From Agaricus subrufescens (lineage: Eukaryota; Basidiomycota; Agaricomycetes; Agaricales; Agaricaceae): a stretch of 64,000 nt of DNA. The notes below the pieces were generated by a model. The model ran no database searches. It was not told the DNA's origin and worked only from the letters and a program-made list of their open reading frames with translations. Where the stretch lies: the NCBI GenBank assembly GCA_029945375.1, contig CM057066.1, positions 1,736,001-1,800,000 of the forward strand. The letters run 5' to 3'. Shown here one piece after another: positions 1 to 64,000 of the stretch (position 1 is its first letter; every line of letters starts with the position of its first letter). The translations under genes were made by a program, and so were the position numbers.

Positions 1-799
1 CTGATGTTATAATCAAAAAAAGCGTACGGATTATCGTGGGGTGACATGACAGCGCGAAACGGTGGAATGTGCTCTTCAACCGGTTTCAGGAGGGGAATAA
101 TTCCTTGAGAGGCGCGTAGTAAATCCGGGTTTGATAACGAATCGTTCAAAATCGTGATTGGCGCGTTCTCTGCTTTCCCGAAAGTGAAAGATTCCGGCAG
201 ACCCTCTTGTATAAACTGAAATTTCTGCAGTTCAACAGGATCAAGTCCCCAATACGGCTCGATATCACGCCATATCTGGTCATATTCATCGGGTAGCTGG
301 ACGTTATGCTCCTGCACATATTCCCACCTAATTAAAAACGCTGTCAGTCAATGACAAGACAAGCCGTTGATCGAATTGATCAAAATAAAATGAAAATTTC
401 TCACCACTTGTCAAAACCCTTTGGCGGTAAGCGTCTGTACCGTCGTTGATACTCCCACACAGCCTCTTGAAGGTTCGAACTGGCAATGTTTTTCTTGACG
501 TGCCATTGCCTTGCCGCCCGTGTAATGAGGTCATGAATAGGATGCACATCGGTTGAGCTGACCCCGAGTAGCCCGTCGTCCCGATAGTCATGTAACGTCC
601 TCAACTTCTCCAATGTGATACTGTCAGGATCTAACAGCTTGAAATCTTCGTCAGAGGGTGGAGGGAAACATGCGGATTTCTCATGAGTTGACTGGCCCTG
701 ACGCCGGGGTAGCAAAGATTGAGAATAGATGATGCTGAGACCAGTGAATACCAATAGGGAGGTCAATAAAGGAATGACAAGTTTGCGGCTGAGTCCCAT
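1..799 (-). CDS. GT90 (CAP10-type) glycosyltransferase, N-terminal part, cut by window edge
   Basis: Two exons are visible on the minus strand, 799-405 and 327-1, and the gene continues past base 1. The start at 799 is followed by a short basic end and one hydrophobic segment (residues about 6-24), as in a type II Golgi membrane protein. A conserved region then reads KGFDKWWEYV across the intron, followed by QLPDEYDQIW and later SPHDNPYAFFDY. The same blocks occur in the complete GT90 gene at 4517-6612, and together they identify a CAP10-like glycosyltransferase family 90 protein. Such enzymes add xylose or other sugars to capsule or cell-wall glycans, but the substrate here cannot be read. 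The intron (404-328, 77 nt) is at the same place as intron 1 of the downstream paralogue, so the two are tandem duplicates separated by the GMC gene. Confidence 0.85.
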
Positions 800-1285
800 C
801 GCGCATGAAAAAGAGGGGCAAGGGGGAATCACTTGACGCTCATCTTCATGTCCGGTGCTGCTTCTTTAAAGGGGGCTGGATTACAGCGGAGGTTCGTGTC
901 CAGAGTGTTTGATTTGCCAAGGAATTCTATGCTCATGTTGATTGACGACTACCTTATTTGGTCAGAATTGGGGGAAAACTTCGTTTTGATGAATTGTTCT
1001 TCTCTTGGCTTCTGGCATTTTTATGAAAGATCAAACGCGCCGGCCACGACATTTCCATATTTGGTTAGCGCCAATAGAATAACTCGACATCGTTTGAATA
1101 ATTAGTTACTTAAGTGACAAAATACATGTCAGTTTCAGAGAATGTTCCCTGCGGATATAGGGAATCGGAACCTCGATATGAAAACGAGAGGGCAAGCGCT
1201 GAAAAGCAGACCTACCCTACGTAGTACCAAGCAATACACGGCTCCACTACACGTTTGAAGAAGCGACCCTTAGGCGCGATTAAAC
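800..1285. other. Intergenic, no gene seen
   Basis: This stretch lies between the 3' end of the GMC gene and the start of the first GT90 gene. A 90-codon plus-strand frame at 833-1105 resembles nothing I know and has no supporting context. The region probably holds the GT90 promoter. Confidence 0.5.
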
Positions 1286-4516
<3,231 letters not shown>

Positions 4517-6612
4517 TCAAAACTCTGGTGAATATGACATAGCTGCTCTATCTGAACTCATTAAACGAGCATATTCTAATATCAACCTAAGAACGACTTG
4601 AGTATGGATACCCATAGAAAATATGCACCCTACCTAAAGAAATATGCATTCATGTCCTCGCGCCTCCAGAAGTTCAAGCTCCATTCACGACCTGCTATAG
4701 CTATCTTCTTTCCTAAATGTTCATGAGATCCCTCGCCATTGCCATCACCGCGGAAAAAGATTAGACTGTCATGCAAATCTGACAGGTCCACTTGCACCGG
4801 TATATAGTGGACCCAAGCAGATATTCTGTCAGTGTACCTGTAAATTGATTTAGTTACTTCAATGACATCGTTTTTACAGACACGATTCACCATTCAGGGT
4901 ATATTGTGGATTTGAATATCAAAGAGTTGGAGGTGATGAGGCGCTTGAAACGTCCTGACCAGCCATTGCCATCAACCTGATAAATGATTAGCAACAGTCG
5001 CCGAGGATTGTTAGAATTTTCTCACATCTAGAACATAGCGATACATTCCAGCTTCTATTTGTTTCATATATGGTCGCCATAGGTATAAATCTTCCAAAAC
5101 AGGACAAACATCGGCTGAACAACCGATTGGTTTTTTGGAAAAGGCCACATCGAAGAAAGTAGGGTTGATAGCCGATTTCTTCAACGTTCTGGGACTTCCC
5201 ACCGGTTTATCGTCTCCTTCAGTGGGCATCAAAACATCAGCTGTCCCATCGAACTCATTGGCAATTCGGACAAGGGAATTGCGATGTGAGTCCCTCCAAC
5301 GGGTCGAACTCCCATGAAACATTCCCGTGTTACTCCCACGCCATAACAAACGGTCATCTACTTTGTCATCAAAATCAGGATCTTCGTGGCGTGGCATGAT
5401 GTCTTCAACCCATCCATAAGGTACAGGAATTCGAATGTTGTGGTGCAGGGTGGTGGAACAGTAAGAGAACTCGGGAAGCATGGTGGATTGAGGTCTGGGG
5501 CCATAGTTATGGGAAAGGAATTGACCATGGTGATAAAAATGACTTGGATGGTTACAAGGATCCATCGTTTGACGGTGATTATGAATAAAAGTCTTTTGAG
5601 AGGACGGCCGAAAGGGTATATCAAGATTAATGGGCATTCGACGTGCAGGACTCATAGGAGGGCAAGCGGTTTTCCACCCGGCTGAGGTGACTTTAGGAAG
5701 CATTTCCTTCTCAAGATCTGCAATCGCAACGAGATAAGTAGGATACCTTATGTACGAGGAAATAACCCACAGGTTTTGGCCGCGGCGGCTTCCAGTGTTG
5801 CTTGTTTAACTTCCCAATCTGACAAAAGGTTTGGCCCATCGTGAGGTGTTATAGTCATGCGAAATTCGGGTAATAGATGCTGGATCTCGTTTAGAAGAGC
5901 AATGATCTTCTTTGACCCGACAATGAGCTGATCATACCGCCCGGGGTTGAAGGCATAAGTAAGGACATCAACTTTAGAGCCATGGGTCTTCCCAATAGTG
6001 TACGAATCAACTCTTTTCTCCAGTTCGGCCTGAGTGTTGAAGAGGTCTGATGGCTCTATCCCCCAGAATGGTTCAAGATCGCGAAATATTTGGTCATACT
6101 CGTCTGGAAGCTGGACCTTGTGTTCTGTCACATACTCCCACCTGAAAAGGTTGAGAAGGAGTCAGTACAGGTTCATAAGAAGAAAGGACGATAACATACC
6201 AAATATCAAACCCTTTTGGAGGATCGCGGTTATAGCGTCGTCGATATTCCTTGACGGCGTCGTGGAGATTCTTGCTAGCACGATTCAGTTTAGCTTCCCA
6301 GTCCTTCTCGGCTCGCCTTATCAGCTCAAAGATAGGATGAGATCCACCATAATGAACTTCAAGTAGACCATCCCCACGATATGTATGCTTTCCGAGCTTT
6401 GTTTGTGTAGGTGTTGGTGCTGGAACAACAGTTGAGGTGATGGTTTCGTACTGAGTCACGGTCGTCACAGCCCTGAATGGAGTAGGAAGAAATCTCGTGG
6501 CCTCTCGGCCCTCCTTATGAAATGGATAGAAAAGGATAAGAGCTATAACAACCCCGGCCAGAAACACATTGCTGGGACGTCTACAAAGTCGGGTCAGTGG
6601 CATGGATGTCAA
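4517..6612 (-). CDS. GT90 (CAP10-type) glycosyltransferase, complete
   Basis: Six exons on the minus strand: 6612-6200, 6141-5771, 5717-5026, 4976-4891, 4837-4634 and 4586-4517. They sum to 1836 nt and 611 residues. The ATG at 6603 is an alternative start three codons later. A short basic N-terminus and one hydrophobic helix (about residues 15-28) indicate a type II membrane anchor, followed by a Thr/Pro-rich stem. The catalytic domain carries the family blocks HDGPNLLSDWEVK, LLWRGSNTGMFHG, WRDSHRNSLVRIANEF, YVLDVDGNGWSGRFKRL, WVHYIPVQVDLSDL, and AGREWSLNFWRREDM near the end. These are the usual conserved blocks of CAP10/GT90. The protein is expected in the Golgi, acting in glycan or wall polysaccharide synthesis. 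Donor and acceptor are not known. It is a tandem relative of the gene at 1-799. Confidence 0.9.
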
Positions 6613-6676
6613 AAACAGGACATCATGGTCTCATCGTGGAAAGAATCACCGGAACAAATGTGACTAGCGTCACTTA

Positions 6677-6753
6677 TTGTTCACATGATGGCTTTCTGTA
6701 TCATGATTCATCAGCTAGTCCCTTTTTGTTCACATGATGGCTTTCTGTATCAT
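6677..6753. repeat. Direct repeat, 28 nt, two copies 49 bp apart
   Basis: A 28-nt word beginning TTGTTCACATGATGGC and ending GTATCAT occurs at 6677-6704 and again at 6726-6753, with no mismatch that I can see. It lies just upstream of the GT90 start at 6612. It may be a duplicated promoter element or a local tandem duplication of 49 bp. Confidence 0.85.
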
Positions 6754-7732
6754 CAGATCTTTTACAAGTTTGCTATCGGAACTACAACAAACTTCTGGCC
6801 TGGATCGATTCCATGTTAACTCCGCCTTGGAGCCTGGTCTGCGCAAGATTCATTTATCATACTTCAGTGTCCCAGACACACTCTTGCGAGCCAGGAACTG
6901 GTCTAGAGAAATCCGTCCCTTTTTTGACAACGGAATACTGGAAACTTATATACTTTAGATAGCGACGTTTATGGGCTTGAAGTGAAGAGCCAACACCGCG
7001 GGATCGACTTTGATACCGAAGCGTCGATGAGTTCTGGGGGAAAACATTCGCGCGCCAAGTAGTTTGGGAAAGCTCTAATTCCGCCCATATGTTTAGCTCT
7101 TGCTTCATCTTCGACATAATACCACAGATCTCTCTAGCCCTCGGGCTAGATGACGTGGGGTTTATCGGTCCCTCTATCTTAAACTTGAAGATTAGATAAT
7201 ATCTATTTGTACACTCCGAGAAGTAGTGTCGCACAGTTCGAGCATAATGGATTCAGATTTAAAAATAGTTGGGACCTACAGTGGGACGTCCAAGCACAAT
7301 CGAGAGGGGAGGTGACTTCCAAGTCCATAAGGTACGTTTCATTGCTGCTCAGCGCTCGTTATTTGTCATTCTCAATCAGAATTTGTAAGGGTCCGTGACA
7401 CGCGAATCATCGAATCAGGAATGAGCCAACCTTTACGAAAGCTGATGCACAATCTCTCAACTTCTAAGCCACACAGAAGCCACCCCAAATACCCGACTAG
7501 CTGATTGACTGCCGTGTGAGTGGAACAATCAAATGGAGTAATCATTCCAGCTGTCTCGTACAGACATACCGCATTATCATCGGTGTTCGAATCATCGAAG
7601 TTAATACCAGGTTATCTCGGACGGGACTTTTCCACATGCCGGAGCGAACAAAGCGCCCTGCGATGATGCCGATACCCCGCTTGACGGACCCACGCGCAAA
7701 GCCTCCACAGCGTTCGGCCATGTTTGCTCCCT
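6754..7732. other. Intergenic, upstream of GATase copy A
   Basis: I see no convincing gene here. Near 7543-7560 is a segment, ATTCCAGCTGTCTCG, also found upstream of copy D (15295) and in similar form upstream of copy C (12350). This suggests a shared distal promoter block rather than coding DNA. Confidence 0.5.
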
Positions 7733-7733
7733 T

Positions 7734-7758
7734 TTCAAACGCAGACACATACGAAAAG
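7734..7758 (+). promoter_or_regulatory. Conserved upstream box of GATase copy A, no TATA
   Basis: The sequence TTCAAACGCAGACACATACG matches the box found before the other array genes (CAAACGnG..CATACAnGA). Unlike copies B, C, D, E and I, no TATA-like word follows at the usual 11-bp spacing, so this promoter is degenerate. Confidence 0.5.
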
Positions 7759-7822
7759 AGGCCACCCTTCACTTTCCTGCCGTTAATTTATCACCCTACT
7801 GCGTTGCTTGGTCATTCCTACT

Positions 7823-8992
7823 ATGTACAGTTCTAGAGTCGTTCGCGCCGCCTTATTCGTCTGTGGTCATTGGTCCGAAAAACTGAAGGGCCTTAATGGC
7901 AATTATCTCAACCTGTACAAGAGATGGTTGAATGCCTCTTTACCGAGAAACTCGGGATACAGGCTTGCCATGGACGCTTACGACGCCCAGAAAGACGAGT
8001 ACCCCGAGGAGAGTCTCATTGATGAGTACGATGTCATTGTAGTCTCTGGATCCCGTAAGTTAGGCTCATTCTTGCTTTAAATGTTGCTCTCTAACGGACT
8101 AATCATCACATTGGCAGCTGAGGATGCATGGTCGAACGTGGAGTGGATCACTAAACTTATAAATTTTATTCGCCACGTCGGTGTCAACCACCCCGAAGTC
8201 AGGATCTTCGGTGCGTTTAGCGTTTAGCCGTATCACAGTCGTTTCAGACTACTTTACATCAGGGGCTTGCTTCGGGCATCAGATAATTAGTCGTTCTTTG
8301 GGTGGCGAGGTTATTCCAAACCCTAACAGATGGGAGGCTGGTCCTACCATCCTGAAAACCACTGCCATGGGTAAATTGCTCTATGGCGTTGACCAAATCG
8401 TAAGTAACGTAACCTTAAATTATGAGGCACTGAATGAGCGAACGTCCACAAATAGAGACTCCAAGAGTTTCATTCAGGCATCGTGCCAATAGAGTCCCTG
8501 GCTGGTCATCTGGCCTCCGGTGAAATTTATCTCCTGGCTCATTCTGATTTGACACCCAACCAAGGAATCGTCAAGTTCTACGACTTCGGACGGCATTCGG
8601 AAAGCCCGGATTTCAAATTAGTCGAATATGTTCATATTTTGACTTGTCAAGGTCATCCGGAATTCGATGAACCCACTGTTACCGAGCTTATTCGTGAACT
8701 TAAAGAGGAAGATAACATTAACGATACAGCATACGTTGGCTATTTTGGTCCGCACGGTACGCCCAGTGATGATGAGCCTATCTCTAAATACATAGGAGTT
8801 GGAAAGAGATGGGAAGCGGATTATGATGGTATTCTTGTCATCGGTAAAACATTCTGGGAGATGTTTGGTGTTGACTATAGTGAGGATGAGAGGATTGTTG
8901 GAAAACCGAAGAGACACGGCAAGCATGCAGGCAAAGTCATAGAAGAGATGAAGAAACCCAATGCCAAGTACCTTCTTCGCGTCTCAACTTAG
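7823..8992 (+). CDS. Class I glutamine amidotransferase-like protein, copy A
   Basis: Four exons: 7823-8054, 8118-8210, 8263-8399 and 8456-8992 (999 nt, 332 residues). The ATG at 7823 aligns with the starts of the other copies. A class I GATase fold is shown by the nucleophile elbow GACFGHQIISRSLGG (Cys111) and the His/Glu motif TCQGHPEFDE, which complete the Cys-His-Glu triad. GASGEIYLLAHSD-like and TPNQGIVKFYDFG blocks lie between them. The arrangement matches the stand-alone GATase1 family that includes yeast YLR126C. Such domains hydrolyse the gamma-amide or gamma-glutamyl bond of glutamine derivatives, but no synthetase partner domain is present. A Lys-rich tail (KPKRHGKHAGK) follows the core. 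No signal peptide is visible, so it is probably cytosolic. It is the first of five head-to-tail copies. Confidence 0.9.
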
Positions 8993-9330
8993 TCGTCACG
9001 TTTCGGATGTAGAATATAGAAGTGTTTTTGTTCTAATTTAATCCGTTGGAAATCTAGGACGCTCTTCCACCGAGAGCACATGTAAATCTACGTGGTGTAC
9101 TGCGGGCTGTGTTTGAGTATCTGTAATGGCACATCCAGATCCAAATAATTGACACATCTCGAATCCAAAACCAAGAAGTTTCTGGTATGTCTGAAGACAT
9201 TGCTCCGGTAGTCGCTCTCTTCCATCCCTGTCCCAACCGGCACCTCAAGATGGTAGACAATCCCGGGATCTACGTAGTGCGTACGTAGTGTCAAAATTTA
9301 GGTCATCGTGATCCTGCTGAACCATTTTAA
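8993..9330. other. Intergenic, no gene seen
   Basis: This is the 3' flank of copy A. Short minus-strand frames at 9054-9294 have no family features. Confidence 0.5.
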
Positions 9331-9404
9331 ACGAGGCTTTTCCTTTTGAGCTACTATATGTGGGAGCGAACAAAGATTTGACAGGATTCAGAGAAGTTGA
9401 CCGA
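9331..9404 (+). promoter_or_regulatory. Orphan copy of the array distal promoter block
   Basis: This segment (GAGGCTTTTCC, then GCGAACAAAG, TGACAGGATTC and AGAGAAGTTGAC) matches the block at 12370-12441, which lies directly before the proximal promoter of copy C. Weaker matches occur before copies H (31540-31570) and I (34091-34143). Here it is about 350 bp upstream of the proximal box of copy B. It may be the leftover promoter of a deleted gene copy or a displaced distal element. Confidence 0.5.
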
Positions 9405-9750
9405 CTTCTTTGGGCCGGATTGCGTTTTGCAGGTTGATTATGTGACGCTCGAGCGCAATCAGTGCTACTATCCTCGGACTAAGATCAACAAAGCTTGAGT
9501 GATTGACAGCCGATATGATGGTGGCGCACTTATAGCGTCCTTTTCATAGCACTAGACTATGCCATTTGTTCCATTACACATGACAATGACGTGGTTCTTC
9601 ACCCAGGGACGCGAGTCTTCGCTTTCATCGTAGAATCTATGTACTTCGTGAGCGGCTAAAGAGTATGTAATTTACGAAACGGTCGAAACCCTACTAACCT
9701 CTAATGGTGAAACGTTGAGCGGCGTTCTGCAAGGTTTATCCTCCGAGTTC

Positions 9751-9788
9751 CAAACGTCAACATACAGGAGGGAAGTCGCCTATAAAAC
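9751..9788 (+). promoter_or_regulatory. Core promoter of GATase copy B
   Basis: CAAACGTCAACATACAGGA is followed, 11 bp after CATACAGGA, by TATAAAA at 9781, which is 58 bp before the ATG. The same box and spacing occur before copies C, D, E and I. Confidence 0.75.
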
Positions 9789-9838
9789 CTCCAGAGCTTT
9801 CCTATCCTTGGTTCGTTACCCCACTATCCTGTCCAGAT

Positions 9839-10981
9839 ATGCCTGCTTCTAGTGCTAGAACCGTTCGTTGCGCTCTATTCGTCAATGACTACTGGACCAA
9901 AAGTCTTCTGGCTCACAATGGAGACTACCTCAACATGTACAGGCGATGGCTGAATGCCTCTTTGCCTAAGAACTCGGGATACTCTCTTGTCATGGATGCC
10001 TATGATACCCAGGACGGAGAGTACCCCCAGAAAGAATATATCGACAACTACGATGTCATGCTACTCACCGGGTCATGTAAGTTGGATTTTGCCTATCACA
10101 AATGCTGTGTGGAGACTAATCAGATTGTCGCGATCTGCAGCTAACGATGCATGGTCTGATGCTCCATGGGTCTGTGAGTTGGTTGATTTCATCGGGAATG
10201 TAATCAAGAACTATCAAACCATCAGACTCTACGGTGGGTCTAGGCATTAGCGTGTGCTCCTGTTGAGTTGTTTCTAATTACTCTACATTAGGTGTATGTT
10301 TCGGTCATCAGATTATCTGCCGTGCTTTGGGTGGCTCTGTTGGCAAGAACCCTGGAGGTTGGGAGATTGGTCCTACAGCTCTCCAAACTACCCCCATGGG
10401 TAGATTGGTCTATGACGCGGAGAAAATTGTAAGTATATTGATCTATCTTTAGAAGAACATTGAACGAGCATTTGATTAACAAACAGGCACTCCAACAATT
10501 CCATCAAGATGCTGTACCAATCGAGTCTTTAGCTGACAAGCTGGCGACTGGTGAACTTTACCTCTTGGCAAGTTCCCCGAAGACAGTGAATCAAGGCATT
10601 GTTAAATTCTACAAATTCGGTCCGCACTCGGAAAGCCCAAGGTTCAAGTACATCGAGTACGCTCATATCTTGACCAGTCAAGGTCACCCGGAATTCGATG
10701 AGGCCACGATGACCGAGCTGATTCGTCAACGTGATGAGAAGAATCACCTTGATGAGGAGGCAGTCACTGGCTACTTCGGTCCCAAGGGCTCTGGTCGTGA
10801 GCACGAGCCTCATACTAGCAAACGTAGACACGGAGCCAGATTCGGTCCCGATTATGATGGTGTCCTTGTGATCGGAAAGGCATTCTGGGAGATGTTTGGT
10901 GTGGACTACAGTGAAGATTCCCGCATTTCACACTTGGCACTGAAACCCAGTGCCCGTGAGCTCTTTCAACTTTTCAACTAG
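9839..10981 (+). CDS. Class I glutamine amidotransferase-like protein, copy B
   Basis: Four exons: 9839-10076, 10141-10233, 10292-10428 and 10487-10981 (963 nt, 320 residues). The nucleophile motif is GVCFGHQIICRALGG (Cys113) and the His/Glu motif is TSQGHPEFDE, so the triad is complete. Exons 2 and 3 have the array-wide lengths of 93 and 137 nt. The N-terminal strand-helix region reads TVRCALFVNDYWTKSLL and LNMYRRWLNASLP, as in its neighbours. It differs mainly at the C-terminus: after LVIGKAFWEMFGVDYSED the Lys-rich tail is replaced by a short end (KPSARELFQLFN), making this the shortest intact plus-strand copy. The function is the same GATase1 chemistry with unknown substrate. Confidence 0.9.
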
Positions 10982-12369
10982 GTGGACTGATTCGGGTCCA
11001 TCTTACGTGGCTTCGGTAAATGTCTGGACTTTGTTCTTTTTGCTTGTTGCTAGTAGTGGATCAGAGTGAAGTATTTGTCGTGCTACTTGTAAGAGTGGAT
11101 AGCGATCTCGTAATATACCAGTGTGTTATCTTGTGATGTTATGACTTCTAGTGTGATAAAGAGTGCATTAAGACTTTGGAGCTGCCAGGTTCGGACTTGA
11201 GCTAAGCTGAGCGACCGGTGACTTGTAGTAAGTCATCCGGAGTAAATATACCAATTTATCCATCGTAAGCCTGGCGGCCGGCGAAATTGACCCTTGGATA
11301 TAGTACTCTCGCTAAACAGTAAAAAATGCTACGCTTAATCCTAAATTAGATAAGACCGACCTGCCTTAAACAGCGCTCAGGCTAGATTCTGTGCAAAAAA
11401 TTCTAGAATATAGAGATTTTACTAACCTCTATTAGTTTTCTGGAAGGTGTTCGCTCGCATAAGTCAGATTGTACAATTTGCCCACTGGGTGCTCGGGGTG
11501 TCCTGGGCACTATGTTCCATGGCAAACCTACCGAACAACTATGATATTGAGAATGCTTGGCAATGTATTCTTGGACTCGGCGTAAATTTCATACAGTAAA
11601 TACGGAAGGCCCGGAAGCATCGCCCTCCTTTGCTATGACACCTCCGGGTCTCCTGAACCGATGATATCCGCCACGGACCAGCCGAGTAACTGTTGTGGCG
11701 ATGGTGTGACGTTCAGCTTGACACTGTCACATAACCCCTAACACTAGAACCACTTACTCCACTCTGACGGTAAAAACACTCAGAGCACCCAGATAACGTA
11801 CTGACAGGTCTGCATGCAAGTGAGTATTGATTGCACAGAGATACAATTGCTGCCTAATGAACAGATAAAAACTTTCTTGTAGGACGGACCAAACCAACGT
11901 ATGGTTCGATAAAATGACATAAAAGACTTCATTCTTGCTCAGAGCATATCCGTAAGTAAAGTAGGCGGATGATAAATGGCGCCACTTCTGAATCTCACAG
12001 AATGGTACACGACATGCTCAATGCTTCTAAGTTTATCCGGCGGGTTTCATGGACTAGCTGATCGAAGCACTGGATAGTCCACATTCTTCACCACCCGACC
12101 CGGGCGAAAGTTGTGACGCTGTGCTTCGCGCAAACCGTTGACCCAGTGTTTCACGATCATATCTGTATCGTATATTGCCTGCCGGGATAATCCTTTTGGT
12201 TTCCAGCAAAGAAGAAGCGACATTTTCGTGTCTGCAGCAAAAATTTTGTTAGTACTATGTCCTTCTCGGTCGATTCGCTATCAAGATACAGCAGACGACT
12301 ATTCCATGATGTTCCTGGTTTCTGGTCTTGGCCAGATATACCACATCCACATTCCAGCGGTCTCAGTGC
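10982..12369. other. Intergenic, 1.4 kb, no gene seen
   Basis: Low-coding spacer between copies B and C. Overlapping short frames at 12138-12547 on both strands look like chance. A word resembling the distal block (ATTCCAGCGGTCTC) is at 12350-12365. Confidence 0.5.
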
Positions 12370-12516
12370 TAGGCCTTTTCTGATGAGGACTTTTCTTATC
12401 TGGAAGCGAACGAGGCCTGACAGGACACAGAGAAGTTGAGCTATCCCTCCGGTGCCTTCGGCGGCGTTTATTTCCTTGCAAACTCGAGCATACATGAAAG
12501 GAACGACCTATAAAAG
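12370..12516 (+). promoter_or_regulatory. Promoter of GATase copy C: distal block, proximal box, TATA
   Basis: The distal block (12370-12441) includes GCGAACGAGG, CTGACAGGAC and AGAGAAGTTGAGC. The proximal box TTGCAAACTCGAGCATACAT ends with CATACATGA at 12489-12497. TATAAAAG follows 11 bp later at 12509, which is 53 bp before the ATG. Confidence 0.75.
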
Positions 12517-12561
12517 CACAGCTGCTTGCTTGCTTCAGATTCATCACCTACCTGCCTAATC

Positions 12562-13749
12562 ATGCCTGCTAACGGTGCAAGAGTCGTTCGCGTCGCTCTA
12601 TTCGTCAATGGTGTTTGGACCAAAAAACTGCTCGAGCTCAATGGCGACTATCTCAACATGTACAGGAGGTGGTTGTTAGCCTCCCTGCCGAAACATTCGG
12701 GAATTAAACTCATCATGGATGCCTACAACCCCAAGAATGGCGAATATCCCCAGGAAAGTCTCGTCGACGAATACGACGTCGTTATGATTTCGGGTTCCCG
12801 TAAGTTGGATTGTTTTTCACGTCAAAATTCTCATCGGAAGTTCATCATCCACTATTGTAGCTGATGACGCATGGTCGGACGAAGAATGGGTTGTTAAGCT
12901 CGTTGATTTCATTCGCAATGTTGGTATCAATCATCCCGAAGTCAGACTTTTCGGTGGGCTTGATATTCAGTATCATATTGTACTCGCTTCTGATTGTTTG
13001 ACATCAGGTGTATGCTTTGGGCATCAGATTATCTGCCGCTCTCTGGGTGGCAAAGTTGGACGGAACCCAAATGCATGGGAGCTTGGTCCTACTCACGTGA
13101 AGACCACCGCTATGGGCAAGTTGCTCTATGGTGTTGACCATTTAGTAAGTAACTTATTCTGGATTCGACTGGCGGTATTGAATGAAAAAAATAGGGACTC
13201 CAAGAATTCCACCAGGATGTCGTCTATCTGGATTCTCTCAATGACCACCTGGCATCCGGTGAAATCTACCTCTTGGCTAATTCCGAAATTACACCCAATC
13301 AAGGAATCGTCAAGTTCTACGATTTCGACCGCAAGTCAGAGAACCCCGATTTCAAATTGGTCGAAAACGTGCATATCTTGACCAGTCAAGGGCATCCAGA
13401 GTTCGATGAGCCTACCACCACCGAACTCATCCACCAACGTAATGAGAAGAATCATATCAACGATACTGCATACGCAGGCTACTTCGGCCCTCATGGTCCT
13501 AAGGGCGACGAAGAGCCTCTCGCTAAACATGGAACTGGAAAGAGGTGGGGAGCTGATTATGATGGTGTCCTCGTCATCGGCAAAACGTTCTGGGAGATGT
13601 TTGGTGTGGATTATAGTCAGGATGAGAGAATTGCGCCGAAGCCGAAGAAACATGGAACGGATGCAGGCAAGATCGTTGAGCCGAAGAAGCCTAGCGCCAA
13701 ATATCTCCTTGACATTAACGTCCTCGACAGGTTCCATCTTGCGATTTAG
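12562..13749 (+). CDS. Class I glutamine amidotransferase-like protein, copy C
   Basis: Four exons: 12562-12799, 12861-12953, 13008-13144 and 13195-13749 (1023 nt, 340 residues). The nucleophile motif is GVCFGHQIICRSLGG (Cys113), and the His and Glu lie in TSQGHPEFDE. The copy is nearly identical to copy D at the N-terminus, sharing ARVVRVALFVNG and the block TKKLLELNGDYLNMYRRW, and both have FHQDVVYLDSL. C and D are therefore the most recent duplicates. The Lys-rich tail (KPKKHGTDAGK, VEPKKPSAKYLL) is present. Expected to be a soluble amidase or glutaminase-type enzyme; the substrate is not known. Confidence 0.9.
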
Positions 13750-15420
13750 TTCATGTATTTCCGACGAATCTATAAATGTATCCGTCCTAGCGGACGAACG
13801 AGAATAAATCGAATGTTGTATTTGAAGCTTAAAGTTTAGCGTGCCTGTTTTGTGAAAGTTGAACTTTCTGTACTCCGTGGCTATTTCTACTTCTGACACT
13901 TCCTTTTGTGATTCGTTATCTTGTGGGCTTAGACCCGGTGAGTCGAATTCGGCTGAGGTAGCTTCTTGAGTAATGCCAACCGTTCACTAAAGACGAACCA
14001 TGCCAGTCAACGATAGGACTGAGACTCGGCCGCTTTTGATTAATCCGGGGCTTTTTTGCATCTGACTTACAGCGGTATCGGGCTTTGGCTCTGGTATTCT
14101 CTAAGGTATTCAAGCAGAGCGATCTTAATTTGGTATCAAATGATTAGATCATAGAATAGTTGTACGGCTAGAACAAAAATATGATTGTGCTACAGTCGAA
14201 ACATATTTCTTTCTTTTTGGCCTTGATTACTGGTTCAGAGAGCAACTGAGAGCCCGCTAGAATCCGCTTCTTGAAAGCATTGGCACTCCAACTTTCCCTG
14301 CCTGGAAGGTCACTCATACAGGCGCTGAACGGCAAATAGATACAGTCTAATTGGCTATTCGTTGTTGTATGGGCCACAATTGGCATTGGGACTACGTGAT
14401 GTCACATTGCATTCCCACACAGAGCGAATCAGAAATTTACCAGAAAAGAAGGCCCACACGCTGGAATTCCTTGTGCGCTGTTCGACTGGTTCATACCTAT
14501 TCCACCATTTCGGATGCACTAGAAACCCACATTTTTCCATCGTTTTTGGCGGAGAATTATGATTCAACACCTGTGACAACACGATATGTTGACTTGGGCA
14601 AGATGCATGATGCATTATGATTGGTAATGGACCGGATCTGGATCTGAGGCTCTGCAGTGTTACGCGCAAACTCCGACCATGTCTCCTTCGGCAACCGTAC
14701 TGTTACTCGAACGGCACTTAGACAGGTTTGAATGTAGCCTGTAAGTAAGTGTCAAAAAGCTATCGGAAGAGAATTGGCTCAATTTGAACCCGAAAACAAG
14801 GAATACAATTTTTTCTGGAACGGATACGATCAACAGTTGACTTGACAAACAGAAAGGCGATAGACGATCTTATCCTTTCTCGGTCTGTAACGACAAGACG
14901 TGCAGGGCCCTCATAAGATTTGACAGTTTTCTGTGTTACAGGGGTTTCGAAACTCAGGCTTCCATCAACGGGATTGGTTGAGTGGAACGTTGGGCAGTTC
15001 ATGTCCCTTACAAGTTGACGTTATCGAAAGTTAATGTGAAGATCAGAAATTTTACGTTCAAATGAAAAGAAACTATGATTGGTCTCGCGTGAAGCATTCC
15101 GGGTTACTCAACCAGGGAGTGAGTGGAATATTAATGGTTTGACGATCATACACTTAGCCGTCGCTTCCCTTGAACGAGATAGCTTTGGAGTTGGTCGCCC
15201 GGTCTATAATGGATCTCATGACCATTGCGCGTTTGTTGTTCCGCTTTTGGGGTGAGCGAAGGCGCCAATATTGCAATCATCATCTCGAACAATCATTCCG
15301 GCTGTCTCGCGATCTAGATAATATCGCGCACTGTCCGCATATGCAGCGCCTTCCATTCAAGTCATCGAAGCCATATGACGAGGCTTTCCCATGTGCAGGA
15401 ACGTATGAGGCACCGACAAG
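13750..15420. other. Intergenic, 1.7 kb, no gene seen
   Basis: Several frames of 60-104 codons occur on both strands but have no recognisable domain and overlap each other. At 15286-15310 the distal word AATCATTCCGGCTGTCTCG matches one before copy A. Confidence 0.5.
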
Positions 15421-15480
15421 ATAACGGGACGTGGATACACCGTAAGCCCCTCGTAGCGCTCGGCAAAGTTTATTCTCCTT

Positions 15481-15519
15481 GCAAACTCGGGCATACACGA
15501 ACGGAGCCACCTATAAAAG
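15481..15519 (+). promoter_or_regulatory. Core promoter of GATase copy D
   Basis: GCAAACTCGGGCATACACGA is followed, exactly 11 bp after CATACACGA, by TATAAAAG at 15512, which is 63 bp before the ATG. The preceding TTTATTCTCCTT also matches the segment before copies C and H. Confidence 0.78.
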
Positions 15520-15574
15520 CAGCAGTGTCTGCTTGCTCCTAATTCATCACATATCTGCATTACCTTGCTTAACC

Positions 15575-16776
15575 ATGCCTGCTAACTCCGGTGCCAGAGT
15601 CGTTCGCGTCGCTCTCTTCGTCAATGGTATCTGGACCAAAAAACTGCTCGAGCTCAATGGCGACTATCTCAACATGTACAGGAGATGGTTGAATGCCTCT
15701 CTCCCAAAACACTCTGGATATAGGCTCGTCATGGATGCTTATAACTCCAAGGAGGGCGAATACCCCGAGGAGGGTCTCATCGACGAGTACGACGTCATTA
15801 TGCTCTCAGGTTCCCGTAAGTTAGATTTTTTCTTGTCCGAAACTTCCATTAGAAATTAATTAATCACCATTGTAGCTGAGGATGCCTGGTCGGACGAGCC
15901 TTGGGTCGTTAAGCTTGTCGATTTCATTCGCCATGTCGGTATCAACCACCCCGAAGTCCGATTGTTCGGTACGTCTAATCTTTAGCCCCGTACCATAGTC
16001 ATTGCTAACCACTCTGCATCAGGTGTATGCTTCGGGCATCAGATCATAGGTCGCTCTTTGGGTGGTAAAGTAGGCCGAAACCCTAATCAATGGGAGCTTG
16101 GTCCTACTTTGCTCAAGACCACCGCCATGGGTAAATTGCTCTATGGTGTCGACCGCATAGTAAGCCACAATATACATTCCTAAGCAACAGCGTTGATTGA
16201 GCGAACGTCACCAAATAGGGACTCCAAGAATTCCACCAAGATGTTGTCTATCTAGATTCCCTCAATGATCATCTGGCATCTGGCGAAATCTATCTTTTGG
16301 CCCATTCCGATATAACACCCAATCAAGGGATCGTCAAGTTCTATGACTTCGGCAGGAGATCGGAGAACCCCGATTTCAAGCTGGTCGAATATGTCCATAT
16401 TTTGACCAGTCAAGGACACCCAGAATTTGATGAGCCAACCACGACTGAGCTCATCCACCAGCGTAATGAAAAGAACCACATCAATGATACCGCATTCGCT
16501 GGCTACTTCGGCAATCGCGGCCTTGACCACGAACATGAACCCATCTCCAAACATGGAACTGGAAAGAGGTGGGGAGCTGATTACGATGGTGTTCTTGTGA
16601 TCGGCAAGACGTTCTGGGAGATGTTCGGCGTCGACTATGCTGAGGATGAGCGTATTGTGGCGAAGCCGAAGAAACATGGGAAGCATGCAGGCAAGACTGT
16701 TGGTGAACCAAAGAAACCCAGTGCCAAATTCCTCATGGACAACCACCTTGTCCAGGCCGGTCATGTTCCAGCCTAA
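15575..16776 (+). CDS. Class I glutamine amidotransferase-like protein, copy D
   Basis: Four exons: 15575-15815, 15876-15968, 16023-16159 and 16219-16776 (1029 nt, 342 residues). This is the longest copy and a good reference for the family. In order it shows VVRVALFVNGIWTKKLL (first strand), YDVIMLSGSPEDAW spanning intron 1, NHPEVRLFGVCFGHQIIG with Cys114 spanning intron 2, TPNQGIVKFYDFG, and TSQGHPEFDE with the His and Glu. It ends with LVIGKTFWEMFGVDY and the tail KPKKHGKHAGK. All triad residues are present. Promoter and protein sequence pair it with copy C. Probably cytosolic; activity unassigned beyond gamma-glutamyl or glutamine amide hydrolysis. Confidence 0.92.
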
Positions 16777-18536
16777 TTTTGTGCTAGATACTTGCTTGAC
16801 GTCGACTTTTAGCTTAGTTGATTAATTATGGATGTAGGCGATATCATGAATTTGGTATGTTACATGTGATAGCTGGTATATGGAGAACGAATAATAAAAA
16901 AACGTCATGTTTGAGGCGAAAAGCATAAAATATCATCCCTACAAAATTGAGACAAAGGTAGGAGCCAAGAGGATACGCGGTTCGTTAACAATTTCTTGAC
17001 CTGTGCCATCCATCAATCAATATTAACAAATGAGGCCGTTATGATTTAATCAATAAGTTTCGGGTCTTGCTTGCACCGACATGACTACGTTCAAGATCGC
17101 ATCCTTGGCACGCCGGCTTTAATCTTCGCGCTATTTACGATAAATATACTCGTAATGGTGTAGGTTCGGCATCACTATTGGCGGATAACACCAACTGCCA
17201 TTGTTTTTCACCTTTTTTACAGCTGCTAGTCTCGATATTCACAAGGCCAATGTTCGCCACAACCTGATGGAGCACCGATCAAGCGAGTATCCTAGTATCT
17301 TTTTTCCGTTCTGGATGTAAGTGTAAGGATCAGGGAGGCACCTATCCGAGATTCTACAAGCGTTAGTCTTAGCTTGTTATAGATCATGGAATAGTATAAT
17401 TCATGCTTTCAATCAAAACAATGCTTTTCGCCTTTATTACCCCACTCTGAAGGAAAGTATCTACTCGCACTACGTCCTGTGGGACGTTCTTCCGACTAAC
17501 TACCCAATACGAGTTTCTACCAAATTCCATCAAATTCTCCGGTTGACTTATGTTGCGGCTGCGTCTTATTGGGTGACAATGATGGGATTCACGGATTCCA
17601 ATGATGGTATCACGGTTGAATCAAGAACCCTGTCTTCAATATGTATGGGTGTCGACTCGGATAATTTGAAGGAACGAATTGAGCTACAATTGGTTGTTTC
17701 TGTTCCGTTCTTGCCCCGACGGATATCGAGATTCAACCCAGAGACGCTCGAGTCGGCTCGATGTCACACTGGCGAATCAAGCAGCGAACACTCTGCAGCT
17801 CCTTGATCGAATTGACACTTGCTGGACGGGATAAATGCTTCAGAATCGGTACTGGTTAACCGCCGCATCGATTTGATCGCGGTGGCGAATATTATCTGTT
17901 CAAAGAGGCGGTGATGTAACTTGACAGCACTAGTGATATTCCTTACTTTAGAAGACCGCTATTTCCTGCACCTAGAACCGAAGATGATGATACTCTCTGA
18001 GGTCGACGGCCTTCGTACTTGACTTCGCCCTGTCACAGGAAATAGAAACGGCGCCACGGACACACTTCGGTCTACTTGACTGGGTGCACGGACCAAAGAA
18101 GAGGCAGTGTATATTGGTTGACATTTAAGTTGAAATCGTGGAAATGTATTTATTGAAACGGGAAAGAAGCCGTACGGTTTCGAGAAGCATCTGTTGAACA
18201 GTCATTGCGGGGTTGAGCAAGAGATGTCGGAGTTTTGGAGTCCATAACAGACGTTTTGACAAGTTGACAACTACTATGTTGTTCACGATCGAGTTTATAT
18301 TGAGCAAGCCGAGATACCGATAATCACTAGGATGGAGCGTCACAACCAACTCTCGTACTATCAGCGCGCCCCCTGTCATCAACCTTTCAATAATGGAAGT
18401 CAGGCTAGGCGATATCCGACGCGCCTTTCCCTATGCAGGAACAAACTTCCAAGTGTCCTGGGATACCGAGAAGCCCCCTCAGTTCCATCTACCTGCCACA
18501 AAACTTTCCCGCCCCCCCGCAAAGAATAATTCCTAT
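16777..18536. other. Intergenic, 1.8 kb, no gene seen
   Basis: Spacer between copies D and E. The frame 17543-17806 (plus) and the frame 18125-18382 (minus) have no recognisable features. Confidence 0.5.
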
Positions 18537-18573
18537 ACAAACGTGAGCATACACGACAGGAGCCATCTATAAG
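18537..18573 (+). promoter_or_regulatory. Core promoter of GATase copy E
   Basis: ACAAACGTGAGCATACACGA is followed by TATAAG at 18568, again 11 bp after CATACACGA and 52 bp before the ATG. The promoter is preserved even though the protein has lost its catalytic Cys. Confidence 0.72.
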
Positions 18574-18619
18574 ATCACTTTTCCAATACTGGATCATCAC
18601 CTAAGTGTCCTGGCCACTC

Positions 18620-19814
18620 ATGCCGCCTTTACCCCGCTCTGTAACCGTTCGCGTTGCTCTACTCATTTGCGGTCACTGGACCAAAAAACTCAAGGAGCTC
18701 AATGACGACTATCTCGAAATGTATAGGCGATGGTTGCTTGCCTCTTTGCCGCCAGGCTCGGGATTCAAGCTCCTCATGGATGGTTACGACGCGCGAGAAG
18801 AGGAGTATCCTGAGGAGGAGCTCATTAGCCAGTACGATGTCATTATGGTCTCAGGATCGCGTAAGTTGGTTTACTTCTCGCCTGAAATCTCCCATTAAGT
18901 ATTGGCCACGCGCCATCTCTAGCCCACGACGCATTTTCCACCGAACCATGGATTACTGGCCTTGTAGAATTTGTAAAGTATGTGGGTATCTACCATCCGG
19001 AAACTAGACTAGTCGGTAGGTCTTATATGTTGCACGTACTTTTTACACGCGTTTGTTTATTGTTCGGCACCAGGTATATCCTTTGGGCATCAGATTATCA
19101 GCCGGTCTCTGGGTGGTGAGGTTAAGAGGAACCCCAAAGAATGGGAAATTGGACCTACAGTCGTTAAATCCACATATATGGGCAAATTGCTCTTCGGTGT
19201 GGACAAAATCGTAAGTCACATCTTCCAAATCCGGAATGCCACTTTAAGCCGACAAGCACTTTGTCAACCAATAGGCACTCCAACAATTCCACCAGGACAC
19301 CGTAGAAATAGAACCGCTGGCCGGTTCTCTGGCATCCGGTGAAATTTACCTTTTGGCCCAATCCGACATGACCGCCAATCAAGGGATCGTCAAATTCTAC
19401 CCACTTTGCCCGACTTCAGAAACTCCAGAGGATCCCGATTCCGATTTCAGACTGGCAGAACAAGTACATATTTTGACTTGTCAAGGACATCCGGAATTCG
19501 ACGAGCAAACAGTCACTGAACTTACTCATCAACTGAATGAGAAGAAACGTATTAATGAGTTTGCATACACAAGCTACTTTGGTGTAACAGGTGCAGGGCA
19601 TGACCAGGAACCATTAATTAAGGAAGGTACTGGAAGGAGGTGGGGATCAGATCATGATGGTGTACTTGTGATCGGTAAAACTTTCTGGGAGATATTCGGC
19701 GTGGACTATAGTGATGATGCACGGGTTGCGTTGAAGCCCAAAAAGCCAGTGAAGCGTCCGAACCATGTCTGGAGAAGACCCCATGCTAGCCACCTTCTTA
19801 GAACTGATGTATAG
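18620..19814 (+). CDS. GATase1 paralogue E with catalytic Cys replaced by Ser
   Basis: Four exons: 18620-18860, 18923-19015, 19074-19210 and 19275-19814 (1011 nt, 336 residues), all in frame. The nucleophile elbow reads GISFGHQIISRSLGG: codon TCC (Ser114) stands where all other intact copies have TGC (Cys). The His/Glu motif TCQGHPEFDE is kept. Splice sites, promoter and reading frame are intact, so this is not simple decay. It may be a non-hydrolysing pseudoenzyme, for example a binding or regulatory subunit; a weak serine nucleophile is also possible. The tail also differs (KPKKPVKRPNHVWRRPHASH). It is more diverged from C and D than they are from each other (NDDYLEMYRRWLLASLPPGSG). Confidence 0.88.
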
Positions 19815-19871
19815 TATACTTATTTGTATTCAACATGTATAAGCGAATCGACGGACTTTCTGTATTACATT

Positions 19872-20953
19872 TCAACACACAATTGTGGAGTAACTACTCT
19901 TGGTACTTGACACAAAAATCTTTCGGGGTGCTTTCCCTGCAGCACTTATATCGCGGGGTCGCAAAGGCATTCCCGGGATCAGCATGCCTTCTTCTGTATC
20001 TGGCTCGTTCGCCTCTCCGTTGTTTGCACCTTCCTTGATAGTGCCATCGCTAATCAAACGGCGGACGATCTCAGAAACCATAGGTTCGGTAAGCTCGGGG
20101 CGTCCTTGTACAGACATGATACAGTATGAGTGTGTTGGTGAACGTCATGAACCCGGCCTTGAGTATCACATGCCCTACAGTCCCCGTAGAGTTTAACAAC
20201 ACCCTGATTTGGAGTTATGGCGGACGATCCGAGAAGATGGATCGACCCATCGGAGACATGGTCAGAAAGTGTGTCGACAGCAATGTGATCTAGGTGGAGC
20301 TGCGAGAGTTTAAACTGTGGTTGATGTCAGTCAAATTAAGGGAAGATATCTATAATTTCGAGAAACGTACGCTCTTGAGTCCGAAATATTCTTGACCGAA
20401 ATGAGTGAGCTTGATCCGCTTCTGACCATACTCCCACTACACATTCTCAGTGACAATTCCTCCCATAGCCTGGCCAATGATTTGATGTCCGAAGCCAATG
20501 CCTTATTAATCAATCCCAGTCAAAAGATTATTTTTGGGAGTAAATTCGGAGCCACTCACCAACAATTCTGACATGTGTTAACTTATTGTGCACATGTTGG
20601 ACATAACATGTAAGGCGACGTATCCAGCTATCCTGTCCTGAGCATCCGCAGCTGAAAAAAACACCAGTGGTTGTTAAGTTTATGTATCGAGAAGTTTGTT
20701 TGGTGCATACCTGATGCAGTGAGTATGATCACATCAATATTTTCGCGCATGTCTTTGCCCTTCGGATACTTTTCTTCATAGACGTTGTAAGGCGTCATCT
20801 TGAGTTCATACCCCGAGTTGCGGGGTAAGGATCGATCAACCATTTCTCGTAGATTTTATATGTAATGCCGCAACTGAAGTTGGACGAGGGTTCGTCGCAA
20901 ACCAACAAAGCCACCCGGACCGTTTGACGGGGGGGTAACATTGGAAATGGCAT
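19872..20953 (-). pseudogene. Decayed GATase1 copy F, inverted
   Basis: Minus-strand remnants of all four exons are recognisable. Exon 1 begins at 20953 (TVRVALLVCDE) and then shifts frame: YEKWL is in one frame and SLPRNSGYEL in another. An exon 2 trace ends LTHVRIVG near 20550. Exon 3 reads GIGFGHQIIGQAMGG, so the nucleophile Cys is Gly. It then meets an in-frame TAG near 20433, where the others have the residues before WELGP. In exon 4, near 20270-20190, LSQLHLDHI and ITPNQGVVKLY are clear. The His/Glu motif reads SVQGRPELTE, so the catalytic His is Arg. It is broken by a frameshift, a nonsense codon and loss of two catalytic residues. It faces the same way as copy G. Confidence 0.85.
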
Positions 20954-22991
20954 GCTAATCGAGGAATCCATTATGTCGTGCAAAGGATGTGGATGCAATG
21001 GAGGTCTGACGCCCATATGCACGTATTTGCAGGCGTATGTTGGTCGAGATGGTTGAGATTGGCAGAAGATAGTGACTGTGTGACGCTACCAGCAGTCCTA
21101 TGGCCGTCAGATAAGGTCATCTGTAGAGACCCTGTGACGCGACATAAGTAAATGAAACCAAGCGTAAATCCTCAAGGGAGAGGATGGATTGACGGAAGTA
21201 ACAACACAGAATCGGAGGAGGGTAATTCAGAAAGAGCATGAGTCTTCCTCCGTCATAGCAGCATGAGACACCGAACTTTAGTCGGAACGCCTTCCTACGA
21301 CGTTGATGCCCTCGTTTAGTTGTTGTCCAGTGTCATCCCTGCCGTGGTCAATTCATTTGGAAGGAAGTCTGGGGTCCTCGTTGCATCGTTCGGAATGGTG
21401 CCGTACATCGCTCATCTATGAACAATGCCAGTAGCGATTGCATAGGTAAATTCGGGGACTTCTCGTACAAAGAAGGTGTTTTGTAATTTGATGTGCGCAG
21501 CACACATCCTTCACAACGCCAATGGAGCTGGACAAGGCTCTGTGGATAGTTCCAAAGGGAAAGTTATATCCGTCGAAAAGTACTTCGTGTTTCGAGAAAA
21601 ACTTAATCTGCTAAGCCGATGGTGTTACTAAGTGAGATTCCGAGGCAGCGAAAAGGACTTACGAGATATTCCAGACCGAATACCATTTTAACAGAAAAGC
21701 AGAGAAATGTGGACCACTGTCTAATCATAGGCTAATCACACCCCCATTGCTTGTTCAACGTTTGGCTGAAAATCCAATTTCCTGCGGACGAGGCAACAGT
21801 TGACGCATATACTAGCAGAAGCGACAGAGAAGCTATCCAAAAATACCTGCTGATAGATATATATATATCATTCAGTGTCAAATTGTACGAGAGAAGAGCA
21901 CCTACAGGGTCTAGCGAGCTTGAACATTCCGTAAAACTTGTCAAAGTCTTCACTTGCCAGTCTTTCTCTGCCAGTTTTTCTTGTTACAAGTGTTGTGCAT
22001 TCAAAGCTTGGAATCCGAATTAAGAGATACAGAATCTTCCAATCACTTTCGATCGGCCCAGAACATCAACGGGAGCCTAGCTTCGGGGGAGTGCGGCCCA
22101 ACAAAGGCCACTCAAGCAATTTCAGCGCGAACCCGAACAGAGTTGGGTCAGATATGACCAGGAACAATACAAAAACATCGTCTTTATTGCAGGTTCAAGG
22201 ACTTGTACGTGCTGGTATACGACCTTTAGTTCCATGTTATCTGATAGTTAATATGTACGCACATGACATGCTTGAGCAGTTCACTTGAACGAATCCAAGT
22301 GTTTGACGATTCATGCAGCAGCAGCACCGCCTGTTGCTTGACAGAGGTCTCCCTGAGACTTGAGAACTTGTTCAGAAGAGTTTTGCAAATCTACAGCAGT
22401 AGCCAAGTGAGGAGTTGGTTGGACAGGAGGAAAACGTTTACTTGTGTGGCACCGAGGAAGTAGCGGCTGTTTCCGAAGGGTTACTAATCAGTGATGATTT
22501 GATGAAGTACTTGTTCAAGTAACGCTCTTGGGAACTTGCTAAACCGTTTCCGGAGTGACAAACTGACTATAATCACGATCGATAGGTATTGGGAGAGATA
22601 GTAGAAGCCCCTCTCCCTTGTAAACCTTTCAATGGGAATCATTGTTCGGATTTCGAGGGCATTACAAGTCTTTGGGTTGCTCGCAGAGACAATGGATTGT
22701 TATATCTTAGAAGCACTCGCAGATCAGCTACCTCATAATTCGTCATAACTCTATATGAAAGGGTAAGTACGACAATTATTCTTGTGGAACAGAGAAAGCA
22801 GGATATAAACACAAACAATAACTGCGGTACTGCTCTGCCCCTTTATCATGTTAAAATGATATAGTGGTTGTGAATCGACATCTAATGGAAATCATTAACG
22901 ACAGCAAATGAACAATTAGAGAGCACGGCCGAAGAACCATCGGATAGCCCTCCGTGGTCGAGGACTAGCCGGGGCCCGCTTAAAGGTCCTA
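20954..22991. other. Intergenic, 2 kb, no gene seen
   Basis: No coding signal is convincing here. Several short plus-strand frames at 21751-22463 lack similarity to anything known to me. Confidence 0.5.
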
Positions 22992-24017
22992 CTACCAAAC
23001 GCCCAACGTTTTCCAAACCACATTCCCGAGTATCCTCGGGCCATTCGGAATCTGAGCTACTCCATTAAACGCCGCAACACGAGCGGCTTCGTTATATCTT
23101 CGATTATCTTCCAACGTAGTCACATTAACAACACCATCCGCAACCATTTCCCCTGTCAGACTCGTCACTATCGATGGAGTAAATTCCGGATGGCCTTGCA
23201 CCGTCAGGATATGAACATGTTCCAGTAAACTCGACCTTCGAACATCAGAGTCGGGAGAATACGGATAAAATTTGACGAGTCCCTGATTGGGGGTTTTGTT
23301 TGAGCATCCTAGAATGTGTAGATCGCCTGATGTGAGTGGGCTAGAAAGCGAAGCCAGGGGTACATGGTCCCGGTGGATATGTTCTACTTCCTAACAGAAT
23401 GTCAATACCAGTGGAGCCGAGATTAGACGCACCTACCAGTTTGTTCATTCCGAGTAATAGTCTACCGACATTCGTGGCATGAACAATGCCTGACCCTATT
23501 TCCCAACCTCTCTCGTTTTGTTCCACTCTTCCACCCAGTGCTCGGCTAACAATCTGGTGTCCGAGGCAGATACCTGTGATTTATTTAACATGACTCAACA
23601 ACCGTGTTGAATATACGCTGACCATAAAGTCTAACTTGAGAGTGCTTACTCTCGACGTGGCGTACATAGTCGACGAGGCGGGTAATCCATGGGACATTTG
23701 ATCCTGCATCAGCAGCTAGTGAAGCAAATTAATCTCAGCCTCGTATACTTCAACCAGCGAACCAAAGACATACGTGATCCAGTAATCATGACCGCATCAT
23801 ACTTGTATAGCTCATCATCGCGGGGATACTTTCCCTCCATCACATCATACGGCTCCAATGACAGAGTAACACCTGATCGAGGTGGAAGTGTACTCTTGAG
23901 CCAACGCCTAAACATCGACTGATAGTCGCCATGGTAAACAACGACCCTTTTGGAAAACTTGGCACAGACAAGGAGAGCAACTCGAATTGTCCGAGCGGGT
24001 GGTATGGACACGGGCAT
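22992..24017 (-). CDS. Class I glutamine amidotransferase-like protein, copy G (inverted, divergent)
   Basis: Four exons on the minus strand: 24017-23774, 23715-23623, 23573-23437 and 23390-22992 (873 nt, 290 residues). Exons 2 and 3 have exactly the array lengths (93 and 137 nt). The triad is complete: GICLGHQIVSRALGG (Cys115) and TVQGHPEFTP. It is the most diverged intact copy and the shortest, ending at GNVVWKTLGVW without the DYSED segment and Lys-rich tail of the others. It therefore resembles a minimal stand-alone GATase such as yeast YLR126C and may be closest to the ancestral form. No CATACAnGA box precedes it; instead a run of TA steps lies at about 24094-24104. A C-terminal tail may have been gained by the plus-strand group or lost here. 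Confidence 0.88.
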
Positions 24018-26121
24018 AGACTCAACTCGGAAGCAATGGCTCCGAATGCCACATGGGAGTAGTATCGTGGGAAAGTAACTGTCAAATAAACTCCCATATA
24101 TATATACCACGCGAAACCTTGGTCCCCCACAAGTTCTAACTATTACCCCTCCCACTGCTGATCGGTTTTCAAACAAATATCCAGTTCCATTCCGTAGGCA
24201 AAGCACGGCATTTTGATCTCCCCTGATTTTTGCACTTTGTTTTTTTTCCCGCGAATTAATCAAAGAACACGATATTGGTTTCGATCGAAAGCATGATCCA
24301 TGTTAGTCCAGAGCATTCGTGCCTAACCGCTCCTGCTCTACATTGGAGTCAATAGTTGCTCTCGAGGCAACCACGATTCTGTAACCACGTTCCGTATACT
24401 CGCTGGTGGAAAAACGATTGTACCACACATTCCACTAATCATCAGGCATACTATGTTTGGAATAGTTTGGAATGAGAACGATCATTCTTTCTGATCTCAA
24501 AACTTGCCTGCCCGGTTATGATAAACGAATGCCCTCTGCAAGCCGACCATTCAAGTGTTCTTGATATACGTATGCTCAGAACATCAGAATGGCGTGGGGG
24601 ATTCAACGATTGACCCCGGGGTAGAGCCTGTAAGACTTTTTCACAACCACTGCCATTGTTTCTTGGTGATGCCCGAGGCGAAATTATATTGAGTCACTGA
24701 ATCCCATTCAAATCTTGCCAGGGGATAACCGTCTAAGTCGAAAATGCAAGCCGCAGCAAAGCCTGATGATGTACCAAGATCGGGTCAAAAAAATACACAC
24801 GTCAAAGTAGAACGTCTTGCTCGGTGAGTTAAAATAGCTGGCCGATGAGACCATTGTACTTTTAATAAACACCGCCTGAATTAGTGATTGACTATTACGA
24901 AGAAGAAGAAGAAGGTTTGAATTCAAGAAGAAGCAGCATGAGACCCTCAACACAATCTAAATCCTGATATGATATCATTTATCAATAGTTGAACCCTGAC
25001 TCTCACAATCACAAAGGGTATACACTTTACCCCTATTTCCATGATTCTAGCTGCGGAGTCGCCTGTGGCCCGATACTCGATCGCACAACTACAACGCAAT
25101 ACAACTTGATTCGGAATGCATTGAAGCTAGAACGTGGTATTCGTCCATCAGTGGCGCAAATACCAGGCTATCCGAGGCGATAAGAAGAGGCTCAGCTTGC
25201 TCTAGAGATGGTCACGAAAGCCGAGGATGCTGCGGCGGTTCTTCAATGAGAAGTGAGAGGATGAGAGGAAGAACCAACTTCTCATAAGTATATGCCTTCG
25301 ACAGTCTGGGTAGAGTCGTGTAAGCTTACAAGTTGGAAGTTTGATAGTCATACGACTTGTTATTCATAAGAGTCGGATATAACAGAAGCTCCAGTGGAGG
25401 CGAGGTGATGGAGTGGTGCTCCGTTGAAGTTAACCAAACACCAACATTTTAGGTGCGCCGCATAAATATTCAATTAGCCGAGAGGAATAACAATTGCACA
25501 ATGCAGTGACCTTCGTAATTCCCAGTCGGCAATGCTCTAACAACGATAACTGGAGAGAGTACACCAGGTACCAGGCACTCTTACCCCGACAGCCTCAGGA
25601 GATACTCCATTGAACTGACCAACGGCATATCATGCTCAAGAGCCCATTCAGGTTTTGGCTTTAACTTCTTTAGGAACCACTTTTTTTTAGCGAACCGATA
25701 CATAGAGCACGGATCAATTCCATGGCAAACGCTAAGAGTCGTAGCCGACAAGTCAACGTGCCTATCTGCGAGCCGATCAAAGGCTATGAGAATGTAGCGA
25801 GTAGATTATGTATATGATCCAGCAATAATGTCCGGTCAGTAGCCACAATAATTAGTAAAAGTAAGCAAAGAAGCCCTTAAGGTAACAAGTATCTATCAAC
25901 TACAATCATAGAAGTCCCAGTAAAGCAACAGGAGCTGTTCGAAAAAGGAGCGAACTGAGCGCGCATGGACTGAGAGTCCAAGCGGGCAAATATAGCCTAT
26001 ATGGGTCATTGAGATCAGTATACTGCGGTGTATTAGCCGTGTGGAACTTACGGAGGCAATAAACACTCCGACTGCCTGTCTGAAGGCTTCCCAAGTCACC
26101 GCATTGACGAGGTGACCTTAA
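24018..26121. other. Intergenic, 2.1 kb, no gene seen
   Basis: No supported gene. A short GAA repeat (reading AGAAGAAGAAGAAGG) is at 24900-24915. Frames at 25896-26099 overlap each other and are probably chance. Confidence 0.5.
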
Positions 26122-26556
26122 CTATAGGTCCATGAAGAGGCCCCGGACGCCGTCGCCGGCGTCTTTGGCGAAACGTAGCCACTGCCAGAAATACAGGCTA
26201 CCACCACCACCATCCTGTCCCCATATATAGTACACCGCGCGGTGATGCATGACATCAAGATGATGCGGCAAGTACTTGAATAGGGCTATCACTATCAGAA
26301 CGCATGTAAAAACCAGGATAGACACTATTGAAAACAATTAATCAATATAAGACATTCCATCAACAAACAGGAAATGCTCACGTAGCAAAAACTTTTCCCA
26401 AGGTTCCAACAGGGTTAACACGAATGTACTCTCGAACCACATGCGTTGCCGCCAGAGAAACATCCTGATACCGGATGTGTCCTTCGTCGGAGCCCTTGTG
26501 GCACGTAGGTCGGGCTTAGGGGCGGGGAGGACACGGGGGACCGGTAGCGTAGCCAT
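26122..26556 (-). CDS. Serine palmitoyltransferase small subunit homologue
   Basis: Two exons on the minus strand, 26556-26382 and 26324-26122, joined over a 57-nt intron (378 nt, 125 residues). The core reads WFESTFVLTLLEPWEKFLL, then LSILVFTCVLIVIALFKYLP and HHL. This matches the animal ssSPT proteins, whose signature is a hydrophobic helix followed by LEPWE and a second helix ending in MPQHI. Small subunits bind the two large SPT subunits in the endoplasmic reticulum and stimulate the first step of sphingolipid synthesis (serine plus palmitoyl-CoA). The ATG at 26556 gives a short Pro-rich cytosolic N-terminus. An upstream in-frame extension to 26856 is rich in His, Cys and Pro and is probably untranslated. 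The tail after the second helix ends DGVRGLFMDL. Confidence 0.82.
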
Positions 26557-28364
26557 GAGAGGGTAAGCAGTTCGGAAAAAAAGAGAGGGGATTTTATATG
26601 GCCAAGAGTCGTGGGAGGAGCGGAGCAGTGGGTGCGGAGGGAGAGGGCGAGCGGGGGGGAGCGAGGATGCTCTGATTCTGAATCCGCAATGTGAAATATG
26701 ATGATGCCAGTTGTACTCACATCCGTTATGGCAACTCGTTTCCACGCCCACCAGATGCCTTGGCACTTTACGTACCTGCCAACAGGCTTGACTGTTCATA
26801 TCCATATGTCCATCATCTTCCCGGCTTGCGTCTGTTTGGTGATCGCTAGCCGACATGGTATATTAATTGATAGGGAGCAAAGAACCGCAGAACGTGCGAT
26901 GGAGATAGTTCACCCGGGTTGCAAGATCCCACGAACGATCTGCATAAGACATGCACAAGCCTCCTTGGAGCCAGGATTTAATCATTCAAGGAACTTGGAG
27001 TCTTTCGCTCTCTTTATTCGGGACTTGACAAACACCAGGCTTCCATTCCGAATATATATGGGTGGCAGTCGATTGACAAAGGCCGCAGCAGTGATTAGGT
27101 TCATTTAATAGGCCACTGAGTACCTGAGACCTCGAAATTTAAGAACCTTGAAAACATGGGATCTCGGACGCTCTGAAGAACTATACACCATCGCTGCTTG
27201 AAAGGGCAGAAGAGGTGCGTAAATTTATAGGTTCCTTCATAACTCACAGAGGCTCAACGGCGGAAGTTGAGGTTCAGCCCAACTTACCCCTTTCGATAAC
27301 TCATTTGACTTTTAATTAATCCAAGGAAACCTTCTTGTCCCAAAGACCAAGCTATTCTCGTCTCAAAGGCTGCACTATTTTTGCCCTAAAAAAATTAGAC
27401 TCTCCATTCGTCCCTTCATTCATTCATACTTGCGCTTCTCCAGCCACGATGAAACCAAACCCCACCAAAAAAAACAAAAAGAATCTCATACCACTATCCT
27501 ACCCAAAAAAGGAACACAAACCAATACATCAAACCTCCAACCTTACAACCCTGCACAGTACGTAACACCAACCCCAATGACAGATCTTCTCCCAAAGAAG
27601 ATTTTCGGCTGGTTTGTGGGGAGGGGTGTGGTCATAATTGGGTCACCGCAGTCAGGGTGCAAACGGCCTTGCATCAACGTCTGGTTCAAACTCCACCAAA
27701 ACCAGACTCCATTGATCAATAAATATCTGTCTACCTGTGGCTCCTTCCAGCCGACGTTCACCCGAGAATCACGCAGCCCACCACCACCTGTGATTGAACT
27801 TTATAAAATAAAAGGAGCTATAACCTGTTTGGAGCAGGGAGGCACATAGAAGAGGGTTGGAGTCGCTCGGGTACTGTTTCCGGCTTTTATCATTCAAGAA
27901 AATTCGAGGGTAAATGCCCTATCGGCTTCTTTCCATTCTTTTTTCTATAAAGCGTAAAGTTCATAAACTAGTAACGATATTACCTCAAATCACTCAGGTG
28001 GGCTGATCAGGAAGAAAGAGAAAAAAAAAATTGTGTTGGCAAGGTGATGCGAACGCCAAGGTTAGTCAATATATAAGTGGTACAAGGTACTATGTGCCAA
28101 GTGTATCTTGTATGCTCCAAGTGATCCGATTAAAGCCCTGTCTGATAACCCATCTCATCTGACTGACGAGCACAAGCGTCAGTTTGATCGCAGGGAGCCA
28201 ATGACCGGTTACCACCTCTCGTACACAAAACACACCAAATCACTGTCTATTCCAAGAAGCGAATATACAACCATGTACACGACGTCCTCTAATCCACAGT
28301 CTAGTCCAAGAACAAAAATACAACCACACACACAACGTCCTTCTAATCCACAACAGCCCCTCTC
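26557..28364. other. Intergenic, 1.8 kb, no gene seen
   Basis: Contains the ssSPT promoter and the 3' flank of the membrane protein gene. The 139-codon plus frame at 27430-27849 is rich in Lys, Thr and Pro, has no domain and overlaps another frame; I do not call it. Confidence 0.5.
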
Positions 28365-30955
28365 CTACTTCTCAACTTCCTCACTAGATCCAGAATACAC
28401 CCCCTCACCATGTTTCCCAGCCTTCTCAACCCCCATCTCCTTCACATGCCGTCTCTTCACAATCCCCAACAAGAAAACACCATACCAAACTGTTAATATC
28501 CCAAGCACCAATCCCGTCCCACCAGTCACTGAGATCGTTATAATCGACGTAGTATTAAATTCACCATGTTGCACTCCGTAAACATTTACAAGAGTTGAGA
28601 TAACGCCTGCAAGGGCATTCATAAAACCGGGACTAGAAGAAGCGTGCTCAAAAGCCAGACAACAGAAGGGGAAAGGGAAAACGTTTTGCTCACAGAAAGA
28701 TTTTGTTAACGAGCCAAATATAATTCTTCATCCATTTCCACCACAGGTAACCCATTCCGATGATACCAATACCTGTACAAGCAAACGCAACAATAAACCT
28801 AAACACCGCGGGGTGTGAGTATCAAAAATAAATTAGAACCACCATCGCAAGGGAGAATGAAAAAAAAAAAATAACCCGCTTACACTGGTAGATTCACAAT
28901 CCTATTGACCAACGAAGCACCAAACCCATTCCCCAAATCGAGCGTCTCCAAACTCGTAAACGTACCAGGAAACAAGACAAATCCAGCCAACAAAATCCAA
29001 GTAAAGAACGAAGCAGCAAGATCGTACAATGTTGGAATATCATCCAACGCAAGAAGCATATTCATATACTGCGACCGAGACGAAGGCGGTATCTTGTTAT
29101 ACTCTGCTTTCTCTTCCGCAACGGTATGCAGTAACCTCGAAGGAAGGCGCTTTAATGGTGCTGTAAAACCGTCATCAGGGGCAGAAGATGATTTCGGAAG
29201 TGAGGGCAGCTCAGAGGAACAAGATAATTTGCCGGGTTGAGATTGAGACGAAAGACGGTGTTTGAGAGGTCCAGACGTTGTCCCCAATTGCACTGTAGAA
29301 CTATGAAACTGAACCTGCGTTGTCTGCGCGTCGTCTCCATCTCGCGCTAAAGTTTTTGCGACAGGCCTATGAGAGTCTTCTTTCATTTGCTCATTGGGGT
29401 CGACCAACGCTTTAAGCGGCGCTTTAGTATCGCTTGATTCCAAAACGTTGACATTCTGATGATCATGGGGGGTGGCACTAGCCTCCGCTGCATTCTCTCC
29501 AAGCACGTGTTTCGCTTGTTGTACCGACGCTTCAGGAGCAGGCTGAGGTGCTACCTGTTTCGTGTTACGGCTAGGGACGATGGTCCTGACAGGTCTTGTT
29601 TCTGACTTGACAACCATATTTGTACTAGCATCCGGTTCAGATGCCGCGGCAACGTGGGTCTCGGGAGGATGAATTGCGTCTTTGCCTTTGTCTAATGGCG
29701 GAGAAGGTGAAGCGAGTCGTGAAGAATGTATGCTGGAATCCAGAGACTTGCGCATAGGTAATTCCATTGAGGATTTGGAGCCAGGAGGTGTGGGAGCAGC
29801 TGCACCAGAAGGTATACGGAGATATGGTGAACTACGTGGATGTTTCGAAAATCCAATTGATCTGCTTGATGTACCTCCTGTGCCTTTGTACCCCTGACTA
29901 TAACGCGATGGGGAGTAAGGATACGAAGAAGAAAGAGGCCGGTGTGTAGGAAAATACGATGATCCCGGGTTTGGAAGCGTGGAATATGTGGAGGGCTGGG
30001 GAAGTGTTGCAGATCTTTGAGGGAGAGGTTCAAATTGTAAGTTTGTTCCAGGTATCAAAGAAGGTTTCGATGGCTCAGGCATTGACGGGAATATCGAACC
30101 TTGAACTTGTGCAGCCTCGAGCAAATGACTGTAATCCGGAGAGGGGAACGCTGGAAACGATGCTGCTGCTTCTTGACTATTTCGCGATCCAGTTGTAGGG
30201 GGAGCATGCGTGGTATCATGCAGAAGCGACGAATTGGGTTGAACGTCTGGCAAAGGGAAGTCCGGACCGGTACCGGACGAGGCTAGCATCGTGTCAACGG
30301 ATGGTGTATGGCCCTCGAACAACCCAACGCTAACAGGCGACGCCACATTTGTAGTAGACCGACGACGATTCTGACGGTCGAGCGGCGTCTGAGTCGCAGT
30401 TGGCTGCCGCGTAGAGACACCATCGCCAGATTCCTCCATCGTCGAGTAGAACTTGTATAGTTCTGAGGGGTGAAAATCGCCCGCTCCTAAAGTTCCAGTT
30501 GCACTGCGTTCGAGACTTTCGTGGCGTAAGGCTCCTGCGACGAATGGTTTGGCATTATCATTCTCGTTGTTGTATTCTGCGGATACACGCAGCGGCGACG
30601 ATGGCGCAGAGGCATAGAGTAGGTCAGAGTCGCTGAAGCCACTGGAAGTCCGATTGCCCTCGTCGAGACTGGTTCTGGGTAGACGAGCTCCAGTGTTTGC
30701 TAAAGAGTGTGGAGGAGGGCCAGACGGAGGTCCATCCTCTGCGGATTCTGCCCCAGCAGGGTATTGAAGCAATGGTAGAGTAGGTGGCAAGGAAATTAGG
30801 GGTCGCGGTTGAAGAAGAGTGGGGCCAGCCGAGAGTGACCCCGAGGCATAAGAAGGACTGTGTGCTCTCGGCAGCGAGAAATTCTGAGTTTGAATGGGCG
30901 ATGGCGGCGACGACGAGCGCCCGTCGTCGACTGGAGGAGTTCCTGACCCTGACAT
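28365..30955 (-). CDS. Ser/Pro-rich protein with four C-terminal membrane helices
   Basis: Three exons on the minus strand: 30955-28884, 28798-28694 and 28632-28365 (2445 nt, 814 residues). The first 600 or so residues are low-complexity, rich in Ser, Pro, Thr and Gln, and likely disordered and cytosolic. The C-terminal 200 residues begin with SQYMNMLLALDDIPTLYDL. Four hydrophobic segments follow: LAASFFTWILLAGFVLFPG, FIVAFACTGIGIIGMGYLWW, a weaker one around GFMNALAGVISTLVNVYGV, and ISVTGGTGLVLGILTVWYG. The tail is KRRHVKEMGVEKAG. The helix region, especially the ALDDIP and SFFTWILLAGFVLFPGTF segments, looks like a fungal membrane protein family with no assigned function. Both introns fall within or next to helix segments and keep the frame. 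I cannot assign a role. Confidence 0.8.
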
Positions 30956-31539
30956 TACTGGTCAAGGATTGCGCTGGCCACTATCAGACCCACCCACTCC
31001 CAGTATGCCATTGCGCGGATCAGGGGCAGCCATTGCCGTATATATATCTTATCCAGATCACTCGGCTTCAAACACGTGCATAGTCTACCAATCCACTACT
31101 AGTAGTAGTACGAAATCGAACGAGATTTTTCAAGACTATTCGCACTGCCAAGTTAGACGAATTGGTGGATTTTTCTACTACATAAAGTGTACATAAATTG
31201 ACCTTTCTCTACAGGTGTGTCATCTGAGTCCTAATCACTGCGCTAGCTACTGTCCATTCTCAATAGGAAACAGTAGAAAATGAGAGTAAGCCCGACTTCC
31301 AATTGTATTTGACTCGATGTATGTACTAAACTAGAGAAACAGGACTTCTTAAGCGTAGCGCAATTGGTCAACATTGAGCAGGAGTAGTAGCTGTAGTAGT
31401 GAAGTTGGCGTTTCCACGGACTTTTCTGAAGCATTCGCTCACGAGATATTTTAGGACATCCTGTGTCTTAGGCCCTTTTCTTTCCTGGCATCAATGTTTG
31501 ACATCTGGACAGAACGTTGGGTTTTGGGAAAAGATCTTG
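30956..31539. other. Intergenic, no gene seen
   Basis: Divergent spacer between the membrane protein gene and copy H. It should hold the membrane protein promoter. Confidence 0.5.
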
Positions 31540-31660
31540 GCGCGAACAAGGTATTGACAGAACACTCAGGAATCGGCCAGCGCGGCGCACCGTTCATAGC
31601 AGCGTCTGGCAAGATTTATTCCCCTTGCAAGCGAGCACATACACGGATAGGCTCTAGAAA
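31540..31660 (+). promoter_or_regulatory. Degenerate promoter of GATase copy H
   Basis: GCGAACAAGG and TGACAGAACAC (31540-31566) match the distal block. TTATTCCCCTTGCAAGCGAG and CATACACGG (31638-31646) match the proximal box. At the TATA position only TAGAAAA (31655) is present, with spacing about 3 bp short. The loss fits the broken coding region downstream. Confidence 0.6.
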
Positions 31661-31710
31661 ATTGCCATAGTTATCATGCTTTCAGCTCATCGCTCCAGCG
31701 TCGCCTAATC

Positions 31711-32889
31711 ATGTCTCTTCATGCCTCCAGAACCGTTCGCGCTGCTCTTTTCGTCTGTGACTATTGGACCAAAAAGCTTTTGTTATACATTGGCGACTAT
31801 CTCAATATGTATAGGAGATGGTTGAATGCCTCGCTCCCCGAGCATTTGGGATATAAGCTCATCATAGACGCCTACGATGCCCAGAATCAAGAAAAGCCTG
31901 AGGAGGGCCTTATTGACAATTACGACGTTATCTTGGTCTCTGGATCGTGTAAGTAGGATTGTGTATGATTTCAAGTTTTCTATTAACGACTAAATAATCA
32001 CTATTTTCAGCTAATGATGCTTGGTCTGATGCAGAATGGGTTGTTAATCTTGTGAGTTTTATCAGGGAAGTTGCTATCAATCACCCAGAGGTCAGACTTT
32101 TCGGTGGGTCTAGTTTTTGGCGTGTGCTCGTACTATTGACGTTTCTCATTCATTTACAACAGGAGTTTGCTTCGGGCACCAGATTATTAGCCGTGCTTTG
32201 GGAGGCGACGTCGGAAAGAACCCGGGCGGTTGGGAGGTCGGACGTCCTATTGTTAAGACTACCCCAATCGGCAGATTGGTCTACGGTGTGGACAAAATAG
32301 TAAGTATTATGACCCCATTTAAGATGACAGCATTGAACTGGAGTTTATCCGCTACAGGCAATTCGAGAATTCTACCAAGACGGCGTACCACTTGATTCTA
32401 TGGCTGGCCACTTCGCGTCTGGTTAAATTTACCTCTTGGGACATTCCGATAACTCCGAATCAAGGTATCGTCAAATTCTATCTATTGGGCCCGAATTCGA
32501 AAAATCTGAGCTTCAAATCAGTCGAACATGTTCATATCTTGACCAGTCAAGGACATCCAGAATTCGATGAACGCACTATGACCGAGCTTATTCGTCAACG
32601 TGACGAGAAGAGCACCATTGATAAAGAGGTAGCCAGTGGTTACTTTGGTCCATACGGTGCTGAACAGGAGCGTGAGCCTGTCTCTGAACACGGAGCTGGA
32701 AAGAGGTGGGGAGCTGACTATGACGGTGTCCTTGTGATTGGTAAAACCGTCTGGGAGATATTTGGGGTGGATTATAGTGAGGATACAAGGGTTATGGCAA
32801 AGCCGAAGAAACACGGGAAGCTGGCCGGCAAAGTCGTTGGTGAACCCAAGAAACCCAACTCCAACTTCCTCATGCAGCAAGCTGACTAG
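31711..32889 (+). pseudogene. GATase1 copy H, broken by a stop codon and a frameshift
   Basis: Exons 31711-31948, 32011-32103 and 32163-32299 are intact and in frame, with GVCFGHQIISRALGG (Cys113). Exon 4 starts at 32358 in the correct frame (AIREFYQDGVPLDSMAGHFASG) but then reads TAA near 32424, where other copies have GAA (Glu) before IYLL. About 25 nt later, at CATTCCGATAACT, the homologous frame shifts. ITPNQGIVKFYLLG, TSQGHPEFDE and the Lys-rich tail continue in the other frame to 32889. Everything else, including His and Glu, is preserved, so inactivation looks recent. The promoter has also lost its TATA box. A truncated product of about 178 residues lacking the His and Glu would be inactive. 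Confidence 0.85.
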
Positions 32890-34090
32890 TAAGTTTTGGT
32901 GGAGCAGAGGCTTACCACACAGACAATGTTAGCATACTAGGTCTGGAAGCTGAGTAGTTTGGTCATCTCGTCTTGACTGTGGGCTTGTCGATAAATTTCT
33001 TGTTTGTTGTATTTCGGAGAGTAGATGCGCATGAGCTCAACATTTCCCTGAGCGCTTTAGTCTCCCATGCTCTCGGCAACACCACTATGGCCCCACTATC
33101 TCCAGTCGACTTCACAGTGGAAGTATCTATTTTCCGCTTCACGAGCCGAGACTATTTGTGTCGCTTTTTGGGTGCTGCCCCTGTATGACGATGGAATCTT
33201 TCGATTAGGTCTGCTTTCGCATCGTCATAACATAGGTATGTATGTCAAGAGCCCAAGAAGATGTAATTTTATCGTCAAAAATGACGTTCGAGGACCGTAC
33301 AAGGATAGTCTTCTAGTATCAGACATCTATTCTGCAACCCCTTGCTTGTTACATCTTGACAGATACCTCGGAATCGTAGCCACATGTGGATCACGGGTTC
33401 AAGTATTACGCAAAGTTACGATACTTACTCACGTACTATGTATTGTAGGAGTAGAGAAGTATCGAAAACCACTGCAAACTCCACATTTTGAAGCACAATT
33501 AGCTCTTCTTTTTGTTCCGGGAAGCACATGAGAGTGCTTCAATTCAACGAAGAGCCACAAAGTTTTATTTTTCCTTCCCGTAGCGGTAGGAAAATCTGCG
33601 ATATACCATTGTGTCATCAAAATGTCAGGCGCTGAATATTGTTCACATGGCTTCTTCCCTGGGAGGAAGATAAGAAATAGGAATGTTTAAGTTAGACAAG
33701 CATCGAAGTCTGTTTGACGGGTTGCATAGACAGAAATAGCAAATTTTCTTCAGCAGGTCACGTTCGTTGATGTTTTGTGGAGGCTGGAGACCTTCGGGAA
33801 GGCAACAACTAAGGCGTGGGACTCTCCTTTTGACTGCCAGTACGCCCTGAGCCTTTGTTTTTCAAGGAGAATGTGTGGTAAACATATTTCAAGTTCATAT
33901 AACGGGTTTTCCGGCCATCAGTCCGTTCGTGTTCCTGACCCAGTAAATGAAGGTGACGATGCTAAAATCATTCTCGGAGATGGGCAAACTATTCGGTTCA
34001 CAAACGACTTCTCGTGGCATTTGTGTCTACATCTGGTCCTCACTATCAACATTTGGGTCATCCAACTTGGGCTAGGCCATTCCAGGTGAT
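32890..34090. other. Intergenic, 1.2 kb, no gene seen
   Basis: Open frames at 33067-33531 and 33775-34089 (plus) have no recognisable features. I see no remnant of a further GATase copy here. Confidence 0.5.
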
Positions 34091-34228
34091 ATTTCTCCTT
34101 TTTCAAACAAGTTCTTACTGACAGGAAACTGAGAAGTCCACCGTGACCTATCCACGTTGGCACTCCATCCGGCAATGTTTTATCCCAGTGCAAACGCGAA
34201 CATACATGAAATGAGAGGCCTATAAAAC
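34091..34228 (+). promoter_or_regulatory. Promoter of GATase copy I
   Basis: The distal block (CAAACAAG, then ACTGACAGGA and TGAGAAGTCCACC) lies at 34105-34143. The proximal box GTGCAAACGCGAACATACATGA ends at 34209, and TATAAAA starts at 34221, again exactly 11 bp later and 58 bp before the ATG. Confidence 0.75.
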
Positions 34229-34278
34229 CACTATGCCTCCCTTGCCTTGAGTTCAACACCGAGGTGTGCTATCTCATC

Positions 34279-35463
34279 ATGTCTTCCTCTACTTCTAGGA
34301 TAGTCCGCTGTGCTCTATTCGTCTGTGGCTATTGGACCAAAAAGCTTCTGGAAATAAATGGCGACTATCTCCATATGTACAGGAAATGGTTGAATGCCTC
34401 CTTGCCGAGAGACTCTGGATATAGGCTCATCATGGATGCCTACGATGCCCAAAGTGGAGAACAACCCGAAGAGGGCCTCATTGATAACTACGACGTCGTC
34501 TTGATCTCAGGGTCGCGTTAGTAGAATAGTTCCCCCTATGATGTTTCGCGTTGGAAACTGATTAATCACCACTTACAGCTGAGGACGCCTGGTCATCTGC
34601 TGAGTGGGTTGTTAAACTTGTCGATTTTACCAAGGATGTCGCCATCAATCATCCAGACGTTAGGCTTGTCGGTGAGTCTTTTCTTTCGCCCTCGATAAAG
34701 TCACTTCTATTTAATTCCGGTGCATCAGGTATTTGCTTCGGACATCAGATTATCTGTCGTGCCTTGGGAGGAGAGGTCGGCAGAAACCCTAACGGATGGG
34801 AGGTTGGTCCTACTCTACTCAAAACCACCCACGTGGGCAGGTTGCTCTACGGGGTCAACAAAATAGTAAGTATTTTAACCTTTCACCAGGTGATAGCATT
34901 GAACTGACAGTTTTGTTGACAAATAGGCACTCCAAGAACTTCATCAAGATGCTGTTCCTCTTTCTTCCTTGGCTGACCATCTGGCAGCTGGTGAAATTTA
35001 CCTTCTGGCACAATCCGATTTGTGCCCGAATCAGGGTATTGTTAAATTCTATCCACTGGGCCCAAATTCGGAAAATCCGAGTTTCAAATGGATCGAATAT
35101 GTTCACATTTTGACCAGTCAAGGACATCCGGAGTGCAATGAACGCTCTCTGACCGAGATTATTCGTCAACGTGACGAGAAGGATGCCATTGATAAAAATG
35201 CAGTCAATGGTTATTTCGGTCCTCGTGGTGCCGAGAGTGAATCCGAACCTATCTCTAAACATGGAACTGGAAAGAGGTGGAGAGAAGATTATGATGGTGT
35301 TCTTGTGATCGGCAAGTCGTTCTGGGAAATATTTGGGGTGGATTATAGTGAAGATCAGCGGATTGTGGCGAAGCCGAAGAGACACGGGAAGGATGCAGGC
35401 AAAGTTGTTGGTGAACCGAAGAAACCTAACTCCAACTATCTCATACAGCAAGGCACCGCTTAG
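34279..35463 (+). CDS. Class I glutamine amidotransferase-like protein, copy I
   Basis: Four exons: 34279-34516, 34579-34671, 34729-34865 and 34927-35463 (1005 nt, 334 residues). The triad is complete: GICFGHQIICRALGG (Cys113) and TSQGHPECNE. Intron 1 uses a GTTAGT donor. It pairs most closely with copy H (shared PEEGLIDNYDV, PLGPNSENPSFK versus LLGPNSKNLSFK, and EHGAGKRWGADY versus KHGTGKRWREDY). H and I thus form a second duplicate pair on the far side of the two unrelated genes. The tail is the standard Lys-rich type (KPKRHGKDAGK, EPKKPNSNYL). Confidence 0.9.
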
Positions 35464-35663
35464 CTGTTTCGTTTTAAGCTTATAGTAGTCCATGTGCCCC
35501 ATCTGTTGTATTTTAGCAAATGAGAGAGGTGTTTGCACCTTATATTCGGGGTGGGTTTACCTGAGATGTCGTACCTACAATATTTTCCCCGTGCTAGAAG
35601 AAATTTTTGAGGTAGATCCTGTGCCTCTAGGTCTATAAGATTACGAAGTTATTGCCTGACCTA

Positions 35664-35790
35664 GACTCGTTTAACGAGCGCACTCTAATATTGACCTAAT
35701 GGCAGCGTGAGTAGGAACACCCAAGGGTACTCACTGCATTTAATGAAATCTATCATCGTGTCCAAACGGCAGCAGGTACCTCGCAGAGGC
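35664..35790 (-). pseudogene. Remnant of the last exons of a GT90 gene
   Basis: Read on the minus strand, this matches the 3' end of the GT90 gene at 4558-4660. The match includes the end of its exon 5, the last intron and the last exon (ILECARL versus ILEYARL). On the plus strand the words AACGAGCGCACTCTAATATT and AACGAGCATATTCTAATATC correspond. The remnant stops early (CGT TAA) and I see no other GT90 exons nearby. It shows that GT90 and GATase DNA were duplicated or moved together. Confidence 0.6.
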
Positions 35791-36249
35791 ACGGAGTATG
35801 ACTCAACCCACCTGAGTAGATTCTGGTGATGAGATACAAAAGGGCTTGAAGATGAGATATGAGACCCAACTTTTGAAAGTGCCCTCGCTGAGCACCCAGT
35901 ATGCGGCCCATCTCTCAAGGCTTCAGTCCTACATGTAGACGACAAAGATGCGCTCGGGCTTAATTCAAGTTGTTAGTTCAGTGCGGCGTCTCTGCCGCCG
36001 AGCGGAGTCTTAGTAAGTCAATATGGTAGTTGCCAGTCTTTCTCTGGCCATCGAATTTGAGATTGATCCATCCAGAATAGACGTACCTATGCGTAACAGC
36101 ACAGGGCGTGCCCGACAGGTACAACATACTATTAAGCTTATCTCCTCGAGAGTCTGAGGGTGGGAAGCATTGATACACATCTTTCCCCGGCGCCTCTCAT
36201 CGCGGTCATACAACGTACACCTTCGCAATCGCAAATCTACCCTCACAGT
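35791..36249. other. Intergenic, no gene seen
   Basis: No supported feature. Two overlapping minus-strand frames (35978-36246) look like chance. Confidence 0.45.
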
Positions 36250-36379
36250 ACTGCATCAGCAAATCGGCTCAAATATTGTAGACCTTACATCATAAACAAA
36301 CATTGTATTACAAATAAAGAAAATGTGAATGCTTACGTTCTGGTAAAGTGAAATGAATGGACAATACAAACTTTTTAAG

Positions 36380-36922
36380 ACCTTACAATCTAAATAAAAG
36401 AATATAATCATGGTACATTTTATTTGTTTAAGATTACAATCTTTTTCAAAGCATACAATCATTTCACAATTTATTGGTTTAAGATTACAATCTTTTTCAA
36501 AGAATACATCCATGCTTCAATCTTTAATGTGGGATTACAAGCATGACTCCAACACTAAAATTAAATTGTATATGAATCTAACATTATACGAGGGCAGCAT
36601 CGATGGTGCATAGCAGTGGCTGAGGGACTTAGAAATTTTTTCGAGTTTTTTGAATTTGTGTATATATTTGACGTATGTACCAAGTGAGTAAGTCGGTACT
36701 GTGGCTCAGGTGTTTAAGTGGCTTGCTGCACGGTCTTGCTCCCAGGAGGTCTGGCGTTCGATTCCCGGTCATGCCAATGGGTCAAACAGCCCATATATAG
36801 ATTCTGCCTGTTTGCTCATGCTGCTATATATAGCTGTATTAGGTAATGAATTTTGCTGTCCTCGGCACTATAAGATTGTAATCTCAAGCAAAGATTGTAA
36901 TCTCAAAAAAAGATTGTAAGCT
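36380..36922. mobile_element. AT-rich element with tRNA-like core and inverted end motifs
   Basis: The left side carries AGATTACAATCT at 36431 and 36482, each followed by TTTTTCAAAG, and a related word at 36383-36394. The right side carries the reverse complement AGATTGTAATCT at 36873 and 36892 and a variant at 36911. Between them, at about 36695-36776, is a tRNA-like stretch with A-box-like TGGCTCAGGTGTTTAAGTGG and B-box-like GCGTTCGATTCC. The T-arm and acceptor do not pair well, so it is not a working tRNA gene. The structure suggests a SINE-type or small non-autonomous element. No coding sequence is present. Confidence 0.45.
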
Positions 36923-37976
36923 CTCCATTCTTCGCCATTGTTCAGGAAGCATACATTATATACAATATATTCAGCACGTTTCAATTTTAGTTTTCACCTT
37001 GCTTGAAACTTTAGACATGGTGGTATACTTTACACGTTGCCGTTGAATTCTAAAGCCTTACATTTTTTGAGCCGTTTTGCTGATGTGGAACGCTGAAACT
37101 TCAAGATTAACCAGCTTGTCGTGCGTCTGCGGCTCCACCATGATCGTCTACATCGCTGCCTTGCGACCCATTCATCCGTAAACGTAAACGTAAACGTACA
37201 TACTTGAAATTCATTCGTTTGACTGGACATACGAAGTTCTCTCACAATTATCAAACAATACGTCAGTGACATTCCACTTATCTCGCGTGGGTAACTTTTT
37301 GATCCTGTGAGGCATCAGAAGACCCGAATGCGTGACACATTCTGTCAACGATTTACAGCTTATCCTCTGTTTTCTCACATTCAACAGAAAATCTTTCCGC
37401 CCAGGGTTATGACCGTACTGCGGTGGCACCTCATACATGTGGTCAATGTGTTCACGTCCAAGCATTTACCGCAGCAACGGCGACAGAGCTCCGTTTTCAT
37501 TGCTTGAGGTATAACGCTTAGCGGCTTCGCTTACTTATTCCTTCACATGAATTCTCATTTGGTCGACGAGAGGTCTAACGAAGAGAAGACGCTCAACAAT
37601 CCACTGGACCAGCCCCTCTCAACTGGACGAACACGATCTTGGTTTGTGTGTCCAACACCTTTACCTCACACGTCTTGTACTCATGATTCTATAGATTCAC
37701 ACTCACCGCATGTTAACAAAGTGCGATTCACACAACTTGGCTTCTCGTCTGAGAATTGATAGCCTATATTCTCTCATTATCGACAATGACTCCCATGCAT
37801 GGATTTACGCCTCTTATTCCCCACTCATGTTCCCCTCGGCTCTCTTACTGTCCGTGTTACACAGTCCCAAACCAGGTACAAAACACACATATAAATGGAC
37901 CGTGTTTTTTTAAAAAAGAAAATCCCACTGTGAGGAGCATCCATCTAGCCCCTTCTCGCGGCCAATTTTCCTTGCC
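36923..37976. other. Intergenic upstream of glyoxal oxidase
   Basis: About 1 kb without a convincing gene. A short tandem run of GTAAAC lies near 37177-37197. The last 100 bp contain ACATATAAATGG (37888-37899), a possible TATA-type element, ahead of the ATG at 37977. Confidence 0.5.
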
Positions 37977-40185
37977 ATGAGACATATTTTCCTAACATCT
38001 CTGCTGATCACCCTCGCTGCTCATTGCAGCTCAGCGGCTCCTACGGAAAGCAAAGGGTGGCACTTTGTGCAAAACGGCACTACTGGAATAGTCGCACTCG
38101 AGTCTATTATTGTCTCTGATTCTTTGGCCATCTTCTTCGATCGGGCTACGAACGATCCACTAGATTTTGATGGTCACCCTGCTTGGGGTGCTTTGTGGAA
38201 CTTGGAAACAAACACCGCGAGTGCATTAAATGTTATAACAGATGCATTCTGCGGCTCTGGAAGTTTTTTGTCCAATGGAACAATGGTGCGTACTCAGATT
38301 AGCGACTCTATGACGTGAATCATACGAGCCTTACATTTACATTTCGTCAGGTTAGTCTTGGTGGACATGATCCTGTGATTCCACAAGCCAAAGATGGGCG
38401 CAACGGAATCAGAGTCTGGGAACCTTGTGACGACCCTAACGGCGCAGGTTGTTCCATATTCGAGAATCCAGAATCCCTCCATATGGCCGAGACGAGGTGG
38501 TACGCAACAAGTTTGAGAATATTTGATGGATCTGCAGTAAGTTCCTTTCCTCTAAACATCTATTGCCACTTCAATAACTTCTCCCGTATAGATGATCATC
38601 GGCGGCATCCACGAAGTGACTGCGTTCTATAACACCGATCCCGTAAACAACATTGAATTCTTCCCGCCTAAAGATGGTGGCATTCCCAGGCCAATGGGCT
38701 TCCTCAACCGGACACTTCCAGCTAATCTATTCCCTCGGTACGTATGTATATACACAAGAATCAGGAACCTAATCAATTAATCTGCTATCCTTGTTTTTTT
38801 TAGCTCTTTGGCACTCCCGGATGGTAGGATTTTCATGACCGCCGGAAACGAAACAATCATCTACGACATCGAAACCAACACAGAAACAAGTCTACCCAGC
38901 CTACCTAACAACGTCATCGTCTCAAACCCCTTCGACGGTACAGCCACCCTCCTCCCACTTCACCCACCCGACTACATTCCCCAAGTCCTCGTCTGCGGCG
39001 GATCAAACTCCAGTGCCCAAACACCACAAGGAGATCTATCATCCCAAACACCCGCATCAAAACAATGCAGCCGTATGACAATAACTCCCGAAGGTATAAA
39101 ACGTGGCTGGGAAATCGAGACAATGTTAGAATCTAGGATGATGCCCGAGATGATCTTAATGCCAAATGGAAAAGTGCTCATTATCAATGGTGCACAGACG
39201 GGGTATGCTGCTATTGGTACCGTTAAAGACTTGGTTGGAAATAACTCGAATGCGGATCATCCAGCGTAAGTCTTTGGTTTTTGATTTTCATAACTTTTCT
39301 TTTCGAGTATTCATTCGACCATATTTGCAGATTTACACCTTCACTCTATACGCCTGATGCTCCCCTCGGACATCGCATTAGCAATGAGGGAATGCCAACA
39401 ACGGATATAGCTCGTATCTATCATTCAACAGTGACTCTTACACCAAAAGGGTTAGTCACTCTATTCTACCAGTCACCACGAGAAAAAAAAGATAAAACAC
39501 AACTAACATACTCTCTTCCATCAAAAGGAATCTTCTAATCGCCGGATCCAACCCCAACGGTCGCGTAGTAAACGGAACCGAATTTCACAGGTAACCCAAA
39601 GCCCTCCTCATCGCATATCACAACATCTAATTCTCAAAAAAAAATCATTCAGTGAATTCCGAGTTGAATATCTGAACCCTCCATACACAACCGTCGAACG
39701 ACCCCAAATATCCAACGCCCCAAAACAAATAGCCTTCAACTCCGAATTCACCATCCACGTCACCATCCCCTCACATCTAAACCACAAAGACATAAAAGGT
39801 AAGGAAGCAGTCAAAAACCCAACTTTACTATCTATATATCAAACGCTAAATACAAATGAACACACCAGTCGCGTTAATCGATCTCGGATTCTCAACACAC
39901 GCATTCCACTCAAGCTCCCGTCTCGTATTCATGGACGCTCAACTCTCACCAGACAAAAAATCACTAAAGATCAAGAGCCCGCCAAACAACCGTGTCTACC
40001 CCCCCGGTCCCGGTACGTCAAAACCAAAATTCAAATAATGCAAATCGCTAACAAATCCATCTACAACTACTTACTACTTAGCTTATATCTTCCTCACTGT
40101 CGATGATGTTACTAGTACTGGAGCCAGAGTCATGGTCGGGAACGGTGCTACCCCACCCGTCAAGGATCAAGGCGTCCCCATTTAG
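37977..40185 (+). CDS. Glyoxal oxidase, copper radical oxidase (AA5)
   Basis: Nine exons: 37977-38285, 38351-38536, 38592-38737, 38804-39265, 39331-39450, 39528-39590, 39653-39798, 39869-40012 and 40082-40185 (1680 nt, 559 residues). A signal peptide of about 20 residues ([15 protein letters not shown], ending AA) predicts secretion. All known catalytic residues are present. Cys92 in [14 protein letters not shown] and Tyr154 in ETRWYATSL would form the Cys-Tyr radical cofactor. Tyr398-His399 in [14 protein letters not shown] and His488 in [12 protein letters not shown] would bind copper. These correspond to C70, Y135, Y377, H378 and H471 of the Phanerochaete enzyme. Kelch-like repeats ([28 protein letters not shown]) form the propeller. 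It oxidises small aldehydes to acids with release of H2O2 for peroxidases. N-glycosylation sequons are frequent. Confidence 0.95.
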
Positions 40186-40665
40186 TTTTTATCACTCTTT
40201 TCAACTTATGGCGCGTTTGGTCTTGGATTTGAGAGATCGGCTTGCAGCAAATATGACTCGTCCTTTTATCTATGTACTAGAACAGGGATAATTCAAATCA
40301 TGACTGTATGTAGCACAGAATATACAACAAATACAGTCAGTAAAGAATCTTGTCAAGATAAACTCTATCTTCGCAAGTTTGATACGACAAAGCAACAGAT
40401 ATCAAATGTAATCATGGATACGCTTTCTCGATGTCAATGCCCACCTCAACTCAAAACTCAATCAAAGAGAACACCGGATGACCAGCAATAATATGTATCT
40501 GCATTAAATCGCGCCAATACTATCCGAAACAAAACCTACGAGTCATTATAACAAATAAACTATTCTTAAAACCGAAGCACAAACAGCACAAACAGACAAA
40601 GCATACCCTCACACCTACAAAGAAGACGAATTGAACAACGCCCCCCAACGCAGCTTCACAAACCC
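40186..40665. other. Convergent intergenic, no gene seen
   Basis: This lies between the ends of glyoxal oxidase and uba2, which are transcribed towards each other. It is AT-rich and probably holds both polyadenylation signals. Confidence 0.5.
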
Positions 40666-43220
40666 TCAATCGTCGTCGATGACAATAACATCATCCATCA
40701 TCTGATCATTCGCTCCATCCAATAAAACAAGTCCATCCTCATCCAACCGCCTCTTCTTACTCGGACTTTGTTGAACAATGGAATGTTCCCTCTTCCTCGT
40801 CTGCCGCGGCCCCTCACGTGTGGTAATAATAGTGGCGGCGGTGAGAGGACGAGGTCGCCGAGGCGTAGGGTCAATTTCGATAACCCCATTCTCATCTTCT
40901 TTGAAGATCTCTTTCGTATTAGGTGGTGGCGGAGTTGATGGTGCAGCGGGTAATGTAGGTTTAGTTCGCTGAGGTGGATGAGGAAGAGGATCGGGGAGGA
41001 TAAACGGAGACACGTCAATAGGATGACCAGACCTGAAACAATTCTTTGAGTGTTATGCGATAGCTAAGGTGCAGATGTATACTCACGGTAACGGGCATAT
41101 GTTCACAGAAATAGTCCCTCGATCTCCATCTTCATCCACAATCGTCAAAAACTTGCCCCTAGTCACATGAAGGCTCTCTAAAGTCCTCTCATTGTTATCG
41201 TCCCAATCCGGGTCACTCAAAACCCGTTTGTCTTCATAAACGCTGACCTCGCGTTCATCGTCGCCCAACAGGCCCCTCACGACCGCTCCCAACGTGGCTC
41301 TCGCAGGATCACATTGCAATATTGCAAACGTGTCTCGACAGATGCCACAGTTGGCATTGGGTCCACTCAGAGTAACGGTGCTCAAGGGGACGGACGGCTT
41401 GAATTGAAGGTGAACATTGCGCACTTTATCGTAAGATTTGCGGAGAAGGTGAAGAGCTTGTAGGACAATAAGGCCGGATACAATAGCGTTCGTTGTAGCA
41501 ATTGCAGGAATGATATTGCCGGCCATCTCTGCAGAGAACTTCCACAGTCAAAAACAACACAAACAGGCAAGGTAACATGTTCAGCTGACCTTTCACCTCC
41601 CATCTTGTCTTCTCCTCAATTCCATAAGCCACCGAGCGCAAGTTGGAAGATGCGGTAACAAAATCGAGGGTATCGTCATCATCCTTGTCAAAGGAGATGG
41701 TGTCTTCACCGTTCTGTAACCGCCAGGCAAGCCTGTTTGTACTAGACGAAAGGAATCATGTTAGTAATCAGTAGAACCAAGAAAGAACGCGTGCTAACTG
41801 ACCTTGAGATGAATAAATCAAGGTTATCCCGAAGAGAGAGTTTCCGTTGGTCTTTCAGTATTGCCTGACCACTGTCACCGTTTGGGAGATTCGCTGATGA
41901 TACAGACGCTGTGCTCCCATTTGGTACACGTTGCACAAACGTGCCAGCCATGATAGCTTCAAAGTCCAGGGGCGTTGGGGGGTGTCTATTCCTCCACATA
42001 TCAGCCATGATTAACAGATTCTGAATGTCGGCATTGAAGACCTAGAGGAGTTCGTTTCAGCGCAAATTCTTTGAAAGTCCCCCAGTACTGACTTTATCGA
42101 AGACGGCTTTCGCGACGTCGGTGGACCCATTGGGTGAAGGAGTACGTAGCGCTTGGCGCACAGCTTTGAATGCCTGTGCCTCCTTCCGCAGCGTCTCAAT
42201 TTCATTAGCTGCGTGCCACTGATTCAGTCAACACTTTCTTGGGGCGCAGCATGGGTGACGCACCATTTTCGCCCTGTTTCTCAGCTTCGTCAAGCTCACC
42301 AGTCGCGTCTTCGTCCTCACCGAATAGCTGTCTTTATTAAATGGGTGAGGGGCAATGATAGGAGGATTAAGGCAAGACGACGTACCCCACGAGATAACTC
42401 TTACTCCAAACGATACAGTGGATGGGCTGACTAGGCGTTGAGCGAATGGTACACACAGGAAAAGTTTTGGGTGTGGGTTTGGGGATACAGTCGAAACACT
42501 CTGTCCGGTCCTGTCACTGGGTCAATATATGCGCATCAAAAGAAACGTGGACTCGCAGCGCACCTTGAGCAAAGGTTGAACTTGACCCAGATATCCAGCA
42601 GTACCAGACTCCACCAAAGGGATGGCTGCAGCCATACACATTTTGTTGACATGCCGGCGAGCGTCTGGAAAACAGGTCTAGCAGCAGTTCAGATTTAGCG
42701 CGACCAGAAGGTACTCACCGAGGTTGTCTAGAGCGTTGAGTACGATGTCGAATTGTTTGAACCACTCCACATCGTACTGGGCTTCTTTGATGTTGCCATG
42801 AATAGGATTGATCTTGACATTAGGGTTGAATGGCGCAGCAGTCTGTGCAGCAATCTGACTTTATGAGCACCGCGCCTTCTTCATTGGCAGCCGGCATGCC
42901 GATGAAGACATACCAATGCTTTACTCTGCTTGACATCCTTTTTGCGGAATAAAAACTGGCGGTTGAGGTTGGACAAGTCGATGGTATCGAGATCGAGAAG
43001 GGTGATGTCGCCGAAACCGGTGAGGACGACGTTTTTGACTGCGAAAAGACGCGACGTTGAGCTGCAGGAGGCGAGCCGAGAACGGTTTTGATGACATACG
43101 AAGTTCACACCCGATCCCTCCAGCACCAACGAGAAGCACCCTTGTCCGCGACAGCTTGCCGTGGAGCTCCGGGCCCAGGATTGCCTTGGCGTGCGCGGTG
43201 CGTCGTTGAGCCGCCGACAT
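40666..43220 (-). CDS. UBA2: SUMO-activating enzyme subunit Uba2 (E1 catalytic subunit)
   Basis: Eleven exons on the minus strand: 43220-43100, 43038-42914, 42854-42719, 42664-42564, 42510-42386, 42331-42264, 42208-42093, 42041-41803, 41741-41590, 41528-41087 and 41032-40666 (1992 nt, 663 residues). Uba2 adenylates SUMO and then carries it as a thioester before transfer to Ubc9, in the nucleus with partner Aos1. The nucleotide-binding loop [14 protein letters not shown] (about 28-41) is followed by [17 protein letters not shown]. The catalytic Cys181 lies in [15 protein letters not shown]. Zinc ligands are CFDC (166-169) and a second pair, CGIC. A ubiquitin-like domain and a Pro-rich tail follow, with a basic SPSKKRR signal and a terminal VIVIDDD that looks like a SUMO-interacting motif. 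Length is close to yeast and human Uba2. Confidence 0.95.
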
Positions 43221-43349
43221 GTTGCTTCTGGGATGATGTGGTGCGAGGGAGAGCAGTGCCGACGGGTTCAGAAGAGCCCACAGCTCATGACGGACCCTGG
43301 ACGCCACGCCCAAGATAGTCTGACCCCAGAACTGGGCGCGTATAGCAGG

Positions 43350-43420
43350 TCTCTGTTAGTATATCGGTTAGTACACGCGCCTGTCACGCGCGAAAGCGGG
43401 GTTCGACTCCCCGACAGAGA
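43350..43420 (+). tRNA. tRNA-Asp (anticodon GTC)
   Basis: A 71-nt cloverleaf: acceptor TCTCTGT pairs with ACAGAGA, the anticodon stem is CGCGC/GCGCG around loop CTGTCAC, and the T-arm is GCGGGGTTCGACTCCCC-like. There is no intron. A TTTTT stretch for RNA polymerase III stop follows at 43422. It sits between the divergent starts of UBA2 and the PNPOx-like gene, which are only 289 bp apart. Confidence 0.96.
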
Positions 43421-43508
43421 GTTTTTGAGTTATCTTTTTCTTCTCATGCCGTGCAGATTGAACGGAGTAACGGACCAAACCTGAGTCATTCACTTATCTC
43501 TCTCTCCT

Positions 43509-44412
43509 ATGGTCAAGCACTACGACGAGATCCCCGACTTTGTCGTTCCATGGATCAAAGAGCAACACCTGTTCTGGGTTGCGACAGCCCCTTTGTCTGC
43601 AGACGGTCATGTTAATGTCTCTCCCAAGGGGATATTCGACGGTAATTTCAATATCGTCAACTCCCGCCGAGTCTGGTATGAAGACATGACCGGAAGCGGT
43701 ACGTCGTCTGACTGTGAGGCCCCCAAGGATCGTGATTGACATTCATTGCAGGGATCGAGACGGTGTCGCATATCAGAGAGAATGGGCGGATCACAGTCAT
43801 GTTCAATGCCTTCCAAGGCCCCCCCAGGATCTGCCGGCTGTATGGCAAAGGTATATTACATGTTTGTGCCTGCCGTTGTGGACGTCATCGCTAATCATTC
43901 ACCAAGGCACGGTATACGAATTTGGTACACCGGAATACGAGGCTCTGCTCTCGGCCAAAGAACGCCAGACAGGCTCTCGCTCTATAATCGTGGTCGACAT
44001 ATATCGCGTTTCTACGGTATGTGCCTAGCCCAAATCATGTCCCTCGGTCTCTGATCACGCACAGTCCTGCGGCTACTCCATTCCCTTCTTTTCGTATGTG
44101 GGACCTCGCACGAGACTCCACGAGTGGTCCGCTCACCTACAAAACGTCGATTGTGCGGCGGAGTGGACCGCTGATGCTCCGGCGGAAAAGGGGCTGAGGA
44201 ACTACTGGAAGAGCATCAATACCCAGAGCCTGGACGGACTTCCGGGCCTCAGTTCTGCGTACGCCTCGCAGACACGTTTTGAACACGTTGATATGAAGCG
44301 CTTCGCGGCTCGGCGGAACAGGCTGCCAGCATGGTTCAACCCGGAGGCAGCAGCGGCGTTTGCATTTGGCACGGTGGTCGGGGCCACGCTGCTGAGGGTG
44401 CTGCAGCGGTAG
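43509..44412 (+). CDS. PNPOx-like FMN-binding split-barrel protein
   Basis: Four exons: 43509-43698, 43752-43850, 43907-44016 and 44065-44412 (747 nt, 248 residues). The N-terminal half has the pyridoxamine-phosphate-oxidase-like split barrel: QHLFWVATAPLSADGHVNVSPKG, then ENGRITVMFNAFQGPPRICRLYGKG. This pattern marks the FMN-binding subfamily of small stand-alone oxidoreductases of unknown substrate, not true Pnpo. The central part has CGYSIPFFSYVG and RTRLHEWS. The C-terminal end has one hydrophobic segment (AAAAFAFGTVVGATLLRVL) that could be a tail anchor. It starts 289 bp from UBA2 on the other strand and ends 121 bp before the NYN gene. Confidence 0.85.
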
Positions 44413-44533
44413 ACTAGCTTGTGACTAAGAATAGCACTTACGCCATGGCAGGCCACGATCCTCTGCCATCCCTTTGCCACGTTTTCCTCTCTCTCTTATT
44501 CCGTATTCTATCTCTCCTAATTGCCCGAGACCC

Positions 44534-47500
44534 ATGAGTGACTTCACACCCTCGACCCTCACCTCCCCCCTCTCCTCGCTCTTCTCCGAGCCTTTCTCAC
44601 CCGGCGGACAATCTGGCTCCGAAATCCTCACATCGGACGAAGAGCCCGACTTGGGCGCTTTCACGGCCGTCCTGCGAGCTTGGGGATATCTCCAGCCCCA
44701 GCCCCGTGTCCCCGCTCAATTCTCATCGTTGACATCATCTTCAACCCGGACGACCTCAACAACCATCACCGGTTATCCTGGATTTGGCGATGCGGATTTT
44801 GATACTGTGGAGGGCAGCACCATATGGGATCATTTCCCAATAAATTCCTATTTACGGGCTAGTAATGCAAATAGCACGGCCACCTCCTCTGGACGTACGG
44901 AACGCGCAAGGCCATTTTTGTTGGAAGAACCCGAGGATGACGACTACGCGACATCACTTCCATCTCCCGTGTCAGAAAGTGCACAAACTGTCGAGATCAC
45001 ATTCGAGGCAGACGCTACGAGCGTACGTTCTACCACTGACGAAGACGGGGAAGGCATGCTTGAGCCTACAACTACGCCATCAAACGAGGGGCAGACCGTC
45101 CCCGTAGCTGGCTCGCAGGACGAAGAAATGTCCCCTCCAGCTGCTCCTCCGACTTCGTCACCCCATCTATCCATCATCAGTGGCAATTCTGTCTCATCCT
45201 TCTCCGTCTCGAATCAAATCCTTGACGACAATACCCCCATTTCTCGCTCGAGACCCTCCAACTCCATTCTGTCCCTCAATTCATACCGACCCCAGATGAG
45301 CACCACCCGCACCGTGCTGAGCGTTTTCCAAGAAACCCCCTCACCCGCTTTTTTGGGTCCTGTTCCTTTTCAGGAAACTCCGACATCATCCTCCCCTGCT
45401 GTTCTTTCGGGTGACCGTCGGCCTCTCACAGGCCGTGTTATTTCCAATTCGTCCCATGCAGAGTCGGATATCATTAATTCATATTACAATCGAGAGGCCG
45501 GGCCCGCCTCCCCACCATCCTCGACGGATCACCCAGCAACAGGATTTTTTTGGCCCCGCTTAGAAATCCCGACACAGCCACGTTTATCCCCGACTGAGCA
45601 AACAGGGCGGGAGATATCCGACAACACCAACCACCACCACCACCACCGTCAGACCCCCTCTGTCATCGATGATAACTCGTCGGCGTCAGCTGTCACGGAA
45701 GAAACACCGCTATCCTCAATCACAATGTCCCGCCCGTCGTTTTCCCAACAGGAAATAACAACCCCGCCCTCTGATTCACCGGGTGCCATGTCGAGTCACT
45801 CCATGACACCATCACACAGCGTCGTATTTCCCGGCGCATCCACTTTAACTTTACCACCCACCACCACTAGAGCCACAGTCACTGCAACTTCAACAATTCC
45901 CTCTTCTATGGACGCTTCAGTCGTATACGATAATCAATATTCTTCTTTTCCCTCGAGCCATCACGACCAACAGCCCCGAACAGATTGCTTTGATGATAGG
46001 CAAGCGACGTCTTTACGACAGCATCACCATTTACTCTCTACCGAGGGAGATCCCCGCCTCGGACAACCATCTCTAGGGCTTCTTGACGCCGCTCTCCAGT
46101 TTATAGCTGCAGAACGAGCCAGAGTCAATGCCCTAATCGAAACTGAATCACACCGGGGTCCATCTTTATCCGCTGGGGAGGATGAAAGGGAAGAATCGAT
46201 TGCTCGTCTGGAAAGTGAGAGGAGATATGCTATTGGTGATTATTTTCCGTTTCTTTGATCCTGTCCCACATCCATCCTATGCCATCCCCCCTTTTCCCTT
46301 CTTGTCCCTTTTCGTTTTTGTGACAAGTAAACAGTGTTGGGCGTCTGCTTGTACCTCCGCCTGTCAAAAATGCCCATTTCTTTTTTTTCGTCCTTTCGGA
46401 TGTATCCTTAGTCCAATTGACTGATACCCAAAACGTCAGAATCTCAACGCAAGAGCAAGTCTAAATCAAGCTCTGCCACCGGCGATCCTTTACCCACGGA
46501 AAATGGCGCACATAGCACCAAATCCGCCAGTAACCAATCATTACACGATAACCTTTCTTCCTCAACCGAGAACAATAATTTTACACACTCCGCCACTGCA
46601 ACACCGAAGAAAAGTCAAAAGAAAAGAAAACACAAATCTATTGCTCCAAGTGTATCGAATGAATCTAAACACATAACTATTCTGAAACGACCTGACGGGC
46701 TCGGGGATAACAACACCATTTCTACTTCCTCGTCTAATCTATTCAGCCACTATACCCATACCTCTCATTCTCAACCCGTTTTGCGTGGAAATGCCTCCAC
46801 AGTTGCGCAGACATGCGTACCCGCGATTGTGGGATCCAACACAAGTCAAATTGACGGAGCAGCCACACCTCGTGCTCATACATATTTATATACCTCTTCA
46901 TCAGATAATCATGAAGGCTCCATCAATGACGAAGAGGGTGGTAATGGTCGTAGTGACGGCGGCGGAGATGATGGAGCAGGAGGAGGAGCAAGGCAAGCCG
47001 AAGAAGGCACAGGCAACGGAAGCGATAGTCATCCGGAACATGGTGGTAACAAAGTCATTGATTTCTATATTGACAAATATGGAAGGAGAGTTCGGAGGGT
47101 GAGGGAGGCGAATCATGTTGAAGGTTTAGACAAATCTATGACTGAATTGAGGGTCGTGTCGGGTTTGGAAGATAAAGACAAGGACCCCAAAGATGACGAA
47201 GAGGAAGGAGAGGAAGAAGAAGAAAACCTTGTTCGTGGAGACGATCAGGGCATAATTGGAATCGCTGACATATCATCGATTGGTCAGAAGAAAGAGAAGA
47301 AGAAGAAGAAGGCGAAGAAGAGGAAATTACCTGTCACGGTTCCCTCGAAATCACGCTCGGTGCCAGATTTGCGTGCGGAAGCCAGTATAACTGACAGTTC
47401 ACCCGAAGAAAATGTCGCTAGTAGTGGAAATGGTTCCTCGAACCCTGGTTCAAAAACAGTTCTACCGCCTTCGTCAACGTTTCCAGGAAGTCAGAAGAAG

Positions 47501-49296
47501 AAAGGAAACTCGAAATTCGATGGGTCAGCTTTATTTGGTTCTGAAGTTTCCAATAACCTCGCTGTAAGCGGTTGGCCAATTGGGCACGATGATCTCGTAC
47601 GCAATAAGCGTGCTCGATTGATCGCGTTAGCACAATTGTTGCAAAAACTGTTTCCTGGCGAGAAAGAAACTTTGAAGAGAGTCGTTGGGAAGTTGGGTGG
47701 TGGGGTTTCCACTTCCGATATTGCCGAGATACCGATAAAAGATAAGGAGAAGAGGAAAAAGAATGCAAGTACGACATTGTTGGGTGGCTGTTCGCTTGTC
47801 GATGGCGGCGTAGCGGGTAGCGATCTACAGCAGATGGAGTTTGAGGAGGACGATCCTGATCCGAGAGGGGACCCACCGAGCAAGAAGGATACTTTAATCC
47901 ATGTGTTCATAGACCAGTGCGTTAATTTCTCTTTTTTTTTTGCTTCCTTGCTATAATTCATTCTTGACGAATGGTATATAGCTCCAACATCTTGATTGGA
48001 TTTTTGAACCTTCTTAAGCGTAGACCGAAACAACTTTCGTCACCAGCCAAATCGGCAATCGCTCATTCTGCTAAAGGGTCTACGAGTATTACCTCGCGAC
48101 CTCTTCCGATACCAAAGACTAAAGCCGGAGTGCCAATAGCGGATTCAAAACATCTAATACCTCTCCCCTCGTTTGCAACAGCCAGCCTGTCACGCTCGTT
48201 ACCATCGACGTCATTCGCTAAACATAGTACGACCACGGGGACGAGGAAAGCTAGAGAGATAAACTCTGATGGAGAGGGTTACATGCAATCGGGAAACGAT
48301 GGTGATGATGATGACGACGAGGATGAGAATGAAGTGCTGGCCATTCCTGGATTTTCGAATGAGAGACGCGGAATTAAAGGCTTAGGAGACAAGAAAGAGA
48401 AGAAAAAGAGTCGGGTGACGAAGGTTCGACCTCGATGGCATATGTGGCACGCGGCCCTTGCTATGATTCTAGAGAGAGGAAGACCAATCAGTCGTATGTT
48501 TCCCTTTAAGCCTCCTTTTCAACGGCCCTGAATGTTCAACTTTGTGTGTTAGGTCGTGTCGTTGCGGCCTCTAAGCCGCTTTACCAACCAATGGAGACTA
48601 TCGAACGTTTAGGTTACGAAGTCAAGGTGTTCCAGCGCGTACCAGATCTTGGCGACGGTGCCGATCGGCTGGAAAAAATGAAAGACAAGGATACTCACAA
48701 TGGCAGCCCTACGAAGAGAAACTTGAGCCCTTCTAAAGCCTCTCATAAGGCGCATGTGCGCCGGACTTCCGGTGATATGACTACTGCTATCGCATCAGTT
48801 TCAGGACAGTTGCCGGTCGGCACCGCACGTGTCAAGTATCGCGAGCAAGGAGTCGATGAACTTTTACAACTGAAACTACACTTGGCGATTACGGCTCCTG
48901 ATGATGTACCTGAGGGTGCAACTATCATCCTCGCTACTGGCGACGGCAACGTTGGCCAATTTAATGAGGATGGGTTTCTTGGTGTGTATTTGTGCACGCG
49001 CTTGATCTGTTCGATGATGCTGATAATTCATTTGGTGGCGAAGGCGCGGTTCGGACGGCCTTGAAACGGGGATGGAAAGTAGAGCTGTATGCTTGGGAAT
49101 ATTGCCTTAGTGAGTATTGATGGAAATCTTAACCTGACTTGCAATGTTTTTTTGTTATTGACAATGTTTTGACGTTTTTTTAGGTCGATCCTGGCAGAGG
49201 GAATTTGGTCCTGGTAGCGAATGGGGAAAGAAAGGCAAATTCCGTATCATTATTTTAGATCAGTTTGCGGAATGCTTGGTTGAACTTGCCGAATAA
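44534..49296 (+). CDS. Large NYN-domain protein, putative ribonuclease
   Basis: Six exons: 44534-46235, 46440-47916, 47982-48493, 48553-48981, 49044-49109 and 49184-49296 (4299 nt, 1432 residues). The ATG at 44534 is used; an in-frame start lies at 44474. About the first 1050 residues are low-complexity: Ser/Thr/Pro-rich, a His run (45628-45647), an acidic patch (DDEEEGEEEEE) and a Lys-rich nuclear-type signal near 47290-47330. The NYN (PIN-like) nuclease domain starts near residue 1053 with LIHVFIDHSNILIGFLNLL, where the Asp and Asn are expected metal-site residues. It is interrupted by a disordered, acidic insert, then continues RPRWHMWHAALAMILERGRP and REQGVDELLQLKLHLAI. The last conserved blocks are ILATGDGNVGQFNEDGFLG and AVRTALKRGWKVELYAWE. 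Such domains cleave RNA. The first intron (204 nt) is long for this window and could hide a small exon. Confidence 0.82.
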
Positions 49297-51356
49297 ACTT
49301 GTTTCGGTGCCCCTAGCATGTGCAAATGTTGTGTCAGTAAAGAATTATATAGCTATCGTAAAACTCGGCAGCCACGGCTTCCTAGACGCCCTCCAGTAAT
49401 CATTTGACACTACTGTGATTTCCCTGTCCCGTACTCCAAAGGCATTGATTTAGATTTTGTGGGCCCTGATCTACAAGAACGCCACCACTACTTGTTCAAA
49501 TCACCCCCAAGTTAACACTGAGTCAACAACGTATCTGCAACGGCGTACGCCGCTCGCGGGACGCCAGATACTCGCTCAATTCCGAAGTTCACTAGTTAAG
49601 ACAACGAGGCAACGACCGGGTGGAAGGTTGCCGAAAACCGGCAACCGGCATTGATGCCTCCCTTTTCTGACGCGCTCGTCCGACGTGAGTCAGGGTCTCC
49701 CAGGACTCGGCTTCGCTCCACTAACAGTGCCTAGATTTATTATGGATTCATCCTGACATGAACCACATTGCAGCGATATTGTCGGTCCCAAGGTCCCGCT
49801 CCTCATCTATCTTCATTTTGATTAATTAATTAAGAGGCTCAGTCATATGTGGTGGGACAGGAGCGTTCTTCTGCTATTTCGCAGCACATTAATACTGTAT
49901 CTAGCAGTATTTTCCCCCGTACCCCCTGGTCCCTCTCAATTCCGGTGTCAGACGTTGATTTGACGGCTTGTGGCCCCCATGTCTCCGACGGCTACTACTG
50001 CATACGACGAGAGTTCCTTTAATTCACCGAATTTACGCCAAGAAATATATAGCATATATACCATGCAGGACAAGTTGTCTTGATTTTTCTGCAATCATTA
50101 TTGCTGATTCGACATTATTGTATTGATCGCTGTATAAATCCCACTGACACCGATATTCGGCCATGTGGTAAAGCGGATTCTTTTCAGCGTGACCCCCACC
50201 AGCTGTTAGAACGATGATTGTGTCAATTTGGTATTTTTAAGGAGAAGCAGGAGGGAATTAACCACCTTACATGGTGACCTTGGCTCTACTGGAACATGTC
50301 ATCCACTCGAAGGCGCTATTAATTCATTGCGATGCGTCAAGCTCCGTGTTTTCATAATTACATTATTTCAAGCACAGGCTGCCACCATACGGTTTGCAGC
50401 CGAATTTTGACAAGAAATAACACCGATGACTGTGCCTCAGAAGTCTCTAGCTAGCACGGAACAAATATGGAAAATACCTTGGGAAAAAAGTACCTTGTTG
50501 GCTACCGTAAGACCCCAGCGAGGGGGGAAATTTATCGGAATCATGGTTTCTTGGAACATATACTCTATACATTACGGTCAAGAATCCTCTTACCTCAGAT
50601 TTACCTTGGTTCAGTTTGTGTCCAAATTTTGGAGAAAGATCCACCGAGATACAATCGAAACCTAGTTGACGTGAAGTGACATGGGTTGACGTACATGACA
50701 AGTAATCGAGGCATTCAAGAAATGAAACTGTATCAGAGAGTCATCCGCAACTTGGTTACCAGCCGACTAGGTAGGAATAGAAAACTCAGAAGGCGCCTGA
50801 CCGTTTGAACACGAGATTCAAGGTAAATAAATGTGTAAAGTAATTTGGAAGGCCTAGAGCTCACGTCAGCACACACCCCCGGGAAAATGTTCGGATATTT
50901 TGGGTTAATTGAATACATAGATCGAGATATCGGGTGCTGCCAACTGCATGGCCAGCCGTGATGGCACTGTGAGAACCACGGCTATTGGTCCAGTTGCTGA
51001 TACCCCAGTGCTTGAAATACGACCGGCCTGGCGGTCCTGGCGATGTACTATCGAGGTGTTTTCCTTTGAAGCTGATTAGAAAGAGATGAGCAGACAAAAG
51101 GTAGAGTCAACTCCTTGGAATACGTGAGAAACAAATCGAAGTGATCTCGATAACTGTTGCCCCTTTTGAGGTAGTGTCTTTCACGCCTGGCCTCAGGCCT
51201 AAGCTACATGGACTAATTCAGCCATATTGGTTTCGGGGTACTACTACCCTTAATTAGAAAAGGAGCGGGAATGAAATCCAGCACTCAACCGGTTCTTAGT
51301 CGCTCCGACTTGTTGCTCAAACGCTCAAAAGTTGCAAAGTTAATGGGCTGTGCCAG
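49297..51356. other. Intergenic, 2.1 kb, no gene seen
   Basis: No supported gene. Short frames at 49457-49654 and 50228-50701 have no features. It contains the promoter of the seven-helix protein. Confidence 0.5.
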
Positions 51357-52780
51357 ATGTCATCATCCTCGACGTTAGCCGCGGCCTCGCTCGGTGTGTT
51401 TCCCCCAGAGACTGCGCACCTTGTTGCCGCCTGGACTGAGGTGCGTTTTTTTCTCGACGTGATTCCTACGCATGAACCGACCCCTCGATATATGCTTAGG
51501 TCCTCCTCTATGGTGCGATAATCAATGTTGGCTCGCTCCAAAACGATGACCTAGAGATCTCCAGGCATCTATACGTGCCTTTATATTGAGGCCGTATATA
51601 TCATGTTGAGAAAACGAAAAGACAATATCATATCTGCTCGGGTGAGGACTTACTATTCTCTTCTTGTTGTCTGACTTATAAACTTTATGTGATAGGTTTT
51701 TCTAGTTGCTACATTTTTGATGTACATGGTCTCTACGGCACACATCGGTAACTCCGCAAGCGAGCGAACTTGGATTTTCGTCGCTTATTCGTGCAGTGCT
51801 AGGGCTTTATCGCTTGCTTCAAGCATTTGTATACCAGGTGGAGCCTCCCGCGGTGTATTTCATGAACTTTCATCGATGGGAAACGATCGTACACAATTCG
51901 CTATTGTGTATTATGACTTGGCTGGGGGACATACTTGTCGTGAGTAGTTCTATGGCATCTTTTTACTGGAAAGGCCTAACAATCCGTGACCAATCAGATC
52001 TACCGTTGTTGGATTGTTTGGCGCTACAACTTCCTTGTAATTTCCCTTCCCCTCATTCTTTTATTTCTCGAATTCGGTGAGTTCTCTGTTTTTGTTTTCG
52101 TGTATGGGTTTACTCACTCCTATAAAGCCGTAAATATTATGCTCCTCGTTTGGTTTACGCACGTTGGGATGGTGGGTTTCGATACCATTCTGTCTTGGAT
52201 GTCAACCATCTACCCTCTGGTATTCGCTCAAAACACCATCACAACTGGACTCATCGCTTTCAAAATATGGACCCAACACCGTTTATCGGTTGCCAATGGC
52301 GTGGTTGATACATCGACACGGCTCAGATTAATCAATGTCCTTCGGATCCTCGTCGAGAGCGCGGCCATATACACTTTCCAGGTCTTGGTTCTCCTGATTC
52401 TTTACCCGATGGAGAACAATGCCCAGTACATCGTTCAATCAGCTGTTATTCCAAGTATAGGTGAGGCTGCGATTATACTCCGATATCTAAATGGAAGACC
52501 GACCGTTTTCATTCAGGCATTGTTTTCGTTCTCATCGCCGTCCGTGTCCACCTTGCAAGGTCCTCCACTTTCAATCCCACCAGACCCGCCCAGCTCCCAG
52601 ATTGGTTCGGTGACCTTCACACAGTCCCTTCGACCCCAGTCACCACCCAGGAATCCGCCTCTAGGTCAGCACCGGCCGATAGAGAAAAGGGGGATGTTGT
52701 CTTTACCCCATCAGCCGGTAATTTATTACATCGAATATGATTGTTGTCCAAAATATATTTATCCTCCCACAGAGTCGTAG
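51357..52780 (+). CDS. Seven-helix membrane protein of a basidiomycete-expanded family
   Basis: Seven exons: 51357-51440, 51500-51512, 51565-51641, 51696-51747, 51797-51939, 51998-52076 and 52128-52780 (1101 nt, 366 residues). The 13-nt second exon restores the helix VLLYGIYTCLYIEAVYIML followed by RKRKDN. Further helices include VFLVATFLMYMVSTAHI, LCIMTWLGDILV with IYRCWIVWRYN, LVISLPLILLFLEF and the stretch ending ITTGLIAFKIW. LINVLRILVESAAIYTFQVLVLL and NNAQYIVQSAVIPSIGEAAI complete the core. The YRCWIVW and LVESAAIYT signatures are typical of a large family of mushroom 7TM proteins with GPCR-like topology and no known ligand. The last 90 residues are a Ser/Pro-rich tail, likely cytosolic. 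The intron at 52077-52127 is 51 nt, without stops, and could be retained. Confidence 0.82.
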
Positions 52781-52960
52781 AGTGAGTCTTACAATCTTCT
52801 CTGTGTCATCGAGGTTGACTCGGTAATAGTTGATCCTGAAAATATACCTCGATGCTCTATAGATATCATTCCTTGGGGCCTTACATTTCGAAACGAAGAT
52901 CATTCGTTTACTGCATGCCGTGGGTGCGACGCGCAGTTCCGTCAAGAAGTACGAGTGTAG

Positions 52961-53055
52961 GCCCGCCTAGCTCAATTGGTCAGAGCGTCAGACTTTTAAG
53001 CTTGATTGAGCGGCAAGTTATCTGAAAGTTGCGGGTTCGAGTCCCGCGGTGGGCT
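52961..53055 (+). tRNA. tRNA-Lys (anticodon TTT) with 21-nt intron
   Basis: Acceptor GCCCGCC pairs with GGTGGGC. The anticodon stem TCAGA/TCTGA closes loop CTTTTAA once the intron 52999-53019 (AGCTTGATTGAGCGGCAAGTT, 21 nt) is removed one base 3' of the anticodon, the canonical position. T-arm GCGGGTTCGAGTCCCGC is perfect. A TTTTTTT stop follows near 53073. The base after the acceptor is T, not the usual purine for Lys. Confidence 0.93.
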
Positions 53056-53073
53056 CTGTTCAGGCAAAGTAAG

Positions 53074-55749
53074 GTCTTTTTTTCTTCTGCATATCCTAGT
53101 TAGGATATATTTATGTGGACTACCAAATGTTTTCGCGTTATACTCTCCAATCACCAATCCAAGTTTACGACGCAAGTGAAAGGGTATTGTCTAGGCTGGT
53201 CTCAACTACAAGTCTTCAAGCAATATAAAAGCCTATTCTAGCCCCCTACACACAGATTCATGCTTTCGAGCTTCTGACAAGTATAGTAAAGTGAAAAAAA
53301 AATCTGTGCATGGACTTGTCCGAAAATCTTCTTCCAAATCATCATAAATCGTTCACAATTCGTGTGTTGCTACCTCTTTTAATTGAAGGTTTTTTGTCAC
53401 TGAAGTGGTGGAATCCATTTACGGAAGCGATTTGTAGCCTCATGAGTTGCACACTGTAAAGTCAGGGCATTGAATAGTGCTAACACTTCGCGCTAATATC
53501 GTCTCGGTATCAATAATGTCAGTCGTCCTAGCCATAATTCCTCTTCGCTTATAATAGAAGCTATAAGATTCAAAGGACTTGTATTATAGCAAGTTTTGAC
53601 CTGCGCTGGGCATGCTGGCACATATATCACATAATTTCAGCTTCTCGAGTCGATTGTGACACATAATCAAGGTTCTCAGACCCACCCCAAATTCCTCATT
53701 GTCCGCCGTTCGGAGCCGAAAATCTTAGTGGTCCATCCACTGATGACATCACAAAAGCGGCAATCCCGACAAACGCTGATCATGTTGACGAAGCGGCCAA
53801 TGTTCCAGGACTATTTATCACTGAGGGGTTATTTCCCATACTCATGATCAACGCCTTCGTAGCCTCAGAATACCATCCGTTCCCATGAAGGTTGTGGCGT
53901 GTACTAGAACGGTATATCGATATCACGAGAACACGAGAACAAGATTCCGAGTTGGCCGCAGCTCTCGAGGGTGGGTATAAGTCGACGTCAGATGTTTGGC
54001 AACCAGAGTATCAATCATTGTCAGGATACTGCCTCGGGCATTACCTTCGTCCTCGGTGTATCAGCCTATGACATGTGTAGAAGGTGGGGACAAAAATGAG
54101 TGCCATCTGACAGGGTAACGAACTTTGAACCCTGATGACGGTGAGTTTGAAAGCGGGTGTGGATCGCACAGTGCCGTGGCATCAGAAATGATAATATGAG
54201 AATAGAACTACAGCAATAGGTGCAGCAGTGTAATACTTCAGTAACATGTGACAAAGTGGATACCGGGTGTAGAGAAGAAGTAAAAGTTCCGTAAAGCATA
54301 CGTGGTCACTTTTGAAGCTTGGGCCAGAGATAATTAAGCTTCAGGCTCATATGTAGCCTGAGAGTAGTACTTATATCTGCTCCCTTGCTACTAAGCAGCA
54401 TTTGACGCAACATGACATCAATCTGGCTTCCACTTCTTACAACTCGGACATCAGGGTCCATGAGCCTCGAACTCTGAACCCAGCACTCCGACTTGGCAAA
54501 AACTGAAAAAGAAAAAGTGTGATGAAATGCGAGTGTTATTGCCTCATTGACCTGGCCTACATAGGGCCTTGATTAATTGGCCCTCTTCACATGGTGAATT
54601 TATTTTCCGAATTAAGAAGTAACGGCGAGAGCATAGCCGGCTTAAGGCCAATCTCGGCGATAAAATTGATGTTGATGGTTCTCGAACGGCAATTCAATTG
54701 TGATGTTCTGCCACACATCGGAACAGATGAGCCGCTTGCGGGCCGCCAAAATACCTAACAAGGTTTACAAGAATTCACCCGGGCCAGTACACCTTCGATT
54801 ATACATCATTACCACCATTCGGAACGAGCACACAGTCCACACTGAAACCTCCGGCCGCAAGTCAGTACCCTACCACACGAAGTATGCCTACCGCGAGTAT
54901 CATATGCCAGTTGGTCGCGGATTAAACTCGACCATTGAAATTTGAAACTGATGTGATTACTCCACAGTATCGTTATGTCAATTCGGATAAATTCAGAAAT
55001 ATATTTCCCTCAGCCGGCAATTCGCATTGAAACCCACTTGAGCAATATAGGCACTTCTAATTAGGCCGCGCTTGAAGGAGTTACAGCTATACTATGTTTT
55101 TGACGCGGGCCCAGGTGCATCTGGGTGGGTGAAGCCGAAATCGAAGGATCAAAAGACCTGAACCGTTGTAACCTCACTGCCAGGGCAACGCTCAAATGAA
55201 TTACACACCTTTATTTCGCGTGGCACGGGTCGCAATGCGGGAGAACTAACGCAATCTTACAGTAACGGGACTTCTGCGGTTTCCTGAAACATCAATCTCA
55301 TATTGTTACAAGGTCGCCTTTGGAAAGTTTATTCGGGTACGCGGCGCAAGAAAGCCAAAGCTACAATGGTCCATATGCATATGTGATATTTAATACAAGA
55401 TTAATAATGCCAGAAACAAGAATGACTAGTTAGTGGGATGAATGAGATGGATAGCAGACGATAGCAGTGCGACAATGTATGCATGACGAAACGAAAGTAG
55501 AATGACGGAACGAAGTCTAGGGAATAATAAATGATGGTACTAGACCGGGTGGTGAGGCGAGCCCGCCTGCAAAGTCCCAGGAAGGTAAGAAATCTCTATC
55601 GCCATGGCAGGCGCGATGGTGCAGACAAAGCTATTGGCTTAGTTTGCTTTTGGTTTCTATATGCATCGAGTAAGCACGAGATTGAGACCGGAAACAGGCG
55701 TGATACGAACCCGAGTTTTCATGACAATTGGAGATGCGGGATCAGCAGT
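53074..55749. other. Intergenic, 2.7 kb, no gene seen
   Basis: No supported gene. The 81-codon plus frame at 54700-54945 and the 77-codon minus frame at 54066-54299 lack recognisable features. Confidence 0.5.
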
Positions 55750-56151
55750 CTAAGAAGATGTGAGTTCGAGATCCATGCCATGAGGAATTCCGAATACCTG
55801 TTGCTTCTGCTGTTCCAGCATGCGGAGACGTGCAGCCTCCAACATCTCCTTGTTGCGTTTCTCCTGCTCCTCTTTTTGTCTTTGTTTTGCGACCGCAAGG
55901 TTCTTGCTTAAAGCAATCTCAAGCTAGACCAATCATCAGTGATGTCCGGACAGGGTGACAACGTTCCATACTTTGGCCTCGCTGGCAGATGTACATTGAG
56001 CGAAAGATGCTTGAAGCGACACGCCTTGCACATCCGTAGCAGACGTGAGTGAATGAAGAGATTGAGAAACGCTAGGGAAGGCCACAAGACCCGATGGGAT
56101 CCTCGACTTGGATTGTGAAGTGGCAAGAGGCATAGCAGTAGCACTAGACAT
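55750..56151 (-). CDS. Small protein with C-terminal coiled coil, unknown function
   Basis: Two exons on the minus strand, 56151-55972 and 55923-55750, joined over a 48-nt intron (354 nt, 117 residues). The N-terminal 60 residues are Ser/Ala-rich. The C-terminal half reads LEIALSKNLAVAKQRQKEEQ, then NKEMLEAARLRMLEQQKQQV, a long charged helix typical of a coiled coil, and ends FGIPHGMDLELTSS. Without splicing the first exon would stop after VTLSGHH. GT and AG borders and a continuous heptad-like helix support the spliced form. I do not recognise the family. Confidence 0.6.
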
Positions 56152-59100
56152 GTCGACGAACGAAGTCGAGAGTAGATAGAAGATAGTGCGGTCTGTACTG
56201 GGGTGAAGGAGTAACTAATGTTTAAGCAACGAAGGGATTTATAGGGTTTGCGCCAGCCCATTTAGGTGACGGAAAATCTCACGAGTGCGATAGATCTTGG
56301 CTTAGAGCGAAGGGGAAATTCAAGGCAGCGATCCAGGACAGCAGTTTGGTCAGATCCTTACGAGATCAACCTACTTGACCCCGGATGGTAATATAGCGTT
56401 ATAATAGCATCACATTTTTGAACCTTGATTTATTCTCACACAGTTCCGCTCTTTTATCCACACCAATTTGTGAGGCGTGGGTGATTTATCTGAGGCATTT
56501 TCGGAGCCTTTTCAGTCTCTCCCCAGGGACGCTTGTTGACAGAATATTTTGGGGTGCAATTAGTGCTCGCGGCTTGGGTGACGGTAGTCACGAGCTTCAG
56601 ATCACCGCAACTGCCTAAGTAGTCCTAGGTTAACTTATCCTGCATCATAATAGTTCCGGAACTTTTCAGCATTAGGTTCTCCGCATCGGCTTCTTTTTAT
56701 CTCAGGAAACACCACTTCTCGGTTGTCACTGGTATTCTGCCCCCTCCCCACTGCAGAAAGCCAAATTGGTGTATTGGACTGGGGTTCAAGCAATCCCAGG
56801 TGCCTTCTAGGTCCGATTCACCACGCAGTGGACTTGCATACAGCACGCTGTTACCTCGTCAAAACAATGCCAAACTGGTCAGACGGCAATTAGGTATATT
56901 CATTTTCAGGAAGTTTCGGCTCACATCGCCAAGATTTGACGCGAGGCCGAGTGAGATTGAAGGTAGTCATTTAATACGCCAATATCGGCGCTCCGCGAGC
57001 GCATCTATAAAGATTGATGACCTGAAGGACTCGTTGTACCTAACATAATCGCGCCTTCACACGAGCTTGAGCCCCTACTACTTGCTGCTCGATTTGACAG
57101 ACAGCTCTGTGAGGAGTCTCATTGATACTTTATCATCTGACAATCTCTTCCCCTTTTTCTTCAGCTTTCCTCCACGTGCCCGCCTAATGAGGATGAGTTG
57201 TCAAACCGATCACTTCCTGTCGGCGACAACTATTTCTGACTCCCACAAACTTCGACTCGTGCTTCCTACGCAGTTTGTCTTACAATTAAACTCAGCCCTT
57301 GTCTCTCACACTACTGGTATTCTTTCTCATCCTGAGAAGTATTCCGGTGGAAAACAATCCAGCATAAGGCAATGCCATGTCCACAACTCCACCGATTGAT
57401 TGACGTTCATAAGCTATTTCTTCTCATACATGAGCTGTATATGAATTGGCTTGCTGTTGCTCCAAGACGGCCTCCGCGCTAATAAGACTAGTAAAGCCAT
57501 GGTATGAACTTCATTTCATAAACCCAAACACACAGAGACTCACGATTCATACCAGAGCATCATCATAAACCCGATAAGAGACATGAAACTTAATGGCACG
57601 GGAAGGACGAGCGTGGCGTATGGTTCTTTAACTTTCGGCCAGATCAAGATAGCGATGATATCTCCATCATCATGACTCGACGCTTTCATCCGATGTTGAC
57701 CACTGGTGTTAGGTGAACTTGAAGCACAGCAGACCAGAGTCACTTAAGGGCTGAGCTCTTCACGGCATCACATCGCATGATATCATTAAACATGGTATTC
57801 GACAATCTTTACAGGTACCCAGTGCTTCCCACCGGCAGCCACCATTTCTAACTTCGGCGGACCAATGGCATTTGCCACAAGATAGAACCTTAGAACCCGG
57901 AGCTATTAGTTTACTCCAGTGTTTGTTCCAGAAATATCATAGTGTTACTATTCGAAATCTGATAGGGTGCTCAGTGACAGAAAGACGAATAGAAAACAGA
58001 GGCTTCCACGGGTCGCAGAAGCGACAAATCTTCTATATCCACTTCACTGCAGCAAGCATGTTCGCCTGGCGCTTCCCGTAGTCTGTTTAGGCTAACGATT
58101 TACCACAGAATGTATTTAGGGAGAGAGGAAGTGAATTGATTTCTAAGATTCAACTACATATTCTTCTCACTAGACATCTACCCATCTTCCGCATAGGTCC
58201 CGGTTCTCGCATGGTCCTAGATGAGATTCAATGTCAAGACGGCGTTAGTCCTTAACAAACTCGGTGTTTCGGAGTCTATCAAGAGCTGTGAAGTGCCTAT
58301 TTATCATTTTGACATTTAACAACAGTATCATTGCTCGGAGTCGACTTCCGGACATAAGTATGTCAACGCATATAGCCGTGGAGAATCCCTTTGTTTTGAA
58401 TGCTTCCGACTAAGCCGGACTTCCTTAAGCATGTCCGGGCTACAACATATAAACTAGTCGGTGACTGGACATCATAAGATGCTCTCTTTCTGCTAGACGG
58501 TTACTAGGCCGACGAGTATAGCACGCTTATTGAAGACTTACCCTCTATTTCCTTCTACTCCCAAGACGGAGACTGATATCGCTACCTTTCTGGGTATCCG
58601 TCTCTTTTCTGGCGATCTGCTTCTATGGATGTGGCGCTCCCTCCCATCACGCTCGCCAGTCAAAGTTGATGGCCAAGTATATCCATGCTACTCACATTGT
58701 ATGACTTCGCTTAGACCTTCGCTTAAATGCGCAAGCTAGTGCATAAATGGCACTGAGTCTTTTGTTCCCTCCGTTGGGGCCTGGACCGTGAAGGCAGAAA
58801 ATTCCCGTGTCGAAACGCACAGCAGAGTTGAAAAAATTGACCAATTATTTTCTCCAGAATCAACCGTTGGAATATTCGGAGCCCTTACGGAAAAAAAAAG
58901 GAAGGAGGGAAGAAAGGAAATAAACTCCCAGGAAAACTGGATTGAACACTGTGAGGTTAAAGGTTAAAGGCGGGCCCGGTCACAATATGTCAGCTTGCGG
59001 GAAAAGACAGGGTTTATCTGTCCATGTGCTTCCTTCCAATGATCTTGGACCAGTAGTTCGGTTACCGAGCAGCCCGAACTGGAAGTTTATCCAACACCTC

Positions 59101-60954
59101 TTTCCCAGACGATAATCTCTACACTGCGCATTGCAGTACTCACGGTGTTTATACAACAAAGATGCCATCAACCTTGGGACTTCAAACCCTGAAGAGGCTA
59201 TGAAGAGCAAAATAACCGTATTTAAAATCTTCAAGCAGAAAAGGGTCGTCACCACCGGAAATTTTTCAATCAAGCGAGAATTATGGTTACTCCAAAACAA
59301 AATTTCCCAAGGCACCCGTGAATCGCGGCTTGTGTGCGAATGTCATGGCAATACGCTCTCGAGCGTCCCCCAGCTTTCTCTTATTTTCTCTGCGCCTCTC
59401 ATGCCGTGCGATCAGATCAAGGGCATGTTTGTTCAAATGGCAGAAAAGAAGATCAAACAAAGCTCGATTTTTTTTGCGCGATTTATGTGGCAAATTATTT
59501 GTCATAGAGTCGGACTTTCTGCTGGGGTGAGTAAATGATCAAATTGGTGGCTGTATTGTCATTATCGGAGTATCCAACACCCTAGAAGGCGGCAAACTGC
59601 GAAGCAAATCAAGCCTACATCATTCAATGAACAACAAGATCGCCCATAATCAAGCTCCAGGGAAGAACTCGGCAAGAAACAGGTCAGATGAACAGATCCT
59701 TTGATTCTGGAAATAGATCAGTAATTGATGTTTTTGGGAGGGCACACTTAGGTCTATACAACAAAAACAACAGTATCGCATGATTTATCGAGATCTACGC
59801 ATGTACCGGCATTGATCATAATAAAAGACAATTCAAGGCACCTCAAAAAGGTTGTTCCCCTCTCTGACAATATTGTTCATACATCTAGACAGACGTCCAT
59901 CACCAACAATCATCTCAAAATACCGTTCCCATCGCCCATCGTCCAAAAGCACAACAAGCTTAAGCGAAAAGCAATTGACCGAATGCGATTCCTGCGGAAT
60001 CCCGCTGACGGCAAAACAGTGGTTGACTTGCAAAGGCTGTCAGTTGACTAGATTCATGCATGGGACTCACACAGTGCTCATTACTCGGATCATGCTCATA
60101 CCCATACCAGACGTCATATCAAATATCATGAAATACTACGCTTGCCTTTCCAAGTTACCTCTAATGAGCATGCCCAAGGCAGCCCCGACTCCCAGACTTG
60201 TCAAATTAACTAACATTTGGCACCTTCCAATCCTCCAACCCTTTGAGTGTCTACAGCACTTTCAGCATGAGGCCAAAGATAGAGTTAATTAATACGCTAA
60301 CAAGACTACTAATTTTCAGTAGCCAATATTTTTACACCTGAGCACCGCCCATAGGCTCTATAAATATCGTCACTGGGTACACTGGAACAAATTTCTTTCA
60401 GATCTAACCATACCATTTGTAGTTCCGTCAAAAGATAAGTTAATATCAGCCTGACGATCTGACCCTTCGCATGTATTGTGAGCATCTATTTTTAGTACGA
60501 TGGTGGCTCATCCTGATTAGTTACACTAGCATCTTCCTTTCGCCTCAATATATGAGCGGTGACACTTCATCTTGGGCCGATAATTATATCGACGAATGAA
60601 AATAACGTGCATCACACCAGAATAAAAGATGTCGAACCAAGGGGCTTGGGGTTTCATAGGGTCATGTTCATTATATCCAATCATTTGTTCGCTTCTACAT
60701 CGAATTGGAGTCTATGACGCACTCCTCAGCACACTCCCTACAGGTGTATATTTATTCATCAATACACTTAGGGAATATCTCTCTCGCGTTACGCGTTCGT
60801 AGGCAAGGGTTCCTGTTCGTGGCGCCCGGACGATAAAATTTTCTTCATAATCATCTAAACCAGGTAGGATCCTAATTTCCATCAAGGGAATTCAAAAAGG
60901 GCTTTTATTATTGTACCACAACATCGTGGTGCGCTGATGAAGAAGAACTTCTTC
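56152..60954. other. Gene-poor stretch, 4.8 kb
   Basis: No complete gene is supported. A purine-rich tract lies near 58890-58925. A minus frame at 57540-57743 has one hydrophobic stretch (LVLPVPLSFMSLIGFMMML) but no family features. A plus frame at 59852-60292 includes a Cys-rich segment (CDSCGIPL..CKGC) discussed as a finding. Confidence 0.45.
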
Positions 60955-63806
60955 TCAATCAACAGCCTGAACACCGTCGTAAGCGGGTAACCGCTGACAA
61001 GCTTCAGCCCAATCGATAGTCCCATCCACCAATCCCGTCAGAGCGGCAATCACATCATCGATAGAACCAATTCTTTGATCCATAGTATCACGTTCTCTGA
61101 GAACCAGAAAAGGGGCACGGGAATACGTTAAGAATGTAGAAACAAAGGAACGAATTAAAAAGTTAAAAAAAGCATTTGCCACAAAATGAGATGACTGGAA
61201 CTTACCGAAGTGTCATAGTATGATTTTGTACAGCTATTTTGCACGGCGTCCGCATTAACAGCCCCAAGCCGCATGGATGTAACATCAGAAAGTCGTGTTG
61301 CCAGTTTAGGTTGATTGATTCGGGAATGAATCGGTATTGAATGAGATAAGTGATTAATGTAACAAAGGAAATAACGGCGGCAAAGATAAAGATGGTCAGC
61401 CACAGGTCAGCGGTGGATTGATATTAGGTTTGACGTACAAGCAAAATCAATCGTTACTCCGTAAGGTGTGCCGAGCTCATCGTTCCGAGCATATCGTTTT
61501 CCGATGGACGTATTAGAATCATCCACACGAGAGAAAATACCCGCACGGCGAAGCTTAGTGGCTTTTGTAAACAAAGTCAAAAGAAAGGTATAAGAGTCAG
61601 ATGGTCAGCATATGGAATCGGGGCACACATGCCCAGAGAACTGGGGGGTGAGTCAAAATGGATCCAACTCACAAACTTCTTGTACCAGAGGATCAAATTC
61701 AGTGCGTGCACTTAAAGGCACGATGAGGACCTTGGTAGGGGCCACCACGGGCGGTATCGAAAGCACCTAAGATTAGTTATGAATGGTCAGTAAATCGAAA
61801 CATCTACTCAAAGAGTCAGGGTACTCACACCACGCTCTACGTCCGATTCTCTGCTCCAAAAGCTATGTTCAAGGAGGGTGTAAAGGATACGGCCAAGGCC
61901 GAAAGATGGTTCGATAACGTTTGGAGTAAACTCCCGGACTGATGATATACAATAAAATCAAGCGGAAGTGATGAATTAGAGTTACAGATGGTTACATCAG
62001 ATTTCGGCAGGTACTCACTTGACTGTTTGAAAGTCTTACGCTCAATAGTAAGGATATCTGGAGATAACTGGAACTCCTTGCCATCCTGGGAGGTGATAAT
62101 TGCGGAGCTAAATCCAAGAGTACGGAATCAGAAAGGGATCGGTGACAATAGATGATTGGTGACCGCCACCTAATCTTCACTCACCCTTGCATGAGTTGAC
62201 CTTTGATTTTGATCAAAGCGGCTTCATCCAAGGATTCCACGGTCTTTTGAATAATGCCTGCATCTTGCTTGAAAGTCTTGCCCAAATTCTTTTTGTTCCA
62301 TTCTACTGCTTCTCTTTCCGTCACGATGGGTTCCTTTAGTGCTTGGCGGACAACCAGTGGATGGCCCGTCTTTGCGGTGTGCACGGACAGATCATACGCG
62401 GCCCGATCCGCGCATCCAACACACTCCGTCCAGCCAGTCGAGTTATGGATCTCTGCGTCCCAACAATCAGTCGCGTAGTGCGCCATCTCGTTACCCATAT
62501 GTTGACGGAATCGCAAGCGTTCAGGATTAATGCCAATCTTGATGAGAAATTGGTATATCCGCGCAACAAAATAACCGAGGGTCTCATTGGCGATGATACC
62601 CTTGTCTACGGCCTCGCCAACAGCCATTTTGACCGTTTGACTGCTCCCGTTTTCTTGGACATGCCGATCGAGTAGATAGATTTCAACACCACGTACTTCA
62701 CCGAACTTGTCGTGATCCTTTTCCTCTGGATCCACATAATGTTCGATTTCCGCCATCGTGAATTCACGTACACGGAGAAGGCCAGCACGGGGTGAGATTT
62801 CGTTCCGGAAAGAGCGGCCGATTTGTGCAGACGCGAACGGAACTCGACCATTATTGTATTCCAGAAGGCGAGAGAAGTTGAGGAAATGACCCTGGGCCGT
62901 CTCAGGGCGGAGATAACTGTAGTGGTATATATTGAGACACCTAAATGCTGACGAGCCAAACTTGAGTAACGAACCCTGGATGCTGACCAGTGGGGCCGAT
63001 GCTACTGGTGAACATGAGATTGAACTGTTGGGGTTCGCCAACCTCATTATCGGTGTCCGGGTTACGGATTTTGTGAGTACGACAAAGCTCTCCGAGCTGG
63101 GGACCGGTATAATTGTCCAACTGATAACTCATCTTAAGCATCAAAAAGCATACAAGTAAAACTACGGTCCACGCACCTGAGCCAAGATGGTCTCATACTC
63201 TTTTACGACAGCATCATCAAGTACAACAGCAGCAGCCTTGGCGTTCTTTTTCTTCTTTTTCTTGTCCTTGTCGTCCTGAGGAGCGGCGGCAACGCCTCTC
63301 GCTTCCAAATTACCGGCGAGTCTCGCCTCAAGGACGTTTTTTACAAGATGGTCGGCGCGGAGAACATCTCCAGTTTTAGTATCCTTGACCATCCAATCAG
63401 CGAAACGTGCTACGTGTCCAGACGTCTCAAACACGGGAGAAGGAGTCATAATGGTAGTATCCAGTTCGAGCATGCCTTCTTCCACAATGAAGTGTTTGCG
63501 CCACTCCGAGATGATGTTTGCCTGCAAAGCAGAACCTGGCGGGCCATAATCATACAAGCCAGCCACACCTAGCGCAACAGGTCATTACAGATCCACGATC
63601 GAAGAAAACAGCGAGATACCTCCGTAAATTTCAAAGGCAGGGGCGTAGAAAAATCTTCTGTTGAGCAGGGCATCGAGACGGGTCTTCTCGAACGGGTGCG
63701 CTGTCTTGTTCACCGTCGTAGGCATTGTGGACTGGAAGCGACGATGAAGGGAGCGATAAGAAGTTGTGATACGAAAATGGAGACCTCCATATGCAAATCG
63801 CATCAA
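60955..63806 (-). CDS. GRS1: Glycyl-tRNA synthetase (eukaryotic type, class IIA), cytosolic and mitochondrial
   Basis: Ten exons on the minus strand: 63806 (or 63725)-63620, 63568-63177, 63132-62975, 62916-62185, 62107-62019, 61938-61829, 61766-61673, 61561-61439, 61233-61206 and 61096-60955. They give 657 residues from the ATG at 63725 or 684 from 63806. It charges tRNA-Gly. Signatures in order are [19 protein letters not shown], the glycine-pocket block [17 protein letters not shown], and motif 2 ([20 protein letters not shown]). Motif 3 lies in [14 protein letters not shown]. The anticodon-binding domain has [16 protein letters not shown] and [19 protein letters not shown] Lys-rich insert ([11 protein letters not shown]) is fungal-like. 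The 27 residues before the inner Met contain five Arg, no acidic residue and many Ser/Thr, as in a mitochondrial presequence. One gene may therefore serve both compartments through two starts. Confidence 0.95.
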
Positions 63807-63848
63807 GGTTCTTGCTACAGCTTTATTGACATTTGTTTACTACCGACT

Positions 63849-64000
63849 CTACCTACTCAGCTCACGTATAATCGCTTCAGGGCCCCGCTCTACCCAGACG
63901 TTTGGGCCTACGCGCTCACAGCCCTTTGAAAACATGAAGTCATTATCCGGAACAAACACCCAATGTGATGGATCCGGAGGCGGTACAGAGGTCACGGCCT
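63849..64000 (-). CDS. 3' end of an unidentified gene, cut by window edge
   Basis: An open minus-strand frame enters from the right edge (first full codon at 63998) and runs 49 codons to TAG at 63851-63849. Readable parts are PPPDPSHWVFVPDNDFMF, CERVGPNVWVERG and the end EAIIRELSR. The composition looks protein-like. The stop is only 43 bp before the outer start of glycyl-tRNA synthetase. I do not recognise the family, and the frame could still be chance. Confidence 0.4.
   Translation of the reverse strand, partial: AVTSVPPPDPSHWVFVPDNDFMFSKGCERVGPNVWVERGPEAIIRELSR

Follow-up and report, generated by a model that had tools for sequence, protein, structure and literature searches.

An enlarged branch of class I glutamine amidotransferase-like genes in Agaricus subrufescens, with a nine-copy array and a promoter pattern confined to the family

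Stand-alone genes of the yeast YLR126C type, which encode class I glutamine amidotransferase-like proteins, are usually single copy. A sequence-only reading of a 64,000-nucleotide stretch of the Agaricus subrufescens genome (hereafter the window, C10:1736001-1800000 in an assembly of 44.65 Mb and 44 contigs) reported nine such genes, A to I, side by side, and put them forward as a candidate for an undescribed system. The locus thus raises the question of what the array is: a new kind of system, a known enzyme that has been multiplied, or a set of copies on their way to being lost. We address this question through the layout of the array, the number and age of the family members in the genome, their promoters and the predicted chemistry of their proteins.

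Layout and gene plan of the array

Searched by tblastn with eight family proteins as queries, the window yielded nine blocks and no others. Five of these were on the forward strand (7814-8989, 9833-10957, 12562-13740, 15575-16773 and 18620-19811, corresponding to A to E), followed by two on the reverse strand (20031-20947 and 22995-24017, F and G) and two more on the forward strand (31705-32883 and 34273-35460, H and I), which is the order and orientation of five direct, two inverted and two direct copies that had been described. All 30 gene models in the genome have four exons. The models were built with exon 2 free within 84-105 nt and exon 3 free within 125-149 nt, with the broken copy F left out; exon 2 was 93 nt in all 30, and exon 3 was 137 nt in 29, the exception being the locus at C7:255603 with 138 nt. 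The statement that every readable copy has exons of 93 and 137 nt therefore holds for the eight window copies other than F, and the common exon plan of the models supports the descent of the copies from one intron-containing gene.

Seven of the nine window copies are open (A, B, C, D, E, G and I). Copies A (7823..8992, 332 aa, with the motif GACFGHQ), B (9839..10981, 320 aa), C (12562..13749, 340 aa), D (15575..16776, 342 aa, which served as a query) and I (34279..35463, 334 aa) are all four-exon genes on the forward strand, and five dispersed loci in other parts of the genome are related to B. Copy E (18620..19814, forward strand, four exons, 336 aa) is also open and has serine in place of the cysteine nucleophile (GISFGHQ). 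Copy G (22992..24017, reverse strand, four exons, 290 aa) is divergent, with 38-46% identity to the other open window copies. The two remaining copies are broken. F (20031..20947, reverse strand) is a remnant with frame lesions, stops and replacements of the catalytic Cys by Gly and His by Arg, and H (31711..32889, forward strand) is disrupted in exon 4 by a 2-nt frame lesion, common to its second copy in the assembly, and by an in-frame stop that is present in the window copy only. The description of a nine-copy array consequently needed amendment: the nine copies are there, but two are broken, one open copy has no nucleophile, and the family as a whole amounts to 33 loci.

Pfam searches of ten long neighbouring open reading frames found no synthetase partner, a result to be read with the proviso that intron-split genes could hide others. 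One of the ten matched a class II tRNA synthetase core, one had an SPT_ssu-like match below the cut-off and eight had no match.

Family size, expansion and selection

The 33 family loci were counted by exon-level searches of the assembly, and the number is a lower bound. They comprise the nine in the window, nine in a second array, five reverse-oriented loci upstream at C10:1713-1727 kb and ten dispersed loci (one on C11, five B-like loci on C10 and C2, one at C10:1542566, one on C28 and two on C7). The second array belongs to a near-identical copy of window positions 6439..48600 that runs from C10:1848146 onward, and its identity to the window was 96.4-99.86% for the main piece of each of the eight loci compared. 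The copy was followed to window position 48600 and reaches at least that far; probes for its right end fell in dispersed repeats. Among the matches listed in a DNA search of window 37000-56900 there were short repeats only, and the copy in that region was shown by other searches.

Whether the second array adds genes to the family depends on how this copy arose. A genuine duplication of at least 42 kb, with all 33 loci as separate genes, would fit its position on the scaffold of the first array, at a distance of about 105.7 kb, and the real differences between the arrays, including an 832-bp insertion in one copy only (scans for tRNA genes and Rfam families in the region of this insertion, at 36254-37085, gave no match). 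Nevertheless, the start of the second array at C10:1848146 lies directly behind a 100-N scaffold gap, and for this reason it is probably the other, unmerged haplotype. Further near-identical pairs point the same way: the C28 locus is 97.9% identical to that at C10:1542566, which suggests that it is an unmerged haplotype of the latter type, and five GST matches on C6 recur with the same scores at a distance of 588,720 bp. Based on the gap and these pairs, we regard a genuine duplication as rather unlikely, and the count of 33 separate genes was set aside. Without the second array and the C28 locus, 23 loci remain, or 21 should two B-like pairs of about 97-98% identity be allelic as well, and the number of non-allelic loci is thus likely to be approximately 21-23.

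Among the matches listed, the closest named proteins to D were from Agaricus bisporus (69%) and then Leucocoprinus (51%). We built a tree of 44 proteins with midpoint rooting, in which F, the C7:2534124 locus and the plant gamma-glutamyl peptidases (GGPs) were left out and H was represented by an imperfect model. Eighteen loci of the genome, the second copies of E and H and a metagenome protein (P0004) formed a clade of 21 rows with support of 98/92. This clade excluded the A. bisporus proteins P0001-P0003, a count of three that comes from a database clustered at 90% and may be low; also outside it were Leucocoprinus, G, C7:255603 and the C10:1542566 type. On this tree, the expansion of the family is lineage-specific relative to the A. 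bisporus proteins compared, in agreement with the expansion proposed earlier. The paralogue types appear to be older than this one species, since the metagenome proteins P0081, P0086, P0090 and P0092 resemble, by inspection, particular paralogues. Similarly, the dS values in the three measurable pairs within the window (0.85 for C-D, 1.21 for A-D and 1.54 for E-D) indicate that these are not fresh copies.

The family is under purifying selection. In 19 of 22 chosen pairs, with dS of 0.15-2.6, dN/dS was 0.03-0.24, and the other three pairs were saturated. These values speak against a neutral origin of the array, in which tandem and inverted duplication would have left it behind as a by-product and most copies would be heading to loss, a view to which the two broken copies of nine and the copy E without its nucleophile lend some credence. 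The promoters described below also argue against it, as an upstream element has been kept even in B-like copies that align to B only from the start codon, and we consider neutral decay improbable.

A promoter pattern confined to the family

Upstream of many copies is a block, TTGCAAACnCGAACATACA, followed after about 14 nt by CTATAAAA, some 50-60 nt 5' of the start codon. When 15 upstream regions, the second H copy among them, were aligned, this stretch stood out as the best conserved. The pattern CAAACNNNNRYAYACAN{10,17}TATAWR had 21 matches at 19 places in the 44.65 Mb of the assembly, four of them in the second array, and every one of the 19 places ended 46-57 nt 5' of the start codon of a family model. 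The backward control of the same pattern had no match across the genome. A TATA-free form, searched with at most one mismatch, produced 13 matches, all at the same promoters, and its backward control produced one. As the pattern was derived from family promoters, its presence there is by construction, and the result is its confinement to them: neither pattern matched outside the family genome-wide, and no wider regulon was found.

In the window the pattern is on the forward strand ahead of B (9751..9786), C (12479..12514), D (15482..15517), E (18538..18573) and I (34191..34226). Overall the exact pattern precedes 19 of the 30 gene models. The 11 without it are A, H and G, each with its second copy, the second copy of D and the loci at C10:1725 kb, C10:1542566, C28 and C7:255603; A has a degenerate form with no TATA match. 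The dispersed B-like copies retain the pattern, although their alignments to B begin at the start codon. From this promoter design we infer that the copies may be under common regulation.

Protein family and proposed function

Copy D matches PF00117, with no second Pfam family at E <= 1, and its hits in Pfam and NCBIfam are to generic class I amidotransferases. The protein stands alone, with no fused synthetase domain (Pfam, E <= 1), and this sets it apart from the synthetase-coupled class I glutaminases of the GuaA, TrpG and CarA type. No GGT domain was matched in D at E <= 1. A family profile search identified 909 relatives and, among the matches listed, these came from many fungal groups. 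Of the 30 gene models, 28 have the catalytic Cys, the exceptions being E and its second copy with Ser, and all 30 have the His-Glu pair (HPE). The gene models begin about 10 residues ahead of the first strand.

Sequence profile comparison, Foldseek and structural alignment (with the fold of A. bisporus P0001) all placed Arabidopsis GGP1 closest among solved structures, clearly ahead of the other, synthetase-linked class I glutaminases in both profile and fold. The earlier suggestion that plant gamma-glutamyl peptidases have the same fold was well founded, and the proposal that the array processes gamma-glutamyl compounds is strengthened by it. GGP1 (PDB 9k7i, 9k7j, 9k7k and 9k7l) shares with the mushroom family the stand-alone class I glutaminase fold and Cys-His-Glu, but identity is only about 20%, the mushroom clade has an additional loop ahead of the final helix and a basic tail, both beyond the profile to GGP1 and of low model confidence, and the mushroom activity is only predicted. 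The loop and tail also distinguish the array members from fungal proteins of the YLR126C type, with which they have the PF00117 family in common, and are present in A. bisporus P0001-P0003 as well. Arabidopsis has five GGP genes, whereas the mushroom genome has more than twenty loci. The yeast enzymes Dug2p/Dug3p, Ecm38p (GGT) and Gcg1p (ChaC) belong to other protein families, unlike D, which matches PF00117 alone. These yeast enzymes are described as cleaving the gamma-glutamyl bond of glutathione or of gamma-Glu dipeptides (PMC7617739).

On balance, we favor the reading that the proteins of this family, seven of whose window copies are open, act in the cytosol as gamma-glutamyl peptidases like Arabidopsis GGP1 and would probably shorten glutathione S-conjugates. 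The Cys of GxCFGHQ would attack the gamma-glutamyl amide with the assistance of the His-Glu of QGHPE, a gamma-glutamyl thioester would form on the Cys, and water would then release glutamate and leave the shortened conjugate or an amine. Glutathione S-conjugates would be the likeliest substrate, with agaritine-type hydrazides the main alternative. The copies may act on glutathione S-conjugates of aromatic compounds; their common promoter design would allow a joint response of many copies, and sequence drift between copies would broaden the substrate range. This genome, the only one searched for them, has 30 matches to GST_C_7, a domain that we take to mark beta-etherase-like transferases, many of them in tandem arrays on C6 and C8. 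Glutathione conjugates are reported to accumulate in Arabidopsis without GGP1 and GGP3 (PMC11449216), and a review describes the beta-etherases and heme-thiolate peroxidases of A. bisporus as expanded and suited to humic-rich habitats (PMC5442256).

Other functions have to be weighed against this one. The Agaricaceae clade could instead act on the agaritine-type arylhydrazides of these mushrooms, either hydrolysing their gamma-glutamyl group or transferring it, and so account for the old gamma-glutamyltransferase activity of the button mushroom. Agaritine is described as a gamma-glutamyl arylhydrazide tied to this family of mushrooms, and an enzyme isolated from the button mushroom as freeing glutamate from it (PMC7472412); in addition, A. 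bisporus proteins belong to the Agaricaceae clade, and GGP1-type chemistry passes through a gamma-glutamyl enzyme, as the title of PDB 9k7l states. Against these points, a true gamma-glutamyl transpeptidase may be responsible for the known activity, and no result ties any family protein to agaritine, such that we think this assignment unlikely. A bolder version, in which the clade would be the missing family of mushroom gamma-glutamyl aryl chemistry, with GGP-type Cys enzymes both making and breaking agaritine-like hydrazides or amides as a co-regulated specificity bank under the private promoter element and the Ser copy E as a regulatory pseudoenzyme, is less probable still. The generic Pfam and NCBIfam matches would also suit plain glutaminases or ammonia donors with a broad or housekeeping role, multiplied without any link to conjugates. 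However, the lead of GGP1 over all synthetase-linked glutaminases and the stand-alone nature of the protein make such a role improbable.

To return to the opening question, the array is not a new kind of system, as had been proposed, but a known enzyme kind that has been multiplied: an enlarged branch whose array is unusual and whose promoter design is private to it. Relatives occur across fungi, so the unusual features are the copy number and the common promoter and not the gene itself. Among the matches listed in a search of the open-licence literature, no mushroom gene array of this kind appeared in titles or the openings of abstracts.

Fungi attach glutathione to aromatic compounds. The functions of fungal glutathione transferases are called largely elusive in a 2013 review (PMC3815920), and for the dismantling of glutathione conjugates in mushrooms the bank of GGP-type genes offers a concrete candidate. 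The clade is also a candidate for the activity of button mushrooms that cleaves agaritine, a matter of relevance to food safety. Together, the array and its private promoter element constitute a natural case in which duplicated enzymes drift in sequence while their promoter design stays common.

An insertion in one of two near-identical arrays

The array of nine GATase1-like copies (A-I) carries an 832-bp insertion (window 36254-37085) that is absent from the second array, a near-identical copy of the window from 6439 onward. Because the insertion terminates in inverted repeats (CATCAGCAAA.../...TTTGCTGATG) and a repeated TG lies on either side, it looks, from its sequence, like a small DNA transposon. 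Many contigs carry near-identical short pieces. Directly ahead of the second array is a gap of 100 Ns (C10:1848046-1848145; L040:2047-2146), and we consider this gap and the near-identical copy that follows it to be a likely scaffolding or haplotype artefact of the assembly.

The array interior and a second upstream block

Between copies G and H, the interior of the array houses an unrelated gene, a 691-codon open frame (window 28883-30955, minus strand) that had no Pfam matches at 0.01. Inspection by eye of the aligned upstream regions showed that several family copies have a second block of conserved sequence (approximately TGACAGGA...GAGAAGTC) farther upstream than the main element (the conserved promoter pattern near the start codon). 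This block was found ahead of C, I and the copies at C10:1713, 1717, 1720 and 1722 kb.

GST_C_7 arrays and dispersed B-like copies

The glutathione S-transferase domain GST_C_7 had 30 matches in total, with tandem arrays of such genes at C6:660-692 kb, C6:1272-1281 kb and C8:2519-2527 kb; on C6, five matches recur at a distance of 588,720 bp with identical scores. Five copies resembling copy B are dispersed at C10:2065928, 2150621, 2362508 and 2439368 and at C2:3652186, and two pairs among them share 97-98% identity across about 3 kb.
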